A stretch of 64,000 nt of DNA from Thiosulfatihalobacter marinus (GTDB lineage: Bacteria; Pseudomonadota; Alphaproteobacteria; Rhodobacterales; Rhodobacteraceae), in assembly GCF_016019955.1 (NCBI RefSeq), contig NZ_JAECRZ010000004.1:124001-188000 (forward strand), read 5' to 3'. Made by a program: the position numbers and the translations under genes. Below, in pieces: positions 1 to 64,000 of this stretch. Positions within the stretch are counted from its first letter, which is position 1, and each line of letters starts with the position of its first letter. The notes under the pieces were generated by a model. The model was given only the letters and a program-made list of their open reading frames with translations. It was not told where the DNA came from and made no database searches.

Positions 1-731
1 CCCAGGCCATCGCCATGGCCGGCCCGGACGTGAAAATCGCCACGCTGGCGCAGGATTACGCCTTTGGGCGTGACGGCGTGTCGGCCTTCAAGGAGGCGCT
101 TGAAGGGACCGGCGCCGAGGTCGTGCACGAGGAATACGCGCCCACCGACACCACCGATTTCACGGCGGCGGCAGAGCGGATTTTCAACGCCATGAAAGAC
201 CTTGACGGCGAGAAGAAGGTGTTCATTCTCTGGGCCGGCGGCGGCAACCCGCTGGGCAAGATCCAGGCCATGGACCCGTCCCGCTTTGGTATCGAGCTGG
301 CCACCGGCGGCAATATCCTTGCGGCGCTGAAAGGCTACAAGGACTTCCCCGGCATGGAAGGCGCGATCTACTACTATTATGAACTGCCCGACAACGAGGT
401 GAACGACTGGCTGGTGAAAACCCATCAGGAGCGGTTCGGCACCCCGCCCGATTTCTTCACCGCGGGTGGCATGGCCACAGGTATGGCCGTGGTCGAGGCG
501 CTCAAGAAAACCGGCGGCAACACCGACACCGAAACCCTGATCGCCGCCATGGAAGGCATGGAGTGGATGACCCCCAAGGGCATGATGAAATTCCGCCCCG
601 AGGATCATCAGGCGCTGCAATCCATGTATCACTTCAAGATCCGCGTGGATGACAATGTGGAATGGGCGATCCCGGAACTGGTCAAGGAACTGACCATCGA
701 CGATCTGCCGATCCCGATCCGCAATCAGTAA
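1..731 (+). CDS. ABC transporter substrate-binding protein, branched-chain amino-acid type (5' truncated)
   Basis: This is the C-terminal part, about 240 residues, of a periplasmic solute-binding protein of the Leu/Ile/Val-binding class; the start lies upstream of the window. The visible part has the type I periplasmic fold pattern, with alternating strands and helices and the segment FILWAGGGNPLG. It stops 74 bases before LivG and is followed by LivF, LivH and LivM on the same strand, so it is the binding protein of that importer. The substrate cannot be fixed: LivJ-like proteins in this group also serve amides, urea or other small polar compounds. Confidence 0.88.
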   Translation, partial: QAIAMAGPDVKIATLAQDYAFGRDGVSAFKEALEGTGAEVVHEEYAPTDTTDFTAAAERIFNAMKDLDGEKKVFILWAGGGNPLGKIQAMDPSRFGIELATGGNILAALKGYKDFPGMEGAIYYYYELPDNEVNDWLVKTHQERFGTPPDFFTAGGMATGMAVVEALKKTGGNTDTETLIAAMEGMEWMTPKGMMKFRPEDHQALQSMYHFKIRVDDNVEWAIPELVKELTIDDLPIPIRNQ

Positions 732-805
732 TCCGAACCGCCAACCGAGGCCCGGCGGTCGCGCCGCCGGGCCTCGTGCTTTCCCAGTCAAGGGAACCAT
801 TCCCG

Positions 806-1570
806 ATGTCTCATCCCATCCTTGAAACAACCGATCTGACGGTCCGTTTCGGCGGTCATGTCGCGGTCGATCGCATTTCCTGCACTTTCAACACCGGCGA
901 GCTGACGGCGATTGTCGGCCCCAACGGTGCGGGCAAGACCACCTATTTCAATCTGATTTCCGGCCAGATTGCGGCCAGCGCCGGCAAGGTGGTGCTCAAT
1001 GGGCGTGACATCACCCGCCTGTCGGTGGCGCAACGCACCCATCTGGGGATCGGGCGCGCCTTTCAGCTGACCAACCTGTTTCCCAACCTGAACGTCCTGG
1101 AAAATGTCCGCCTTGTGATCCAGTCGAAAGCCGGGCGTGGCTTCAACATGTTCTCGATGGCCTCCACCCATGACGACCTGACCACCCCGGCGATGGAAAT
1201 TGTCGAGCGTGTACGCCTGTCCGGCCAGGCGCTGCAACCGGTCAGCGAGCTGTCGCATGGCGACCAGCGCAAGCTGGAAGTGGCCCTGCTGATCGCGCTT
1301 GATCCTCTGGTCTACATGTTTGACGAACCCACCGCCGGAATGTCGGTGGACGAGGCGCCGGTGGTGCTTGATCTGATCGCCGAGCTGAAACACCGCAAGG
1401 ACCGCTCGATCCTGCTGGTGGAACACAAGATGGACGTGATCCGCACCCTCGCCGATCGCATCATCGTTCTGCATAACGGCGCGCTGGCCGCCGATGGCGA
1501 ACCGGCCGGGGTGATGGCCTCGGACGTGGTTCAGGAAGCGTATATGGGCAAGGAGCTGGACATTGTCTGA
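806..1570 (+). CDS. livG: ABC transporter ATP-binding protein (LivG-like)
   Basis: This is one of the two cytoplasmic ATPases of a branched-chain amino-acid type importer, 254 aa. The Walker A motif GPNGAGKT is at residues 38-45, an LSHGDQ signature motif is in the middle of the protein, and a Walker B FDEPTAGM follows. The reading frame is open further upstream, but the ATG at 806 is chosen because homologous LivG proteins start with a short N-terminus before the first ATP-binding strand, and the extra 48 residues would be translated intergenic sequence. The stop overlaps the TTG start of livF by 8 bases, which suggests translational coupling. Confidence 0.93.
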   Translation: MSHPILETTDLTVRFGGHVAVDRISCTFNTGELTAIVGPNGAGKTTYFNLISGQIAASAGKVVLNGRDITRLSVAQRTHLGIGRAFQLTNLFPNLNVLENVRLVIQSKAGRGFNMFSMASTHDDLTTPAMEIVERVRLSGQALQPVSELSHGDQRKLEVALLIALDPLVYMFDEPTAGMSVDEAPVVLDLIAELKHRKDRSILLVEHKMDVIRTLADRIIVLHNGALAADGEPAGVMASDVVQEAYMGKELDIV

Positions 1571-2285
1571 TCCCATTCTCTCCCTCAGGGGCGTGCGCAC
1601 CAACATCGCGCAATATCATATCCTGCAAGGGGTCGATCTGGAGGTGCCGCGCGGCGCGGTGACGATGCTTCTGGGGCGCAATGGCGTGGGCAAGACCACG
1701 ACGCTGCGCACCATCATCGGCCACTGGCGCGCGCATGAGGGCCAGGTTCTGTTCGACGGGCAGGACATCACCCGCCTGCCCACCCCCGCCATTGCCCGGC
1801 TGGGCATCGGTTTCGTGCCCGAGGACATGGGCATTTTCTCGGACCTGTCGGTCGAAGAGAACATGGTGCTTGCCGCGGTCTCCGGCCCGATCGATTCCAC
1901 ACGGCTGGAATGGTTGTTCACGGTTTTTCCGGCGCTGGAAACCTTCTGGAAGAAAGAGGCTGGCACGCTTTCGGGCGGGCAGAAACAGATGCTGACAATC
2001 GCCCGCGCCATGATCGAGGAACGCCGGCTTTACCTGATTGACGAGCCCACCAAGGGGTTGGCGCCGGCCATCATCTCGACCATGGCCCGTGCCTTGCGCG
2101 AGTTGAAGGACCAGGGCGCTTCGATCCTTCTGGTGGAGCAGAATTTTGCCGTGGCCCGCGCATTGGGCGACAGCGCCAATGTCATGGATGACGGGCGCCG
2201 GGTGTGGTCGGGCCGGATGCAGCAACTGGCCACCGACGCCGCTTTGCAGGAACGGCTGATGGGCCTGAGCGTGGAGGCGGGATGA
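1563..2285 (+). CDS. livF: ABC transporter ATP-binding protein (LivF-like)
   Basis: This is the second ATPase of the importer, 240 aa. Walker A GRNGVGKT is at residues 38-45, the signature LSGGQKQ is near residue 138 and Walker B LIDEPTKG follows. It starts with TTG inside the end of livG; this start gives the usual MSDPILSL-type N-terminus and overlapping genes are common in liv operons. A 61-base gap separates it from livH and holds part of a repeat seen elsewhere in the window. Confidence 0.92.
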   Translation: MSDPILSLRGVRTNIAQYHILQGVDLEVPRGAVTMLLGRNGVGKTTTLRTIIGHWRAHEGQVLFDGQDITRLPTPAIARLGIGFVPEDMGIFSDLSVEENMVLAAVSGPIDSTRLEWLFTVFPALETFWKKEAGTLSGGQKQMLTIARAMIEERRLYLIDEPTKGLAPAIISTMARALRELKDQGASILLVEQNFAVARALGDSANVMDDGRRVWSGRMQQLATDAALQERLMGLSVEAG

Positions 2286-2310
2286 TGCGTGGGTTGCGAG
2301 GGCGGATTTT

Positions 2311-2334
2311 GAGTATTTCTGGAACAATGAAAGA
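2311..2334 (+). repeat. Partial copy of the gene-end repeat (GAGTATTT...GGAACA module)
   Basis: The livF-livH gap contains GAGTATTT followed by GGAACAATGAAAG. The same module occurs at 42041-42063 and, inverted, at 44914-44935. Here only the short half is present and the GGGGCAGCGCCCC hairpin half is missing. Confidence 0.5.
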
Positions 2335-2346
2335 GGGTGTATCGCC

Positions 2347-3378
2347 ATGAGTGCCGCACCACAGCATAATCCCACCATGGCGCGCATGTCGCTGGCCGAA
2401 CGGCTGGCGCCCCATGCGCCGGTGTTGTTGATCGTCGGGCTGATGATCCTTGGGCTGATCGCCATTCCGTCCACCTCAAGCTGGCTGACGCTGACGGTGT
2501 CGGGGCTGGCCATGGGCATGATGATCTTCATCATGGCCAGCGGTCTGACGCTGGTTTTCGGCCTGATGGATGTCATCAATTTCGGCCATGGCGCCTTTGT
2601 GTCGGTGGGTGCCTTTGTCGGGATCAGCCTGTTGCTGGTTCTGGAACAGATGACCGGCGCGCCGGCGCTTTGGCTGAACCTGACGGCGATGATGGTGGCC
2701 ATTGTCGGGGCCATGGCCGCGACCGGGCTGATGGGCTGGGCCTTTGAAAGGGTGATCGTAAAGCCGGTCTATGGCCATCATCTCAAGCAGATCCTCGTCA
2801 CCATGGGCGGGCTGATCGTGGTGGAGCAGCTGATCATCGTGCTTTGGGGGCCGGAAGAGATATTCATCAACCGCCCCGAGGCGCTCAAGGGCGCGATCAC
2901 CTTTGCCGGGGCTGCGCTGGAGAAATACCGGCTGGTGGCGGTGGGTATCGGGATCGTGGTGTTCCTGGCGATGCGCTGGGTCTTGCGGCGCACCAAGATC
3001 GGGCTGATCGTGCGCGCCGGGGTGGAGAATGGCGAGATGGTCGAGGCGCTTGGCTATCGGTTGCGGCTGGTCTTTGTCGGTGTGTTCATCGCGGGCTCGG
3101 CGCTGGCCGGTCTGGGCGGCGTGCTTTGGGGGCTGTATCAGGAGGTCATCACCGCGCAGATGGGCAACCATACCATGATCCTGATCTTCATCGTCGTGAT
3201 CATCGGCGGGCTGGGGTCGGTCGAGGGCTGTTTCATTGGCGCCTTGCTGGTGGGGCTGATGCAGAATTACGTGGCCTTTCTTGAGCCCAAGCTGGCGCTG
3301 ATTTCCAATATTGGCCTGATGGTGGCGATCCTGATGTGGCGCCCGATGGGCATGATCCCGGTTGTGAAGGCGAAGTGA
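2347..3378 (+). CDS. livH: Branched-chain amino-acid ABC transporter permease (LivH-like)
   Basis: This is an inner-membrane permease of 343 aa with about eight to nine hydrophobic segments. It has the LivH-family pattern (FGLMDVINFGHGAF near residue 75 and the IGGLGSVEG loop late in the protein). It forms a permease dimer with LivM, which begins 2 bases after this stop. The roughly 35-residue N-terminus before the first membrane helix includes a second possible start, MARMSLAE at residue 13. The ATG at 2347 is kept because it is the first in the frame after livF. Confidence 0.92.
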   Translation: MSAAPQHNPTMARMSLAERLAPHAPVLLIVGLMILGLIAIPSTSSWLTLTVSGLAMGMMIFIMASGLTLVFGLMDVINFGHGAFVSVGAFVGISLLLVLEQMTGAPALWLNLTAMMVAIVGAMAATGLMGWAFERVIVKPVYGHHLKQILVTMGGLIVVEQLIIVLWGPEEIFINRPEALKGAITFAGAALEKYRLVAVGIGIVVFLAMRWVLRRTKIGLIVRAGVENGEMVEALGYRLRLVFVGVFIAGSALAGLGGVLWGLYQEVITAQMGNHTMILIFIVVIIGGLGSVEGCFIGALLVGLMQNYVAFLEPKLALISNIGLMVAILMWRPMGMIPVVKAK

Positions 3379-3379
3379 C

Positions 3380-4438
3380 ATGCTGACCAAGATCCTTTCG
3401 GGCGACATGCCCCGTTCCACCGCGCTGGCCGTTGTATTGATCGCGATCCTGATCGGACTGGCCTTTGCGCCGTTCATCTTCCCGGGCGTACGTTCGGTGG
3501 ATACGGCGGCGCGGATCAGTATCTTCATCGTGCTGGTGGCCTCTTATGATCTGATGCTGGGTTATGGCGGCATCGTCAGCTTTGCCCACACCATGTTCTT
3601 TGGCCTTGGGGCCTATGGCGTGGCGCTGGCCAGCACCCATATGGGGCGTGGTTTCGATGCTCTGCTGGTCGGCTCGGTCTCGGGCGCGCTGATCGCGGCC
3701 TTGCTGGCCTTGCTGATCGGGCTGTTTTCGCTGCGGGTGCGCGCCATCTTCTTTGCCATGATCACGCTGGCCGTCGCCTCGGCCGTCGCCGTGCTGGTCT
3801 CCCAGCTTTCGGGGCTCACGGGGGGGGAAGACGGGCTATCCTACAAGATCCCGCGCGCGCTTGGCCCGGCGTTCAAATTCGCGGACGGAGAGCTGTTCGG
3901 CGTCAGGATGGACGGCAAGTTGTTGAAATATTATCTTGTCTTCTTCTCAAGCCTGATCCTGTTCCTGGTCATGCTGCGCATTGTGCATTCGCCCTTTGGC
4001 CGTGTCCTTCTGGCGATCCGCGAAAACGATTTCCGGGCCGAGGCGATCGGGTATCGCGTGGTGCATTACCGCGTGGCCGCCACCTGTATTTCCGCGGCCA
4101 TTGCCGCGCTGGCGGGGGCGCTTTACGCGATCTGGCTGCGCTATGTCGGGCCGGACACGTCGCTCTCGATGGAGATCATGATCGACATCCTGCTGATGGT
4201 TGTCATCGGTGGCATGGGCACCATGTATGGTGCCGTGATCGGGGCAACGCTTTTCGTGCTGGCGCAGAACTATTTGCAGAACCTGATGGATGTGGCGGCG
4301 AACGCGGTCACGGGCGTCCCGATCCTGCCCGACCTGCTGAATGCCGACCGCTGGTTGCTGTGGCTGGGCGTGCTGTTCATCCTGTCGGTCTATTTCTTCC
4401 CCACCGGCATCGTCGGGCGCCTGCGCCAACCGCGATAG
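3380..4438 (+). CDS. livM: Branched-chain amino-acid ABC transporter permease (LivM-like)
   Basis: This is the partner permease of LivH, 352 aa, with about ten hydrophobic segments and the LivM-family motifs YGGIVSFAHTMFFG and VVIGGMGTMYG. The final helix ends in a short basic tail. Only one base separates it from the livH stop, so it is the last gene of the operon. The next gene is convergent and starts its stop codon 3 bases downstream. Confidence 0.92.
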   Translation: MLTKILSGDMPRSTALAVVLIAILIGLAFAPFIFPGVRSVDTAARISIFIVLVASYDLMLGYGGIVSFAHTMFFGLGAYGVALASTHMGRGFDALLVGSVSGALIAALLALLIGLFSLRVRAIFFAMITLAVASAVAVLVSQLSGLTGGEDGLSYKIPRALGPAFKFADGELFGVRMDGKLLKYYLVFFSSLILFLVMLRIVHSPFGRVLLAIRENDFRAEAIGYRVVHYRVAATCISAAIAALAGALYAIWLRYVGPDTSLSMEIMIDILLMVVIGGMGTMYGAVIGATLFVLAQNYLQNLMDVAANAVTGVPILPDLLNADRWLLWLGVLFILSVYFFPTGIVGRLRQPR

Positions 4439-4440
4439 AC

Positions 4441-5589
4441 TTATCTTTGCATCAGGGCCGCGGCGCGGGCATACCCCCCCGCCGCGCCATCCACGAAATG
4501 CATGTGTTCGGACTCGACCGCCGAGGGCACGAGGCAGGTCATCAGCGCCTCTTCCTGAGCGTGCAGGCCATAGCGGATCAGCCCGTCATCCGCCGCGCGT
4601 TCCAGCACCGCCTCGATCCGGCTGCGTGAGGCGGCATCGCAATCCAGGGTCATTTTCAAACCGTCATCGAACTTGCGGAAATCGGCATGGCCGGACACGT
4701 TGGCGCGATAGGCGGAGGGCACAAACCGGCCCAGCCGCAGATTGGTCACGAACATGATCCAGATCGCAAGGTTCTGCCCCAGAAGAAGCAGCTTCATCGC
4801 CCATACGGGCCATGTGCCATGATGCGCCTGGGCCTCCAGCGAGATACCGGGTGGCGGGAACCGCATCCCCGGCCCGTTGCGGGGCACCGGATGACCGTTC
4901 TGATGCGCCGCGCCCGCCGCGTTGATCACCTTATGCGCCACCTGCGCAAAGGCACTTTCGCTCACGCCCTGGCGCGGCTTCATCACCAGCGACAGGATTT
5001 CTCCGTTGCGCGCGCGCAGGTTCGACCAGCGGCAGCTCAGCCCGGTCAGATCCGGTTCGCCCGGATCGCCCCGCTCGGGCAGGGCCAGCACACCGCCCTT
5101 CATCTGCGCCTCGGCCCAGGCCACACCGCCGCCGCTGAACATGGCGTAATCCACCTTTTCCGCCGGGGAATGGCGGGCCACGCGCACATCCCGCCCGGCG
5201 GCGCGGATCTCGGCCACGCTGACCATGGCGGCGCGCAGTTCCATGCCGAATTCCCGCAGCGCCCAGCGCCGCACCGCATCCAGCGCCCGTTCCGCCGCCG
5301 CGCGCTGCGCGGGCCACACCGCGAACCCGGCGCCATCGCCGCCAAAAACATAGGGCAGCGGGCGCATGCCGGCCGCGTTCATCTGGGCCGAGATCACCGC
5401 CGCCCCCACCATGTTCACCACCTTGTAACGCCCGCGCGCGATCTCGGCGGTGGAGCCGACGATATCGGCCACGCCCACAACCCAGTCATCGGGCAGCGGC
5501 ACATAGTGCACGGGATCGCTCAGCCGGTCGAAATCGGTTTCGCTGGGCAAGTTCCGGTAAAAATCCTGCGTAGACTGTTTCAAAGACAT
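4441..5589 (-). CDS. DUF3095 family protein, nucleotidyl-cyclase-like
   Basis: This 382-aa cytosolic protein belongs to the DUF3095 family. The N-terminal part has a cyclase-like core, with VGVADIVGSTAEI at about residues 38-50 (the DIVGST pattern of class III cyclases) and FGGDGAGF at about 82-89. The C-terminal part of about 180 residues has no motif I can name. A catalytic activity is inferred from the cyclase-like motifs only; no dedicated partner lies next to it. It is convergent with livM and divergent from the MFS gene, with 147 bases between the two starts. Confidence 0.75.
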   Translation of the reverse strand: MSLKQSTQDFYRNLPSETDFDRLSDPVHYVPLPDDWVVGVADIVGSTAEIARGRYKVVNMVGAAVISAQMNAAGMRPLPYVFGGDGAGFAVWPAQRAAAERALDAVRRWALREFGMELRAAMVSVAEIRAAGRDVRVARHSPAEKVDYAMFSGGGVAWAEAQMKGGVLALPERGDPGEPDLTGLSCRWSNLRARNGEILSLVMKPRQGVSESAFAQVAHKVINAAGAAHQNGHPVPRNGPGMRFPPPGISLEAQAHHGTWPVWAMKLLLLGQNLAIWIMFVTNLRLGRFVPSAYRANVSGHADFRKFDDGLKMTLDCDAASRSRIEAVLERAADDGLIRYGLHAQEEALMTCLVPSAVESEHMHFVDGAAGGYARAAALMQR

Positions 5590-5736
5590 ACCCTGACTTT
5601 CTCTTGCAGGACTCTTCCCGCATTACGCACGCCGGACGGTTCCGGATCACTTGGGCGCGACAGGGCACAAACCGCCCTCTTGTCTTTCCGCGCGCCCTGC
5701 GGTCAAGTCTGGCGCAAAGCGAGGGGAAATCAAGAC

Positions 5737-6909
5737 ATGCGCGCCGATCTGATCCTGTTGTGCCTGGCCTATGTGCTCAGCCAGTTTTTCCGTGCCTTTC
5801 TGGCTGTGCTGACACAAGTGCTGAAGGCCGATATCGGTGCAACGCCCGAAGACCTGGCCTTTGCCTCGGGCCTCTGGTTCCTGGTCTTTGCGGCCATGCA
5901 AATCCCGGTGGGCGCGGCGCTGGATCGTTATGGTCCGCGCCGCACTTCGGGCATCCTGTTGCTGATTGGCGGCGGTGGCGGCGCCGCGCTGTTCGCGCTG
6001 GCCACCACACCTTTGCACATCGCGCTGGCCATGGGGCTGATCGGCGTGGGCTGTTCCCCGGTGCTGATGGCCAGCTATTTCATCTTTGCCCGCAGCTATC
6101 CGGCGGCCCGCTTTGCCACGCTGGCCGCGCTCATGCTCGGGGTCGGGTCCGTAGGCAATCTCGTGGCGGCCTACCCCATGGCCTGGGCCGCCGAGACCAT
6201 TGGCTGGCGCGCCTCCCTGTGGGTTCTGGCCGGAGTCAGCGGCATCACCGCGCTGGGGCTGTGGGCGCTGGTTCAGGATCCGCCCCATGTCGAACACGAA
6301 GAAAAGGGATCGGTGCTGGATCTGCTGCGCATTCCCGCCCTGTGGCTGCTCATTCCGCTGATGTTTGTCAATTACATGCCCGCCGCCGCCATTCGCGGGC
6401 TGTGGATCGGGCCCTATCTGGGCGATGTCTTTGCCATGGATACCGGCGCTGTCGGGCAGGCCACGCTGGTGATGGGTGTCGCGATGATCGCCGGCACGCT
6501 GGCCTATGGCCCCGCCGACCGCATCTTTGGCACCCGCAAATGGGTGGCCTTTGTGGGCAGCGCACTGGCCATGGCGGCGCTGATCGGCCTGACCGTCGCG
6601 ATCCAGTTCAACGGCTGGGTGTCGGTTGCGCTCATGGCCGCGATCGGGTTTTTCGGGGCGGGCTTTCCCATCATCATCGCCCACGCGCGCAGCTTTTTCC
6701 CGCCCCACCTGACCGGGCGCGGCGTGACGCTGCTGAACCTGTTCGGCATCGGCGGGGTGGGCGTGGCCCAGTTCGGCTCGGGGCGGCTGCACGGCGCCAT
6801 CGCCCCGGCCAATCCCTTGCTGGCCTATCAGGTGCTGTTCGCCGCCTTCGCCGCCCTGCTGCTGATCGGGCTGCTGGTCTATCTCTTCTCACAGGACCGC
6901 ACCGACTAG
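5737..6909 (+). CDS. MFS transporter
   Basis: This is a major facilitator permease of 390 aa with about twelve hydrophobic segments. The loop after helix 2 reads GAALDRYGPRR, the family's GxxxDRxGxR signature. The frame is open far upstream, antisense to the DUF3095 gene, but MRADLILLCLAYVLSQFF at 5737 is the first start giving a normal cytoplasmic N-terminus. The substrate is unknown. It is divergent from the DUF3095 gene and followed by asd after 132 bases. Confidence 0.88.
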   Translation: MRADLILLCLAYVLSQFFRAFLAVLTQVLKADIGATPEDLAFASGLWFLVFAAMQIPVGAALDRYGPRRTSGILLLIGGGGGAALFALATTPLHIALAMGLIGVGCSPVLMASYFIFARSYPAARFATLAALMLGVGSVGNLVAAYPMAWAAETIGWRASLWVLAGVSGITALGLWALVQDPPHVEHEEKGSVLDLLRIPALWLLIPLMFVNYMPAAAIRGLWIGPYLGDVFAMDTGAVGQATLVMGVAMIAGTLAYGPADRIFGTRKWVAFVGSALAMAALIGLTVAIQFNGWVSVALMAAIGFFGAGFPIIIAHARSFFPPHLTGRGVTLLNLFGIGGVGVAQFGSGRLHGAIAPANPLLAYQVLFAAFAALLLIGLLVYLFSQDRTD

Positions 6910-7041
6910 GGCCGCGCGCGAGGCCGCGCGCAAATCATCGCGTCCTGAAATGGGCCACTTCACCACAAACCGCCACATGCCCCCTTTTTTCCCGGCCCAA
7001 AGGCGGCTAATAGGGCGCGTCCCAACCAAAGGAGACTGGAA

Positions 7042-8064
7042 ATGGGTTATCGCGTCGTCGTCGCGGGTGCCACGGGCAATGTGGGCCGCGAAATGCTGAA
7101 CATCCTGGCCGAGCGCCAGTTCCCGGTGGACGAGCTTGCCGTTCTGGCCAGCCGCCGCTCGCTGGGCACCGAAATCTCGTTTGGCGACAAGACCCTGAAA
7201 ACCCAGGACATCGAGCAATTCGATTTCTCGGGCTGGGACATGGCGCTGTTTGCCATCGGTTCGGACGCCACCCGCAAATATGCCCCGATCGCGGCCAAAT
7301 CGGGCTGCGTGGTGATCGACAACTCGTCGCTCTACCGCTACGACCCGGATGTGCCGCTGATCGTGCCGGAATGCAACGCCGACGCGATCCACGGTTATTC
7401 GAAAAAGAACATCATCGCCAACCCCAACTGCTCGACCGCGCAGATGGTGGTGGCCCTCAAGCCGCTGCATGACCGCGCCACCATCAAGCGCGTCGTGGTT
7501 TCGACCTATCAGTCGGTCTCCGGGTCGGGCAAGGCCGCCATCGACGAACTGTGGGACCAGACCAAGGCCGCCTACAACCCCACCGACAATTATCAACGCA
7601 AGGTCTATACCAAGGACATCGCCTTCAATGTCATTCCCCATATCGACGTTTTCATGGAAGACGGCTCGACCAAGGAAGAATGGAAGATGGTCGCCGAAAC
7701 CAAGAAGATCGTCGACCCGTCGATCAAGGTCACGGCCACCTGCGTGCGCGTGCCTGTGTTCGTGGGCCATTCCGAGGCGATCAATATCGAGTTCGAGGAT
7801 TTCCTGGACGAGGACGAAGCCCGCGACATCCTGCGCGAGGCGCCCGGCATCATGGTGATCGACAAGCGCGAAGACGGCGGCTACGTCACCCCCAAGGAAT
7901 GCGTGGGCGATTTCGCCACCTTCATCAGCCGCATCCGCCAGGACAGCACCGTGGACAATGGTCTGAACCTGTGGTGCGTATCCGACAACCTGCGCAAGGG
8001 CGCGGCGTTGAACGCGGTGCAGATCGCCGAAACGCTGGGCCGCGAAGTGCTGAAAAAAGGCTAG
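7042..8064 (+). CDS. asd: Aspartate-semialdehyde dehydrogenase
   Basis: This NADPH-dependent enzyme of the lysine, threonine and methionine pathway converts aspartyl phosphate to the semialdehyde; 340 aa, normal family length. The nucleotide-binding GATGNVGREM is at residues 8-17 and the active-site cysteine sits in NPNCSTAQM near residue 130. A GGAGA ribosome-binding site lies 8 bases upstream of the ATG. The stop is the TAG of a CTAG sequence that also forms the left border of a palindromic element, so the element abuts the gene without changing its end. Confidence 0.96.
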   Translation: MGYRVVVAGATGNVGREMLNILAERQFPVDELAVLASRRSLGTEISFGDKTLKTQDIEQFDFSGWDMALFAIGSDATRKYAPIAAKSGCVVIDNSSLYRYDPDVPLIVPECNADAIHGYSKKNIIANPNCSTAQMVVALKPLHDRATIKRVVVSTYQSVSGSGKAAIDELWDQTKAAYNPTDNYQRKVYTKDIAFNVIPHIDVFMEDGSTKEEWKMVAETKKIVDPSIKVTATCVRVPVFVGHSEAINIEFEDFLDEDEARDILREAPGIMVIDKREDGGYVTPKECVGDFATFISRIRQDSTVDNGLNLWCVSDNLRKGAALNAVQIAETLGREVLKKG

Positions 8065-8328
8065 GGTCAGGACCCATTAATCCTGCACCACTGGCGCCAA
8101 ATCCACGAAATATCGGTGGTTTGGCGCGCGCCGGACATAGTGGCTCTATTTCCAAGCGTGCCAAGCCGCTGGGATGAAGTGGATTTGGCGTCCTGCGGAT
8201 TTGACGGATTTGCCGCCTGACGTCCTTTCAATGCCTTGAAATAGAACCACTATTCCTGCGGCATTGTACGTAGTCAGACAGCAAATCTGTCAAACCAGTG
8301 GCGCAGGATTAATGGATCCTGACCCTAG
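8061..8328. repeat. Palindromic element, copy 1 (268 bp, CTAG-bounded)
   Basis: This is a 268-bp element bounded on both sides by CTAG, with terminal inverted repeats GGTCAGGACCCATTAATC... of about 22 bp. Inside are two long imperfect hairpins in opposite orientation, with similar tips (ATAGTGGCTCTAT on the left, AATAGAACCACTATT on the right). The copy at 36654-36921 differs at only a few positions; the copy at 25818-25975 has a single hairpin. There is no transposase frame, so if mobile it would depend on an enzyme supplied elsewhere. The CTAG ends could be a 4-bp target duplication (as with IS5-type targets) or part of the repeat. Confidence 0.85.
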
Positions 8329-8352
8329 GCACCGAAACATGCCTGTTGCAAT

Positions 8353-8381
8353 AAAGGGCGCCCATTTGCGGCGCCCTTTCC
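8353..8381. terminator. Bidirectional stem-loop between asd/element and the 8384 gene
   Basis: A perfect 10-bp stem, AAAGGGCGCC with GGCGCCCTTT, has a 7-base loop and T-rich tails on both sides. It lies between convergent genes and could stop transcription from either. Confidence 0.7.
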
Positions 8382-8383
8382 TT

Positions 8384-8857
8384 TCAGACATCTCCGATCA
8401 GATCGGCGCTTCCGTGTTTTGACAAGGGCCCCGGCACCCGTTCGCCCGCCCGGACATGACACTGCCCGGGAAAAGGTTTGCCGAAACGCTGCATCAGGCT
8501 GCCATAGGCGAATCCCAGTTCGGATGCCTTGCAAAGCCGCTGCCCCTCGGGATGCGAGTGCAGCGCCAATCCGCCCCCCGCCTCGCGCAGCGCAAATCCC
8601 TTCCGCGCCAGCCGCCCGCTCAGTTCCCCCCAGCTGCGCGCCGCCGCCAGGTCAATGGCGAGGAGGCTCCGCAAGGAGGCGAGGAGCCGCTCATCCGCCC
8701 GATTGGGCGTTTTCGCCGCACGCGTCCGCCGCGCGATCTCGGCTTCCAGCGCCAGCCGCAACAATTGCCCGACAGTGATATCCGCCTCGCGGGCCAGATG
8801 CTGCGCCGCGTTCAGCATCGGAACCGGCATTCTGAAATGAACGTCCTGCAAATCCAT
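8384..8857 (-). CDS. Hypothetical protein with ribbon-helix-helix-like N-terminus
   Basis: This protein of 157 aa has no clear family. Residues 1-45 (MDLQDVHFRMPVPML...TVGQLLRLALEAEIAR) resemble a ribbon-helix-helix DNA-binding segment, one strand followed by two helices. The C-terminal half (WGELSGRLARKGFALREAGG) looks like the short domain that follows RHH-type segments in some relaxase-associated proteins; that resemblance is from memory and weak. The start at 8857 is chosen because the reading frame further upstream lacks homology-like sequence and is rich in Arg/Cys. It has no operon partner. Confidence 0.6.
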   Translation of the reverse strand: MDLQDVHFRMPVPMLNAAQHLAREADITVGQLLRLALEAEIARRTRAAKTPNRADERLLASLRSLLAIDLAAARSWGELSGRLARKGFALREAGGGLALHSHPEGQRLCKASELGFAYGSLMQRFGKPFPGQCHVRAGERVPGPLSKHGSADLIGDV

Positions 8858-9385
8858 GCAGCCACTCTGCGCCGCCAGGGTTAACACGCGGTTAGCACAT
8901 GACGACCCACCCCGCGCACAGCGCCCTGGCCCTGTCCCGCGGCGCTGCCACTGGCCCGCCGTCATGGCACCGCGCCGGCAATTGACGCGCCTGCGCGTCA
9001 CATTCGCGCCGAATCACTCCCCCGAATTGTCAGCCCCCCGCCACATTCGGGACAGAAACCGCACATATCACCAAGCCCAGCTCGCAAACCGCGCCCTTTC
9101 CGGGCGTCGCTTGCGCAGCGGGTCCCGAAGCGCATGTTTCGGGCAGTGGGGCAGTTTCCGCCCAGGGTCCGCGCCAACGCGCCGCGGCGAATGGGTGGTC
9201 CTGCGACAACATGTTTATGCCTGTCAGGCCCTCAGCCACGCGCTGCTGGGCCCGAAACACTGTGTTTCCGCAATCGAACCGGATTTCCGCCTTTTCGACA
9301 CATTTCGCGCCACTTCCGCCGCAATCCCGGAGCAAATTGAAATCAGTCGAAAGACACGGGCAATAACGGAAAACTGGAGGCTCAC
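8858..9385. other. Intergenic region without a recognised feature
   Basis: These 528 bases lie between the 8384 gene and the 45-aa ORF. I see no convincing coding frame, tRNA or long palindrome. It must hold the promoter of the small ORF, but I cannot point to clear -35 and -10 boxes. Confidence 0.5.
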
Positions 9386-9523
9386 ATGCCAAAGCGGATT
9401 TACAAGGAAACCATCATGGAAAACGCCAATATCGAGTTTCAATCGCTCGCCGAAAAGGCCCGGGAGCGCCGCCTGCGCGCTCTGATGGCCTCCAATCGCG
9501 AGATGTCGAACATCTTCCTCTGA
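9386..9523 (+). CDS. Small hypothetical protein, 45 aa
   Basis: This short frame begins MPKRIYKETIMEN and ends EMSNIFL. It has a strong GGAGG ribosome-binding site 6 bases before the ATG and a clean stem-loop terminator 30 bases after the stop, so it looks like a complete one-gene transcript. The protein is charged and probably helical (SLAEKARERRLRALMAS), with no membrane segment or signal peptide. An alternative start is Met11. I do not recognise a family. Confidence 0.6.
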   Translation: MPKRIYKETIMENANIEFQSLAEKARERRLRALMASNREMSNIFL

Positions 9524-9552
9524 AGCCCATCTCAGAGCACGGATCACAGGAA

Positions 9553-9583
9553 CAGCCCGCCCCTGGCGGGCTGCCTCGTTTTC
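9553..9583 (+). terminator. Rho-independent terminator after the 45-aa ORF
   Basis: A 9-bp perfect stem, CAGCCCGCC with GGCGGGCTG, has a 3-base loop and is followed by CCTCGTTTT. It also lies just beyond the stop of the convergent carbonic anhydrase gene. Confidence 0.75.
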
Positions 9584-9590
9584 AGAGGTC

Positions 9591-10241
9591 TCAGACCGCG
9601 ACAAACCCATCCGAGACCCGGTCATAGGCTTCCAGCCCGCCTTCCGCGATATCGTGCCACAACCCGTGCAGGGTCAGGTCGCCCCGCTCGACCCGCTCGC
9701 GCACGAACGGAAACGTCATCAGGTTTTCCAGCGACACCAGAACCGACCGCTTTTCCAGCGCCCGCGCCTGTTCCCTGTCATCCCGGATATCGGCCACCGC
9801 CTCATAGCCGGGCCGAAGCACATCCATCCAGCGCCCGACAAAGCTTTCCTTGGCATCCAGTTCCGGTGCATTGCCCTTGCACATGTCGATACAGCCCTGC
9901 ACCCCGCCGCATTGCGAGTGGCCCAGAACCACCACATGCGCCACCTTCAGCGCCGTCACCGCGTATTCCACCGCCGCCGAGGTGCCGTGCTGATTGCCGT
10001 CCGGCTTGTGGGGCGGCACCAGATTGGCAATGTTGCGGTGGATAAAGAACTCACCCTGATCCGCACCGAAAATCGACGTGACATGCACCCGGCTGTCACA
10101 ACAGGAAATGATCATTGCCCGCGGATGCTGCCCCTCGGCGCCCAGATGGCGGTACCAGCTTGCATTCTGCGCATAGGTGGTGGCTTTCCAGCCGTGGTAA
10201 CGCTGCACCAGATAGGATGGCAACGGTTTCGCGTGGTCCAT
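9591..10241 (-). CDS. Beta-class carbonic anhydrase
   Basis: This zinc enzyme interconverts CO2 and bicarbonate; 216 aa. CCDSR at residues 47-51 provides the zinc-ligand Cys and the Asp-Arg pair, and HSQCGGV provides His108 and Cys111, so all expected ligands are present. The ATG at 10241 is preferred over the upstream one at 10253 because GGGGGA lies about 5 bases before it. Bicarbonate supply would serve carboxylases such as the pyruvate carboxylase at 26675, although the two genes are not linked. Confidence 0.92.
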   Translation of the reverse strand: MDHAKPLPSYLVQRYHGWKATTYAQNASWYRHLGAEGQHPRAMIISCCDSRVHVTSIFGADQGEFFIHRNIANLVPPHKPDGNQHGTSAAVEYAVTALKVAHVVVLGHSQCGGVQGCIDMCKGNAPELDAKESFVGRWMDVLRPGYEAVADIRDDREQARALEKRSVLVSLENLMTFPFVRERVERGDLTLHGLWHDIAEGGLEAYDRVSDGFVAV

Positions 10242-10391
10242 GATGTCCCCCATTCGTTCAGGTTTGCAGGTCGGGATAGTCGGAATTTAGCGCAATTTCG
10301 ACAAGAAAGGGGGATCGGCGTCAACTTTTTACTCAGAACTTGGGCGCACTCTCTTCCGCGGTGTGGGAAGTGAACGTTACGGGGTGAGACA

Positions 10392-10769
10392 GTGACACAT
10401 GTCGCAATACTTCAACCGACCGAGGATGTCTCGGTCGATCAGGACGAACTTGCGCGGATATTCATCCGGATGGACAGCGCCGCCGATGAAATGGTCGCCC
10501 AATCCATCGAGGAACTGGCCCTGCGCCTGCCACATGCGCACCGCCTGTTCCGCGCCGCCGATCACGACGGGCTGGGCGACTGCGCGGGGGCGATTGCCAC
10601 CGTGGCCGCGCGCATAGGCATGACAAGGCTGGCCCGCGTGGCCGGCGATGTGGGCCGGTGTTGCGAAACGCACGACCCGGCCGCGCTCGCCGCCACGCAC
10701 TGCCGCATGATCCGGCTGGGCGAATGCTCGCTGCGGGAAATATGGGATTTGCAGGACCTGCCTGTCTGA
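10392..10769 (+). CDS. Hypothetical protein resembling an Hpt domain that lacks the phospho-His
   Basis: This mostly helical cytosolic protein of 125 aa starts at GTG behind GGGGTGA. Residues about 60-105 (GAIATVAARIGMTRLARVAGDV...) follow the spacing of histidine phosphotransfer domains, but the position where AHxLKG would carry the phosphorylated His reads AGAIAT. If the resemblance is real it would be a non-phosphorylatable Hpt-like module. It is divergent from the carbonic anhydrase gene and precedes pepA by 68 bases. Family membership is uncertain. Confidence 0.55.
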   Translation: MTHVAILQPTEDVSVDQDELARIFIRMDSAADEMVAQSIEELALRLPHAHRLFRAADHDGLGDCAGAIATVAARIGMTRLARVAGDVGRCCETHDPAALAATHCRMIRLGECSLREIWDLQDLPV

Positions 10770-10837
10770 CAGGGCTTGCGGGCGGCGGCGCACCGGCTAA
10801 CCTGTGATGCGGCGCAACCCCAACCAACGAGGCCCCC

Positions 10838-12226
10838 ATGTCGCAGACTTTCGCCCCGGCCGATGCCGATGCCCTGCCCCTCCATGTCGTTGATGCCGAC
10901 GGTCTGGACGGCTGGCTCTCTGCGCAACCGCCCGCCATCCAGACCTGGGTGGCCGCCAGCGGCTTCATGCCCACAATCGGCCGGACCCTGCTGATTCCCG
11001 ATTCCAGCGGCAAACCCGCCCTGGCACTGGCCGGTTACGGGACTGCAACGGCCCGCGCCCGAGTCCGCTTTGCCCTCGCCGCCGCGGCCGAATCCCTGCC
11101 TGCGGGCACTTACCGCCTGGCAACACCCCTGCCCGCGGGCGACCCGGAAACCGAATGCCTCGGCTGGCTGCTCGCGGCCTACGCCTTTGACCGATACAGC
11201 GACCAGTCCGGCGCCGGCGCCCGCCTCGTCTGCCCCACCGATGTAAACGCCGCCCGTGTCGAATCCATCGCCGAGGCCGAGGCGCTCACCCGCGACCTGA
11301 TCAACACGCCCGCCGCCGATATGGGCCCCGCCGAACTCGAGGCCGCCGCCCGGTTTCTGGCGGCGACGCATGACGCCCGCTTCTCCGTGACCATTGGCGA
11401 CGACCTGCTCGACAGGAATTTCCCCATGATCCACGCGGTCGGCCGCGCCGCCGCGCCCGACCGCGCCCCGCGCCTGATCGACATGCGCTGGGGCACAACC
11501 GGACCCAGGCTGACGCTTGTCGGCAAGGGCGTGTGTTTCGACACCGGCGGGCTGAATCTCAAGTCCGGCGGGTCCATGGGTCTGATGAAAAAGGACATGG
11601 GCGGCGCGGCCACCGTGCTGGGGCTGGCCGCGATGATCATGGCGCTGAACTTGCCGCTGCGGCTGCGCGTGCTGGTCCCGGCGGTGGAAAACGCGGTCTC
11701 GGGCGACAGCTTCCGCCCCGGCGATATCCTGACCTCACGCCAGGGATTTACCGTCGAGGTCAACAATACCGATGCCGAAGGCCGGCTGGTCCTGGCCGAC
11801 GCCCTGGCCCTGGCCTCCGAGGAAAATCCCGACCTGCTGATCTCCATGGCCACCCTCACCGGCGCCGCCCGCGTCGCCGTCGGCCCGGACCTGGCGCCCT
11901 ATTTCTGCGACGACAGCGCCTTTGCCACCGCCCTGGAACCGGCGGCGCAGCGCGTCGCCGATCCGGTCTGGCGCCTGCCCTTCTGGGAGCCGTATGAAAA
12001 GATGATAGAACCGGGCATCGCCGATCTGGACAACGCACCCTCGGGCGGTATGGCCGGCGCGATCACCGCGGCCCTGTTCCTGCGCCGCTTTGCACAAGGC
12101 CAGCGTTACGCCCATTTCGACATCTACGGCTGGAACCCCACCACCGCCCCGGCCCGGCCCAAGGGTGGCGTCGGCATGGGCGCGCGGGCGCTCTTGCAGG
12201 CGCTGCCAGACCTGCTGAACCTGTGA
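10838..12226 (+). CDS. pepA: Leucyl aminopeptidase family protein (M17)
   Basis: This cytosolic metallo-aminopeptidase of 462 aa has an N-terminal macro-like domain of about 160 residues and a C-terminal M17 catalytic domain. The metal-binding signature NTDAEGRL is near residue 310, and VGKGVCFDTGGLNLK near residue 230 contains another ligand Asp and the catalytic Lys. The stop TGA overlaps the ATG of the NlpC/P60 gene (TGATG), so the two are probably coupled in translation. Confidence 0.93.
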   Translation: MSQTFAPADADALPLHVVDADGLDGWLSAQPPAIQTWVAASGFMPTIGRTLLIPDSSGKPALALAGYGTATARARVRFALAAAAESLPAGTYRLATPLPAGDPETECLGWLLAAYAFDRYSDQSGAGARLVCPTDVNAARVESIAEAEALTRDLINTPAADMGPAELEAAARFLAATHDARFSVTIGDDLLDRNFPMIHAVGRAAAPDRAPRLIDMRWGTTGPRLTLVGKGVCFDTGGLNLKSGGSMGLMKKDMGGAATVLGLAAMIMALNLPLRLRVLVPAVENAVSGDSFRPGDILTSRQGFTVEVNNTDAEGRLVLADALALASEENPDLLISMATLTGAARVAVGPDLAPYFCDDSAFATALEPAAQRVADPVWRLPFWEPYEKMIEPGIADLDNAPSGGMAGAITAALFLRRFAQGQRYAHFDIYGWNPTTAPARPKGGVGMGARALLQALPDLLNL

Positions 12227-13101
12227 TGGACCACCGCCTCACACCGGCCAACTCCCGCGTCGCCCATCAATCGCTTGCCGGCCAGCGCGCCGGCGTGTCC
12301 TTTGTCACCCCCACCCGCCACCTCGTGGCTGTCCCCGTCGCCCCCCTGCTGGCAGAACCGCGCGCGCGCGCGCCACGGAACCGCGAACTGGCCTTCGGAG
12401 AACAGTTCGACCTGCTGGAAATTCACCAGGGCTGGGCCTTTGGCGCCGCCCTGCGGGATGGCTATGTCGGTTATGTCGCCGCCGATCAGCTGGCCGATCA
12501 TTTCCAGCCTCCCACTCACCGGGTCATCGCCCCCAGCTATCGAAACGCCAAACCGCAGCTCAAGGCACAGGGCGCGCCGGTGCCCCTGCCCATCGGCGCG
12601 CTGGTCAGTGTCCGCGCCACCCGTCACGATCATTGTGACTGGGCCGAAATCAACTGCCCCACCACCACACCGGACAAGGGCGGCGCGGCCTATGTCCCGA
12701 TGCCCCACCTTGCCCCACTCACCCCGTCCCCAACCGATCCCGTGGCCGAAGCCGAACGTTACCTCGCCACCCCCTATCTCTGGGCCGGGAATTCAGGTTT
12801 CGGCATCGATTGTTCCGGCCTCGTGCAGGCCGCCCTGCTGGCCTGCGGCATCCCCTGTCCGGGCGACAGCGACCTGCAAGAAGCCGCCTTCCCGGACGCC
12901 ACCGGCCCCTATCAGCGCGGCGACCTCCTGTTCTGGAAGGGGCATGTCGCGATGGTCACTGACACCGACACCATGATCCATGCCAACGCCCATCACATGG
13001 CCGTGGCGCGGGAACCCACCGCCACCGCCATTGCCCGCATCGCGGCACAGGGCGGGGGTCCGGTGACATCCCGCAAACGCCCGCTTCAGGAGGCCCCATG
13101 A
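12226..13101 (+). CDS. NlpC/P60 family peptidase with SH3-like domain
   Basis: This probable cell-wall peptidase of 291 aa has an SH3-type region at about residues 25-165. The NlpC/P60 catalytic domain follows, with the Cys in GIDCSGLVQAALLACG (around 200), the His in GHVAMVTD (around 240) and a third polar residue in IHANAH. No signal peptide is visible, so export is unclear. It overlaps pepA by one base and speB by four, giving a tightly packed pepA-nlpC-speB operon. Confidence 0.88.
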   Translation: MDHRLTPANSRVAHQSLAGQRAGVSFVTPTRHLVAVPVAPLLAEPRARAPRNRELAFGEQFDLLEIHQGWAFGAALRDGYVGYVAADQLADHFQPPTHRVIAPSYRNAKPQLKAQGAPVPLPIGALVSVRATRHDHCDWAEINCPTTTPDKGGAAYVPMPHLAPLTPSPTDPVAEAERYLATPYLWAGNSGFGIDCSGLVQAALLACGIPCPGDSDLQEAAFPDATGPYQRGDLLFWKGHVAMVTDTDTMIHANAHHMAVAREPTATAIARIAAQGGGPVTSRKRPLQEAP

Positions 13102-14078
13102 CCGATCCCTTCTTTCAGCCGGTCTCGGGCATGGACCTGCCCCGCTTCGCAGGTATTCCCAGCTTCATGCGCCTGCCCGTCCTGACCCCGGACCACCCCC
13201 GCTACCGCGATGTGCAGATCGGCCTGGTCGGCGTGCCCTGGGACAGCGGCACCACCAACCGCCCCGGCCCGCGCCACGGACCGCGCCAGCTGCGCGACGC
13301 CTCCACCATGATCCGCGCCGAAAATGGCGCCACCGGCATGCGCCCCTTCGAATTGGCAAACTGCGCCGACCTGGGCGATGTCGGCCCCAACCCGGCCGAT
13401 ATCCCCGACAGCATGGCGCGAATCACCGCCTTCTACCGTGACTTGCGCGCCAACGGCATCACCCCGCTGACCGCCGGGGGCGACCATCTCACCTCGCTGC
13501 CCGTGCTGCGCGCACTGGCCGCCGACGCGCCGCTCGGCATGGTGCATTTCGACAGCCATACCGATCTGTATCACAGCTATTTCGGCGGCATGATGTACAC
13601 CCACGGCACGCCCTTTCGCCGCGCCGTCGAAGAAGGCCTGCTCGATCCGGAACGCGTGGTACAGATCGGCATCCGCGGCACGAATTACGACAGCGAAGAC
13701 AGCGATTTCGCCAAAAGTGTCGGCATCCGCATCATCCGCATCGAGGAATTCTTCGTACGCGGCGTGAACGATGTCATGGCCGAAGCCCGCGCGATAGTCG
13801 GAACCGCTCCGACCTACCTGTCCTACGATATCGATTTCGTCGACCCCACATTTGCCCCCGGCACCGGCACCCCCGAAGTGGGCGGCCCCGACAGCTACCA
13901 GGCGCTTCAGGTCCTGCGCGCGCTGGACGGGCTGAACATCGTCGGCGCCGACCTGGTCGAAGTCTCGCCCCCCTTTGACACCTCCGGAAGCACAGCGTTC
14001 CTTGGCGCGTCGCTCATGTTCGAAATGCTCTGCGTCATGGCCCCGGGGGCCGCGGCCAGGGGGCCAGCCCCCTCTTGA
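13098..14078 (+). CDS. speB: Agmatinase / ureohydrolase
   Basis: This binuclear manganese enzyme of the arginase-agmatinase family (agmatine to putrescine and urea) has 326 aa. The metal ligands are present: GGDH near residue 132, HFDSHTDLYH near 150 and SYDIDFVDP near 240. The start ATGA overlaps the end of the upstream gene by four bases. The last ten or so codons (Gly/Ala/Pro rich) coincide with the GC-rich part of a repeat that occurs elsewhere in the window, so the extreme C-terminus may derive from the repeat. Agmatinase is preferred over guanidinobutyrase only by general similarity. Confidence 0.85.
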   Translation: MTDPFFQPVSGMDLPRFAGIPSFMRLPVLTPDHPRYRDVQIGLVGVPWDSGTTNRPGPRHGPRQLRDASTMIRAENGATGMRPFELANCADLGDVGPNPADIPDSMARITAFYRDLRANGITPLTAGGDHLTSLPVLRALAADAPLGMVHFDSHTDLYHSYFGGMMYTHGTPFRRAVEEGLLDPERVVQIGIRGTNYDSEDSDFAKSVGIRIIRIEEFFVRGVNDVMAEARAIVGTAPTYLSYDIDFVDPTFAPGTGTPEVGGPDSYQALQVLRALDGLNIVGADLVEVSPPFDTSGSTAFLGASLMFEMLCVMAPGAAARGPAPS

Positions 14079-14130
14079 GCCTGACGGCTCAATTCACCCC
14101 CGGGATATTTCGGGCCAAAAGAAGTTCATG
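14043..14130 (-). repeat. Gene-end repeat, degenerate copy, oriented with the DUF2794 gene
   Basis: Read on the minus strand this contains TTTGGCCCGAAATATCCCGGG followed by a GGGGGCTGGCCCCC hairpin. It is a degenerate form of the repeat at 14141, 41998 and 44914, and its hairpin half lies inside the last codons of speB. Confidence 0.4.
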
Positions 14131-14140
14131 CGCTCATACA

Positions 14141-14204
14141 TCTTCATTTTGCTGAAAATACTCCGGGGGAGTCGCCGCTTGCGGCGATGGGGGCAGCGCC
14201 CCCT
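14141..14204 (+). repeat. Gene-end repeat copy, oriented with speB
   Basis: The sequence runs CTTCATTTTGCTGAAAATAC, then CTCCGGGGGAGTCGCC, then GGGGGCAGCGCCCCC. The order matches the copy after purD. The CTCCGGGGGAG and GGGGGCAGCGCCCCC parts are self-complementary, so the RNA would fold into stem-loops between the convergent speB and DUF2794 genes. Confidence 0.55.
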
Positions 14205-14550
14205 ATTCGACGCTGCGGATCAGCTTGCGCTCCAGAACCCGCAGGACGGTTCTCAGATCGTGCCCGCGCTTGAGCACCTGCCCCTCCATGCCGATCACCG
14301 TGTAAATCCCTTGCCGATTGCGCAGCTTGGGGCGTTTCTCGATCCGGTAGAGCGGGTTTTCGGCGGTGCGGCGAAATACCGAGAACACGGCCACGTCCTT
14401 GAGATGCGATATGCCATAGTCGCGCCATTCACCGGCAGCCACCATCCGGCCATAAAGCGACAGGATCATGTTCAGCTCTGTGCGGTGAAAGGCCACCTGC
14501 TCTGGCGCTCTGGGGCCGGAATGCAGGGGAATGGGGGGCTGGGCATTCAT
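14203..14550 (-). CDS. DUF2794 domain-containing protein
   Basis: This small cytosolic protein of 115 aa belongs to DUF2794, a family known mainly from Alphaproteobacteria and without assigned function. Typical sequence features are FHRTELNMILSLYGRMVAAG and YGISHLKDVAVFSVFRR. The chosen start (MNAQPPIP) gives a length normal for the family; another in-frame Met lies further upstream. It is convergent with speB. Confidence 0.8.
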   Translation of the reverse strand: MNAQPPIPLHSGPRAPEQVAFHRTELNMILSLYGRMVAAGEWRDYGISHLKDVAVFSVFRRTAENPLYRIEKRPKLRNRQGIYTVIGMEGQVLKRGHDLRTVLRVLERKLIRSVE

Positions 14551-14757
14551 GGGTCCAGATTTGCGCCGATTTTTCGATAAATCAAGCCTGCCCCGGTTTT
14601 GCCTCAGATTCATCTGCAAATGGCCCTTGAGCGATCCTTTTTCTGCCGCAGCCAAGGGGCATCCTGACTTCATAGCGAAACTATACCGCTACCTCCGGCG
14701 GCGCGGCGTTATTGCCCCCACCCAGTCCGCGTCGCCGGGGGCCTTTTCTTCCAGACA

Positions 14758-16419
14758 TCACGCAAAGGCCCCGTGGCAGAACCAGCCCGGCGACATCGTG
14801 CCGCCATGGGCGTAATACAGCCACAGCTGCTCGCCGCTTTCACAGGTCACACGCCAGTAATCGCGTACTCCACTGCGCCAGTCCGGCTCGTCCAGCCACC
14901 ATTCCGGCGCGATCCGCTCGGGGCCCTGCGCGCCCGCCCGGACCATGTCGCGCCCACGCCAGCGAAACCCCGCCCCCAGATGCGGCCCCGCCATCCCGTG
15001 CACCGGCTCGGGGCGCCACAGCAGCAGCGGACGCGCGCCGGGCACTTGTGGCCAGTCCTCCCCGAAGGGCGCCGACCAGGCGGAAAAAAGCACCTGCGCA
15101 CCCTTCTCGGGCACATGGCTGGATGCCGGATGGCGCCGCGTGATCTGTTCCAGCCCGATCCGCGCCCCGATCCGCCCCACAAGATCGTCCAGCCCATGGC
15201 CCGTCGCCAGCCGTTCGGCCACGGCGCGGCCGGCTTCCAGATGCCCGGTCTTGCGGCGTGTATGCAGGGTTTCGCTGCGCAAGACCTCGATGCGCAGCAT
15301 GTCGATGCCGAACCCGGCATCGATCTCTTCCAGCTTCATGCGCAACAGCGGGCGGATGCGTTCGGGATCGTCGCTGGCCCGCGCCAGCCCCACATCCACC
15401 CATTGCATGGTCTGGTCCGCGCGAAACACCTGCAACCGCACCACCCGCGCACCCAGCCCGCGCGCCTTGAGCCGCGCACAGAGCGGCGCCAGCAGCCGGT
15501 CAACACCGGCCAGAAGATCCTCTTCCAGCCCGATCGGCTCGGGCAGGGTCATGCGCACCGCAAACAGCGGCGACACCGCCGCCGGGTTCACCGGCTCGGG
15601 CGCGCTGCCCAGCGCCTGATCCAGCCGCAACACCAGCCCCTTGCCAAAGCGGCGCGCCAGCGCCGCGCGCGGCTGGCCGGTCAGGTCTCCGATCCGGCGC
15701 AGCCCCAGCCGGGCCAGTTCGGCCTGCGTGCCCGCCTCCAGCCGCAGCCCCGCCACCGGCAGATCCGCCAGGGCGCCGTGGGTCTGCCCCGGTGGCGCAA
15801 TCCGCGCCGCGCGCGCCACCTCCGGCAGTTTCTGCGGCGGCGTGCCCCCCCGCGTCCAATGCCGCCGTTTCACCGCGCGGCTGCGCGTCGCACGCGCCTC
15901 CTGCGCGATGTCGTCGCCGCTGCGATGGATCTCCCCGCCCGGCTGTTGCACAAACCGCGCCAGCGCCCAGGCCGCCCCCGGCGTATCGGCAATCCCGGCC
16001 CGCACCGTCAGCCCCAGCTCCGCGCAATCGCGCTCCACCGCCTCCAACACCCCGTCTTCTGCGCCAAACAGATGCGCGCAGCCCGTCAGGTCCAGCATCA
16101 GCGCATTGGGCGCCTCCTCGGCCACCCAGGGGGAAAACTTGCCTGCCCAGCGCCGCACAGCCGACAAAAACGCCGCTTCGGCGGGCGCGTTCTGCAATCG
16201 CGTCACCAGATGCGGGCACACCGCCTGCGCATCGCGCAACGGCTGGCCCGGCTCCAGCCCCTCGGCCTCGGCCGCCGCATTCATGGACACAATCACCTGC
16301 ATCTGCCCGGTATCGCGCAACACCGCCAGCGGCGCGTCAAACAGCCCCCGCTCCATACGGATCAGGCGCTCGGCCCCCAGACGCGGGAACCACAGGGAAA
16401 GAATGCGGCGGTTGGGCAT
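14758..16419 (-). CDS. imuB: ImuB-like Y-family DNA polymerase protein
   Basis: This 553-aa protein is related to Y-family polymerases. It is the ImuB type, which usually lacks the catalytic acidic residues and acts as a clamp-binding hub for ImuA and DnaE2 in SOS mutagenesis. Residues 1-150 hold the palm-like part (LSLWFPRLGAERL; LMLDLTGCAHLFG). A helix-hairpin-helix-like RIGDLTGQPRAALARRFG lies around 250, and the protein ends in the ImuB-type tail (WWLDEPDW...GWFCHGAFA). A LexA box lies 38 bases before the start, so it is probably SOS-induced. Neither imuA nor dnaE2 is next to it, which is unusual. Confidence 0.85.
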   Translation of the reverse strand: MPNRRILSLWFPRLGAERLIRMERGLFDAPLAVLRDTGQMQVIVSMNAAAEAEGLEPGQPLRDAQAVCPHLVTRLQNAPAEAAFLSAVRRWAGKFSPWVAEEAPNALMLDLTGCAHLFGAEDGVLEAVERDCAELGLTVRAGIADTPGAAWALARFVQQPGGEIHRSGDDIAQEARATRSRAVKRRHWTRGGTPPQKLPEVARAARIAPPGQTHGALADLPVAGLRLEAGTQAELARLGLRRIGDLTGQPRAALARRFGKGLVLRLDQALGSAPEPVNPAAVSPLFAVRMTLPEPIGLEEDLLAGVDRLLAPLCARLKARGLGARVVRLQVFRADQTMQWVDVGLARASDDPERIRPLLRMKLEEIDAGFGIDMLRIEVLRSETLHTRRKTGHLEAGRAVAERLATGHGLDDLVGRIGARIGLEQITRRHPASSHVPEKGAQVLFSAWSAPFGEDWPQVPGARPLLLWRPEPVHGMAGPHLGAGFRWRGRDMVRAGAQGPERIAPEWWLDEPDWRSGVRDYWRVTCESGEQLWLYYAHGGTMSPGWFCHGAFA

Positions 16420-16456
16420 GGCAATTCGGTGATGGCAGCAGCGGCACGACACAAAT

Positions 16457-16471
16457 GTTCGCTAATTGTTC
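16457..16471 (-). promoter_or_regulatory. LexA (SOS) box upstream of imuB
   Basis: GTTC-GCTAATT-GTTC is an exact GTTC-N7-GTTC match, the alphaproteobacterial LexA operator. It lies 38 bases upstream of the imuB start, in a position to cover its promoter. Confidence 0.75.
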
Positions 16472-16480
16472 TCAATCTAG

Positions 16481-17806
<1,326 letters not shown>

Positions 17807-17867
17807 GCGAAAGCCCGGCACCGGCTTTCAAAGATCACGCCACACGCCTATGTTATCAGTAAATCAG

Positions 17868-17895
17868 GGCGCGTCGTTCATGGCGCGCCTTTCTC
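17868..17895 (+). terminator. Possible terminator after formaldehyde dehydrogenase
   Basis: GGCGCG pairs with CGCGCC across a 10-base loop and is followed by TTTCTC. The stem is short and the T-run weak. Confidence 0.35.
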
Positions 17896-17912
17896 AAATA
17901 GAAGGCCCTCCA

Positions 17913-18623
17913 ATGCCCAACCGCGACCGCCCCCTCTACGCCGTCCTGATCGACGCCGACAATATCCCGGCCCGACATGCCGGGCCGATCCTCAAGGAAA
18001 TCACCTCTTTCGGGGAACCGGCCCTGCGCCGGGTCTATGGCGATTGGTCCTCGGGGCAATTGCGCAACTGGGCCGATACCGCGCGCGAACACGGGCTGGT
18101 GGCGCATCAGGAAACCGCCAATACCAAGGGCAAGAACGCCTCTGACATCGGTCTGGTGATCGATGCGATGGACATCCTGCACACCGGCCGCTTTGACGGA
18201 TTCGTGCTGGTCAGTTCCGACAGCGATTTCACCGCGCTGGCCAATCGCATCCGCGAACAGGGGCTGGACGTGATCGGCATCGGCGAAGGCAAGACACCCG
18301 AATCCCTGCGCAACGTCTGCAACCGGTTCATCCTGATCGAGAACCTCATCGACGATCCCACCCCGGCCCAGAAAGGCGCCGTCAAGACCGGCAAGCGTCC
18401 GGCCACCGATGCCATTCCGCTGATCCTGTCCGCCATGGAAAAGATCCAGCAGGATGACGACTGGTACGCGCTGGGCCAGATCGGTCAGTACATCACCGCC
18501 GAACATTCCGATTTCGACACCCGCACCTATGGCCATCGCAAACTCAGCGATCTGGTGAAGGGTCTCAAACGGTTCGAAACCCGCAAGACCAGCAATCAGC
18601 TTCAACTGCGCCGCGTCGATTGA
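17913..18623 (+). CDS. NYN (PIN-like) domain protein with C-terminal OST-HTH/LOTUS domain
   Basis: This protein of 236 aa has a LabA/DUF88-type NYN nuclease-like domain at about residues 1-145, with conserved acids in LIDADNIPA (residues 10-18), SDIGLVIDAMD and SSDSDFTALA. A C-terminal OST-HTH (LOTUS) domain, about 165-230, ends RTYGHRKLSDLVKGL. This pairing is known in putative RNA-binding or RNA-cleaving proteins of bacteria, but the target is unknown. The start at 17913 (AGAAGG upstream) is preferred over in-frame ATGs 30 and 63 bases earlier because the NYN domain begins immediately after it. Confidence 0.85.
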   Translation: MPNRDRPLYAVLIDADNIPARHAGPILKEITSFGEPALRRVYGDWSSGQLRNWADTAREHGLVAHQETANTKGKNASDIGLVIDAMDILHTGRFDGFVLVSSDSDFTALANRIREQGLDVIGIGEGKTPESLRNVCNRFILIENLIDDPTPAQKGAVKTGKRPATDAIPLILSAMEKIQQDDDWYALGQIGQYITAEHSDFDTRTYGHRKLSDLVKGLKRFETRKTSNQLQLRRVD

Positions 18624-18694
18624 GCCGCCCGCAAGCCGCCTGAAACCACGTTGCGCGGGCGGGCGTCGGGCCAACCCGGCCATTTCCGCGCCCG

Positions 18695-18727
18695 CTACCG
18701 ACGCAATACCGACGTGATGCCGACGCG
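18695..18727 (+). repeat. Three 11-bp direct repeats (ATACCGACGTG type), locus A
   Basis: CTACCGACGCA, ATACCGACGTG and ATGCCGACGCG follow each other without gaps. A matching triplet lies at 54638-54670, also between genes and upstream of a plus-strand gene. The function is unknown; the 11-bp period is close to one helical turn. Confidence 0.7.
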
Positions 18728-18844
18728 GGCCCGGCCCCCGGATGCGACCGGATTGCGCCCGTTGCCCGCCCCCCAAATACCTCACACACGCGGCCCAAAG
18801 CTGCTACAGTCCCTCGATTGACCCTCTGTGAAAGGACACGTGCA

Positions 18845-19153
18845 ATGGCCGTTTCTCTGCAAGTCATCTATCCCGTCAGCGACGGATCGACCTTCGATTT
18901 CGATTATTACCTGAGCACCCATTTTGATCTGGTGGGCGAACATATGGGGCCGCATATCGCCGCCACCACCGTCACAAGGGGTGTCGCCGGAGGCCCCAAA
19001 ACTCCCCCGGGCTACCACGCCATCGCCACCATCACCTTTGCCGATCAGGCCGCCTTGGATGCCGCCATGGAGGCCTCTGGCCCGGTCATGGCCGATGTGC
19101 CGAATTTCACCAACGTGAACCCGGATGTGCTGATCGGCGAGGTGGTCAGCTGA
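18845..19153 (+). CDS. EthD family protein
   Basis: This small dimeric alpha/beta-barrel (ferredoxin-like) protein of 102 aa begins MAVSLQVIYP and has the EthD hallmarks FDYYLSTHFDLV (residues about 20-31) and a late NFTNVNPDVLIGEVV strand. EthD proteins are small accessory or reductase-like proteins of mostly unknown substrate. The ATG at 18845 follows GTGAAAGGACACGTGCA, with AAGGA about 8 bases upstream. The stop is directly adjacent to the convergent Mrp gene. Confidence 0.82.
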   Translation: MAVSLQVIYPVSDGSTFDFDYYLSTHFDLVGEHMGPHIAATTVTRGVAGGPKTPPGYHAIATITFADQAALDAAMEASGPVMADVPNFTNVNPDVLIGEVVS

Positions 19154-20230
19154 TCACGCCATCCCGCCCTTGACCAGCCCTTCCGCAATCCTGGCATAGG
19201 CGCTGGCCATATCGCTCTCGCCGGCGGCAACCGGGGTGCCCCCGTCGCCGGCCAGGCGTGTCTCAAGATCGATCGGCAGCACGCCCAAAAGCGGCACGCC
19301 CAGCTTTTCGGCCTCGGCGGCCACCCCGCCATGGCCAAAGATATGGGTCTCGTGCCCACAGTTGGGACAGTGGAAAACACTCATGTTTTCAATGAGTCCC
19401 AGCACCGGAGTCTTGAGCTGGTCAAACATGCCCAACGCCTTGCGCGCATCCAGAAGCGCCACATCCTGCGGCGTTGACACCACGATCGCGCCGGTCAGTT
19501 CGGTCTTCTGGCACAGGGTCAGCTGCACGTCACCCGTGCCCGGCGGCAGGTCCACGATCAGCACGTCCAACTCGCCCCACTGCACCTGCGTCAGCATCTG
19601 CTGCAACGCCCCCATCAGCATCGGCCCGCGCCACACCACGGGCTTGTCCTCGTCCAGCATGAAACCCAGCGACATGATCGTCACCCCGTGGCTGTGCAGC
19701 GGCAGAATGGTCTTGCCGTCGGGCGACGCGGGGCGCTTGTTCACCCCCATCATGCGCGGCTGGCTTGGCCCGTAGATATCCGCATCCAGCAATCCCACCC
19801 GGCGCCCCTGCCGGGCCAGCGCCACGGCAAGGTTCGAGGACACGGTGGATTTGCCCACCCCGCCCTTGCCGGAACCGATCGCCAGAATACGCGCCACGCC
19901 CGGCACTTTCATCGGGCCTTGCTGCGGCTTGGGGTGGCCGCCGATCTTTAGCGACGGCGCCGCCGGCTTGCCCTGCGGTGCCGCCTCATGCGCGGTCAGC
20001 GCCACATGCACCTCCCGCACCCCCTCCAGCGCGCGCACCGCCTGCTCTGCCGCGCGACGCAGCGGTTCCATCTGCCGGGCAATCGCGGGCGAGGCCGCCT
20101 CGATCACGAATCGGATGTTAGCGCCATCAATTGTCAGCGCGCGCACCATGTCGCGGCTCACCAGATCACCGCCATCCGGCAGGCTCAATCGCTGCAACGC
20201 GTCCAGAACAGTGGCCTTTTCCACACCCAT
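19154..20230 (-). CDS. Mrp/NBP35 family Fe-S cluster carrier ATPase
   Basis: This P-loop ATPase for iron-sulfur cluster assembly or transfer has 358 aa. It has an N-terminal MIP18/DUF59-like domain (about residues 1-85), a linker, then the ATPase domain with GSGKGGVGKST near residue 120 and NMSVFHCPNCGHETHIFG near 280. That last segment holds the CPNC pair that binds the bridging cluster. AGGAGAG lies about 6 bases upstream of the chosen ATG, and the longer frame (to 20278) is rejected for this reason. It ends directly against the EthD gene. Confidence 0.92.
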   Translation of the reverse strand: MGVEKATVLDALQRLSLPDGGDLVSRDMVRALTIDGANIRFVIEAASPAIARQMEPLRRAAEQAVRALEGVREVHVALTAHEAAPQGKPAAPSLKIGGHPKPQQGPMKVPGVARILAIGSGKGGVGKSTVSSNLAVALARQGRRVGLLDADIYGPSQPRMMGVNKRPASPDGKTILPLHSHGVTIMSLGFMLDEDKPVVWRGPMLMGALQQMLTQVQWGELDVLIVDLPPGTGDVQLTLCQKTELTGAIVVSTPQDVALLDARKALGMFDQLKTPVLGLIENMSVFHCPNCGHETHIFGHGGVAAEAEKLGVPLLGVLPIDLETRLAGDGGTPVAAGESDMASAYARIAEGLVKGGMA

Positions 20231-20391
20231 TTCGCTCTCCTCTTTCTGCGACTGCACAATGCATCGCGGTTTGACCATTCAGACAAATATAGGCGAATTA
20301 CCCAAGATTCATACAGGGTTGCCTAAATATTCAGCAAGTCCAAGTTGACGTTGCTTCCCCATTCCCTCAGCGCATATCGGCTTTGCGAAGC

Positions 20392-20424
20392 CTTCCATTG
20401 TGCACATGCAGCATACCCCTATAT
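20392..20424 (+). promoter_or_regulatory. Candidate heat-shock type promoter of the DUF1127-CcsR locus
   Basis: CTTCCA (20392-20397) and CCCCTATAT (20416-20424) resemble an RpoH-type -35/-10 pair, with a spacer slightly longer than usual. The related R. sphaeroides locus is transcribed from RpoHI/RpoHII promoters, which is the reason for looking here. The match is imperfect. Confidence 0.3.
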
Positions 20425-20469
20425 GTTTCTCAACAACGACGACAGACACGCATCCGAGAAGGTTCCGAA

Positions 20470-20685
20470 ATGGCATACGCAACAAATCACACGACACTCG
20501 CACCGGCATCCGGCCGCAGCCTTTCGACCCTGTTCGCCGATCTGGTCGCACGCTACGAGCGTCACCGCAAGTTCCGTCAGACCGTTCTGGAACTGCAATC
20601 CCTGTCCGACCGCGAGCTTGCCGATCTCGGCATGAACCGGTCGATGATCCGCCGCATCGCCCTCGAGGCCGTCAGCGAGCACTGA
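20470..20685 (+). CDS. DUF1127 protein, CcaF1-like
   Basis: This small basic protein of 71 aa has the DUF1127 core at the C-terminus (LQSLSDRELADLGMNRSMIR, residues about 44-63). AGAAGG precedes the ATG. In Rhodobacter sphaeroides a DUF1127 protein of the same size, CcaF1, is encoded directly upstream of the CcsR sRNAs and binds RNA. Here the gene is followed after 7 bases by a CcsR-like array, so the same role in sRNA maturation and RNA turnover is inferred from context. The longer upstream frame is ignored because it lacks family sequence. Confidence 0.85.
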   Translation: MAYATNHTTLAPASGRSLSTLFADLVARYERHRKFRQTVLELQSLSDRELADLGMNRSMIRRIALEAVSEH

Positions 20686-20692
20686 ACAATTC

Positions 20693-20762
20693 GGAAGGCC
20701 GCTCCTCCCTCAGGCTTTCCAATATCTGCGGTGATGCCTCCTCCTCCCTGGCATTACCGCAG
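20693..20762 (+). ncRNA. CcsR/cuckoo-like sRNA, unit 1
   Basis: Two stem-loops follow the DUF1127 stop. The first (20693-20720) pairs GGAAGGCC with GGCTTTCC, loop GCTCCTCCCTCA. The second (20726-20762) pairs CTGCGGT.ATGCC with GGCAT.ACCGCAG, loop TCCTCCTCCCT. Loops with CUCCUCC are the hallmark of the CcsR (cuckoo) RNA family. This unit differs in stem sequence from the other five. Confidence 0.8.
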
Positions 20763-20770
20763 CAAAATTC

Positions 20771-20784
20771 GGGCCACATGGCCC
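20771..20784 (+). other. Palindromic separator between sRNA units
   Basis: GGGCCACATGGCCC forms a small hairpin between sRNA units 1 and 2. A near-identical GGGCCGCATGGCCC recurs at 20880, 20989, 21098 and 21207. It may mark processing sites of the precursor; that is inference. Confidence 0.5.
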
Positions 20785-20792
20785 ATCGGGAT

Positions 20793-20868
20793 CAAGGCAA
20801 CCCTCTCCTCCTCCCTGGGGTGTCTTGAGACTAGCGCGGCGGTTCCGCTCCTCCCTTGGGACCGCCGC
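20793..20868 (+). ncRNA. CcsR/cuckoo-like sRNA, unit 2
   Basis: Hairpin one (20793-20827) pairs CAAGGCA.CCC with GGGGTGTCTTG around a CTCCTCCTCCCT loop. Hairpin two (20836-20868) pairs GCGGCGGT with ACCGCCGC around CGCTCCTCCCTTGG. This is the first of four units lying in perfect 109-bp repeats. Confidence 0.82.
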
Positions 20869-20901
20869 ACCAGAACACCGGGCCGCATGGCCCACCGGGA
20901 T

Positions 20902-20977
20902 CAAGGCAACCCTCTCCTCCTCCCTGGGGTGTCTTGAGACTAGCGCGGCGGTTCCGCTCCTCCCTTGGGACCGCCGC
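20902..20977 (+). ncRNA. CcsR/cuckoo-like sRNA, unit 3
   Basis: Identical to unit 2: two hairpins with CUCCUCC-containing loops, preceded by the GGGCCGCATGGCCC separator at 20880-20893. Confidence 0.82.
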
Positions 20978-21010
20978 ACCAGAACACCGGGCCGCATGGC
21001 CCACCGGGAT

Positions 21011-21086
21011 CAAGGCAACCCTCTCCTCCTCCCTGGGGTGTCTTGAGACTAGCGCGGCGGTTCCGCTCCTCCCTTGGGACCGCCGC
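21011..21086 (+). ncRNA. CcsR/cuckoo-like sRNA, unit 4
   Basis: Identical to units 2, 3 and 5, with the separator at 20989-21002. Confidence 0.82.
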
Positions 21087-21119
21087 ACCAGAACACCGGG
21101 CCGCATGGCCCACCGGGAT

Positions 21120-21195
21120 CAAGGCAACCCTCTCCTCCTCCCTGGGGTGTCTTGAGACTAGCGCGGCGGTTCCGCTCCTCCCTTGGGACCGCCGC
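21120..21195 (+). ncRNA. CcsR/cuckoo-like sRNA, unit 5
   Basis: Identical to units 2-4, with separators at 21098-21111 and 21207-21220. Confidence 0.82.
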
Positions 21196-21228
21196 ACCAG
21201 AACACCGGGCCGCATGGCCCACCGGGAT

Positions 21229-21312
21229 CAAGGCAACCCTCTCCTCCTCCCTGGGGTGTCTTGACAAACGAGCGGCGGCACCCTCCTCCCGGGTGCCGCC
21301 GTATCTTTTTTC
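21229..21312 (+). ncRNA. CcsR/cuckoo-like sRNA, unit 6, ending in the array terminator
   Basis: The first hairpin (21229-21263) is identical to that of units 2-5. The second is replaced by an 11-bp perfect stem, CGGCGGCACCC with GGGTGCCGCCG, whose loop is TCCTCCC. A T-run follows, so the last sRNA hairpin is also the transcription terminator. Confidence 0.8.
21272..21312 (+). terminator. Rho-independent terminator of the DUF1127-CcsR transcript
   Basis: A perfect 11-bp stem with a 7-base TCCTCCC loop is followed by TATCTTTTTT. It is the only strong terminator after 20470, so the gene and all six sRNAs probably form one transcript. Confidence 0.88.
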
Positions 21313-21361
21313 AGACAATGGATTCTCCGGTCAACAGGCGTGCGCCAAACCCGGGCGGCAC

Positions 21362-21991
21362 TTACCGCCGGGCGCTGTCGCGCTCGGAAATCCGCGCGAA
21401 CCAATCCCGCGTTGCGCCGTTCTCTTCGGGAATGGCCCGGCGCACGACCCGCGCGAAATCGCAAAACACAAACGCGGTGATGTCCGCCAGGGTAAACCGC
21501 CCCGAGGCCAGGTAAGGGCTTTCCTGCAACCGCTGCTCCAGCAGGTCAAAGAACACGTTCAGGCGGGCGTGGCCCCGTTCGGCCAACTCGGGAATCTGAC
21601 GATAGCTTTCCGGGCCAGGCAGCGCGCGGTCCTTCATCGCCGGATGCGCATTGCGCAGCGCCTCTGCCACCGCCCAGCCGCCCTGAAATTCGCTCATGGC
21701 GTTCCACATCATCACCGATCCCTTTTCCTCGGCCCCCTCTCCCATCAGCGGCGGTTCCGGGAAAAGCGCCTCCAGATAGGCCGCAATCGCGATATTCTCG
21801 CCCAGCACCTGCCCGCCCTGCGTGACCAGCGCGGGCACCGTGGCGCGCGGATTGACCGCCAGATAGTCGGGGCCCAGTTGCTCGCCCTTGCTCAGGTCGA
21901 TATTGCGGGTTTCAATCTCGATTCCCTTTTCGGCAATGAACATGCGCGCCCGGCGCGGGCTGGGCGCCGTGTTGCAATCATAAAAAATCAT
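21362..21991 (-). CDS. Glutathione S-transferase family protein
   Basis: This soluble protein of 209 aa has an N-terminal thioredoxin-like domain (MIFYDCNTAPSPRRARM, about 1-80; NPRATVPALV carries the cis-Pro; LGENIAIAAYLE) and a C-terminal helical domain (LADITAFVFCDFARVV). AGGAGG lies about 6 bases upstream of the chosen ATG. The substrate is unknown. It is transcribed toward the sRNA array and is convergent with it. Confidence 0.88.
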   Translation of the reverse strand: MIFYDCNTAPSPRRARMFIAEKGIEIETRNIDLSKGEQLGPDYLAVNPRATVPALVTQGGQVLGENIAIAAYLEALFPEPPLMGEGAEEKGSVMMWNAMSEFQGGWAVAEALRNAHPAMKDRALPGPESYRQIPELAERGHARLNVFFDLLEQRLQESPYLASGRFTLADITAFVFCDFARVVRRAIPEENGATRDWFARISERDSARR

Positions 21992-22069
21992 GCGGTCCTC
22001 CTTGTTGCCTCCAGCCAAGGCGCGCGCGCGCCGCCCTGTCAACCGGAACCCCGGGTCACAAGGCCCGGC

Positions 22070-24505
22070 TCAGAACGGAATATCATCCGGCGCAGATACG
22101 AACCGGGCCACGACCTTCTTTTCCCCGGCTTTTTCGAAATCCACCGTCAGCTTGTCGCCCTCGATCCCCAGAATCGCGCCATAGCCGAATTTCTGGTGAA
22201 ACACCCGGTCGCCAACCGTGAAACTTGACACCGCCTCCAGGTCGATCGCCGCGTGGCGGCTTTCGCGTGGCTGGCTGGTGCCGTAATGCCCCGCGCGCGC
22301 CTGAAGGCGCTTCCAGCCGGGCGAATTATACCCGTCCGCGCGCGCCGCGCTCTGCTCCAGCGTCGAGGCCGCCGGGCGGGCCGCCGCGCCGCCATAGCCA
22401 CCACCATACAGGCCCGGCGGCGTCAGCACCTCGACATGCGCCTCGGGCAGTTCATCGATGAATCGCGACGGCATCTGGCTTTGCCACTGACCGAACACAA
22501 GCCGGTTGCCCGCGAAAGAGATCGTGCACAGGTCTTCGGCGCGGGTAATCCCAACATAGGCCAGCCGCCGTTCTTCCTCCAGCCCCTTCACACCGCTTTC
22601 GTCCATGCTGCGCTGGGACGGAAACAGTCCGTCTTCCCAGCCCGGCAGGAACACCGCCGGAAATTCCAACCCCTTGGCGGCGTGCAGGGTCATGATCGAT
22701 ACTTTCTGCTCGGACCCGTCACTTTCATTGTCCATGATCAGGCTGACATGCTCCAGAAAGCCCTGAAGATTGTCGAACTGTTCCAATGCCTTGACCAGTT
22801 CCTTGAGGTTCTCCAGCCGCCCGGGCGCCTCGGGCGTCTTGTCGTTCTGCCACATGGCGGTATAGCCCGATTCGTCCAGGATCACCTGCGCCAGTTCCAC
22901 ATGGCCCAGCTCGGGCTGCCCCTCCTGCAGCCGCGTCGCCCTGGGCGCGGCCTCGTCATCCAGCACCGCATCGTCATCCAGCGCCACCTCGATGACCGGC
23001 GCCTGTCCCTGACGGCGCCACCGCGCCAGCCCGTCCAGCAAAAGGCCCAGTTCCCGCGCGCCCTTGCCGCCCAGCCCCTTTTCCTCCAGCAGGATCCGCG
23101 CGCCCTCGACAAGGCTCACGCCATGACGGCGCGCGCAGGTCTGGATCTTCTGCTGTGCGACATCGCCCAGGCCCCGCTTGGGCGTGTTCACAATCCGCTC
23201 AAAGGCCAGATCGTCGTCGGGCGACACCACCAGCCGGAAATAGGCCATGGCATCCCGGATCTCCATCCGCTCATAGAACCGCGGCCCGCCGATCACCCGA
23301 TAGGGCAGCCCGATCGACAGGAACCGGTCCTCGAACGCGCGCATCTGGTGGCTGGCCCGCACAAGGATGGCGATCTCGTCCAGCCCAAAGGCGCGCATGC
23401 CGCGCGTGCCTGACTGCATCGCCTCGATCTCTTCCCCGATCCAGCGCGCTTCCTCTTCGCCGTCCCAATGGCCGATCAGTCGAAGTTTTTCGCCCTCCTC
23501 CGCCTCGGTCCACAATTCCTTGCCCAGCCGGTCGGCATTGCCGCGAATGACATTTGCCGCCGCGGCCAGGATCTGCGGGGTCGACCGGTAATTCTGCTCC
23601 AGCCGCACCACATGCGCGCCGGGAAAATCCTTTTCGAATCGCAGGATATTGCCCACTTCGGCGCCTCGCCAGCCATAGATCGACTGGTCATCATCCCCGA
23701 CGCAGCAGATATTCCTGTGCGCCCCAGCCAGCAGGCGCAGCCACAGATACTGGGCCACGTTGGTATCCTGGTACTCGTCCACAAGGATATAACGGAACCA
23801 GCGTTGATACTGTTCCAGCACATCCGGGTGTTTCTGGAAAATCGTGACCACGTGAAGCAAAAGATCGCCAAAATCCACCGCGTTCAGTTCCAGCAGGCGG
23901 CGCTGATACTGGGCATAGATCTCGCCGCCGCGATGGTTATAGGCCGCGTGATCCGCCGCCGGCAGGTTTTCCGGCGTCAGCGCCCGGTTCTTCCAGCCAT
24001 CAATCAGATGCGCCAACTGGCGCGCGGGCCAGCGTTTGTCATCGATATTGGCGGCCCGCACCAATTGCCTGAGCAGGCGCAGCTGATCATCCGTATCCAG
24101 AATCGTGAAGTTGGATTTCAGGCCCACAAGCTCGGCATGACGGCGCAGCAGCTTGACACAGATCGCGTGGAACGTGCCCAACCAGGGCATTCCCTCTATC
24201 GCGTGTCCCAGCATCGCGCCCACACGGTTCTTCATCTCCCGCGCCGCCTTGTTGGTGAAAGTCACGGCCAGAATCTCGTTGGGCCGCGCCCGGCCGGTAT
24301 TCAGCAAATGCACGATCCGCGCGGTCAGCGCCTTGGTCTTGCCGGTGCCCGCGCCCGCCAGCATCAGAACCGGCCCGTCCATCTGCTCGACCGCCTCGCG
24401 CTGCGCGGGGTTCAGCTCGTCCAGATACGGCATCGGCCGCGCCGCCATGGCCCGCGCCGAAAGAGAAGCGCCTTCAAAGGCGTCGAATTCGTCAAAACTG
24501 CTCAT
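22070..24505 (-). CDS. UvrD/PcrA-type DNA helicase
   Basis: This SF1A 3'-5' DNA helicase of 811 aa acts in nucleotide-excision and mismatch repair and clears blocked complexes. Motif I AGAGTGKTKAL is at about residues 51-61, motif II VDEYQDTN around 245, QNYRST around 305, and the late GLEFPAVF motif V region near 600. The C-terminal tail (FTVGDRVFHQKFGYGAIL) is the Tudor-like UvrD/PcrA C-terminal domain. A GTTC-N7-GTTC LexA box lies 43 bases before the start, so SOS induction is likely. It is divergent from the hydroxy-acid dehydrogenase. Confidence 0.93.
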   Translation of the reverse strand: MSSFDEFDAFEGASLSARAMAARPMPYLDELNPAQREAVEQMDGPVLMLAGAGTGKTKALTARIVHLLNTGRARPNEILAVTFTNKAAREMKNRVGAMLGHAIEGMPWLGTFHAICVKLLRRHAELVGLKSNFTILDTDDQLRLLRQLVRAANIDDKRWPARQLAHLIDGWKNRALTPENLPAADHAAYNHRGGEIYAQYQRRLLELNAVDFGDLLLHVVTIFQKHPDVLEQYQRWFRYILVDEYQDTNVAQYLWLRLLAGAHRNICCVGDDDQSIYGWRGAEVGNILRFEKDFPGAHVVRLEQNYRSTPQILAAAANVIRGNADRLGKELWTEAEEGEKLRLIGHWDGEEEARWIGEEIEAMQSGTRGMRAFGLDEIAILVRASHQMRAFEDRFLSIGLPYRVIGGPRFYERMEIRDAMAYFRLVVSPDDDLAFERIVNTPKRGLGDVAQQKIQTCARRHGVSLVEGARILLEEKGLGGKGARELGLLLDGLARWRRQGQAPVIEVALDDDAVLDDEAAPRATRLQEGQPELGHVELAQVILDESGYTAMWQNDKTPEAPGRLENLKELVKALEQFDNLQGFLEHVSLIMDNESDGSEQKVSIMTLHAAKGLEFPAVFLPGWEDGLFPSQRSMDESGVKGLEEERRLAYVGITRAEDLCTISFAGNRLVFGQWQSQMPSRFIDELPEAHVEVLTPPGLYGGGYGGAAARPAASTLEQSAARADGYNSPGWKRLQARAGHYGTSQPRESRHAAIDLEAVSSFTVGDRVFHQKFGYGAILGIEGDKLTVDFEKAGEKKVVARFVSAPDDIPF

Positions 24506-24547
24506 GCGCGCCAGATTAACGCAAAGCGCGGCGACGCGAAAGCTACG

Positions 24548-24562
24548 TTCTCTCTATGTTCC
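24548..24562 (-). promoter_or_regulatory. LexA (SOS) box upstream of the uvrD/pcrA-like gene
   Basis: GTTC-TCTCTAT-GTTC is an exact GTTC-N7-GTTC match, 43 bases before the helicase start and about 100 bases before the divergent gene. Confidence 0.72.
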
Positions 24563-24600
24563 GAACGTTCCAAACGATTTCTTGAAAAGAAACCGCACCG

Positions 24601-24619
24601 AAATCTTTGCAAGATTTCG
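24601..24619 (+). promoter_or_regulatory. Perfect 19-bp palindrome upstream of the FMN-dependent dehydrogenase
   Basis: GAAATCTT-TGC-AAGATTTC is a perfect inverted repeat with 8-bp arms, ending 42 bases before the ATG at 24661. It is a candidate operator. A related sequence, GATTCTTGCAAAATTTC, lies at 60491-60507 before cpaC. The TTTGCAA core recalls operators of ScfR-type (RamB/PccR) regulators; that link is weak inference. Confidence 0.5.
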
Positions 24620-24660
24620 CCCCCTCTGGACAAGCCTCCGTTCAGGGCCAACAAAGACAT

Positions 24661-25821
24661 ATGGATCCACATGCCAGATATCCCGCCCTGTCGGACCTGC
24701 GCGCCAGGGCGCAGCGCCGGATGCCCCGCTTTGTCTGGGAGTTTCTGGACAGCGCCACCGGCGACGAACGCACCAAGGCCCGCAACCGGGCGGCGCTGGA
24801 CGCGATCCTGTTTCACCCCTCGGTCCTGCATGGCGACATTGCCCCGGACCTTGGCACACCTTTCCTGGGCCAGGATTTTGCCTTGCCCATCGGCATCGCC
24901 CCCGTGGGCATGTCCGGTCTGGTCTGGCCCGATGCCGAACGCCGGCTCGCCCGTGCCGCGCGCGATATCGGCATTCCCTATTGCCTGTCCACCGTCGCCA
25001 GCCGTACCCCCGAGGATGTCGCGCCGGATCTTGGTCCGCATGGCTGGTTTCAGCTATACCCCCCGCGCGATCCCGATATCCGCAAGGACATGCTGCGCCG
25101 CGCCCGCAATTCGGGCTTTCGCACGCTGGTCCTGACCGTGGATGTCCCGGTCGCCAGCCGCCGGGAACGCCAGCTGCGCTCGGGCCTCACCACACCGCCC
25201 CGCCTCACACCGCGCCTGCTGGCCCAGATCGCGCGGCGCCCGGCCTGGGCCCTGGGCATGGCGCGCCACGGGCTGCCGCGCATGCGCCTGATCGACGATT
25301 ATGCCGGCCCGATGACGGGGCTGAACTCCACCGCCCATGCCGGCTATATGCTGCGCAGTTCGCCGGATTGGGAGTATCTGCACTGGTTGCGCGATCACTG
25401 GGACGGGCCGTTCATCGTCAAGGGCGTGCTGAACCCGCGCGATGCCGCGCCGCTGGAACAGGCCGGGGTGGATGCGCTCTGGATCTCCAACCACGCCGGG
25501 CGACAGTTCGACGCCGCCCCCGCCACCATCGAGGCGCTGCCCGCCATCCGCGCGGCCACCACCCTGCCGCTGATCGTGGACAGCGGGTTCGAGACCGGGC
25601 TCGATATCCTGCGCGCCGTGGCGCTCGGGGCCACTCTGGTGATGATGGGGCGCGGCTTTCACTATGCGCTGGCCGCGCTTGGGGCGCCGGGGCCGGGCCA
25701 CCTTGCCGAAATTCTCACGCAGGATCTGCACGCCAATATGGGCCAGCTGGGGCTGGACACCCCCTCCCGGGCCGCATCGCGCCTGTTGCGCCAGGACCAA
25801 CGGGCGAAAGAGCCAAACTAG
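24661..25821 (+). CDS. FMN-dependent alpha-hydroxy-acid dehydrogenase (L-lactate dehydrogenase-like)
   Basis: This TIM-barrel flavoprotein of 386 aa belongs to the lactate dehydrogenase (LldD)/glycolate oxidase family. Visible features are the N-terminal ARAQRRMPRFVWEFLDS, FMN-site segments GIAPVGMSGLVWPDAE and TVDVPVASRRER, the catalytic SNHAGRQFD (His near residue 282) and VMMGRGFHYALAA for phosphate binding. The start is chosen at MDPHARYPALSDL; earlier in-frame codons have no family sequence. The TAG stop is the first TAG of palindromic element copy 2. L-lactate is the likely, not certain, substrate. Confidence 0.88.
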   Translation: MDPHARYPALSDLRARAQRRMPRFVWEFLDSATGDERTKARNRAALDAILFHPSVLHGDIAPDLGTPFLGQDFALPIGIAPVGMSGLVWPDAERRLARAARDIGIPYCLSTVASRTPEDVAPDLGPHGWFQLYPPRDPDIRKDMLRRARNSGFRTLVLTVDVPVASRRERQLRSGLTTPPRLTPRLLAQIARRPAWALGMARHGLPRMRLIDDYAGPMTGLNSTAHAGYMLRSSPDWEYLHWLRDHWDGPFIVKGVLNPRDAAPLEQAGVDALWISNHAGRQFDAAPATIEALPAIRAATTLPLIVDSGFETGLDILRAVALGATLVMMGRGFHYALAALGAPGPGHLAEILTQDLHANMGQLGLDTPSRAASRLLRQDQRAKEPN

Positions 25822-25975
25822 GGTCAGGACCCATTAGTCCTGCGCCACTGGTTTGACAGATTTGCTGTCTGACTACGTACAATGCCGCAGGAATAGTGGT
25901 TCTATTTCAAGGCATTGAAAGGACGTCAGGCGGCAAATCCGTCAAATCCGCAGGATTAATGGGTCCTGACCCTAG
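25818..25975. repeat. Palindromic element, copy 2 (158 bp, single-hairpin form)
   Basis: It has the same CTAG borders and terminal inverted repeats as copies 1 and 3, but is inverted relative to them and contains only one hairpin module. It matches the reverse complement of copy 1 except for about 110 missing bases, at a junction where both ends of the missing part carry GCAGGA. The first CTAG gives the stop of the upstream gene, and the second, on the minus strand, gives the TAG stop of the rhodanese gene. Confidence 0.85.
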
Positions 25976-26430
25976 TCGGCGCGCAGGTCGACGGGCATGG
26001 CGTCCTGCGCCGCGCGCGCGGTCACGATCGGCAGGCCGGACGGTATCCACCCCTTGCCATTCGGCCCCCCGGCCATGCCCTCGGACACGTCCCAGACATT
26101 GGTGATGCCATTCCTGGCCAGCACCTCCACCAGATACCCCGAGCGGTTGCCCGTGCGGCAAATCACGGCCACCCGGCGATCCGGGTTGCGCTCCAGCACC
26201 CCGGTCAGACGCGCGCCGAACCGGCGGTCGCGCATGTCCATCGGCCAGGCGCCGCGCGCCACGCCGGTGTCCTGCCACTCGCGGGGCGTGCGGATATCGA
26301 TCAGGATCAGGTCGCCGCCCTCCAGCCCGGCCAGCGCCTCTTGCGCCGTCAGAACCATCCCTTCGGCCTGTCCCGCCGTCGCCAACCCGACACCAGCCGC
26401 CAATCCGCCAACAAACACCCGTCGTTGCAT
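25972..26430 (-). CDS. Rhodanese-like domain protein, probably Tat-exported
   Basis: This protein of 152 aa has a twin-arginine type signal (MQRRVFVGGLAAGVGLATAG, cleavage probably after GQA) and one rhodanese domain with the active-site loop CRTGNRS (Cys near residue 88) and the DIRTPREW motif. It would act in the periplasm; the sulfur substrate is unknown. Its stop codon lies in the right CTAG border of palindromic element copy 2. The long upstream frame is rejected because the signal sequence marks the true start. Confidence 0.8.
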   Translation of the reverse strand: MQRRVFVGGLAAGVGLATAGQAEGMVLTAQEALAGLEGGDLILIDIRTPREWQDTGVARGAWPMDMRDRRFGARLTGVLERNPDRRVAVICRTGNRSGYLVEVLARNGITNVWDVSEGMAGGPNGKGWIPSGLPIVTARAAQDAMPVDLRAD

Positions 26431-26674
26431 CGTTTCACATTCCGCTTTTTCTATATACATGTCGTGCCACAGCCCTGCGCCCGACACAACTGACAAAGCC
26501 GCCAGCACGTCGAACTCCGTGCCGGCAAGACCGGAAACGGAACGAAATCTTACGAATCCTAACAGAAATGCGCCAGAATCCGTACGACTCGGTATTGCTC
26601 TGCGCCGCAGCATGGTCTTATCTGCGCGCAGCGAACACAGCCGGACAGACACCGAAAAGGGAGGAGCCTGCCCA

Positions 26675-29600
26675 ATGCCCGATTTCCAGAAGATCCTGAT
26701 TGCCAACCGGGGCGAGATTGCCATCCGCGTGATGCGCGCCGCCAACGAGATGGGCAAGAAAACCGTGGCCGTCTTTGCGGAAGAGGACAAGCTCTCGCTG
26801 CACCGCTTCAAGGCGGACGAGGCTTATCGGATCGGCGAAGGCATGGGGCCGGTGGCGGCCTATCTCTCGATTGACGAAATCATCCGCGTCGCCAGGGAAT
26901 GCGGCGCCGATGCGATCCATCCCGGCTATGGGCTGCTGTCGGAAAACCCCGATTTCGTGGACGCCTGCGCCGCCAACGGCATCACCTTCATCGGCCCCAG
27001 GGCCGAGACCATGCGCGCCCTGGGCGACAAGGCGTCGGCCCGCCGCGTGGCGGTCGAGGCCGGCGTGCCCGTCATCCCCGCAACCGCGGTGCTGGGCGAC
27101 GACATGGCGGCGATCAGGAAAGAGGCGGCCGAGGTGGGCTATCCGCTGATGCTCAAGGCGTCCTGGGGCGGCGGCGGGCGCGGGATGCGCCCGATCCTGT
27201 CCGAGGACGAACTGGAAGAGAAGGTTCTCGAAGGCCGCCGCGAGGCCGAAGCCGCCTTTGGCAATGGCGAGGGGTATCTGGAAAAGATGATCACCCGCGC
27301 CCGCCATGTCGAGGTGCAGATCCTTGGCGACAGCCATGGCAATATCTATCACCTCTACGAACGCGATTGCTCGGTCCAGCGCCGTAACCAGAAGGTCGTG
27401 GAACGCGCCCCCGCGCCCTATCTGTCCGAAGCCCAGCGCGAGGAAATCTGCGAACTGGGCCGCAAGATCTGCGCCCATGTGAACTATGAATGCGCGGGCA
27501 CCGTCGAATTCCTGATGGATATGGAAACCGGCAAATTCTACTTCATCGAGGTCAACCCCCGCGTTCAGGTGGAACACACCGTCACCGAGGAAGTGACCGG
27601 TATCGACATCGTGCAGGCCCAGATCCTGATCGCCGAGGGCAAGTCGCTGGCCGAAGCCACCGGCAAGGCCAGCCAGTATGACATCCGCCTCAACGGCCAC
27701 GCGCTGCAAACCCGCGTCACCACCGAGGATCCGCAAAACAATTTCATCCCCGACTATGGCCGCATCACCGCCTATCGCTCGGCCACGGGCATGGGCATCC
27801 GCCTGGACGGCGGCACGGCCTATGCCGGCGGGGTCATCACCCGCTATTACGACAGCCTGCTGACCAAGGTCACGGCCTGGGCGCAGACCCCCGAAAAGGC
27901 CATCGCCCGCATGGACCGCGCGCTGCGTGAATTCCGCATTCGCGGCGTCAGCACCAATATCGCCTTTGTCGAGAACCTGCTGAAGCACCCGACCTTCCTG
28001 AACAACCAGTACACCACCAAGTTCATCGACGAGACCCCTGAACTGTTCCAGTTCCGCAAGCGGCGCGACCGTGGCACCAAGGTGCTCACCTATATCGCCG
28101 ACATCACCGTGAACGGCCATCCCGAGGTCCAGGACCGCCCCACCCCGCATCCCGATCTGAAACCGGCGCGCTGCCCCGCCAAACGCGCCGACACGCCGCC
28201 GCCGGGCACCCGCAACCTGCTGGACGCGCAAGGGCCAAAGGCGGTGGCCGACTGGATGAAGGCGCAGGATCAGCTCCTGTTCACCGACACCACCATGCGC
28301 GACGGGCACCAGTCGCTGCTGGCCACCCGGATGCGCTCGGTCGACATGATCAAGGTCGCCCCGGCCTATGCCGCCAACCTGCCGCAACTGTTCTCGGTGG
28401 AATGCTGGGGCGGCGCCACGTTCGACGTGGCCTATCGTTTCCTTCAGGAATGCCCCTGGCAGCGCCTGCGCGACATCCGCGCCCATATGCCCAACATCCT
28501 GACGCAAATGCTGCTGCGCGCCTCCAACGGCGTGGGCTACACCAACTATCCCGACAACGTGGTACAGGAATTTGTCCGCCAGGCCGCGCAAACCGGCGTG
28601 GATGTGTTCCGCGTGTTCGACTCGCTGAACTGGGTCGAAAACATGCGCGTCGCCATGGATGCGGTGCAGGAAAACGGCAAGATCTGCGAAGGCACGATCT
28701 GCTATACCGGCGATGCGCTGGATTCGGGGCGGGCCAAGTATGACATCAGGTATTACGTCAACATGGCCAAAGAGCTTGAGGCCGCCGGGGCGCATGTGCT
28801 GGGCATCAAGGACATGGCCGGGCTGATGAAAGTCCCCGCCGCCGAGGCCCTGTTCCCGGCGCTCAAAGACGCGGTGGACATCCCGATCCACTTCCACACA
28901 CATGATACATCCGGCGCCGCCATCGCCACGGTTCTGGCCGCGGCCCGCGCCGGGGTCGATTGCGTGGATGCGGCGATGGATGCCTTCTCGGGCAACACCT
29001 CGCAGCCCACCATGGGCTCGGTTCTCGAAGCGCTGCGTTTCACTGACCGCGAAAGCGATCTGGATATTGCGGCGGTGCGCGAGATTTCCAATTACTGGGA
29101 AGCGGTGCGCGGCCAGTACGCCGCCTTTGAATCCGGCCTTCAGGCCCCGGCCTCCGAAGTCTACCTGCACGAAATGCCCGGCGGTCAGTTCACCAACCTC
29201 AAGGCGCAGGCGCGCTCGCTGGGGCTGGAGGAACGCTGGCACGAGGTCGCCCAGGCCTATGCCGACGTGAACATGATGTTCGGCGATATCGTCAAGGTTA
29301 CGCCCTCCTCCAAGGTGGTCGGCGACATGGCGCTGATGATGGTCAGCCAGAACCTGACCCGCGCACAGGTCGAAGACCCGAAAACCGAGGTCGCCTTCCC
29401 GGAGTCGGTGATCGACATGATGCGCGGCAATCTGGGCCAGCCTCCCGGCGGCTTCCCGTCAAAGATCGTCAAAAAGGTGCTCAAGGGCGAAAAACCCAAC
29501 ACCGAACGCCCCGGCAAACATCTGCCGCCCGTCGATCTGGAAACGGTGCGCAACGAAGTCTCCGAACAGCTTGAAGGGCTCAGGGTCGATGACGAGGATC

Positions 29601-30118
29601 TGAACGGCTATCTCATGTATCCCAAGGTCTTTCTGGATTACATGGGCCGGCACCGCAGCTATGGCCCGGTCCGCACCCTGCCCACGCGCACCTTCTTTTA
29701 TGGCATGGAACCGGGCGAAGAGATCACCGCCGAGATCGACCCCGGCAAGACGCTGGAAATCCGCCTGCAAGCGATTGGCGACACCGACGAAAACGGCGAG
29801 GTCAAGGTGTTCTTCGAACTCAACGGCCAGCCGCGCGCGATCCGCGTGCCCAACCGTCTGGTGAAATCCTCCACCGTCGCCCGCCCCAAGGTCGAGACCG
29901 GCAACCCCAACCATGTGGGCGCGCCCATGCCCGGCGTCGTCGCCTCTGTCGGCGTCAGCGCCGGTCAGGCGGTCAAGGAGGGCGATCTGCTCCTGACCAT
30001 CGAGGCCATGAAAATGGAAACCGGCATCCATGCCGAACGCGACGCCACGGTCAAGGCCGTGCATGTGCAGGCCGGCGGCCAGATTGACGCCAAGGATCTT
30101 CTGATCGAACTGGAATAG
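26675..30118 (+). CDS. pyc: Pyruvate carboxylase
   Basis: This biotin enzyme makes oxaloacetate from pyruvate and bicarbonate to refill the TCA cycle. At 1147 aa it has the full length of single-chain PYC. Domains: biotin carboxylase about 1-450 (KILIANRGEIA at the start; ATP-grasp KASWGGGGRGMR near 165; EVNPRVQVEHTVTEE near 300), carboxyltransferase about 525-800 (TDTTMRDGHQSLLATRMR; AMDAFSGNTSQPTMGS), and the biotinyl domain at the end with EAMKME, Lys1113 being the biotin site. GGGAGGAG lies upstream of the ATG, so the much longer open frame is not used. Confidence 0.96.
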   Translation: MPDFQKILIANRGEIAIRVMRAANEMGKKTVAVFAEEDKLSLHRFKADEAYRIGEGMGPVAAYLSIDEIIRVARECGADAIHPGYGLLSENPDFVDACAANGITFIGPRAETMRALGDKASARRVAVEAGVPVIPATAVLGDDMAAIRKEAAEVGYPLMLKASWGGGGRGMRPILSEDELEEKVLEGRREAEAAFGNGEGYLEKMITRARHVEVQILGDSHGNIYHLYERDCSVQRRNQKVVERAPAPYLSEAQREEICELGRKICAHVNYECAGTVEFLMDMETGKFYFIEVNPRVQVEHTVTEEVTGIDIVQAQILIAEGKSLAEATGKASQYDIRLNGHALQTRVTTEDPQNNFIPDYGRITAYRSATGMGIRLDGGTAYAGGVITRYYDSLLTKVTAWAQTPEKAIARMDRALREFRIRGVSTNIAFVENLLKHPTFLNNQYTTKFIDETPELFQFRKRRDRGTKVLTYIADITVNGHPEVQDRPTPHPDLKPARCPAKRADTPPPGTRNLLDAQGPKAVADWMKAQDQLLFTDTTMRDGHQSLLATRMRSVDMIKVAPAYAANLPQLFSVECWGGATFDVAYRFLQECPWQRLRDIRAHMPNILTQMLLRASNGVGYTNYPDNVVQEFVRQAAQTGVDVFRVFDSLNWVENMRVAMDAVQENGKICEGTICYTGDALDSGRAKYDIRYYVNMAKELEAAGAHVLGIKDMAGLMKVPAAEALFPALKDAVDIPIHFHTHDTSGAAIATVLAAARAGVDCVDAAMDAFSGNTSQPTMGSVLEALRFTDRESDLDIAAVREISNYWEAVRGQYAAFESGLQAPASEVYLHEMPGGQFTNLKAQARSLGLEERWHEVAQAYADVNMMFGDIVKVTPSSKVVGDMALMMVSQNLTRAQVEDPKTEVAFPESVIDMMRGNLGQPPGGFPSKIVKKVLKGEKPNTERPGKHLPPVDLETVRNEVSEQLEGLRVDDEDLNGYLMYPKVFLDYMGRHRSYGPVRTLPTRTFFYGMEPGEEITAEIDPGKTLEIRLQAIGDTDENGEVKVFFELNGQPRAIRVPNRLVKSSTVARPKVETGNPNHVGAPMPGVVASVGVSAGQAVKEGDLLLTIEAMKMETGIHAERDATVKAVHVQAGGQIDAKDLLIELE

Positions 30119-30146
30119 GCCAGGGGCCCGCTCCGGCGGGGCGTGT

Positions 30147-30983
30147 TCAGGTCCAGATACCGTAGCGCGCTTGCAGGTATTCCACCGCGCCCCGGTTCTG
30201 GGCGCGCCGGTCCTGTCCCTGATGCGTGCCCAGATGCAGCGCATCCGAATGCGCCCCGCGCAGCAGGTCCGGCTCGCGCTGAAAGGCCGGCACCCAGATC
30301 GGCGTGCCTTTGACCGTGGCCATGCCCGACAGCCATACATCGTCCACGTGACGCGCCACGTCAGGTATGTCGAACACCTCGGGTGCAAAGAAATCGGGCC
30401 GCACCATCACACCCGCGTAGCCTTCGAAAATGTCGGCGTGCCCCGCCTTCCAATAGGCCCGCCGGCCGGGACCGATCAGCGGATAGTCCGGGTTGCGCGC
30501 CCGCCACCGGATCCACCAGCTGCGCAAGGCAAATTCCGGGTCCGTCGCGCGCCAATGCAGCCGCGCCCTTGGCAGGAACCCCGTGGGCGCCGCCGCCGGG
30601 TGATAGGATGTCACCGGCATCCCCGACAGCGCGATAACCGCGCCGGGCTGTTTGCGCCGCGCTTTCAGAAACGCCGCCGCCCAGCCGGGGCGGTAACACA
30701 TGTCATCATCGCAGAACAGAATGTCGGTCTGCGTCCCGGCAAACTCGCGCAGCGCGTGCAACACCTTGCTGGCCGGGCCGAAATCCTCGTCAACGACGCG
30801 AATTTCAACGCCCCGGGGCACGTCGGGCAACGCCCCGTCCCAATCCGGGAACCGCCGGTACCGGCGCGGCAGGTACAACACGACCGCCTCGGGCGCGGGC
30901 CGCTGACGCACCAGCATCTCCAGCGTTGGCCGCATCAGCGCGAACCGGCTTGGAATGGTCGAAAGCGAAATGACATAGGACAT
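30147..30983 (-). CDS. Glycosyltransferase-like protein, paralogue A
   Basis: This protein of 278 aa resembles GT-A type glycosyltransferases: SYVISLSTIPSRF at the start, an acidic cluster FCDDDMCY near residue 90 in the position of a DxD motif, and VDDVWLSGMA near 215. It is about half identical by eye to the next gene, which starts 7 bases beyond its end, so the pair is a tandem duplication in one operon. The sugar donor and acceptor are unknown. No signal peptide is seen. Confidence 0.7.
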   Translation of the reverse strand: MSYVISLSTIPSRFALMRPTLEMLVRQRPAPEAVVLYLPRRYRRFPDWDGALPDVPRGVEIRVVDEDFGPASKVLHALREFAGTQTDILFCDDDMCYRPGWAAAFLKARRKQPGAVIALSGMPVTSYHPAAAPTGFLPRARLHWRATDPEFALRSWWIRWRARNPDYPLIGPGRRAYWKAGHADIFEGYAGVMVRPDFFAPEVFDIPDVARHVDDVWLSGMATVKGTPIWVPAFQREPDLLRGAHSDALHLGTHQGQDRRAQNRGAVEYLQARYGIWT

Positions 30984-30989
30984 GCGGCG

Positions 30990-31856
30990 CTAACTCCAGA
31001 TCCCGTAGCGGTCCTGAAAATACCGCGCGGCCTCGTTGTTCAGCTGACGGCGCTTCTTGCCCCCGAATTCGGACCGGAACAGCGCCTCTTCATCCGAGTG
31101 GGCGGGCTTTTCAACGGGCGCAAGATACGGCTCGCGCAATCCGCCGATGATCCACACCCCGTGCCCCTTGCGCGCCATCTGCCCCGACAGCCAGACATCA
31201 TCCACCGGCCAGGCGAAATCGGGGATATCAAACACCTCGTCGGGGAAAAACTCCGGACGCACCAGAACCCCCATCCAGCCCTCGGCCCCGTCGGCATAGC
31301 CCGCGCGCAGCACCCGCCGCCGATCCGGCTCGACATAATCGCGCCCGGTCAGACGGCACGACACCCGACGCAGCAGGGCGCGCAGGTGAAACCCGACATT
31401 GGTGATCTTCCACAGAAACAGCCGCCTTGGCCGCTTGTCGAACCGCCGTCTGCCGCCGCCCGGCGGCGCGAAATCCCACATCCCGCTGACCGCGATCGCG
31501 TCGCCGGGGCGGCGCGCGCGCGCCTTCAGCATCCGCTCGGCCAGCCAGGGGCGATACGCCTGATCGTCGTCGCAATACAGAATGTCGATGTCCTGCCCGG
31601 CAAAGTCGCGCAACGCGGGCAACAGCTTGGTCGCCGGCCCCCAATCTTCCCCAACCCAACGGATTTCAACACCTTCCGGCACCTCGGGCGGGGTACCGTC
31701 CCAGTCGGGAAAGCGGCGATAGCGCCGGTTCAGATACAGGATCACCCGCTCTGGCGGAACGCTCTGCGCCAGCAGGCTGCGCAGGGTCGAGTCAAGCTGG
31801 CCAAACCGGGGCGGCACCGATGTCAGGGTAATGATATATGACCGTGCCACGCCCAT
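30990..31856 (-). CDS. Glycosyltransferase-like protein, paralogue B
   Basis: This is the upstream member of the pair, 288 aa, with the same layout: YIITLTSVPPRFGQLDSTL at the N-terminus, RRYRRFPDWDG near 45, YCDDDQAYRPW near 92, PVDDVWLSGQMARKGHGVW near 215, and a shared C-terminal AxxYxQxRYGIW. Conservation of the acidic cluster and the VDDVWLSG block in both copies supports these as functional residues. It is the first gene of the two-gene transcript. Confidence 0.7.
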   Translation of the reverse strand: MGVARSYIITLTSVPPRFGQLDSTLRSLLAQSVPPERVILYLNRRYRRFPDWDGTPPEVPEGVEIRWVGEDWGPATKLLPALRDFAGQDIDILYCDDDQAYRPWLAERMLKARARRPGDAIAVSGMWDFAPPGGGRRRFDKRPRRLFLWKITNVGFHLRALLRRVSCRLTGRDYVEPDRRRVLRAGYADGAEGWMGVLVRPEFFPDEVFDIPDFAWPVDDVWLSGQMARKGHGVWIIGGLREPYLAPVEKPAHSDEEALFRSEFGGKKRRQLNNEAARYFQDRYGIWS

Positions 31857-31937
31857 CCAAACCGCGATCGTCCCAGGAATGCCCTCTCCCTATCACGCCG
31901 CGTCAGACGGTCAAGCCTGTGCGGGCTTACCGACAGG

Positions 31938-32072
31938 TCACGGCGCTGCGCACTGTGCCACCGGTGCGTCGCAGGTCGCGGGGTGATCCTGCGCATCGGC
32001 CGAAACCACCATGCCAAGGCTGATCGCCACGACCAACGCCACAAGGCGCATATTCTGTGTCATCGTCTTCAT
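31938..32072 (-). CDS. Small secreted peptide, 44 aa
   Basis: The frame encodes MKTMTQNMRLVALVVAISLG, further small residues, then a likely signal-peptidase site after SADA. That leaves a mature peptide of about 17 residues, QDHPATCDAPVAQCAAP, with two cysteines. GAGGG lies before the first ATG and at a better distance (9 bases) from the second ATG at 32063, so either start is possible. The frame is too short for routine gene calling. No family is recognised. Confidence 0.5.
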   Translation of the reverse strand: MKTMTQNMRLVALVVAISLGMVVSADAQDHPATCDAPVAQCAAP

Positions 32073-32281
32073 CCCTCTGTCCCGCCGCGACCTCGCGCGC
32101 CGCGCATGGTGCCCGGATTTCGCGCGTTCCGGCGGGTTTCATGTTGTCGTCTTTCTCATGAAATCTCTTACGCAACCCATCGCGTATTCCGTCGTGAAGA
32201 GGACAATTTTTTTCCTCGGGTGATCATTTTACCTCTTGCGGCGCGGGGCGACTCTTTATATCTCACGCCTCACCCAAGGAT

Positions 32282-32356
32282 GCGGGCGTAGCTCAGGGGT
32301 AGAGCATAACCTTGCCAAGGTTAGGGTCGGGCGTTCGAATCGCCTCGCCCGCTCCA
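32282..32356 (+). tRNA. tRNA-Gly (GCC), copy 1
   Basis: This is a 75-base cloverleaf with a GCGGGCG/CGCCCGC acceptor stem, GCTCAGGGGTAGAGC D-arm, CTTGCCAAG anticodon loop (anticodon GCC, glycine), GTTCGAATC T-loop, and an encoded TCCA end. Confidence 0.96.
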
Positions 32357-32381
32357 ATATCCTCCGGATGGAGGGACAGTG

Positions 32382-32414
32382 AAAAAGGCGCCGGGTTGAA
32401 CCCCGGCGCCTTTT
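32382..32414 (+). terminator. Terminator after tRNA-Gly copy 1
   Basis: AAAAGGCGCCGGG pairs with CCCGGCGCCTTTT around a short loop, giving a strong stem with a T tail. Confidence 0.85.
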
Positions 32415-32510
32415 CATGTTTCGGACCCGTCCGCGCGTGCACAGCACCACCGCATTTTTCCTCTTGAAGTCCCCCCGCGCCGGGGCTATCTCACCCCTCA
32501 TCCAAAGGGG

Positions 32511-32585
32511 GCGGGCGTAGCTCAGGGGTAGAGCATAACCTTGCCAAGGTTAGGGTCGGGCGTTCGAATCGCCTCGCCCGCTCCA
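32511..32585 (+). tRNA. tRNA-Gly (GCC), copy 2
   Basis: The sequence is identical to copy 1, 229 bases downstream. The upstream flank also resembles that of copy 1 (CTCACCCCTCATCC against CTCACGCCTCACCC), so the promoter region seems to have been duplicated with the gene. Confidence 0.96.
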
Positions 32586-32600
32586 ATGGATCAAACCTCA

Positions 32601-32633
32601 GGGCGCACGGGAACCTTCCCTTGCGCCTTTTTG
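32601..32633 (+). terminator. Terminator after tRNA-Gly copy 2
   Basis: GGGCGCACGGGAA pairs imperfectly with TTCCCTTGCGCC and is followed by TTTTTG. Confidence 0.7.
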
Positions 32634-32707
32634 CATTCCAGCCGCATGTGTCACGTCACGGCGCAAGCCGTTCGCAGACGGCTGCCAGGCGGCATCGAAT
32701 TCGCGCG

Positions 32708-34042
32708 TTACCCCGCCAGCTTCGCCGCCAGACTGGTCTGCCGCTCGATCACCCGCGCCAGATCGATCGTGATCACCTGTCCGTCGCGCACCACCTGACG
32801 CCCCTCGACAAACAGATCGCGCACCCGTGTCGGCCCCGCCAGCAACAGCGCCGCCTTGTCCCAGCTTCCGGCACTCTCCACACCCGACACGTCCCACAGG
32901 GCGATATCGGCGCGCTTGCCCACGGCGATCTGCCCGCAATCCGCGCGTCCCAGCACCGCCGCCCCGCCCCGCGTGGCGATCTCCAGCGCCTCGCGCGCGC
33001 TCATCGCGTCCGCGCCCCTGGCCACCCGCTGCAACAGCATCGCCAGGCGCGCCTCGGACACCAGGTTGCCCGCATCGTTGCTGGCCGAGCCATCCACACC
33101 CAGCCCCACTGGCACGCCCGCATCGCGCATCGCCCGCACCGGCGCGATGCCGCTGCCAAGGCGACAGTTCGAACATGGGCAATGCGCCACCCCGGTCCCG
33201 CTGCGCGCGAACAGGCCGATCTCCTGCCCGTCCAGCTTCACGCAATGCGCGTGCCACACATCCGGCCCCGTCCAGCCCAGATCCTCGGCATATTGTCCGG
33301 GACGACAGCCGAATTTCTCCAGCGAATAGGCGATGTCCTCGTCATTTTCGGCCAGATGCGTGTGTAGCATCACCCCCTTGTCGCGCGCCAGCAACGCCGC
33401 GTCCCGCATCAGATCGCGGCTCACCGAGAAGGGCGAACAGGGCGCAACGCCCACCCGCACCATCGCGCCCTCGCGCGCATCGTGATGCCGGTCGATGACA
33501 CGCAGCGCATCCTCCAGGATATCCGCCTCCCGCTCGACCAGCATATCCGGCGGCAGCCCGCCGTCGCTTTGCCCGATGCTCATCGCACCGCGCGTTGGAT
33601 GAAACCGCATCCCGATCTCGCGGGCCGCGTCGATCGTGTCATCCAGCCGCGCGCCGTTGGGATAAAGATACAGGTGATCCGAGGTCAGCGTACAGCCCGA
33701 CAGCGCCAGTTCCGCCAGCCCCACCTGCGCCGATACGAACATCTCTTCCGGCCCGAACCGCGCCCAGATCGGATACAGCGTCTGCAACCAGCCAAACAAC
33801 AGCGCATCCTGCCCGCCCGGCACCGCCCGCGTCAGGGTCTGGTACAAATGGTGATGGGTGTTGACCAGACCGGGCGTCACCACGCAGCCCGCCGCGCGCA
33901 CCACCTCGCCGCCGCTTGTCCGATCCGCGCCGATCTCGGCGATCACGCCATCGCGGATACGGATATCGCACCCCGCCAGTTCACGGCGGTCATCGTCCAT
34001 GGTCAGGACGGTTTCACAGGATTTCAGCAGAATTTCGGACAT
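32708..34042 (-). CDS. 8-oxoguanine deaminase / amidohydrolase (AtzB/TrzA type)
   Basis: This metal-dependent amidohydrolase of 444 aa is of the family that converts 8-oxoguanine to urate and includes related aminohydrolases. Metal-binding NTHHHLYQTL is near residue 65, LHTHLAENDED near 220, HAHCVKL near 255 and GLGVDGSASND near 305. The start MSEILLKSCETVL is chosen since AAAGG lies 6 bases upstream. Directly before the start is a 13-bp inverted repeat that could control expression. Substrate specificity among the purine and triazine deaminases of this family cannot be settled from sequence alone. Confidence 0.82.
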   Translation of the reverse strand: MSEILLKSCETVLTMDDDRRELAGCDIRIRDGVIAEIGADRTSGGEVVRAAGCVVTPGLVNTHHHLYQTLTRAVPGGQDALLFGWLQTLYPIWARFGPEEMFVSAQVGLAELALSGCTLTSDHLYLYPNGARLDDTIDAAREIGMRFHPTRGAMSIGQSDGGLPPDMLVEREADILEDALRVIDRHHDAREGAMVRVGVAPCSPFSVSRDLMRDAALLARDKGVMLHTHLAENDEDIAYSLEKFGCRPGQYAEDLGWTGPDVWHAHCVKLDGQEIGLFARSGTGVAHCPCSNCRLGSGIAPVRAMRDAGVPVGLGVDGSASNDAGNLVSEARLAMLLQRVARGADAMSAREALEIATRGGAAVLGRADCGQIAVGKRADIALWDVSGVESAGSWDKAALLLAGPTRVRDLFVEGRQVVRDGQVITIDLARVIERQTSLAAKLAG

Positions 34043-34049
34043 GGTCAGC

Positions 34050-34094
34050 CTTTCACACTTCACAAAGGCCCGATTCGGTTTTGAAGTGTGAAAG
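34050..34094 (-). promoter_or_regulatory. 13-bp inverted repeat in the leader of the 8-oxoguanine deaminase gene
   Basis: CTTTCACACTTCA (34050-34062) and TGAAGTGTGAAAG (34082-34094) are perfect inverted repeats separated by 19 bases, 8 bases upstream of the ATG. On the mRNA the stem would cover part of the ribosome-binding site. As DNA, each arm could be an operator half-site. Confidence 0.65.
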
Positions 34095-34162
34095 CCACCG
34101 GACAGAAAGCGGGCAAAGGACTCCGGCAACGCCTGTCAATTTAATCAGCGCGCGCGCCGGTT

Positions 34163-34963
34163 TCAATCAGGGAATTGCGAAAGCAGCTTCAGCGCTTCGG
34201 CGTGCAATTCGGGCGTCGCGGCGGCCAGGACCTGCCCACCCATATGCACCTTGCCACCCTGCCAGTCGGTCACGATCCCGCCCGCGGCCTCGATCACCGC
34301 AATCGGCGCCTGAATGTCATAGGCGTTCAGCCCGGCCTCGATCACCAGATCCACCTGCCCCGCCGCCACCAGAGCATAGGCATAGCAATCCATGCCATAG
34401 CGGGTCAGCCGCACCCGTTCCGCCACGGCTTCGAACGCGCGCCGTTCACCGGGCGTGCCGATTTCGGGAAAGGTGGTGAACAGGATCGCGTCTTCCAGCC
34501 GGTGCGTGCGCCGGGTTTCCAGCCTCCGCCGGCCCTGCGGGCCGGTCAGGTCCGCCACCCCAAGCCCGCCGGCAAATCGCTCGCCGATATAGGGCTGGTC
34601 GATCACGCCATAAAGCGGGCCGGTTGCATCCGACAGCGCAATCAGCACGCCCCAGGTGGGCGTGCCGCTGATGAAACCGCGCGTGCCGTCGATCGGATCC
34701 AGCACCCAGGTCAGGCCCGAGCTGCCCTCGCGCGCGCCGTATTCCTCGCCCAGGATGCCGTCCTGCGGGAATTCGCGCTCCAGCACATCCCGCATCGCCC
34801 GTTCCGCGGCGCGGTCCGCCACCGTGACCGGATCGAACCCGTCCGTCAGCTTGTTCTCCGCCGCCAGCCCCTGCGCACGAAAATGCGGCAGAATGGCAGA
34901 ACGGGCGGCGTCTGCCATCACATCCGCCACCCGTTTGATTTTTTCAATATCGCTACGGTTCAC
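34163..34963 (-). CDS. hisN: Inositol-monophosphatase family protein, probably histidinol-phosphatase
   Basis: This Mg-dependent sugar-phosphatase fold protein has 266 aa. Motifs: GEEYG near residue 72, WVLDPIDGTRGFISG at 86-100 and YDIQAPIAVIEAAGG near 215. The RGFISGTPTWG segment is typical of the HisN-type histidinol-phosphate phosphatase. It is an enzyme of histidine synthesis if that assignment holds; otherwise it is a general inositol-phosphatase-like enzyme. It lies 120 bases upstream of the deaminase on the same strand. Confidence 0.82.
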   Translation of the reverse strand: MNRSDIEKIKRVADVMADAARSAILPHFRAQGLAAENKLTDGFDPVTVADRAAERAMRDVLEREFPQDGILGEEYGAREGSSGLTWVLDPIDGTRGFISGTPTWGVLIALSDATGPLYGVIDQPYIGERFAGGLGVADLTGPQGRRRLETRRTHRLEDAILFTTFPEIGTPGERRAFEAVAERVRLTRYGMDCYAYALVAAGQVDLVIEAGLNAYDIQAPIAVIEAAGGIVTDWQGGKVHMGGQVLAAATPELHAEALKLLSQFPD

Positions 34964-35020
34964 TTGAATGCCCCTCGCCCCTGTCGGCCACCTCTGCGCT
35001 AGCCCAAGGGGGAAGAAAAC

Positions 35021-35389
35021 TCAAGCTACGTCGCTTAAAACCCGTGCCAGTTCAAACAGGCGCCGCCGCTGGTTCTCCGGGATCGCGTAATACGACCGGA
35101 CCAGATCCAGCGCTTCCTTGTCACCCATCAGGTCCGCGGGCACTTTCCTGGCAAGATCGCCTTCTTCAGCATCCAGGCCTTCGAAAAAGAAGCTTACGGG
35201 CACATCAAGCGCATCGGCAATATCCCAAAGCCGGGACGCGCTGACGCGGTTGGCCCCGGTTTCGTATTTCTGGATCTGCTGAAACTTGATTCCCACTTGC
35301 TCGGCCAGCTGCTGCTGCGTCATGCCGGTCAACCACCGGCGTTGCCGAATTCTCTTGCCTACATGCACGTCTACCGGGTGCGTCATCAT
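35021..35389 (-). CDS. XRE-family helix-turn-helix regulator
   Basis: This DNA-binding protein of 122 aa has the HTH at about residues 12-66 (GKRIRQRRWLTGMTQQQLAE, FQQIQKYETGANRVSASRLW), followed by a short C-terminal segment of unknown role. AAGGAG lies about 5 bases before the ATG; two ATG codons are adjacent. It is divergent from the quinone oxidoreductase, separated by 305 bases. No target is evident. Confidence 0.88.
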   Translation of the reverse strand: MMTHPVDVHVGKRIRQRRWLTGMTQQQLAEQVGIKFQQIQKYETGANRVSASRLWDIADALDVPVSFFFEGLDAEEGDLARKVPADLMGDKEALDLVRSYYAIPENQRRRLFELARVLSDVA

Positions 35390-35694
35390 ACGACTCCTTG
35401 TTTTACCTTTTCTTCGGCCTTCGCCGAAACATGCGCCAGCTCCCAACACCCGGCGCATGCCCTGTTCTTGATGTCGCCGCGCATCCCTACAGCGATGCCC
35501 CACTTTAACAGCTTTGACCTTTCGTTCAAGGAATTTGATACAAGTCAGCCGTTAACCAAATAGCACACCATACAATCATGGCTTGTCCCGGAATTGTGAC
35601 GCTGTGTCGCGAAACAGCCAAAGCGACTCTGCGGTTTTGACACCTGTTCCACCACTTGTGTACTCAAGGCGCATCACATCAGGAGTATGTCCCC
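35390..35694. other. Intergenic region between XRE regulator and quinone oxidoreductase
   Basis: These 305 bases hold two divergent promoters that I cannot place with confidence. Visible items are a small hairpin, TTCGGCCTTCGCCGAA, in the XRE leader and an AT-richer stretch around 35500-35580. Confidence 0.4.
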
Positions 35695-36657
35695 ATGCGC
35701 GCCTACCAGGTCACCACCCACGATTCGCCGCCCGCCATCCGCGATATTCCCACGCCCGAACCGGGCCGCGGCGAAATCCGCATCCGCATCCGCGCCTGCG
35801 CGCTGAATTTCGCGGATCTTCTGATGATCAAGGGCACCTATCAGGATATTCCGCCCCTGCCTTTCGTTCTGGGCATGGAGGTGGCGGGCGAGGTCGAGGC
35901 GCTGGGCCCCGATACACCCGGCCCCGCCATCGGCACCCGGGTCGTGGTGTTTGGCGGTCAGGGCGGGCTGGCCGAATATGGCTGCTATCCGGCCGCGCGC
36001 GCCGTGCCCTTGCCTGACGCCATGAGCTTTGAACACGCCGCCGCCTTTCCTGTCGCCTATGGCACAAGCCATGTGGCGCTGGAGTACCGGGCGCGCCTGC
36101 AACCGGGGGAAAACCTGCTGGTGCTGGGGGCGGCCGGCGGGATTGGTCTCACGGCGGTCGAGATCGGCAAGCTGATGGGCGCCAATGTCATCGCCTGCGC
36201 CCGCGGCGCCGACAAGCTGGAGGTGGCGCGCAAGATGGGGGCGGATCACCTGATCGACGCATCAACCGACGATATCCGCGCCGCCGTCAAGGCACTGGGC
36301 GGGGCCGATGTGGTCTATGATCCGGTGGGCGGCGATCAGTTCAAGGCGGCCTTTCGCGCCTGCCGCCCCGAAGCGCGCCTTCTGCCCATCGGGTTTGCCT
36401 CGGGCGACATTCCGCAAATCCCGGCCAATCACCTTCTGGTCAAGAACCTCACCGTGATGGGGCTTTACTGGGGCGGCTACATGGCCTTCAAACCCGCTGT
36501 CGTGACCGACAGCATGGCAACCCTGTTCCGCTGGTATGCCGAGGGCAGGATCAAGCCACATATCAGCCACGTGCTGCCGCTCGATCAGGCGGACGCGGCC
36601 TATGAGCTGCTGCGCAGCCGCAAATCCACCGGCAAGGTTGTGGTGACGGTCGACTAG
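35695..36657 (+). CDS. NADPH:quinone oxidoreductase family protein (zinc-independent MDR)
   Basis: This medium-chain dehydrogenase/reductase of 320 aa has the substrate domain first (CALNFADLLMIKGTYQD; GMEVAGEVEALG) and the nucleotide-binding motif GAAGGIGLTAVEIGKLMGA near residue 145. No zinc ligands are present, as usual for quinone oxidoreductases. AGGAG lies 9 bases upstream of the ATG. The TAG stop is the left CTAG border of palindromic element copy 3. Confidence 0.88.
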   Translation: MRAYQVTTHDSPPAIRDIPTPEPGRGEIRIRIRACALNFADLLMIKGTYQDIPPLPFVLGMEVAGEVEALGPDTPGPAIGTRVVVFGGQGGLAEYGCYPAARAVPLPDAMSFEHAAAFPVAYGTSHVALEYRARLQPGENLLVLGAAGGIGLTAVEIGKLMGANVIACARGADKLEVARKMGADHLIDASTDDIRAAVKALGGADVVYDPVGGDQFKAAFRACRPEARLLPIGFASGDIPQIPANHLLVKNLTVMGLYWGGYMAFKPAVVTDSMATLFRWYAEGRIKPHISHVLPLDQADAAYELLRSRKSTGKVVVTVD

Positions 36658-36921
36658 GGTCAGGACCCATTAATCCTGCACCACTGGCGCCAAATCCACG
36701 AAATATCAGGGGTTTGGCGCGCGCCGGACATAGTGGCTCTATTTCCAAGCGTGCCAAGCCGCTGGGATGAAGTGGATTTGGCGTCCTGCGGATTTGACGG
36801 ATTTGCCGCCTGACGTCCTTTCAATGCCTTGAAATAGAACCACTATTCCTGCGGCATTGTACGTAGTCAGACAGCAAATCTGTTAAACCAGTGGCGCAGG
36901 ATTAATGGGTCCTGACCCTAG
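36654..36921. repeat. Palindromic element, copy 3 (268 bp)
   Basis: This is the same length and orientation as copy 1 and nearly identical to it, with a handful of substitutions (for example ATATCAGGGGTTT for ATATCGGTGGTTT). It is bounded by CTAG on both sides; the first TAG is the stop codon of the quinone oxidoreductase. The right border is 16 bases beyond the LysR stop. Confidence 0.85.
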
Positions 36922-36937
36922 GTATTCAGCCCCGCAA

Positions 36938-37831
36938 TCAGCCAACCGCGCCCAGCCGCACCAACGAGTCCTGTTGCGTGGCCAGCGGGCGAAACCCCTT
37001 GCGGATCAATCCGGCCAGATGGGCGACGGCATCGCCCTTGGCCGGGTTGCCGCCATACATGTTGATATATTGCTCGCCCAGATCGGGCAGCGCGCCGCCG
37101 TGCTCGATCACCTCCAGCTGCTGCGGCTCCGTGCCCTCGATCATCGCCCCGATCCCCAGATCGGCGGCAATCGTCGCCTCGACCGTGCGATCCGATTCCG
37201 TTTCCAGCGCGGATTCCCATTCGATCCCCGCCCGGTCCAGCGATCCGATGGCGCGGGCCCGGAACACGCATTGCCGCCCCGAGGCAAACTGGATCGGCCG
37301 CCGCCGCCAGCTCGCGCCCCCCGGCGCCCCGATCCAGACCAGCGGCAACCGGCACAGCCCTTCGGCGTTTTCCGGCTTTTCCGCCTCGGTGGTCAGGATC
37401 AGGTCCATTTCCCCCTTTTCATAATCCCGCTTCAGCGCCCGTGTAAAAGACGACACCAGATGCACCTTGACCCGCGGATAGGCGGCGCTGAACTGCTGCA
37501 ACACCCTCGGAATGGCCGGATAAACGATGTCATGGGGAACCCCGAGCGAAATTTCCCCCTCGAACGCCTCATCGGTCAGGCGGCGCATGATCTCGTCATT
37601 CAGCGTCACCATCCGGCGCGCATAGCCCAGCATCTGCTCGCCCGCCGGGGTCAGCGCGATGCCGCGCCCGGTGCGGTCCAGCAGCGCCACGCCGATCAGT
37701 TCCTCAAGCCGCTTGAGCTGCATCGACACCGCCGATTGGGTCAGGTGCAGAAATCCGGCCGCCTTGGTCACACCGCCCATATCGGCCACGGCCACGAAAC
37801 TGCGCAGGGTGGTCACGTCAAGATTTCGCAT
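36938..37831 (-). CDS. LysR-family transcriptional regulator
   Basis: This is a regulator of 297 aa. The winged HTH occupies about residues 1-60 (LRSFVAVADMGGVTKAAGFL, LTQSAVSMQLKRLEELIG), followed by the periplasmic-binding-like effector domain. The start at MRNLDVTTL is preferred; an in-frame ATG 36 bases upstream is also possible. It is divergent from the DUF1127 gene, and two ATC-N9-GAT palindromes lie between them, so it probably controls itself and that gene. The effector is unknown. Confidence 0.88.
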   Translation of the reverse strand: MRNLDVTTLRSFVAVADMGGVTKAAGFLHLTQSAVSMQLKRLEELIGVALLDRTGRGIALTPAGEQMLGYARRMVTLNDEIMRRLTDEAFEGEISLGVPHDIVYPAIPRVLQQFSAAYPRVKVHLVSSFTRALKRDYEKGEMDLILTTEAEKPENAEGLCRLPLVWIGAPGGASWRRRPIQFASGRQCVFRARAIGSLDRAGIEWESALETESDRTVEATIAADLGIGAMIEGTEPQQLEVIEHGGALPDLGEQYINMYGGNPAKGDAVAHLAGLIRKGFRPLATQQDSLVRLGAVG

Positions 37832-37833
37832 AT

Positions 37834-37850
37834 CATCATGATCCTTGATG
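37834..37850. promoter_or_regulatory. Candidate LysR operator, site A
   Basis: CATCATGATCCTTGATG contains ATC-N9-GAT, the LysR-family consensus. It lies 3 bases upstream of the preferred lysR start. Confidence 0.5.
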
Positions 37851-37900
37851 GATGACGTCACAAACATTCGTTTTCAATATAGATCACATTGCGCCATATA

Positions 37901-37917
37901 CATCAAGTAATTTGATG
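37901..37917. promoter_or_regulatory. Candidate LysR operator, site B
   Basis: CATCAAGTAATTTGATG is a palindrome with 6-bp arms and 5-bp centre and contains ATC-N9-GAT. It is 41 bases before the DUF1127 start and matches site A at most positions. Confidence 0.6.
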
Positions 37918-37957
37918 AAACATGAGAAACCCATCGCAGATCAGGAAAGGACACCCC

Positions 37958-38164
37958 ATGACCCTCCTCAGCACCCTCGGCCGCCATGTCGGCTTTTCGT
38001 TTGACACCGGCGCGATTGCCAAAGCCGTCGCCGTGCTGCGGCAGCGCCGTGCGCTGGCCCGGCTGGACGACGCCGCGCTGAAGGATCTGGGGCTGACGGC
38101 CGGCGATGTGAATGCCGAAATCCGGCGCCCGGTCTGGGATGTGCCCTCCAACTGGCGCGGTTAA
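37958..38164 (+). CDS. DUF1127 protein (second in the window)
   Basis: This small protein of 68 aa has the DUF1127 core ALARLDDAALKDLGLTAGDV. AGGAAAGG lies upstream of the ATG. Unlike the 20470 gene it is not followed by CUCCUCC hairpins. It is divergent from the LysR regulator, which suggests that this small protein is the regulated output. Confidence 0.82.
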   Translation: MTLLSTLGRHVGFSFDTGAIAKAVAVLRQRRALARLDDAALKDLGLTAGDVNAEIRRPVWDVPSNWRG

Positions 38165-38216
38165 CCGGCAGATGCGGCGTGAACACTGAATTTCGTGTAT
38201 CACGCCGCTTGTTGTC

Positions 38217-38245
38217 CTTGAAAAGCGCCGCCACCTCACCGATAT
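38217..38245 (+). promoter_or_regulatory. Possible heat-shock type promoter before the BI-1 gene
   Basis: CTTGAAA (38217-38223), 13 bases, then CACCGATAT (38237-38245) resembles an RpoH promoter. The -35 box is perfect and the -10 box weak. Confidence 0.3.
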
Positions 38246-38305
38246 TCAGTTCTGACGGCTGCCTGAGGGATCGGGTGGCCCAAAAGTTCAATATCGGAGG
38301 CTTGA

Positions 38306-39043
38306 ATGGCTGAATTTGACACAATCCGGAGCGGCGCTGGTACGCGCGCGGCCGAGATTGACGCAGGGCTTCGCGCCCATATGAACAAGGTCTACAGCAC
38401 CATGTCCGTGGGCATGTTGCTGACATTTGCCGTGGCCTGGGCCGTGGGCACAAGCCCGTCGCTGCTGGGCATGTTCCGCGATCCGATCACGCTTCAGCCC
38501 AATATCCTGGGCTGGATCGTGATGTTTGCACCGCTGGGCATGATCTTTGGCTTCGGCGCGGCAATCAACCGCCTTTCGGCAGCGGGTGCGCAACTGTTCT
38601 TCTATGCGTTTGCCGCTGTCATGGGCCTGTCGCTGGCGTGGATCTTCGTTGCTTTCACCGGCTTCTCGATCGCGCAGGTGTTCCTTGTCACCTCGATCGC
38701 CTTCGCCGGCCTGTCGCTGTGGGGCTACACCACGAAAAAGGACATCTCCGGCTGGGGATCGTTCCTGATCATGGGTGTGATCGGTATCCTGGTGGCGTCG
38801 ATCATCAACATCTTCCTGGGCTCGCCCGCGATCATGTTCGCGATCTCGATCCTGGGTGTGCTGATCTTCGCCGGGCTTACCGCCTATGACACGCAGAAGA
38901 TCAAGAATACCTACCTGGAACACGCCCATAGCGGCGACAGCGAATGGTTGGGCAAGGCCGCGATCATGGGGGCACTGAACCTCTATCTCGACTTCATCAA
39001 CATGTTCATGTTCCTGCTGCAACTGCTTGGCAACCGGGAATAA
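38306..39043 (+). CDS. Bax inhibitor-1/YccA family membrane protein
   Basis: This inner-membrane protein of 245 aa has seven hydrophobic segments and the family pattern (NKVYSTMSVGMLLTFAVAWA; ITLQPNILGWIVMFAPLGM; the late YDTQKIK loop with conserved Asp). YccA in E. coli modulates FtsH; BI-1-type proteins can leak calcium. The exact role here is unknown. The HflK/HflC partners of FtsH are encoded elsewhere in this window (50094-52104). Confidence 0.92.
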   Translation: MAEFDTIRSGAGTRAAEIDAGLRAHMNKVYSTMSVGMLLTFAVAWAVGTSPSLLGMFRDPITLQPNILGWIVMFAPLGMIFGFGAAINRLSAAGAQLFFYAFAAVMGLSLAWIFVAFTGFSIAQVFLVTSIAFAGLSLWGYTTKKDISGWGSFLIMGVIGILVASIINIFLGSPAIMFAISILGVLIFAGLTAYDTQKIKNTYLEHAHSGDSEWLGKAAIMGALNLYLDFINMFMFLLQLLGNRE

Positions 39044-39067
39044 AGCCGCAACAACGGCAAAACATCC

Positions 39068-39102
39068 GGGCCGGTCCTTTGGGACCGGCCCTTTGCTTTT
39101 TT
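39068..39102 (+). terminator. Terminator after the BI-1 gene
   Basis: A 10-bp perfect stem, GGGCCGGTCC with GGACCGGCCC, 4-base loop, followed by TTTGCTTTTTT. Confidence 0.9.
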
Positions 39103-39115
39103 GACCCTGCGTCCG

Positions 39116-39421
39116 TCAGGACGGGGCGTCATCATCCGCCTCGGGCGGGGTGTCGCGCACGATCTCGATCTTCACCTTGGTCACAAACGCCGCCAAAGCG
39201 CCCACAATGGCCAGGATCGGTGCCGCAAGCACCACCGCGCCGCCGGCAATCGCGCCCACGGTCAGCGGAATGTCCACCGCGATATCGCCATCCGGCTCGT
39301 AGATGCGGATGCGGCGCACCTTGCCTTCGGCGGCCAGACGCTTCACCTCTTCCACCAGCTTTTCGCCCGCCACCTCGATCTCTTCGATCCAGTCCGGGCG
39401 CTTGTTGTCCTTGCCTGACAT
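39116..39421 (-). CDS. DUF4342 domain-containing protein
   Basis: This protein of 101 aa has an N-terminal charged helix (WIEEIEVAGEKLVEEVKRL), a segment predicted to form strands (VRRIRIYEP), then a hydrophobic stretch of about 35 residues (LTVGAIAGGAVVLAAPILAI). It matches DUF4342, a family of unknown function. AAGGAG lies 6 bases upstream of the ATG. Confidence 0.75.
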   Translation of the reverse strand: MSGKDNKRPDWIEEIEVAGEKLVEEVKRLAAEGKVRRIRIYEPDGDIAVDIPLTVGAIAGGAVVLAAPILAIVGALAAFVTKVKIEIVRDTPPEADDDAPS

Positions 39422-39441
39422 GGCAGTCTCCTTCTCACCTG

Positions 39442-40017
39442 TCACCGCGCCGATCCTACCCCATCCGGCGCCCCGGCGGCATGATACAGGTCATCATCGC
39501 CAGTCCCGGCAAGATCCCGCGCCATCTGCACCGCCGGGAAATGCACCCCCGGCGCCAGCGTCAGCTCGACCTCGCCCTGTTCGTGAAATCCCATCGCCGC
39601 ATAGAACCGGCGCGCGGTCAGCGTGCTCATGCAGGTCATCCGCGTGATGCCCTGCGCCCACGCCGATGCACAGCTGTGGCGCAGCAAAGCCCGCGCCACG
39701 CCCCGGCGCAACCAGCCCGGATCGGTCGCCATGTGGCGCATGTGGCCCTGTCCGGTCCCCGACACCCCCCGCGTCGGGCTTATGTCGGTCCAGCCGCCCG
39801 CCCCCACCACAGCCCCGCTCTGACAACAGACCGCCACGAAATAGGTGCCACAGGCCAACAGCGCGGGCTGGGCCGTGGTGATCACCGGCAACGCGTCGCG
39901 CAACAGGCGCGGCGCGTAATCGCGCGGCAGGAGCCGCGGGTAAGAGCGGCGAAACAGCTGCGTGACCTGCAACCGGTCATCCGGTGTGGCGGGGCGGATT
40001 TGAAAAAGGTCCGGCAT
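39442..40017 (-). CDS. GNAT-family N-acetyltransferase
   Basis: This acetyl-CoA-dependent acyltransferase of 191 aa carries the acetyl-CoA loop DPGWLRRGVARALLRH near residue 115 and a C-terminal FYAAMGFHEQGEVEL typical of GNAT folds. The acceptor is unknown. The start MPDLFQIRPATPDD gives the usual N-terminal strand; the longer frame is rejected. Confidence 0.82.
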   Translation of the reverse strand: MPDLFQIRPATPDDRLQVTQLFRRSYPRLLPRDYAPRLLRDALPVITTAQPALLACGTYFVAVCCQSGAVVGAGGWTDISPTRGVSGTGQGHMRHMATDPGWLRRGVARALLRHSCASAWAQGITRMTCMSTLTARRFYAAMGFHEQGEVELTLAPGVHFPAVQMARDLAGTGDDDLYHAAGAPDGVGSAR

Positions 40018-40073
40018 GTCGTGTCCTGCAAGGTCCAGGTGGCAAATGCGGGGCGCGACAAGGGAGAAATGCA

Positions 40074-40109
40074 AAAAGCCGCGCCCATTTTTCGGGGCGC
40101 GGCTTTTGC
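40074..40109 (-). terminator. Terminator after rpmG
   Basis: AAAAGCCGCGCCC pairs with GGGCGCGGCTTTT; on the minus strand it follows the rpmG stop by about 20 bases. Confidence 0.85.
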
Positions 40110-40129
40110 TGTGTCATCAAGGGGCGATC

Positions 40130-40297
40130 TTACTTGATCTTGCCTTCCTTGTACTCGACATGCTTGCGCACCACCGGATCGTACTTTCGTACGACCATCT
40201 TTTCGGTCATGGTGCGTGCGTTTTTCTTGGTCACGTAGAAATGGCCCGTGCCCGCGGTCGAGTTCAGACGGATCTTGATGGTCGTCGGCTTCGCCAT
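40130..40297 (-). CDS. rpmG: 50S ribosomal protein L33
   Basis: This ribosomal protein of 55 aa begins [20 protein letters not shown] and ends VEYKEGKIK. It is the zinc-free form, since the CxxC pairs of the other L33 type are missing. AGGAG lies upstream. It has its own terminator, so it is probably a single-gene transcript. Confidence 0.96.
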
Positions 40298-40484
40298 TTG
40301 TCTTCTCCTGCGCCGGGGCAGACAGCACCGCCCCGTGAAATCTCATGAAGCCTGCCTTTTACCGATGCCCGCCCCCGAGTCAATGGGGGTTTCCAAGAAA
40401 CTTTGCAGTTGCGGAAAATTCTGGCTTGCTGCCGTGCCGTCAATGCGCGCGCCCGGCTTGAGTCATCCGCCGACTTATGGGCAA

Positions 40485-41552
40485 ATGGCGCCGAGACCTG
40501 CCACATGGGGCGCCCGGATGCTCTGGTTCACACTTGCAACAACCCTGCCTGTCGCCTTGCTGAGCGCCGCCGCACTGTTGGGCGGCGTCTGGCCGGTGGC
40601 GGCCCTGGCCTATCTGACGGTGCTGACCTTTTCGCTGGACCTGCTGATCCACGGCGCCGTGGCCCGGCGCGGCGCGGATGGCGAATTTCCCTCGGGTTCG
40701 GCGCTGTCGGTTTTTCTGGGTCTGGCGCATGTCCCGCTGCTGGTGCTGGCGGTCATGGCGCTGTCGGGCGCGACCGGACAGGGCTGGGGCGAACGGCTGG
40801 TTGGCTTTGTGGCGTTCGGCATGTTCTTTGGCCAGGTCAGCAATGCCAACGCCCATGAGCTGATTCACCGGCAGGCGCGCTGGCCGCGACGGCTGGGCCA
40901 GCTTGTCTATGTCAGCCTGCTGTTCGGCCACCATACATCGGCCCATACCCGAGTGCATCATGTCTGGGTCGCCACGCCCAACGACCCCAACAGCCCGCGC
41001 CCCGGTGAAGGGTTTTACCGGTTCTGGCCGCGCGCCTGGATCGGCTCGTTCCGCGCCGGGCTGCGCGCCGAAACCGCCCTGCGCGCCCGCGTCACGCCGC
41101 CGCCCCCGGCCTGGACCCACCCCTATGTCGGCTATGTCGGCGGCGCGCTGGCTACGCTGGCGCTGGCGCTCTGGCTCTTTGGCCCTGCGGGCCTCCTCGC
41201 GCTGATCGCCATCACCGCCTATGCGCAGATGCAGCTTCTGGTTTCCGACTATGTACAGCATTACGGCCTGCACCGCGCGACCCTGCCCAACGGACGGCCC
41301 GAGCCGGTGTCCCCCGCCCATAGCTGGAACGCACCGCATTTCTTTTCCTCGGCGTTGATGCTGAACGCGCCGCGCCATTCCGATCACCACATGCACCCGC
41401 TGCGCCCCTACCCGTCGCTGCGGCTGGACAGCGCCACCATGCCCGTCCTGCCCCGGTCGCTGCCGGCCATGGGCGCGCTGGCCCTGTGCCCGCCGCTCTG
41501 GCGCCGGGTGATGGACCCGCGCGTGGCGCGCCTGGGCCGGTCACGGGATTGA
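40485..41552 (+). CDS. AlkB-like alkane 1-monooxygenase / fatty-acid-desaturase family
   Basis: This membrane di-iron hydroxylase-type protein has 355 aa from the chosen start. Histidine boxes: HELIH at 124-128, HTRVHH at 154-159 and HSDHH at 298-302. The HYG motif (QHYGLHR), which marks AlkB-type hydroxylases, is at 259-261. Several hydrophobic segments lie between. An in-frame ATG at 40443 could add 14 residues; neither start has a strong ribosome-binding site. No rubredoxin or rubredoxin reductase is adjacent, so the electron donor must come from elsewhere. Whether the substrate is an alkane or another lipid is unknown. Confidence 0.82.
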   Translation: MAPRPATWGARMLWFTLATTLPVALLSAAALLGGVWPVAALAYLTVLTFSLDLLIHGAVARRGADGEFPSGSALSVFLGLAHVPLLVLAVMALSGATGQGWGERLVGFVAFGMFFGQVSNANAHELIHRQARWPRRLGQLVYVSLLFGHHTSAHTRVHHVWVATPNDPNSPRPGEGFYRFWPRAWIGSFRAGLRAETALRARVTPPPPAWTHPYVGYVGGALATLALALWLFGPAGLLALIAITAYAQMQLLVSDYVQHYGLHRATLPNGRPEPVSPAHSWNAPHFFSSALMLNAPRHSDHHMHPLRPYPSLRLDSATMPVLPRSLPAMGALALCPPLWRRVMDPRVARLGRSRD

Positions 41553-41590
41553 GACTGGCGCGCGCGCCGATCCTTTGGCAGCATGGTGGC

Positions 41591-41992
41591 ATGAAACAGT
41601 TGCTCCTGTCCGCCTGCCTTCTGGCCGGTTCTGCCGCCGCGCAAACCGCGCAATCAACGATGAGCGCGGCCGAATTCGAAGCCTACACAACTGGCAAAAC
41701 CCTGTTCTTTGCCGCCGACGGGCGCCGCTATGGTGTTGAGGAATATCTCCCCGACCGCCGTGTGCGCTGGTCATTCCTGGACGGCCAGTGCAAGGATGGG
41801 CGCTGGTTTGCCCGGGGGCGGCAGATCTGCTTTGTCTATGACGACACCCCCGGCCCGCAATGCTGGAGCTTTTTTCTGGAGGCCGGGGGCCTGACCGCCC
41901 GGTTCGAAAGCGACCCCGATGGCCGGGTACTGTATGAGGTCGAGGCCAGCGGCGAGGAGATGCTTTGCCTTGGTCCCGAAGTGGGTGTCTGA
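41591..41992 (+). CDS. Secreted hypothetical protein
   Basis: This protein of 133 aa has a signal peptide (MKQLLLSACLLAGSAAAQ, cut likely after AAA or AQT) and a mature domain with four to five cysteines (DGQCKDGRW, GRQICFVYDD, GPQCWSFF, MLCLG) that may form disulfides in the periplasm. It looks like a small beta-rich domain; the family is not recognised. It follows the AlkB-like gene by 38 bases and may share its transcript. Confidence 0.72.
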   Translation: MKQLLLSACLLAGSAAAQTAQSTMSAAEFEAYTTGKTLFFAADGRRYGVEEYLPDRRVRWSFLDGQCKDGRWFARGRQICFVYDDTPGPQCWSFFLEAGGLTARFESDPDGRVLYEVEASGEEMLCLGPEVGV

Positions 41993-41997
41993 GCCGG

Positions 41998-42064
41998 TTG
42001 AGGGGCGCTGCCCCGCCGCGCGCGGGCGCGCGACTCCCCAGAGTATTTTCGGAACATTGAAAGC
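41998..42064 (-). repeat. Gene-end repeat, copy following xseA
   Basis: On the minus strand, right after the xseA stop: CTTTCAATGTTCCGAAAATA, CTCTGGGGAGTCGCGCGC, then GGGGCAGCGCCCC. It is almost identical to the copy after purD and in the same orientation relative to its gene. The hairpin parts suggest a terminator role. Confidence 0.7.
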
Positions 42065-42068
42065 CGGA

Positions 42069-43556
42069 TCAGAACAGGCTGCCCTGTCCGGGTGACGGTT
42101 TCGGTTTCGGCGCGGCCGAAGGCGCCTTTCTTGGGGCGGCCGGTGAGAAGGTGTCATCGGCGAACACGATCTCGATCTTGTCGGCCTTGCGCGCGGCCGC
42201 CGCGGTTTTCACCAGCGCCCCGTCCCCCCGGACCACCGCGTAGCCGCGGTCCAGTGTTGCCTTGTAGCTCAGGGTCTCGTTCATCCGGCCAAGTGCCGCC
42301 AGCTTGTCGCGCGGGGCTTGGATGCGCCGCTGTGTTGCCTCGTCCAGCCGCCGCGCCAGATCGCCCAGCCGGTCCTTGCGCCGATCAATCTCGCGCGTCA
42401 GGGTTTCGGGGCGCAGCCGGTCGCCGCGCCGCCCCAGCGCCTCGCGTTTGTTCCCGATCATCCGCGTCAGAGTGCTTGCGCGCAGCAGACCGCCAGCTTC
42501 GCTCAGCGCCACCTTGCGCGTCTGCACCCCCGCCACCAGCGCGCGCGGCAACCGGTCCGACGCCTCGTCCAGCCGCTGGCGCGGTGTCTGCAACAGCGCG
42601 TCCCGGCGCGGCAGGGCGCGCGCCACGTCCCGAAGCCGCTGACCGCGCAGGGCAACGGCGCTGCCCGCGCTGCGGGTCAGCCGGGCGCCTTGTTCCCCGA
42701 CCCAGGCCAGCAGGTCCATGCGTACCGGCACCGCCAGTTCCGCCGCCGCCGTGGGTGTCGGGGCGCGCTTGTCCGAGACGAAATCGATCAGCGTCGTGTC
42801 GGTTTCGTGCCCCACCGCCGAGATCAGTGGAATGTCACTGGCCGCCGCCGCGCGCGCGACACTCTCTTCGTTGAACCCCCACAGATCCTCGATCGAGCCG
42901 CCCCCGCGCGCCACGATCAAAAGGTCAGGCCGGGGCAGCGCACCGCCCGGTGCCAGCGCGTTGAAGCCCCTGATCGCGCGCGCCACCTGCGGCGCGCATT
43001 GATCGCCTTGCACCGCCACCGGCCAGATCAGCACCTTGCGGGGAAACCGGTCGCGCAGCCGGTGCAGGATATCGCGGATCACCGCGCCGCTGGGCGATGT
43101 CACCACGCCGATGATCTCGGGCAGGAACGGCAGCGGCTGCTTGCGCTCGGGCGCGAACAGGCCTTCGGCGGCCAGCGCCTTCTTGCGCTTTTCCAGCATC
43201 GCCATCAGCGCGCCTTCGCCTGCCACGGCAACGTCATCCACGTTGATCTGATACTTGGACTGGCTGCCGAATGTGGTCAGCTTGCCGGTGACGATCACCT
43301 CCATACCCTCTTCGGGCAGGATCGACAGACGGCTCACCTGCCCCTTCCAGCTGACCGCCGCCAGCACCGAACGGTCATCCTTGAGGTCGAAATACAAATG
43401 CCCCGACCGCGCCAGCATCACGCGCCCCACCTCGCCGCGCACCCGCACCCGGCCGAACGCGCCCTCGATGGTACGTTTCAGCGCGCCGGAAATGTCCGAA
43501 ACACTAAATTCAGGGGCGTTTTCGCCCGCAACGGGATCATCGATCAGGTCCGACAT
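42069..43556 (-). CDS. xseA: Exodeoxyribonuclease VII large subunit
   Basis: This is the large subunit of the single-strand-specific nuclease Exo VII, 495 aa. An N-terminal OB fold (about residues 10-110; GALKRTIEGAFGRVRVRGEV) is followed by the catalytic domain, with GVVTSPSGAVIRDI near 135 and RGGGSIEDLWGFNEE near 215, then long charged helices at 280-460. The small subunit XseB is not in the window. The start MSDLIDDPV is chosen over the longer frame. It is divergent from purD with 74 bases between. Confidence 0.95.
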   Translation of the reverse strand: MSDLIDDPVAGENAPEFSVSDISGALKRTIEGAFGRVRVRGEVGRVMLARSGHLYFDLKDDRSVLAAVSWKGQVSRLSILPEEGMEVIVTGKLTTFGSQSKYQINVDDVAVAGEGALMAMLEKRKKALAAEGLFAPERKQPLPFLPEIIGVVTSPSGAVIRDILHRLRDRFPRKVLIWPVAVQGDQCAPQVARAIRGFNALAPGGALPRPDLLIVARGGGSIEDLWGFNEESVARAAAASDIPLISAVGHETDTTLIDFVSDKRAPTPTAAAELAVPVRMDLLAWVGEQGARLTRSAGSAVALRGQRLRDVARALPRRDALLQTPRQRLDEASDRLPRALVAGVQTRKVALSEAGGLLRASTLTRMIGNKREALGRRGDRLRPETLTREIDRRKDRLGDLARRLDEATQRRIQAPRDKLAALGRMNETLSYKATLDRGYAVVRGDGALVKTAAAARKADKIEIVFADDTFSPAAPRKAPSAAPKPKPSPGQGSLF

Positions 43557-43630
43557 CTGGCCTCGCTTGTCTCTCTGCGCGCCACAGCTTAGAACGCGCG
43601 GGAAGCAAGGCCAAGCAGAAGGGTGCCCCA

Positions 43631-44893
43631 ATGAACATTCTCATTCTCGGCAGCGGCGGACGCGAACATGCGCTGGCATGGGCCGTCCTGCAAAACCCCA
43701 AATGCGACAAGCTGATCGTCGCGCCGGGCAATGCCGGGATCGACCAGATTGCCGATTGCGCCAGCTTCGACATCGAGGACGGCAGCGCGGTTGTCAGCTT
43801 CGCGGAAGCCAACGCCATCGATTTCGTGATCGTCGGCCCCGAAGCGCCGCTTGCCGCCGGCATTGCCGACCGCCTGCGCGAGGCGGGCATCCTGGTCTTT
43901 GGCCCCTCTGCCGCCGCCGCCCGGCTCGAAGCCTCCAAAAGCTTCACCAAGGAAATCTGCGACGCCGCCAATGCCCCCACCGCCGCCTATGGCCATTTCA
44001 CCGATGCACAGGCCGCCAGGGACTACATCCGCCAACAGGGCGCGCCCATCGTGGTCAAGGCCGACGGGCTGGCCGCCGGCAAGGGCGTGATCGTGGCAAT
44101 GGACGAACAAACCGCGCTGGACGCGATCGACGACATGTTCGGCGGCGCCTTTGGCGGCGCCGGCGCCGAAGTGGTGATCGAGGAATTCATGGAAGGCGAA
44201 GAGGCCTCCTTCTTCATCCTCTGCGACGGCAAGACCGCCCTGCCCATCGGCACCGCGCAGGATCACAAACGTGTCGGCGAAGGCGATACCGGGCCGAACA
44301 CCGGCGGCATGGGTGCCTATTCCCCGGCCCCCGTGCTGACCGACGAGATCGCACAAAAAGCCCTGGATCAGATCGTCCAACCCACGATCGATGAAATGGC
44401 GCGGCGCGGCACCCCCTACCAGGGCGTGCTGTATGTCGGCCTGATGATCAAGGACGGCCAGCCGCGCCTTGTCGAATACAACGTGCGTTTCGGCGATCCG
44501 GAATGCCAGGTGCTGATGATGCGCCTTGGCGCACAGGCGATGGACCTGTTGCATTCCGCCGCCGAAGAACGCCTTGCCTCGACCCGGGTCAACTGGGCCG
44601 ACGATCACGCCATCACCGTGGTCATGGCCGCCAACGGCTATCCCGGCGCCTATGAAAAAGGCAGCGTGATCAACGGGCTGGATGCCCTTCCCGAAGACAG
44701 CCGCAACATGGTGTTCCATTCCGGCACCACCGCGGCCGGCGGCGCCATCACCGCCACAGGCGGGCGCGTGCTGAACGTCACGGCACGCGGCGACAGCCTG
44801 CAAGAGGCCCGCGACCGCGCCTATGCCATGGTGGATGCCATAGACTGGCCCGGCGGCTTCTTCCGGCGCGATATCGGCTGGCGGGCACTCTGA
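43631..44893 (+). CDS. purD: Phosphoribosylamine-glycine ligase
   Basis: This ATP-grasp enzyme of purine synthesis, 420 aa, makes glycinamide ribonucleotide. It starts MNILILGSGGREHALAW; motifs include IVVKADGLAAGKGVIVA near residue 145, FMEGEEASFF near 195 and NVRFGDPECQVL near 285. All are typical and the length is normal. Confidence 0.96.
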   Translation: MNILILGSGGREHALAWAVLQNPKCDKLIVAPGNAGIDQIADCASFDIEDGSAVVSFAEANAIDFVIVGPEAPLAAGIADRLREAGILVFGPSAAAARLEASKSFTKEICDAANAPTAAYGHFTDAQAARDYIRQQGAPIVVKADGLAAGKGVIVAMDEQTALDAIDDMFGGAFGGAGAEVVIEEFMEGEEASFFILCDGKTALPIGTAQDHKRVGEGDTGPNTGGMGAYSPAPVLTDEIAQKALDQIVQPTIDEMARRGTPYQGVLYVGLMIKDGQPRLVEYNVRFGDPECQVLMMRLGAQAMDLLHSAAEERLASTRVNWADDHAITVVMAANGYPGAYEKGSVINGLDALPEDSRNMVFHSGTTAAGGAITATGGRVLNVTARGDSLQEARDRAYAMVDAIDWPGGFFRRDIGWRAL

Positions 44894-44913
44894 GCCGGCC
44901 ACGCCCGGCCCCG

Positions 44914-44980
44914 CTTTCATTGTTCCCGAAATACTCCGGGGAGTCGCGCGCCTGCGCGCGGCGGGGCAGCGCCCCTCAAC
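44914..44980 (+). repeat. Gene-end repeat, copy following purD
   Basis: CTTTCATTGTTCCCGAAATA, CTCCGGGGAGTCGCGCGC, CGCGCGGCGGGGCAGCGCCC: the same series as after xseA, in sense orientation to purD. Together the two copies flank the divergent xseA-purD pair as an inverted pair. Confidence 0.7.
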
Positions 44981-45106
44981 CGCCCCTCGCGCGCCACCGC
45001 CGCTGACCCACCCCACCCCAGACCGCTCACCCGGCGCAAATCGATTGCCACCCCTGCCCGCGCATACTACCTTGCCGGCCAGGGGACCATTTGCGGAGTT
45101 TGAAAG

Positions 45107-45727
45107 ATGACCGACCAGCCTTCGGTCGAAAACGCCTACCGGTCAGGCGACTTCACCGATCTGGCCTTTCACTTCGTGCCGGTCGGCATCGTCGTCACCG
45201 AAAACCGCGTGATCCGCGACTGCAACCAGACCTTCGCCGGCATGTTCGGCTATACGCGCGCCGCTCTGCGCGACCAGACCTTCGCCATTCTCTATCCCAG
45301 CCAGGAGGAATTCGCCAATATCCGCAATCGCGGCGTCGATTGCCTGCGCGAGGGCGGCATCTACTGGGACGAACGGGTGATGATGCGCCGGGGCGGCGAT
45401 CTCTTCTGGTGCCGGGTGCGCGGCCACACATTCACCCCCGCCGACCCGCTGATGCGCGCGGTCTGGAGCTTTGCCGACCTTTCCGAAACCCGCCCCTACC
45501 AGCATCTCACCCGGCGCGAACGCGAGGTGTTCTCGCTGATGAGCGAAGGCATGACCTCCAAGGAAATCGCCAAGGTGCTGGACATGTCCAACCGCACCGT
45601 CGAAGTGCACCGCGCCAAGCTGTTGAAGAAATTCGGCGCCACCAACACCGCCGCCCTGTTCCAGTCCCTCGGCGCGATCAGCGGCGAACATGTGATCAAT
45701 GCCGGGCACCAGTTCTCGCCCCGCTGA
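45107..45727 (+). CDS. PAS and LuxR-type HTH regulator
   Basis: This regulator of 206 aa has a PAS sensor domain at about residues 15-130 (FHFVPVGIVVTENRVIRDCN; FGYTRAALRD) and a C-terminal LuxR HTH at 138-200 (LTRREREVFSLMSEG, EIAKVLDMSNRTVEVHRAKL). No kinase or receiver is adjacent, so it probably senses a ligand directly through PAS. The target genes are unknown. Confidence 0.85.
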   Translation: MTDQPSVENAYRSGDFTDLAFHFVPVGIVVTENRVIRDCNQTFAGMFGYTRAALRDQTFAILYPSQEEFANIRNRGVDCLREGGIYWDERVMMRRGGDLFWCRVRGHTFTPADPLMRAVWSFADLSETRPYQHLTRREREVFSLMSEGMTSKEIAKVLDMSNRTVEVHRAKLLKKFGATNTAALFQSLGAISGEHVINAGHQFSPR

Positions 45728-45772
45728 CCCCCGCACGTCCCCGACGGCCAGACCGGATCCGGATCCCCCGGA

Positions 45773-46470
45773 TCAGTCGCGGCACGCCACAGCGTCCGCC
45801 AGGCTCTCCGGCCCGGCAAACGGACCGGCCGCGCGGCTTTCGATGCGCCCGCCCCTGTAGGTCGTGATCATCACCCGCCGCCAATCCGCATCCGCGCTCA
45901 CGATCTCGGGGCCGGTGCCGCAATCGCGGATCCCGCCCGAAATGAAATCCTCGCCGATCCGGTGATTGGTCAGCCCCCCGCGCTCGGCCAAGGGCACCAG
46001 CGCGCCATCGTCGAACCGCCAGATGCGCAGGATCCTGGCCAGGTGGGGCCGGTCGATATAGGCCAGCTCGATCTTGCCATCGCCGTCCAGATCCGCCGCG
46101 CCAAGCGGCGCCAGCCAGCGGTTGGAGCGCCCGATATGCGGTGTCGCCGCGATCAGCCCGTCCACGCCATACACCGCCAGCCGAGCCCCCCGGGTCAGGC
46201 TGCTCTCGACGGTGATCACCTCGGGCGCGCCATCCCCGTCCACATCCGCCAGACGCGGCGCAATATCCTCGAACACAGAGCTTTCCGGCAAGGTCAGCGT
46301 CACCCGCCTGCCATCCGTCATCTCCATCTCCAGCGCGCCATATTCAATGGCATCGCCCAGAACACCATGCGCATAGCGCGTGGTCGGCTCCAGGTAACGC
46401 GCCGAAACGATCCCGGCGGCCGCCGGGCCAGAGGCCAGAAGCGCGGCCAGTATCAGGGCCGCGCCCCGCA

Positions 46471-46471
<1 letters not shown>
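45773..46471 (-). CDS. Secreted FG-GAP/VCBS-like repeat protein
   Basis: This protein of 232 aa has a signal peptide (MRGAALILAALLASGPAAAG) and FG-GAP-type calcium-loop repeats (RLADVDGDGAPEVITVE near 85 and GAADLDGDGKIELAYID near 135). These form beta-propeller blades; two are clear and a third, SADADWRRVMIT, is degenerate. The ATG overlaps the ferredoxin stop by one base, so it is cotranscribed with it. The function is unknown. Confidence 0.78.
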
Positions 46472-46830
<359 letters not shown>

Positions 46831-46885
46831 CTAGTGATGCTGCCCCCGCCCTGCCAGCCCCTTTTGCGACAAACGCCATGCAACC

Positions 46886-46918
46886 TTGCGACAAATCTCA
46901 AATGTTCTATATTTGTTC
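46886..46918 (+). promoter_or_regulatory. Promoter with overlapping LexA (SOS) box before the DnaE2 fragment
   Basis: TTGCGA (46886-46891), 16 bases, then TATATT (46908-46913) form a promoter that ends 7 bases before the ATG at 46921, so the transcript may be leaderless. GTTC-TATATTT-GTTC at 46904-46918 is an exact LexA operator covering the -10 box. Confidence 0.7.
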
Positions 46919-46920
46919 CC

Positions 46921-47283
46921 ATGCATGTCGCCCCATATGATACCTGGCCCCGCCCGCCCTCGGCCCTCACGGCCAACCGGCTGGCCGACCCGCCCAACGG
47001 CGCCCGCGTCACCGTGGCCGGGCTGGTGATTCTGCGCCAGCGCCCCGGCACCGCCAAGGGGGTGATCTTTCTCACGCTCGAAGATGAAACCGGCGTCGTG
47101 AACGTGATCGTCTGGCGCAGCCTCTATGAACAGTTCCGCCGCGCCGTGATCGCCGGGCGGCTGTTGCGCGTCACCGGGCGCCTCCAGCGGGAAAACAGCG
47201 TCACCCACGTGATTGCCGAACGGGTCGAGGATATTTCGCCAATGCTCGACACCCTTTTGCACCCCGCCCGCCCCGCGCCGTGA
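46921..47283 (+). CDS. Stand-alone C-terminal OB fold of error-prone DNA polymerase DnaE2
   Basis: This protein of 120 aa corresponds only to the C-terminal OB-fold region of DnaE2 (about 10 percent of a normal 1,050-1,150-aa enzyme). VTVAGLVILRQRPGTAKGVI, FLTLEDETGVVNVIVW and VTGRLQRENSVTHVIAERVE match that domain, which normally follows the polymerase core. No palm, PHP or finger segments precede it: upstream sequence is antisense to the ferredoxin gene. The intact frame, its own promoter and a LexA box suggest that it is still expressed under SOS control. It could be a remnant of a lost dnaE2 or a retained accessory domain. Confidence 0.72.
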   Translation: MHVAPYDTWPRPPSALTANRLADPPNGARVTVAGLVILRQRPGTAKGVIFLTLEDETGVVNVIVWRSLYEQFRRAVIAGRLLRVTGRLQRENSVTHVIAERVEDISPMLDTLLHPARPAP

Positions 47284-47349
47284 CCAAAGGCTTTTGACGA
47301 CGCGCAAAACCGGTTACAAAGGGGCAAACACGCAACCGAGGCCCGAGCA

Positions 47350-47901
47350 ATGCCCCCGCGATCCGCATCCCTTCCGGCCCTGGCCCTGCTGGCCCTGCTG
47401 GCACTAGGCGCCTGCCAGCAACCGATCGCGGACGTGCCCTATATCGCCGCCCTGAGCGAACCCCGCATCATCCGCGCCGAGGATGCCGACGCACCACCCA
47501 ATGCCCGCCCTGGCAGCTGCTGGGGGCGCGACGTGACCCCGGCGGTGCTGGAAACCGTGACCGAACAGATCATCGTGCAGCCCGCCGAAGTGCTGGATGA
47601 CGGCACTGTCCTGTCCCAGGCCATCTACCGCACCGAAACCCAGCAACGCATTGTCCGGGAACGGCGCGAAACCTGGTTCGAAACCCCCTGCGCCGAGGTC
47701 TGGACCGCCGAATTCACCGGCTCGCTGCAACGCGCGCTTCGGGCGCGCGGGCTGTTCTACGGTCCGATCACCGGCCTTAGCGATGCCCGCACCCGCGCCG
47801 CCATCCGCCGCTATCAAAAGGCCGGCGGGCTGGACAGCGCGATCCTCTCGCTGGAAAGCGCGCGTCGCCTGGGGCTGATCGCGGTCCCGCGCGACAGCTG
47901 A
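47350..47901 (+). CDS. Lipoprotein with peptidoglycan-binding-like domain
   Basis: This protein of 183 aa has a lipoprotein signal (LALLALLALGACQQ, acyl-Cys near residue 24). The C-terminal 60 residues (LQRALRARGLFYGPITGLSD, AIRRYQKAGGL) fit a PG_binding_1 helical domain. It would be anchored in a membrane and bind the cell wall. The middle domain (residues 30-120) is not recognised. Confidence 0.75.
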   Translation: MPPRSASLPALALLALLALGACQQPIADVPYIAALSEPRIIRAEDADAPPNARPGSCWGRDVTPAVLETVTEQIIVQPAEVLDDGTVLSQAIYRTETQQRIVRERRETWFETPCAEVWTAEFTGSLQRALRARGLFYGPITGLSDARTRAAIRRYQKAGGLDSAILSLESARRLGLIAVPRDS

Positions 47902-47924
47902 CCCCGCCTCGCTGACAAAAAAAT

Positions 47925-47951
47925 GGCGCCCCGGCATTCAGCCGGGGCGCC
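47925..47951. terminator. Bidirectional terminator between the lipoprotein and degQ
   Basis: An 11-bp perfect stem, GGCGCCCCGGC with GCCGGGGCGCC, 5-base loop, between convergent genes; an A-run of seven lies on its left. Confidence 0.85.
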
Positions 47952-47981
47952 CGCGTCTTGTCCTGACTGCCCGGGTCAGGC

Positions 47982-49442
47982 TTACTCTTCTAGGCTCAAG
48001 GCCACGAAACGCGGCTCGCCACCCCGGCGCACCAACAGCAACAGCGATTTGCGCCCCGCTTCCCGCGCCTCGTCGATCCGCGCTTCCAGATCAGCGATGC
48101 TCAGCAGCTTCTGCTGGCTCGCCTCGGTCAGCACGTCGCCCGCGCGCAACCCCTTTTCATAGGCCACCGAGGCTTCGTCTACATCGGCCACAACCAGGCC
48201 GGTGGTGCCCTGATCCACACCCAGCTCCTCGCGCACCGCATCGGTCAGCGGCATCACCGTCAGTCCCAGGATTTCCTTTTCCCCTGGCTCGGCATCCGGC
48301 GCCGGCTGGCTGGCGGGGACCGCTTCGGCCTCTTCACGGCGGCCCAGCGTCACCTTCAGCGTCTGGGTCTTGCCATCGCGCAGCACCACCACGCGCACCG
48401 TCTTGCCCACTTCGGTATTGCCAACCTGACGGACCAGCCCGCGCACATCCGCCACGTCCACCCCGTCAAAGCTCAGGATCACGTCACCGGCCAACATGCC
48501 CGATTCGCGCGCCGGCCCCTCGGGGACATCCGTCACCATCGCGCCCGCGGCGGTTTCCAGCCCGTCCAGAGCCTCGACCATGTCTTCGCTCACGTTCTGA
48601 ATACGCACGCCCAGCCAACCGCGCCGGGTTTCGCCGAATTCCTGCAACTGCGCGACCACTTTCTTGACCACGTTGGACGCCATCGAGAACCCGATCCCGA
48701 TCGATCCGCCATTGGGCGACAGGATCGCGGTGTTCACGCCCACAACCTCGCCATCCATGTTGAACAGCGGTCCGCCGGAATTGCCCCGGTTGATCGCGGC
48801 GTCGGTCTGGATGAAATCGTCATAGCTGCCCGAAAGCGCGCGATTGCGCGCCGACACGATCCCGGCAGACACCGAAAACCCCTGCCCCAGCGGGTTGCCC
48901 ATGGCGATCACCCAATCGCCCACGCGGGCGGTATCGCTGTCGCCAAAACTGACAAAGGACAACGGAACGTCGGACTCGACCTTGAGCAGCGCGAGATCCG
49001 TGTTCTTGTCCGTCCCGACCACCTTGGCGGGCAGTTCCTCGCCAGAATAAAACTCGATCAGGATCTCGTCGGCGCCATCAATCACGTGGTTGTTGGTCAC
49101 GACATACCCGTCTTCCGAGATCACGAATCCCGATCCAAGCGCCGACGTGCGCCGCGGGCGATCCCCATTGCCTTGCCGGTCCTGGAACTCGCGGAAAAAG
49201 TCCTCGAACGGGGATCCTTCGGGCACGATGCCCTGAGGGCCGGTGCGGCCCGCGACAACCGTGGAGGTGGTGATATTCACAACCGCGGGGCTGAACTTCT
49301 CTGCCAGGTCGGCAAAGCTCTCGGGCCGGGCCTGAGCCGAAACCGACTGGACCAGCGCCACCGCCAAGACCAATGCCGCGAGCCAAATCACCCGGAAATG
49401 CGCCAATGTCTGGCGCGGAATTGCCAATGCCTGAGGTGTCAC
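47982..49442 (-). CDS. Do-family serine endopeptidase (DegP/DegQ)
   Basis: This periplasmic protease-chaperone has 486 aa from a GTG start, chosen because AGGAGA lies 5 bases upstream; the longer ATG-started frame has no ribosome-binding site. A signal sequence (VIWLAALVLAVALVQSVSAQ) is followed by the trypsin-like domain with His in TNNHVIDGAD, Asp in KNTDLALLKV and Ser in NRGNSGGPLF, then two PDZ domains (about 290-380 and 400-486). It lies downstream of hflK-hflC-DUF2065 on the same strand; 457 bases separate them, so it has its own promoter. Confidence 0.9.
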   Translation of the reverse strand: MTPQALAIPRQTLAHFRVIWLAALVLAVALVQSVSAQARPESFADLAEKFSPAVVNITTSTVVAGRTGPQGIVPEGSPFEDFFREFQDRQGNGDRPRRTSALGSGFVISEDGYVVTNNHVIDGADEILIEFYSGEELPAKVVGTDKNTDLALLKVESDVPLSFVSFGDSDTARVGDWVIAMGNPLGQGFSVSAGIVSARNRALSGSYDDFIQTDAAINRGNSGGPLFNMDGEVVGVNTAILSPNGGSIGIGFSMASNVVKKVVAQLQEFGETRRGWLGVRIQNVSEDMVEALDGLETAAGAMVTDVPEGPARESGMLAGDVILSFDGVDVADVRGLVRQVGNTEVGKTVRVVVLRDGKTQTLKVTLGRREEAEAVPASQPAPDAEPGEKEILGLTVMPLTDAVREELGVDQGTTGLVVADVDEASVAYEKGLRAGDVLTEASQQKLLSIADLEARIDEAREAGRKSLLLLVRRGGEPRFVALSLEE

Positions 49443-49899
49443 TCTTCTCTCTCCTGTGTTGTTCTCTTCCGGCCGGTCCTGCACATGTTTCGTCCGGCGC
49501 GGCGACACCATGAATGTAGGCGCCAGCCACGACAACGCAATGTCGATCGCAAGCCCGCAATTCGATGTGATCCGTCCGTGAGGCCACCAACCGGCCGCAA
49601 GCCGCGCGCGCGCCAGGGGCATTCGCCCGGACCCCGCTGGCCTATCGCCGCGACAATCCCAGGCCATTCGCGCCCTGAAACACCGCGCTGCCGGAAATTA
49701 ATTGAATATTTCAAATGCCTTAGGCAGAAAGCCCGCGATCAGTCAGGCCACCACCCGGGCCAGGCAAACACCCGATGGAACATCAGCCCCATCCGCCCAT
49801 CCGGGCATCGGCGAAATCCCGCGCCCTTTGTTTCAGGGTTTCACGACCCGGTGAGCATCCCGTCACATCCCGCGGCATGTCCCGAAATTGCGGCGCCCG
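49443..49899. other. Intergenic region upstream of degQ
   Basis: These 457 bases have no convincing gene on either strand. The AT-richer stretch around 49695-49720 (AATTAATTGAATATTTCAAA) is a likely promoter region for degQ. Confidence 0.4.
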
Positions 49900-50097
49900 T
49901 CACGCGCCAAGCGTCTTGGCCACCCAGACAAAAACCACGCCCAGACCCAGCGCCACAAGACCCAGCGTGCGCCGCTGGTTTTCGGAAAGACTGCGCAGCG
50001 CCGCCAACAGGTCTTCCACAAGCGAAGGGGCCAGCGCATAGACCAGCCCCTCCACAATCAAGACCAGCCCAAGGGCCAGTATCGCCGTGCCGATCAT
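49900..50097 (-). CDS. DUF2065 family membrane protein
   Basis: This protein of 65 aa has two hydrophobic helices (IGTAILALGLVLIVEGLVYA; TLGLVALGLGVVFVWV), typical of DUF2065, a family commonly encoded next to hflC. Its start overlaps the hflC stop by four bases. It may be an accessory part of the HflKC complex; no function is known. Confidence 0.88.
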   Translation of the reverse strand: MIGTAILALGLVLIVEGLVYALAPSLVEDLLAALRSLSENQRRTLGLVALGLGVVFVWVAKTLGA

Positions 50098-50966
50098 GGC
50101 CGGCCCGTATCGCTCTTCAGATAGTTGAAGAACTCGCTGTCCGGCGACATCACCATCGACGAATTGTCCCCGCCCAGCGCCGCACGATAGGCGTTCAGCG
50201 ACCGGTAGAATTCAAAGAATTCCGGATCGGCGCCAAACGCGTCGGCAAAGATGGCGTTGCGCCGCGCATCCGCTTCACCGCGAATGATCTCGCTTTGGCG
50301 ATTGGCATCCGACACCAGCTCGACCACGGTCCGGTCGGCCTGGGCACGCACCCGCTGCGCGGCTTCGTCACCACGTGCGATTTCGTCGGCGGCTTCGCGT
50401 TCACGTTCCGCCCGCATCCGCGCAAAGGTCGCTTCCAGGTTGGCTTGCGGCAGGTCGGTGCGTTTCAGGCGCACGTCGACCACATCCAGCCCAAGGCCAC
50501 GCGCCTCGGAAATGGCCGCGTCGCGGATCTGGTTCATCAGCGACACACGGTCTGCCGACAGCACCGAATCCGACCGCACAGAGCCCAGAACCTCGCGGGT
50601 CTGCGAGCGCAGGATGTTGTCCAGCCGGCGTTCGGCCAGCTCAATTCCGCCGGTACCAACGGCCTGACGGAACTGTTTCACATCCGCGATCCGGTAGCGC
50701 GCAAAGGCGTCCACGACCAGACGGCGATCGTCCAGCGGCGTGACTTCCAGAGGCCCCACTTCGCGGCTCAGGATGCGGTCGTCATATTTCACCACCTCCT
50801 GGATCAGCGGGATCTTGAAGGCCAGGCCCGGATCTTCCTTGACGGTCACAACCCGGCCAAATTGCAGCACCAGCGCCTTTTCGCGCTCGTCCACGATGAA
50901 CACCGAACTCAGCGCCGCGGCCGCGACGATCACGAGAACCGGCAATAGATACGTTGTCTTACGCAT
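50094..50966 (-). CDS. hflC: FtsH protease modulator HflC
   Basis: This membrane-anchored SPFH/prohibitin-domain protein of 290 aa forms a cage with HflK around FtsH. It has an N-terminal helix (YLLPVLVIVAAAALSSVFIV), the SPFH domain (about 20-190; EREKALVLQFGRVV) and a coiled-coil helix (MRAEREREAADEIARGDEAA) near 215. It begins one base after the hflK stop. Confidence 0.95.
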   Translation of the reverse strand: MRKTTYLLPVLVIVAAAALSSVFIVDEREKALVLQFGRVVTVKEDPGLAFKIPLIQEVVKYDDRILSREVGPLEVTPLDDRRLVVDAFARYRIADVKQFRQAVGTGGIELAERRLDNILRSQTREVLGSVRSDSVLSADRVSLMNQIRDAAISEARGLGLDVVDVRLKRTDLPQANLEATFARMRAEREREAADEIARGDEAAQRVRAQADRTVVELVSDANRQSEIIRGEADARRNAIFADAFGADPEFFEFYRSLNAYRAALGGDNSSMVMSPDSEFFNYLKSDTGRP

Positions 50967-50967
50967 A

Positions 50968-52104
50968 TCAGTTCCCCCCCTGCTTGCGCAGTTCGTTCAG
51001 CGGCAGGTAGGGCACCACGCCCTGACCGGACGTTTCCTGGTCGATGATCACCTTGTCGATGCCCCCCAGAACTTCTTCCATGGTTTCCAGATACAGACGC
51101 TTGCGGGTCACATCCGGCGCCTTCTGGTACTCTTCAAGCACCGCCGAGAACCGGCTGGCCTCACCTTCGGCCTCGTTCACGACCCGTGCGCGATAGCCTT
51201 CGGCCTCTTCCAGAACCTGTGCGGCTTCACCCCGCGCCCCGGCAAGAACCCGGTTGGCATAGGCGTCGGCCTGTTTCTGCAAGCGGTCCCGCTCCTGGCT
51301 GGCCGATTGCACTTCGCGGAACGCGTCCTTCACCGGCTCGGGCGGATCGGCCCCGTCAAAGTTGATCCGCACGATATTCACGCCCGAATTATAGGTATCC
51401 AGCGTTTCCTGGATCAGCTCTTGCAGGCGGTCGGCAATGATGCCCCGGTCCCGGTTGAGGATCGGCGCCAGCTCCGACTGCGCGATGATCTCGCGCATCG
51501 CCGATTCCGCCACCGCGCGGATCGTGGTTTCCGGGTCGCGCAGGTTGAACAGGTACTGCGCCGGATCGGAAATGTTCCAGACCACCTGGAAATCGATGTC
51601 CACGATGTTCTCGTCCCCGGTCAGCATCAGCCCGTCTGTGCTGCGCGAACTGGCCGGGATATCCTCGGTCTGTTCGTTCGTCACCGGCACCACCTCGGCC
51701 GTCACAAGCGGCCAGGGGGCAAAGTTCAGGCCCGGATTGCCGGTGGCCGAGTATTTGCCCAGAAACAGCTCGACCGATTGCTCCTCGGGCTTGACCGAGT
51801 AAAAACTGGCCAGCGCCCACAGGCCCGCCGCGACAAGCACGCCGATCCCCACGGTGCCCCGTGTCAGGGCCGGCCCGCCACCGCCGCCGCGCGGCCCGCC
51901 GCCGCCTGATTTACCGCCGCCGCCGCCGCGCCCGCCCATCAGCACGCGCAGCTGGTCCTGGCCCTTTTTCATAAGCTCGTCGATATCCGGGATCTGCGGC
52001 CCCTCGCCCCCTTCGGGAGGGCGTCGTCCGTCGCCATTGTTCCCGCGGTTGCCGCCGCCCTGATTGCCGCCCCCTCCCCAGGGGCCGCCACTATTGCCTG
52101 CCAT
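50968..52104 (-). CDS. hflK: FtsH protease modulator HflK
   Basis: This SPFH-domain partner of HflC has 378 aa. The N-terminal 75 residues are low-complexity Gly/Asn/Arg, normal for HflK. A membrane helix (GTVGIGVLVAAGLWALASFY) follows near residue 90, then the SPFH domain (EEQSVELFLGKYS...) and a coiled coil near 290-330 ending in VTRKRLYLETMEEVLGG. It is the first gene of the hflK-hflC-DUF2065 unit. Confidence 0.95.
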   Translation of the reverse strand: MAGNSGGPWGGGGNQGGGNRGNNGDGRRPPEGGEGPQIPDIDELMKKGQDQLRVLMGGRGGGGGKSGGGGPRGGGGGPALTRGTVGIGVLVAAGLWALASFYSVKPEEQSVELFLGKYSATGNPGLNFAPWPLVTAEVVPVTNEQTEDIPASSRSTDGLMLTGDENIVDIDFQVVWNISDPAQYLFNLRDPETTIRAVAESAMREIIAQSELAPILNRDRGIIADRLQELIQETLDTYNSGVNIVRINFDGADPPEPVKDAFREVQSASQERDRLQKQADAYANRVLAGARGEAAQVLEEAEGYRARVVNEAEGEASRFSAVLEEYQKAPDVTRKRLYLETMEEVLGGIDKVIIDQETSGQGVVPYLPLNELRKQGGN

Positions 52105-52185
52105 AAAGGTTCATCCCTTTCCTACATCTAATTCGGCGCTGCCTCTAACCTGAGGTCTGCGCCGCAAATTTCAACCCATGCGCCC

Positions 52186-53541
52186 CTAGGCGGTGCGCAC
52201 CGGGCTCTTCATCGTCACCAGTTCCTCGGACATGGTCGGGTGCACCGCCACTGTCCGGTCAAAGTCTTCCTTGGTGGCCCCCATCTTCACCGCGATCCCG
52301 GCCAGCTGGATCATCTCGCCCGCCCCCGGCGCAACGATATGACACCCCAGCACCTTGCGCGTCGCCCGGCTGACCACCAGCTTCATCAAAACCCGGTCAT
52401 CGCGCCCGGCAAAACTGGTCTGCATCGGGCGAAAGCTGTTGCAGTATACCTCAACCGGCTCGATCTCGCGCGCCTCTTCCTCGCTCAGCCCCACCGTGCC
52501 CATTTCGGGCTGGGTAAAGATCGCCGTCGGGATCAGCGCGTGATCCACCGGCGTCGGGTTGCCCCGGAACACCGTCTCGACAAAGGCCATGCCCTCGCGG
52601 ATCGCCACCGGCGTCAGGTTCACCCGGTCGGTCACATCCCCCACCGCATGAACCGACGGCACCGATGTCTGCGAATACGCATCCACGATCACCTCGCCCT
52701 TGCGGCCCAGGTCGATCCCCAGTTCCGCCAGCCCCAGCCCGTCGGTATTGGGCACCCGCCCGGTCGCGAACAGAACCTTGTCGAACCGGCGCTCGGTGCC
52801 GTTGGTGGCCTTGACGCGCACGCCGTCGCCATCCTTGTGCATCTCCATGACGGTCGTGCCCAGATGCACGTCAATACCGTTCTGGCACATCTCTTCACAG
52901 ACCAGCCCGCGCGCCTCGTCGTCAAAGCCGCGCAATATCTGCGCCCCGCGATAATACTGCGTCACCGCGACACCCAGACCGTTCAGGATGCCGGCGAACT
53001 CACTGGCGATATAGCCCCCGCCGACGATCAGGATCGAACCGGGCAGCTTGTCCAGGTGAAAGACATCGTCCGACGTGATGCCCAGTTCGTCGCCCGGCAG
53101 GCCCGGCAGCACCGGCCGCCCGCCCGTGGCGATCAGGATATGCCTGGCGGTCTTGCGGGTTCCGTCGGCCAGCTCCACCGTGTGCGGATCCGCCAGCCTG
53201 GCGCGCTGATCATAGGTCTGCACGCCGTTGGACGCCAGAATGTTGCGGTAAATGCCTTCCAGCCGGTCCAGCTCGGCATGAAGCTTGCCCCGGAAATGCG
53301 GCCAGTCGAACGCGATCTCTCCGAATGTCCAGCCATAGGCGCGCGCGTCCTCGCCCAGCCGGGCATATTCGCTGGCAAACACCATCAGCTTCTTGGGCAC
53401 ACAGCCCCGGATCACACAGGTGCCGCCATAGCGGTCTTCCTCGGCCAGCGCGACCTTCACACCCTCCTGCGCGGCCACACGCGCAGCCCTCACGCCACCG
53501 GAGCCACCACCGATGACAAACAGATCATAGTCGAAAGACAT
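52186..53541 (-). CDS. gor: Glutathione-disulfide reductase
   Basis: This FAD- and NADPH-dependent enzyme of 451 aa keeps glutathione reduced. The FAD motif GGGSGGVRAARVAA is at residues 12-25, the redox disulfide GGTCVIRGCVPKK near 39-51, the NADPH motif GGGYIASEFAG near 173 and the C-terminal catalytic HPTMSEE near 436. It lies 15 bases downstream of rpiA on the same strand. It provides reduced glutathione for the GST and the formaldehyde dehydrogenase in this window. Confidence 0.95.
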   Translation of the reverse strand: MSFDYDLFVIGGGSGGVRAARVAAQEGVKVALAEEDRYGGTCVIRGCVPKKLMVFASEYARLGEDARAYGWTFGEIAFDWPHFRGKLHAELDRLEGIYRNILASNGVQTYDQRARLADPHTVELADGTRKTARHILIATGGRPVLPGLPGDELGITSDDVFHLDKLPGSILIVGGGYIASEFAGILNGLGVAVTQYYRGAQILRGFDDEARGLVCEEMCQNGIDVHLGTTVMEMHKDGDGVRVKATNGTERRFDKVLFATGRVPNTDGLGLAELGIDLGRKGEVIVDAYSQTSVPSVHAVGDVTDRVNLTPVAIREGMAFVETVFRGNPTPVDHALIPTAIFTQPEMGTVGLSEEEAREIEPVEVYCNSFRPMQTSFAGRDDRVLMKLVVSRATRKVLGCHIVAPGAGEMIQLAGIAVKMGATKEDFDRTVAVHPTMSEELVTMKSPVRTA

Positions 53542-53556
53542 GAACCCTCGTTTTTC

Positions 53557-54345
53557 CTAGTCCACAAGATCCGTGAACAGATTGTCGGTTTCGGCGAAAT
53601 CCAGCATCGCCTCTTCGATCGTGCCGGCATTGATGTCGCGCACTTCCACGCGCCCGTCGCCATAGCCCACCACGACCGCATCACAGATATCAATGAACAG
53701 CCCGTTTTCAACCACGCCCGGCATCTGGTTCATCACCATGGCCAGCTGGCGCGCATCGCCGATCCGCTTCAGGTGCAGATCCAGGATATGATTGCCCTCG
53801 TCCGTCATGAACGGCGCATCGCCATTCATCCGCAGCGTCGTGGTGCGGCCCAGAACATCCATGCTGACCAGCGTTTCCTCGATCAGCGCCTGCGTGGTCT
53901 GCCAGCCGAACGGCACCACCTCGACCGGCAAGGGGAACGCGCCCAGCGTTTCCACCTCCTTGCCCACATCGGCGATCACCACCATCTGGTCGCTCGCCGT
54001 GGCCACGATCTTTTCCTGCAACAGCGCCCCGCCGCCGCCCTTGATCAGGTTCAGGTTGCCGTCGAATTCATCGGCCCCGTCAATGGTCACGTCCAGCCAT
54101 TTGGCGGCATCCAGGCTCACCACCTCGATCCCCACCTCGCGCGCCAGCTCCGCCGTGCGGGTCGAGGTCGGCACCCCCTTGATGCGCAGCCCCTGGTCGC
54201 GCACCATCTCGCCAAGACAGCGCACCAGCCAGGCCGCCGTCGATCCGGTGCCCAGCCCCACGCGCATCCCGTCCTCGACAAAATCCGTGGCCCGCTTGGC
54301 GGCGACGAACTTGGCCTTGTCGATAGGCGACAATTCTCCGGACAT
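53557..54345 (-). CDS. rpiA: Ribose-5-phosphate isomerase A
   Basis: This pentose-phosphate enzyme of 262 aa has GLGTGSTAAWLV near residue 29, the catalytic-site segments DGADEFDGNLNLIKGGGGAL near 90 and EKIV, and a C-terminal GVVENGLFIDICD. It probably shares a transcript with gor. Confidence 0.95.
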   Translation of the reverse strand: MSGELSPIDKAKFVAAKRATDFVEDGMRVGLGTGSTAAWLVRCLGEMVRDQGLRIKGVPTSTRTAELAREVGIEVVSLDAAKWLDVTIDGADEFDGNLNLIKGGGGALLQEKIVATASDQMVVIADVGKEVETLGAFPLPVEVVPFGWQTTQALIEETLVSMDVLGRTTTLRMNGDAPFMTDEGNHILDLHLKRIGDARQLAMVMNQMPGVVENGLFIDICDAVVVGYGDGRVEVRDINAGTIEEAMLDFAETDNLFTDLVD

Positions 54346-54407
54346 GCAACGACTCCTTCATGCGATCTCGCAGAACTTATAGGAAAGAAGTCGGCGCAGG
54401 GCCACGG

Positions 54408-54614
54408 TCAAAACACGCTTTTCCCCGCTTCCGGTGGCAGCGGGCGCAGAAATCGCCCCGGCGCCGGCCCATCCGCTCTCTCCGGCCTGTCGCCCGGGCG
54501 CCGCGCGCCTTGCCAAAAGATGTGCAAGGCCGCCAGGAGTTCCGCCTTCGGGTCAGGATCATCCTGATACCGCGCGACCCGTCGCAACATCGTGCGCCTC
54601 GTTAACCGGGCCAT
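54408..54614 (-). CDS. Possible small hypothetical protein, 68 aa
   Basis: The frame MARLTRRTMLRRVARYQDDP followed by PKAELLAALHIFWQGAR has reasonable protein composition and ends 62 bases before the rpiA start. The ribosome-binding site is weak and no family is recognised, so this may be a chance frame in GC-rich DNA. Confidence 0.3.
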   Translation of the reverse strand: MARLTRRTMLRRVARYQDDPDPKAELLAALHIFWQGARRPGDRPERADGPAPGRFLRPLPPEAGKSVF

Positions 54615-54637
54615 TTGCGGCCCCGCGCCCCGCCGCG

Positions 54638-54670
54638 ATACCCACGCAATACCGACATGATACCGACGCA
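54638..54670 (+). repeat. Three 11-bp direct repeats (ATACCGACGTG type), locus B
   Basis: ATACCCACGCA, ATACCGACATG and ATACCGACGCA are contiguous. They match the triplet at 18695-18727 in length, phase and sequence. Confidence 0.75.
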
Positions 54671-54882
54671 CCGTTTTTGCCCCCGCCCCTTGTTAACCTG
54701 TGCCCCCCGGCGATTCGTTGCACAGTCGGCCCGCCCCGGGGCACGGTCGGTCAACGAACGGTCAGGACAAGCCAGGCGCGCCGACATGCGCCTTTTTGCG
54801 TGCGAAGCGTCGTTTTGGGCCGGTCTTTTCCACCTCTGCGCACTAATCTCGCCGCAAAGCCATCTCAGATCCGGACGCGCGA

Positions 54883-56256
54883 ATGTTCCTCTCTGTTTTC
54901 GACATGTTCAAAGTGGGCGTCGGCCCGTCCTCCTCGCACACTATGGGCCCCATGGTCGCCGCCGCGCGCTTTCTGGATGCCATGCGCGCATCACCGTTTG
55001 AATTCAATGGCTTGCGCGCCACGTTGCATGGATCGCTGGCCTTTACCGGCGTCGGCCACGCCACCGACCGCGCCACCATTCTGGGCCTCGCCGGGTTCCG
55101 GCCGGACAGCTACGATCATGACAAGGCCGAGGCCGCGCTGACCGGGATCAGGCAGACCCACAGACTGCACCCCGACGGACTGCCCGCTCTGCGTTTCAAT
55201 CCGCAGGAGGATCTCAAGTTCGATTTCGGCCCCAACCTGCCCGGCCACGCCAATGGCATGATCCTCATGGCCACCGACGCGCAGGGCGACGTGATCCTGC
55301 AAGAGACCTACTATTCCATCGGCGGCGGCTTCGTGATGACCGAGGCCGAACTGGCCGCCGGCAAGGACACCGACGAAGGCGCTCCCGTCCCCTATCCCTT
55401 TAAAACTGCTCAGGAAATGCTGGACATGGCGCAGCGCTCGGGCAAGACGATCGCCGAGATGAAAAAGGCCAACGAGATCGCGCGGGGCTGCACCGAAAGC
55501 CTTGCGCGGGGCTGTGCGCGGATCTGGCAGGTGATGAATGACTGCATCGACCGGGGCCTGACCACCGGCGGCACCCTGCCCGGCGGGCTGGGCGTGAAAC
55601 GCCGTGCCAAGGCGATCCACGACGCGCTTCAGGCCGAACGCGGCATGAACCTGAACGCGCCCCACACGATCAACGACTGGATGAGCGCCTATGCCATGGC
55701 CGTCAACGAAGAGAACGCCGCCGGCGGGCAGGTTGTCACCGCCCCCACCAATGGTGCCGCCGGGGTGCTGCCGGCCGTCATCCGCTACTGGCTCGATCAC
55801 GTGCCCGGCGCCAGCGCGTCGCGCATCGACGAATTTCTGCTGACCGCCGCCGCCATTGGCGGGCTGGTGAAATTCAACGCGTCCATCTCCGGCGCCGAAG
55901 CCGGGTGCCAGGCCGAGGTCGGCTCTGCCGCCGCCATGGCCGCCGCCGGCCTGTGTGCGGTCATGGGCGGCACCCCGGAACAGGTTGAAAACGCAGCTGA
56001 AATCGCGCTGGAACATCACCTCGGGATGACCTGCGATCCGGTCCGGGGGTTGGTGCAGGTGCCCTGTATCGAGCGTAACGGGCTGGGCGCGATCAAGGCG
56101 GTCAGCGCCGCCAGCCTGTCGCTGCGCGGTGACGGCACCCATTTCGTGCCACTGGATGCGGTGATCGAAACCATGCGCCAGACCGGGGCCGACATGCACG
56201 AGAAATACAAGGAAACCTCGCTTGGCGGCCTTGCCGTGAACGTGCCGAACTGCTGA
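54883..56256 (+). CDS. sdaA: L-serine ammonia-lyase
   Basis: This iron-sulfur L-serine dehydratase of 457 aa is the single-chain form, with the beta domain first. [11 protein letters not shown] is near residue 12 and the alpha domain carries [13 protein letters not shown] near 287. Cysteines for the 4Fe-4S cluster are in [11 protein letters not shown] and [16 protein letters not shown]. It converts serine to pyruvate and ammonia, which links to pyruvate carboxylase. Confidence 0.93.
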
Positions 56257-56263
56257 GCCCGCG

Positions 56264-57091
56264 CTAGGGCATCGCGAACACACAGCCGTCGCTGATCAGT
56301 TCGGGCGGTGTCAGACACAGGGCGCGCGCCACGGTATAGGCCGCCAGCACCTTGGGCACGTAATCGCGGGTTTCGGCAAATGGCGGCACGCCACGATGGG
56401 TTTCAATCGCGCGCTCCCCGGCATTGTACCCGGCCAGCACCAGAATCGGATCACGCCCGAACCGCTGCATCAGGAAATCCAGAAACCGCACGCCGCCGGC
56501 GATGTTCTGCGCCGCGTCCAGCGCCTCGGCCGTACCGAACCGCTCTGCCGTGGCCGGCATCAGCTGCATCAGCCCCTGCGCCCCGGCCGCGCTCAGCGCG
56601 TCCGCGCGCCCGCCCGATTCCACCGCGATCACCGCCACCACCAGCGCCGGCGACACCTCGGTGCCCACCGTGGCGGTCAGGATCTCGATCCCGTGTGCCT
56701 GAATGATCTCGCGCAGGTCCGACAATCGCGGCGTCCGCACCCCCGCTCCGGCCGGCGGGTTGGCCAACTGCACCAGCGCCGGTTCAAGCCGCCCCGGCCC
56801 CGTTGCCTCCAGATCCGGCGAAATTCCCTGCCAGAACCAGCCATAGCTTTGCCCCGCCACCGCTGGCACCGCTGCGGCCGCCACACCCGGCGACGGGGCC
56901 GCCACCGCCGGGGCGGCACGCGGCTCGATCTGTATGGTAATCCGTTTGCCTTGCCCGGGTTTGGGCGGCTTGACGCGCCTTGCTTCGAAATCGGGGAACG
57001 GCGCGGGGCTTTGCGCCCGCACCGGCACCACAACCGGCAAGGCCAGTCCGGTTGCCACAAGGGCCACCACACCAAGATCGCGCCATTTCAT
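56264..57091 (-). CDS. Lytic transglycosylase, SLT domain
   Basis: This exported cell-wall enzyme of 275 aa has a signal peptide (VVALVATGLALPVVVPVRAQ), a Pro/Ala-rich linker, then an SLT/lysozyme-like domain with the catalytic Glu in AVIAVESGGRADALSAAGAQ, followed by GLMQLMPATAERFG and NIAGGVRFLDFLMQRF, and a YNAGERAIE segment. It lies just before the pilus locus on the other strand and could open the wall for pilus passage; that is inference. Confidence 0.88.
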   Translation of the reverse strand: MKWRDLGVVALVATGLALPVVVPVRAQSPAPFPDFEARRVKPPKPGQGKRITIQIEPRAAPAVAAPSPGVAAAAVPAVAGQSYGWFWQGISPDLEATGPGRLEPALVQLANPPAGAGVRTPRLSDLREIIQAHGIEILTATVGTEVSPALVVAVIAVESGGRADALSAAGAQGLMQLMPATAERFGTAEALDAAQNIAGGVRFLDFLMQRFGRDPILVLAGYNAGERAIETHRGVPPFAETRDYVPKVLAAYTVARALCLTPPELISDGCVFAMP

Positions 57092-57430
57092 TGACCTGCG
57101 CCTGTTTTCTGTCTGCTCGCCACGATCATCGCAGACCCGCGCATTCCGGACCAGCCTTGCGCGCCACACAGCCGCCAGGATGTGGCGATTCTGCCGGAAT
57201 TGACGCTTCAAATCCCTGACCTGTCAAAAATCTATTTGAAAATCATATAGATATTAAAAAAGTACGAATATTTTCCCTCGCTCGAAAATGGTGCCACTTG
57301 TGCCCAATTCCCGCCCCAATCCCCAACGATATTTCAATCATACCGGATCGGGACGGGCTGATGTGAGAGACCCGCCAAGGCCCGACCCGGTCAAGACCGA
57401 AACCAACCTGATCCTTTGGAGGGACATACC
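57092..57430. other. Intergenic region before the first Flp pilin gene
   Basis: This region is AT-rich around 57220-57280 (AAAATCATATAGATATTAAA), unlike its surroundings, and is a likely promoter area. From about 57300 it carries the conserved pilin leader (CAATTCCCGCCCCAAT ... CCTTTGGAGGGAC) that recurs before each pilin copy. Confidence 0.55.
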
Positions 57431-57619
57431 ATGATCAACTTCATCAAGAACTTCCGCAAAGACGAAAATGGCGCCGTGACCGTTGACTGGGTTGTGCTGA
57501 CCGCCGCCGTTGTCGGCCTGGCCGTCGCCGCCTACACCACGATCGAAACGGAAACCAAAGACCTGGCATCCGCCGCCGGTAGCCGGATCGCCGTGGAAGA
57601 CACCCTGGCCACCGACTAA
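57431..57619 (+). CDS. Flp-type pilin, copy 1
   Basis: This 62-aa prepilin of the tad/Flp pilus has a positively charged leader of 14 residues (MINFIKNFRKDENG), a prepilin-peptidase site after Gly14, then a hydrophobic helix VTVDWVVLTAAVVGLAVAAY. The usual Glu-Tyr after the cut is Asp19-Trp20 here. GGAGGGA lies 7 bases before the ATG. It is followed by its own terminator. Confidence 0.92.
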   Translation: MINFIKNFRKDENGAVTVDWVVLTAAVVGLAVAAYTTIETETKDLASAAGSRIAVEDTLATD

Positions 57620-57642
57620 GCCCAGGCCGGAATTCCAGCTTG

Positions 57643-57678
57643 AAAGGGTCGCGCGGTTCGCGCGGCCCTTTCTTTTTG
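57643..57678 (+). terminator. Terminator after pilin copy 1
   Basis: AAAGGGTCGCGCG pairs with CGCGCGGCCCTTT and is followed by CTTTTTG. Confidence 0.88.
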
Positions 57679-57910
57679 TGTCACATCACTGTCCGGCCCA
57701 AGGGGCCTTCTATATGGACACCGCCTTTGGGGCAGCACACGGAAACGCCCGCGTAAAATCGCACAAACGTACAATTCAGGCCCAATTCCCGCCCCAATGA
57801 TCAGCGAAACATTAACCATACCAGGCCGGGATCGGGATTTGAGAGAGACCCCCACCATTCCCGCCCCGGTCAAGACTGAAAACCAACCTGATCCTTTGGA
57901 GGGACATACC

Positions 57911-58099
57911 ATGATCAACTTCATCAAGAACTTCCGCAAAGACGAAAATGGCGCCGTAACCGTTGACTGGGTCGTGCTGACCGCCGCCGTTGTCGGCCTG
58001 GCCGTTGCCGCCTACACCACGATCGAAACGGAAACCAAAGACCTGGCATCCGCCGCCGGTAGCCGGATCGCCGTGGAAGACACCCTGGCCGCCGACTAA
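57911..58099 (+). CDS. Flp-type pilin, copy 2
   Basis: This is 62 aa, identical to copy 1 except near the C-terminus (TLAAD in place of TLATD). It has the same leader peptide, cleavage site and upstream GGAGGGACATACC. Confidence 0.92.
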   Translation: MINFIKNFRKDENGAVTVDWVVLTAAVVGLAVAAYTTIETETKDLASAAGSRIAVEDTLAAD

Positions 58100-58121
58100 G
58101 CCCGGCCCGGAATTTTCCTGA

Positions 58122-58159
58122 AAAGGGGTCGCGCGGATCGCGCGGCCCCTCTTTCTTTT
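58122..58159 (+). terminator. Terminator after pilin copy 2
   Basis: AGGGGTCGCGCG pairs with CGCGCGGCCCCT and is followed by CTTTCTTTT. Confidence 0.85.
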
Positions 58160-58363
58160 GGCGATCTGGCGTCCGCCGCGATGGACGCGGCCGTTCAAAT
58201 TCCCGGGAAAAGAACTGCTAATGTACGATTGCGGCCCAAATCCCGCCCCATTCTCTGGCGATAATTTGCGCATGCCAGGCCGGGATCGGGATATGAGAGA
58301 CCCCCACCATTCCCGCCCCGGTCAAGACTGAAAACCAACCTGATCCTTTGGAGGGACCAAACC

Positions 58364-58552
58364 ATGATCAACTTCATCAAGAACTTCCGCAAAGACGAAA
58401 ATGGCGCCGTGACCGTTGACTGGGTTGTGCTGACCGCCGCCGTTGTCGGCCTGGCCGTCGCCGCCTACACCACGATCGAAACGGAAACCAAAGACCTGGC
58501 ATCCGCCGCCGGTAGCCGGATCGCCGTGGAAGACACCCTGGCCACCGACTAA
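58364..58552 (+). CDS. Flp-type pilin, copy 3
   Basis: This is 62 aa, with a protein identical to copy 1. The gene differs from copy 1 at very few bases; the region after the stop is also the same as after copy 1 for about 50 bases, so copies 1 and 3 are the closest pair. Confidence 0.92.
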   Translation: MINFIKNFRKDENGAVTVDWVVLTAAVVGLAVAAYTTIETETKDLASAAGSRIAVEDTLATD

Positions 58553-58574
58553 GCCCAGGCCGGAATTCCAGCTT

Positions 58575-58608
58575 GAAAGGGTCGCGCGGTTCGCGCGGCC
58601 CTTTTTCG
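58575..58608 (+). terminator. Terminator after pilin copy 3
   Basis: The same AAAGGG-TCGCGCG stem as after copy 1, followed by TTTTTCG. Confidence 0.85.
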
Positions 58609-58816
58609 TTGCCCAAAGGCGCCCGCACCGGGGCACTCGATTGTCCTGCACCTTCCCCTGAAAAGAACCACAATCGCACGATTGCGGCCTCAATCCCGCC
58701 CAATTCTCCAAGGATATTTCAATCATACTAGGCCGGGATCGGGATTTGAGAGAGCCCCACCATTCCCGCCCCGGTCAAGACTGAAAACCAACCTGATCCT
58801 TTGGAGGGACCAAACC

Positions 58817-59005
58817 ATGATCAACTTCATCAAGAACTTCCGCAAAGACGAAAATGGCGCCGTGACCGTTGACTGGGTCGTGCTGACCGCCGCCGTTGTC
58901 GGCCTGGCCGTTGCCGCCTACACCACGATCGAAACGGAAACCAAAGACCTGGCGTCCGCCGCCGGCAGCCGGATCGCCGTGGAAGACACCCTGTCGACGG
59001 ACTGA
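58817..59005 (+). CDS. Flp-type pilin, copy 4
   Basis: This is 62 aa, identical to the others except for the end (TLSTD). It shares the GGAGGGACCAAACC leader with copy 3. The sequence after its stop diverges from the other units. Confidence 0.92.
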   Translation: MINFIKNFRKDENGAVTVDWVVLTAAVVGLAVAAYTTIETETKDLASAAGSRIAVEDTLSTD

Positions 59006-59028
59006 TCCATCGCAGGTATTCCAGTTTG

Positions 59029-59070
59029 AAAGGGGCCGCGCCACCGGGCGATACGGCCCCTTTCTTTCGG
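59029..59070 (+). terminator. Terminator after pilin copy 4
   Basis: AAAGGGGCCG and CGGCCCCTTT form a stem interrupted by an imperfect loop, followed by CTTTC. Confidence 0.75.
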
Positions 59071-59182
59071 CTGCCGCCATACAGCTGAACCACTTGTTTA
59101 CGAGTTGCTGCCATCCTGACACGACCCCCGGCTCAAGACCCGCCTGGTTCCGCGCGTCAGTCAATTTTGAAAGGGTCAGGTC

Positions 59183-59362
59183 ATGAAAAAATTTCTTGCG
59201 CGCTTCCGGGGATGCGAAAAAGGCGCGATTTCCGTCGAATGGGTTGTCTTGACAGCCGGCGTCGTGGGCCTTCTGCTTGCGGTGATGAGCACGCTTGGCG
59301 CGGATGCCAAGCAAAAGGCCAGGGACACCAGCAGCTTCATCGACGACCGCGACAGCTTCTGA
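59183..59362 (+). CDS. Flp-type pilin, divergent fifth copy
   Basis: This 59-aa prepilin shares the layout but little of the sequence with copies 1-4: leader MKKFLARFRGCEKG, cleavage after Gly14, then AISVEWVVLTAGVVGLLLAV. Here the Glu five residues after the cut is kept, followed by Trp. AAGGGTCAGG lies upstream. It may be a minor or tip pilin. It is separated from cpaB by 137 bases. Confidence 0.85.
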   Translation: MKKFLARFRGCEKGAISVEWVVLTAGVVGLLLAVMSTLGADAKQKARDTSSFIDDRDSF

Positions 59363-59499
59363 CACCCCCGCCGCACCCGCCATCAAAGCTGCGCCAAGCG
59401 ACCCTCAAATCGCCATAATCCTCTGCCACAGTGACCCGGAACCAATCCCTGCCCCGACTCGTCAGTCGGGGCGAAAGATGGAAAACGAGGTAACGAGAC

Positions 59500-60354
59500 A
59501 TGCGTGCGATATTTGCAGTAGTGCTGCTGGTTGGCCTGGGACTTGCCGGATTTGCGGTCTACATGGCCCAGAACTATATCGAAGGCTACCAGGCCGCGCT
59601 GGCCAAGGAACGCGCCGGGCGCCAGAACATCGAACTGGTGGACGGCTTCATCATCGCCAAGGCGCTGAAATACGGTGAAACCCTTGAAAAAGAAGATGTG
59701 CGCAAGGTCAAATGGCCCAAGGCCGCCATGCCCGACGGCATGTTCACCACGGTCGAGGCGCTGTTCCCCAAGGGGGATGATCGCCGCCGCGTGATCCTGC
59801 GCGCCATGGAAAAGGGCGAGGTGCTGATCGAGGCCAAACTCACCAAACCGGGTGAAGAGGCCGGCATCACGTCGCGCCTGCAACGCGGTCAGCGTGCCTT
59901 TGCCATCAAGGTCGATGTGGCCAGCGGTGTCTCGGGCTTTCTGCGTCCGGGCGACCGGGTGGATGTCTACTGGACCGGCCGCGCCGGCGGCAAACAGGAC
60001 GCACGCGGCGAATTCACCAAACTGATCGAGGCCAACGTGTCGCTGGTCGCCATCGACCAGACCGCCGATGAAGAGGTCGATACCGGCACCATCGCGCGCA
60101 CCGTCACCGTGGCTGCCTCGCCCCAGCAGGTTGCGGCACTGGCGCAGGCCCAAACCACCGGCCGCCTGTCGCTGTCGCTGGTCGGGGCCGAGGACGATAC
60201 CGTGGCCTCGGCCATCGAGGTGGACCAAAGCGCGCTTCTGGGCATCGAGGTACAACAGGAGGTGGTCGAACAGCGCGAAGAACAGCGCGTCTGCACCATC
60301 AAGACCCGCAAGGGCGGCGAGATCAAGCAGATCCCGATCCCGTGCACGAACTGA
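59500..60354 (+). CDS. cpaB: Flp pilus assembly protein CpaB
   Basis: This envelope protein of the tad secretion system (CpaB/RcpC) has 284 aa. It has an N-terminal membrane helix (IFAVVLLVGLGLAGFAVYMA) and an SAF domain (about 45-110; GFIIAKALKYGETLEKEDV). A second beta-rich region follows (RAFAIKVDVASGVSGFLRPG, RVDVYWTG). The C-terminus ends with two cysteines (CTIKTRKG, IPCTN) that may pair. Confidence 0.93.
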   Translation: MRAIFAVVLLVGLGLAGFAVYMAQNYIEGYQAALAKERAGRQNIELVDGFIIAKALKYGETLEKEDVRKVKWPKAAMPDGMFTTVEALFPKGDDRRRVILRAMEKGEVLIEAKLTKPGEEAGITSRLQRGQRAFAIKVDVASGVSGFLRPGDRVDVYWTGRAGGKQDARGEFTKLIEANVSLVAIDQTADEEVDTGTIARTVTVAASPQQVAALAQAQTTGRLSLSLVGAEDDTVASAIEVDQSALLGIEVQQEVVEQREEQRVCTIKTRKGGEIKQIPIPCTN

Positions 60355-60490
60355 TGCACCACCAGAGTCATGAAAGGGGCGTCCGCATGTCGGGCGCCCC
60401 TTTCATGTTGCCCGCCCGGCGCGGCAGTCGCCCACCGCATGGCCTTGCCTGTGGCAGGACATCCACATGCAGAAAGGCGGCGAAACCTTT

Positions 60491-60507
60491 GATTCTTGCA
60501 AAATTTC
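60491..60507 (+). promoter_or_regulatory. Imperfect palindrome related to the 24601 site, upstream of cpaC
   Basis: GATTCTTGCAAAATTTC resembles the perfect palindrome at 24601-24619. It lies 75 bases before cpaC. It may be coincidental. Confidence 0.25.
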
Positions 60508-60581
60508 ACAATCTGGCGCAGAGTGTCGCCAAAGGCGGGCACAAGACCCGCAATCCGAGGCGTGATCGAGAGGCAGGTCAC

Positions 60582-61988
60582 ATGACATATCGACGTATTC
60601 TTGGGGCGGCCCTGCTGGGTGCGATCCTTGGCATTCTCCTCGTGCTGACCGGCCCGTCGCAGGCCGAAGTCCTGCGCGTCGTGCGCAGCGGCACGTCTTC
60701 CACGCTCGGGGTTCCGATGAACCGCGCCGTGGTGGTCGAAAGCGACGTGCCCTTTGCGGAACTGTCCATCGCCAACCCTGCGATCGCCGACATCTCGTCA
60801 CTTTCGGACCGCACCATCTATGTGCTGGGCAAATCGCCGGGCATGACCACGCTCACGCTGCTGGATGCTTCGGGCAAGCTGATTACCAATGTCGAGGTGC
60901 GCGTGGCGCCCGACATATCGGAATTCAAGGAACGTCTGGGCCAGATCCTGCCCGGCGAAAAGATCGAAGTGCGCACCGCCAATGACGGCGTGGTCCTGTC
61001 GGGCACCGTCAGTTCCGCCCAGAAACTCCAGCGCGCGCTGGATCTGGCCGAACGCTATGCGCCCCAACGCGTCTCCAACCTGATGGTGGTGGGCGGCGTG
61101 CAGCAGGTCATGCTCAAGGTGCGCTTTGCCGAGATGCAGCGCTCCGTTTCCAAATCGCTCAGCTCGTCGCTGGCCGTGGGTGGCGAAGGGCTGGGGATCG
61201 AAACCGGCACCTGGCTGTCGGGCGACAACGGCCTGGGCAATCCGGTTACCGTCTCCGACGGCACTGTCGGCGCCCTGGCATTCCAGTTCGGCGTCGGTGC
61301 GTTCGAGGTGGGCGTTCTCCTGGAAGCCCTTGAAAACAAAGGCGTTGTTCGCACATTGGCCGAACCGAACCTGACCGCCCTTTCCGGGCAGGAGGCCACC
61401 TTCCTGGCCGGGGGCGAATATCCCGTCCCCGTGGCACAGGAAGACGGCGCCATCACGGTCGAATTCAAACCCTTCGGTGTCGAGCTGGATTTTGTCCCGC
61501 GCGTTGTCGATGGTGATCTGATCAACCTGGAACTGGCCGCCGCCGTGTCCGCCATCGACTCGACCAACAGCTATTCGGACGGCACGCTCAGCATCAGCGC
61601 CTTCAAGCGGCGCGAAACCACCACCACCGTGGAACTGCGCGACGGCGAAAGCTTTGCCATTGCCGGTCTCCTGCAGGACGATTTCCTTGACAACAACGCC
61701 CAGGTGCCGTGGCTGGGCGACATCCCGGTGCTGGGGGCCCTGTTCCGCAGCGCCGATTATCAGCGCAACCAGTCCGAACTGGTGATCATCATCACCGCGC
61801 ATCTTGTTACCCCCACGCGGGGCGAGGCGCTTGCCCTGCCCACCGACCGTGTGAAACCGCCCACGGAACGCGATCTGTTCCTGTTCGGCAAAGTCGCGCG
61901 CGACGAAAATCGCCGCCCCCAGAAAGGCGCAGCCAGCGAAGTGGCCAAACAGGACTTTTCCGGGTCCTACGGCTATGTCATGGACTGA
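60582..61988 (+). CDS. cpaC: Flp pilus secretin CpaC
   Basis: This outer-membrane secretin of the tad pilus, 468 aa, has a signal peptide (LLGAILGILLVLTGPSQAE), an N-terminal pilus-assembly domain (GTSSTLGVPMNRAVVVESDV; SDRTIYVLGKSPGMTTLTLL), a BON-like segment (EVRTANDGVVLSGTVSSAQK) and the secretin domain (about 240-430; VPWLGDIPVLGALFRS near 395). The true start is MTYRRILGAAL at 60582; the longer frame is not used. Confidence 0.93.
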   Translation: MTYRRILGAALLGAILGILLVLTGPSQAEVLRVVRSGTSSTLGVPMNRAVVVESDVPFAELSIANPAIADISSLSDRTIYVLGKSPGMTTLTLLDASGKLITNVEVRVAPDISEFKERLGQILPGEKIEVRTANDGVVLSGTVSSAQKLQRALDLAERYAPQRVSNLMVVGGVQQVMLKVRFAEMQRSVSKSLSSSLAVGGEGLGIETGTWLSGDNGLGNPVTVSDGTVGALAFQFGVGAFEVGVLLEALENKGVVRTLAEPNLTALSGQEATFLAGGEYPVPVAQEDGAITVEFKPFGVELDFVPRVVDGDLINLELAAAVSAIDSTNSYSDGTLSISAFKRRETTTTVELRDGESFAIAGLLQDDFLDNNAQVPWLGDIPVLGALFRSADYQRNQSELVIIITAHLVTPTRGEALALPTDRVKPPTERDLFLFGKVARDENRRPQKGAASEVAKQDFSGSYGYVMD

Positions 61989-62007
61989 CGAAGGAGCCAC
62001 CATCGCC

Positions 62008-62664
62008 ATGTGGAACAAACTTGCCGCCGCCGCTCTGCTCTTCGTCGCCGCCTGCACCGATGGCAGCGGCACCGTAACACCGTCGTTCTTCAACGAGGCG
62101 GGCGCCGTGATCGACACGGGCAATTTCGGCTATGCCACCAACAACAACACCGCGATCCAGAATGGCGACAAACAGTATGTCCTGTCCCTGGCAAACCGTT
62201 TTGCCGAGGAAGTCGACACAACCGTGAACTTCGCCTTCGACAGCGCCCAGCTTGATCAGGAGGCCCGCACGATCCTGCGCCAACAGGCCAGCTGGATCCA
62301 GCAATTCCCCGAAGTACGCTTCAAGGTTTACGGCCATACCGACGCGGTCGGTTCCCAAGCCTACAACAAGGCGCTGGGAATGCGCCGCGCGCGCGCCGTG
62401 GTTGCCTATCTTTCCAGCCAGGGCATCGGGCGCGACCGGCTCGAAGCGGTCGTGTCGCTGGGCAAGAGCCAGCCCTTGATCGTGACCCAGGGCCGCGAAC
62501 GCCGCAACCGGCGCACCGTAACCGAAGTGACCGGCTTCGTGGATCGCCATCCCACCGTCATGGACGGCAAATATGCCGAGATCATCTATCGCGAATATGT
62601 CACCAGCGCGGCACCGCGCACCGGTCTCAAGGGGCTGTCCGCCACCGGGACCACGGGCGAATAA
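62008..62664 (+). CDS. OmpA-family lipoprotein of the tad locus
   Basis: This protein of 218 aa has a lipoprotein signal (LAAAALLFVAACTDG, acyl-Cys16) and a C-terminal OmpA/MotB domain at about 75-165, with the peptidoglycan-binding pattern VYGHTDAVGSQAYNKALGMR. It follows cpaC by 19 bases, in the place where a CpaD-type protein often lies, so it probably anchors the secretin to the wall. The start is chosen at the signal peptide; an ATG 33 bases upstream overlaps cpaC. Confidence 0.85.
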   Translation: MWNKLAAAALLFVAACTDGSGTVTPSFFNEAGAVIDTGNFGYATNNNTAIQNGDKQYVLSLANRFAEEVDTTVNFAFDSAQLDQEARTILRQQASWIQQFPEVRFKVYGHTDAVGSQAYNKALGMRRARAVVAYLSSQGIGRDRLEAVVSLGKSQPLIVTQGRERRNRRTVTEVTGFVDRHPTVMDGKYAEIIYREYVTSAAPRTGLKGLSATGTTGE

Positions 62665-62689
62665 CCCAACCCAACCTCGTAAACCTCCA

Positions 62690-62720
62690 GGACCGGCCCC
62701 CGTGGCCGGTCCTTCTCTTT
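62690..62720 (+). terminator. Terminator after the OmpA-type gene
   Basis: A 9-bp stem, GGACCGGCC with GGCCGGTCC, 5-base loop, then TTCTCTTT. It separates this part of the pilus locus from cpaE. Confidence 0.85.
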
Positions 62721-62945
62721 GTGAAACGATAGCGCACGGGCACCGCCATCGTCGCATAATTCCGCACAATTTCGGTTTTTTGGCCCCAATGTTGCCCCAC
62801 TTGCCAGCGACTTTCACTGCAACGGGACCAGTGTGCCAATCCGAGTCGGCCACTCCCCAGAACCGGGACGCCCTGGGAAATCTCATGCGGCGAACGAACC
62901 CGTCAGAGTAGTAGCGGTCACCCGCGTGCAAGGAACTTGAGGCTT

Positions 62946-64000
62946 ATGACAAGTAGCGAGCCGACCCAGACAGAGATGAGTCCGATCCTGGCATGTACGA
63001 TTTGCCGGGACGTACAGAATTTCGAACTGCTTATCGTGGACATGGAAGAAGCCCTTGGCGAGCAATGGGGCGATCTGGGTTTTGAAGACGCCATTCCCTT
63101 CATGGAACAGCCTGACGCGGCGCATCTTGAATTCCTGGCACTGGCGATTGACGACCTGGACGAGGAAAACCTGGACCAGATCGTGGAAATCATCACCGCC
63201 GCCCGCGAGCGCGGCATCCGCACCCTGTTGATTGCCGAAGAGGTGACGCCCGCGTCGCTGCACTACCTGCTGCGCCACGGCGCTGACGAATTCATCCCCT
63301 ACCCGTTGCCGCCGGGCGAATTGCAGTCGGTCATCGACAAGCTGCACGCCCCCGAACCCGCGCCAGAACCCGTCGCCCAGCAGCCCAGGGTCTCGCTCAG
63401 CTCGGCCACCGAATCCCGCGAAGGCGTGCTGATCGCCGTGCAGGGGCTGGCCGGGGGCACCGGGGCCACCACGCTGGCGGTCAATCTCGCCTGGGAACTG
63501 GCCAACATCGACAAGAAGGCGCCGCCATCCGTCTGCCTGCTGGATTTCGACCTGCAATTCGGTTCGGTCTCCACCTTTCTCGATCTGCCCCGCCTGGATG
63601 CGGCCTTCGAGGTGATCACCGATACCGACGGGCTGGACAGCGAAAGCTTTGGCCAGGCGCTGCAAACCTACGAGGACAAGCTGCACGTGCTGACCTCGCC
63701 GCCCGACATCATCCCGCTGGACCTTGTCACCCCCGAGGATGTCGAACGCATTCTCGACGTGGCGCGGCGCCATTTCGATTACGTCATCGTCGACATGCCC
63801 AAGACGCTGGTGCAATGGTCCGAGGTCGTGCTGAGCGCCGCGCATGTCTATTTCTCCACCATGGAGATCGACATGCGGTCGGCCCAGAACGCGCTGCGCC
63901 TGAAACGCGCCTTCCAGGCCGAGGATCTGCCGTTCGAAAAACTGCGCTACGTGATGAACCGCGCGCCGAAATTTACCGATCTGTCGGGCAAGAGCCGGGT
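62946..64000 (+). CDS. cpaE: Pilus assembly ATPase CpaE (3' truncated by the window)
   Basis: This is a MinD/ParA-like localisation ATPase of the tad pilus; about 351 codons are visible and the end lies outside. Residues 1-135 form a receiver-like domain without obvious phospho-acceptor strength. The P-loop domain begins near 160, with a deviant Walker A GLAGGTGATTLAVN at 167-180 in which the Gly-Lys pair is replaced. LLDFDLQFGSVSTF and VIVDMPKTLVQW follow. Such altered P-loops are normal for CpaE/TadZ. GAGG lies 5 bases before the ATG. Confidence 0.92.
   Translation, partial: MTSSEPTQTEMSPILACTICRDVQNFELLIVDMEEALGEQWGDLGFEDAIPFMEQPDAAHLEFLALAIDDLDEENLDQIVEIITAARERGIRTLLIAEEVTPASLHYLLRHGADEFIPYPLPPGELQSVIDKLHAPEPAPEPVAQQPRVSLSSATESREGVLIAVQGLAGGTGATTLAVNLAWELANIDKKAPPSVCLLDFDLQFGSVSTFLDLPRLDAAFEVITDTDGLDSESFGQALQTYEDKLHVLTSPPDIIPLDLVTPEDVERILDVARRHFDYVIVDMPKTLVQWSEVVLSAAHVYFSTMEIDMRSAQNALRLKRAFQAEDLPFEKLRYVMNRAPKFTDLSGKSR

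Follow-up and report, generated by a model that had tools for sequence, protein, structure and literature searches.

How can a mobile element settle at the ends of several genes without altering the proteins they encode, and which part of such an element is maintained? These questions are raised by a stretch of 64,000 nt from Thiosulfatihalobacter marinus (NZ_JAECRZ010000004.1, 124,001-188,000, forward strand; hereafter the window, whose positions are used for all feature coordinates). The initial annotation had placed three copies of a palindromic element here, bounded on both sides by CTAG and each supplying, through its left TAG, the stop of a plus-strand gene (asd, FMN-dependent dehydrogenase and quinone oxidoreductase). 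All three copies are present, with the CTAG flanks and the TAG stops of the predicted genes as described (Table 1). Taking all parts of the reading together, we consider it probable that the element is a MITE moved in trans by IS427-like transposases, inserted at YTAR with duplication of TA, and built around a conserved DNA-hairpin interior.

Table 1. Features of the three element copies and the genes that end in their junctions (window positions).
Feature	Position	Strand	Remarks
MITE copy 1, 262 bp	8064..8325	+	core hairpin on + strand
Left TA target copy, copy 1	8062..8063	.	TA + element G (8062-8064) = asd TAG stop
Right TA target copy, copy 1	8326..8327	.	
asd, aspartate-semialdehyde dehydrogenase	7042..8064	+	stop from junction; end codon same in 24/24 genus relatives
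Core hairpin (arm 2), copy 1	8202..8298	+	covariance model R1
MITE copy 2, 152-bp derivative without arm 1	25821..25972	-	gap flanked by TCCTGC repeats
Left TA, copy 2	25819..25820	.	with element G = TAG stop of FMN dehydrogenase gene
Right TA, copy 2	25973..25974	.	minus strand 25974-25972 = TAG stop of convergent rhodanese-domain gene
FMN-dependent dehydrogenase gene, end in copy-2 junction	24661..25821	+	about ten residues longer than relatives'
Rhodanese-domain gene, end in copy-2 junction	25972..26508	-	end position same in 6/8 aligned relatives
Core hairpin, copy 2	25848..25944	-	covariance model R1
MITE copy 3, 262 bp	36657..36918	+	
Left TA, copy 3	36655..36656	.	with element G = TAG stop of quinone oxidoreductase gene
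Right TA target copy, copy 3	36919..36920	.	
Quinone oxidoreductase-like gene (zinc-type, PIG3-like; PIG3 match below its NCBIfam cut-off), end in copy-3 junction	35695..36657	+	end codon same in 23/24 relatives
Arm 1 hairpin, copy 3	36688..36783	.	by eye, diverged inverted counterpart of core
Arm 2 / core hairpin, copy 3	36795..36891	+	

The element and its partner insertion sequences

The element is 262 bp long and flanked by YTA on the left and TAR on the right. It contains no coding gene, has terminal inverted repeats and a target duplication, and occurs in several copies, all features of a MITE; the earlier view that it is non-autonomous is supported. The shared terminal repeats, put at about 22 bp in the initial annotation, are longer, at 34 nt in copy 1 (94% identity) and copy 3 (97%) and 28 nt in copy 2 (96%). 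The T. marinus genome holds 25 two-ended copies, with pairwise identities of 93.9-99.6% among the 20 that are exactly 262 bp long; this count leaves out half a copy where contig C13 ends, an isolated right end (C11:26774) and a lone match with two mismatches (C60:146320). An extra relaxed-pattern match in L036 was not taken as a copy either.

A full-length IS with the same ends had been suggested as the partner, and this was found in part: relatives carry IS of 0.83-0.85 kb with nearly the same ends and a two-frame IS5 transposase, and no such transposase was found in the T. marinus genome itself. The left ends of IS and MITE share their first 18 bases and the right ends differ at 3 of 18. From 32 IS-length rows, 15 were set aside (off length, without TA flanks, or chance pairs of ends); all of the 17 accepted have TA flanks, two of them with GTA or TAC in place of YTA or TAR. 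Transposase frames are listed for two loci, L076 and L082; in the L082 IS the second frame scores 151 bits against NCBIfam transpos_IS5_3 (cut-off 110) and the first reaches 101, below the cut-off. The 2-bp duplication, the two-frame transposase and a length of about 0.83-0.87 kb place these IS with the IS427 group, as far as the available description goes (PMC3281130). A single 137-aa fragment used as probe found no IS427-like transposase in the T. marinus genome, so that the donor is not seen there. In one relative (G261) both MITE ends have changed together and resemble those of a local IS5-type IS. We assign the element as a MITE on the strength of these nearly same-ended IS5-family (IS427-like) elements in relatives, and from the comparison of ends we infer that it would be mobilised in trans by their transposases. 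Inspection by eye revealed no likeness between the interiors of MITE and IS beyond the ends.

Target site, stop codons and convergent genes

The initial annotation held that a 4-bp CTAG duplication regenerates the stop. The copies in the T. marinus genome contradict this: the left YTAG equals the right CTAR in only 14 of 25. The unequal quartets of the other 11 speak against a CTAG duplicator, and TA, which borders 24 of the 25 copies left and right, is taken as the duplicated target. Variant flanks are a left TTA in five copies, a right TAA in seven and a right AAG in one. CTAG is indeed rare, as had been expected, with 20 occurrences in the window against 49.4 in dinucleotide shuffles, and there are few YTAR sites (294 in 464 kb).

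We propose that the element inserts at a palindromic YTAR target and duplicates its central TA. The first base of the element is G and its last is C, so that a stop of TAA or TAG within YTAR turns into TAG; the stop would thus be rebuilt, on either strand, from the target TA and the element's terminal G. A convergent gene sharing the site would likewise receive a TAG, so that both proteins keep their ends. The YTAR target and the terminal G would together give a transposon a simple rule for occupying one or two stops while leaving the proteins unchanged.

Comparison with empty sites is consistent with this proposal. Among the genus relatives, asd ends at one codon in all 24, as C-TAA in 17 and C-TGA in 7, and the copy-3 gene keeps its end codon in 23 of 24, its protein being one residue longer in the other; at neither site does an element lie within the 70 bases after the stop in these relatives. 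At the copy-2 site, TTAG or CTAG forms overlapping convergent stops in three of eight aligned relatives (G020, G023 and G008). The earlier notion of a harmless target is upheld, the stop being remade at the junction and the protein ends essentially unchanged.

The association with stops extends beyond the window. By the predictions of our own simple gene finder, on which all counts of stops and convergence rest, 21 of the 25 two-ended copies lie on a gene stop, rather than most lying away from stops, and 19 of the 24 non-disrupting copies lie between convergent genes. That three of three window copies sit at stops, called striking in the initial annotation, is so only in part, since these GC-rich genes contain few YTAR sites and many of the available sites are stops. 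The remainder beyond availability is a bias towards convergent junctions: within such junctions stops take 18 of 19 copies against 23 of 29 baseline YTAR sites (p = 0.22), whereas among stop sites 18 of the 21 used are convergent against 23 of 58 at baseline (p = 3e-4). Copies in other genera fall on stops less often, at 11/22 and 20/32 (eight copies are common to both sets). Copy numbers from one scan, which scored two candidates per genome, and from the scan of 398 genomes, which scored ten, are lower bounds.

Copies elsewhere were probably removed by selection, leaving chiefly those between convergent genes. Alternatively, target recognition itself may prefer the stops of convergent genes, for instance through supercoiling or transcription-replication conflict. 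The over-use of convergent sites even among stop sites would fit such a preference, as would the three of seven IS-length copies with callable neighbours that lie in convergent junctions; only one of the 17 IS-length copies, which have the same ends and TA flanks, is on a stop, a weak counter-argument as the gene pair is uncallable for ten of them. We consider this alternative unlikely. Stop targeting by the transposase alone is not favoured, on the same weak ground.

The interior hairpin

The core hairpin follows the plan CTGCGTT-stem-CTTG-short stem-loop-CTGCG-stem-CCTTG, whose unpaired CTTG, CTGCG and CCTTG bases show wide conservation. An inverted second hairpin (arm 1) is present in at least some members, with a weak arm-1 match in 3 of 10 family loci; covariance model R1, built with copy 3 included, has no match to copy-3 arm 1 in the window. 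In the family alignment A2 (24 sequences: three T. marinus copies and 21 of 28 loci from other genomes) 95.0% of cells are paired, with 317 both-side changes against 82.8 in shuffled controls. The wider core set of 32 matches has 90.4% of cells paired and a score of 0.780 against 0.179 shuffled, alignment A4 being fitted to the model. A loop-loop pairing of arm 1 TGGTT with arm 2 AACCA was also considered and is inconsistent across A2 rows by eye.

Of 398 sampled Pseudomonadota genomes, 83 match the one-hairpin model, while the exact core 23-mer (up to two mismatches) occurs in only 4. Neither viral contigs and phages nor E. coli genomes gave a match, a literal sequence search of papers returned no occurrence, and a literature search for MITEs with Shewanella, Pseudoalteromonas and Vibrio found no paper combining most of these subjects. 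Across Pseudomonadota the elements that contain the hairpin carry several kinds of terminal repeat, unrelated to one another. A survey of 80 loci placed ends in 56 (23 had none and one was a duplicate), with about eleven placements off the true ends, among them one (L355) of 28 positives; a survey of 25 loci yielded an inverted pair in 19, of which L442 is hairpin stem only, the readings of L440, L445 and L457 begin within the true end, and those of L438 and L443 are at a wrong offset. Because the same hairpin recurs with unrelated ends, it would seem to be the unit that is conserved, and the ends to be interchangeable handles.

Inverted repeats may gain compensatory changes by template-switch (quasipalindrome) correction without selection. 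The element could thus be an ordinary MITE, its complementarity due to this process only and its position at stops and convergent junctions due to the purging of harmful insertions; that stops are not used above baseline within convergent junctions agrees with this. Such an explanation sits poorly with the conservation of the unpaired bases, with the near-constant length in other genomes (260-264 bp in 21 of 23 copies) and with the recurrence of the hairpin between unrelated ends, and we regard it as possible but rather less than likely. The interior looks unlike IS debris.

A second alternative is that the hairpins act as RNA, as a mobile 3' UTR, terminator or mRNA stabiliser serving both converging genes and retained at stops for its usefulness in that position. 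The convergent position, the very stable fold (z = -15 against shuffles for copy 1) and the conserved internal-loop bases are all compatible with an RNA role. So are five end-only derivatives of 36-58 bp, all at convergent junctions and three on a stop. One strand of A2, moreover, has G.U at two pairs in 20 of 24 sequences, and its mean fold energy is slightly better (-148.4 against -143.7). The overall wobble count of A2 (118 G.T against 50 A.C) comes mostly from few fixed pairs, however, and falls to 54 against 49 once the wobble-rich pairs are removed; the two strands hardly differ in consensus fold energy (-245.7 and -245.4). The wide core set shows no preference for G.T over A.C (5 G.T, 16 A.C and 32 other among 499 cells), which would point to DNA rather than RNA structure. 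Orientation relative to the stop gene follows no rule (14 sense, 9 antisense), a terminator-like hairpin after asd persists past the insertion and the window copies are not followed by a T run, both by eye, and Rfam has no match to the element at gathering in the window and none up to E of 5 for copy 3. An RNA role therefore seems improbable to us, and the hairpin may instead be recognised as folded DNA.

We put forward, tentatively and with slightly less than even confidence in the whole, that these elements are phylum-wide mini-transposons in which an inverted pair of DNA hairpins is the conserved unit under selection, recognised in its folded form by some host or replication factor; the ends would be exchanged to borrow a resident transposase, and insertion at YTAR stops would be invisible to the proteome. 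MITEs are usually seen as what remains of decayed IS, with the ends as their defining feature, whereas here the ends vary and the hairpin persists over a phylum. A functional interior is thereby suggested, and a defined sequence is now available to test it.

Relation to known systems

REP doublets (REPINs) with RAYT are single mobile units made of two DNA hairpins in inverted orientation, whose unpaired bases are conserved. Compared by description, the hairpin pair is alike, but the hairpins of the present element sit between terminal repeats with a TA duplication. ERIC/IRU, Correia/NEMIS and RUP elements resemble ours in being miniature palindromes that duplicate TA and often lie close to the ends of genes; the hosts differ, and the sequence comparison is that of the Rfam scan alone.

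MITEAba12 resembles the present element in its very constant length and in ends that match a resident IS, ISAba12, but is 113 bp long with 9-bp duplications, and a stop-codon target pattern is absent from its description as available (PMC6382973). MITEPsy1 of Pseudomonas syringae is likewise a short, possibly IS5-derived MITE with CTAG or YTAA targets, related to ISPsy2; it differs in its 100-bp length and 4-nt duplication, and its description, to the extent available, has neither a hairpin pair nor a stop-codon pattern (PMC3189936). The closest likeness on the IS side is to the IS427 group (IS5 family) of Paracoccus, whose members, in the description at hand (PMC3281130), measure about 0.83-0.87 kb, have two transposase frames that overlap and are mostly flanked by direct repeats of 2 bp: the relatives' IS are alike in size, in their two frames and in their 2-bp repeats, while the MITE itself is free of genes.

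Copies and target of the element

The three copies of a gene-free MITE described in the window by the initial annotation are real, as checked in the sequence. With boundaries set from the flanks, the element proper starts with GGGTCAGGACCC and finishes with GGGTCCTGACCC. A mismatch-tolerant scan for the ends found 25 forward and 27 reverse matches in the T. marinus genome; leaving two partial copies aside, these make up 25 two-ended copies. Twenty are 262 bp long, with pairwise identities of 0.939-0.996; the remainder measure 260, 152 and 26 bp (one each) and 55 bp (two). Copy 2, the 152-bp form, lacks arm 1, the first of the two interior hairpins, and its gap lies at TCCTGC repeats. Minimal derivatives, 26-58 bp long and made up almost entirely of the two end repeats, were seen at gene ends or convergent junctions (L011, L042, L044, L061, L087, L251, L252 and L253). 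In another genome, G232, two MITE copies are apparently interrupted by other insertions (L238, 1240-2557; L239, 1285-2719), whose frames resemble transposases by eye. A literature search limited to open-licence papers yielded no published description that we recognised, which does not prove that none exists.

Element copies and other features located in the window
Feature	Position	Remarks
Element copy 1	8064-8325	limits read from flanks
Element copy 2	25821-25972	limits read from flanks; 152 bp
Element copy 3	36657-36918	limits read from flanks
Short predicted gene adjoining copy 1	8384-8887, minus strand	weak, sub-threshold TraI/MobP relaxase match
Tandem array, 109-bp unit	20770-21270	surroundings rich in CCTCCTCCCT; CTAG in four units (20831, 20940, 21049, 21158)
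Two tRNA matches	32282-32353; 32511-32582	equal score and length; 229 bases apart

All 25 copies are preceded by YTA (CTA in 20, TTA in 5) and followed by TAG (17), TAA (7) or AAG (1). The proposed 4-bp duplication of CTAG is not borne out: the left and right quartets are equal in only 14 of the 25 copies, and thus the duplicated target is TA, not CTAG. The target TA joined to the G of the element makes up the stop codon, and likewise on the opposite strand.

Stop codons and convergent gene ends

At the copy 1 site, asd ends at the identical residue in 24 of 24 same-genus genomes, with a stop of TAA (17) or TGA (7) that is preceded by C in every case. The quinone oxidoreductase-like gene before copy 3 ends at the identical point in 23 of 24, being one residue longer in L304, and its stops in relatives are TGA, TAA or TAG. 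Alignment of the copy 2 site with eight relatives shows that in three (G020, G023 and G008) the stops of the two convergent genes overlap in a TTAG or CTAG. There the right-hand gene keeps its end position in six of the eight; the left-hand gene is about ten residues longer in T. marinus than in the relatives, and its end is therefore not identical.

Genes were called over 464 kb of the genome (the window and 20 stretches) with a simple finder that had 231 long frames as its training set; not counting the window copies, this sequence holds 294 YTAR sites. For the comparisons within this genome the window copies were excised, and the baseline counts the three window sites too. The claimed association with stop codons stands for the genome as a whole, where 21 of 24 non-disrupting MITE sites lie at stops against 58 of 203 non-disrupting baseline YTAR sites (p = 2.6e-8), but shows no excess within convergent junctions. 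Such junctions hold 19 of 24 MITE copies and 29 of 203 baseline sites (p = 1.1e-10), and inside them the stop rates are similar (18/19 versus 23/29, p = 0.22); the stop pattern is therefore mainly a consequence of scarce YTAR plus convergent bias. Copies in other genomes lie at stops in 11 of 22 and 20 of 32 cases, in two sets with eight copies in common. Among named genomes with the exact 23-base core, the element ends an open frame 120 or more codons long at 28 of 56 sites, compared with 159 of 711 other YTAR sites (p = 1.6e-5). Two plasmid copies also have convergent neighbours in the PLSDB gene tables; for one of these, the first, the end of the minus-strand gene falls four bases from the match rather than within it.

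The hairpin interior and its core

Scoring two candidates in each of 394 genomes of the family recovered the element in 25, T. marinus among them; 21 of the 23 placed copies are 260-264 bp, and identity to copy 3 is 65-87%. RNAalifold gives 95 pairs, with double changes in 68; 95.0% of cells are paired, against 34-43% in slid versions, and 317 double changes are observed against 82.8 in shuffled ones. Template-switch correction alone could produce compensatory changes, but it leaves the conserved unpaired bases unexplained.

G.U pairs are expected to be favoured in RNA. The 32-match alignment of the core, the arm 2 hairpin, has 446 Watson-Crick, 5 G.T, 16 A.C and 32 other cells out of 499, G.T not being favoured over A.C. 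Two pairs show G.U in 20 of 24 sequences, a point on the side of RNA. The family alignment has 118 G.T and 50 A.C cells, or 54 and 49 without the wobble-rich pairs, and the element lies sense to the stop gene in 14 cases and antisense in 9. A DNA-level structure is favoured over RNA.

The arm 2 23-mer occurs in at least 101 exact stretches in a species-level genome collection; carriers among the 80 matches listed include Rhodobacteraceae, Novosphingobium, Erythrobacteraceae, Microbulbifer and another gammaproteobacterium, and elements sharing it differ in their terminal repeats. When up to two mismatches are allowed, only 4 genomes in a sample of 398 from Pseudomonadota carry it. Plasmid records of Pseudoalteromonas and Catenovulum contain a related core, as does one clostridial record. 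The latter, a plasmid entered under the name Subdoligranulum variabile (Clostridia; L427, 1482-1578; E 2e-3), lies far outside Pseudomonadota, and as a single record is only suggestive; its later model score arises by construction, L427 being among the model rows. This covariance model (24 rows, including copy 3 and the Pseudoalteromonas, Catenovulum and clostridial records) matches 83 of the 398 genomes at E up to 1e-4, E-values being rough, and 77 of these are outside the family. By script, 19 of 25 model loci have an inverted end pair, of several unrelated sequences; the reading is doubtful at six of the 25 loci. A second core lies on the other strand, about 110 bp off, in 6 of 25 loci; in the family element, arm 1 matches weakly as a second core copy in 3 of 10 loci, and arm 1 in the window gave no match to the model. 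The inverted hairpin pair is thus a recurrent architecture, not a universal one.

Partner insertion sequences

The full-length IS with the same ends, which the initial annotation proposed to look for, has a near counterpart in relatives, but no IS427-like partner was found in the T. marinus genome itself. In genome G261 the MITE, whose body is about 80% identical to the T. marinus element, has GGGYGTAGACCCATAA at both ends, and a 948-bp IS in the same genome has GGGCGTAGACCTATAA-like ends and IS5-family frames: the MITE ends there follow the local IS. Among IS-length copies (17 accepted out of 32 rows), one of 17 is on a stop; the gene pair is not callable for 10, leaving 7, three of which are convergent. 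The IS with ends nearly identical to those of the MITE, found in same-family and same-genus genomes, is about 0.83-0.85 kb long, and in L082 its pair of frames has matches to Pfam DUF4096 and DDE_Tnp_1 as well as to the NCBIfam IS5 family, the first frame scoring under the NCBIfam cut-off. PMC3281130 lists elements of the IS427 group that are 832-865 bp long, mostly with 2-bp repeats.
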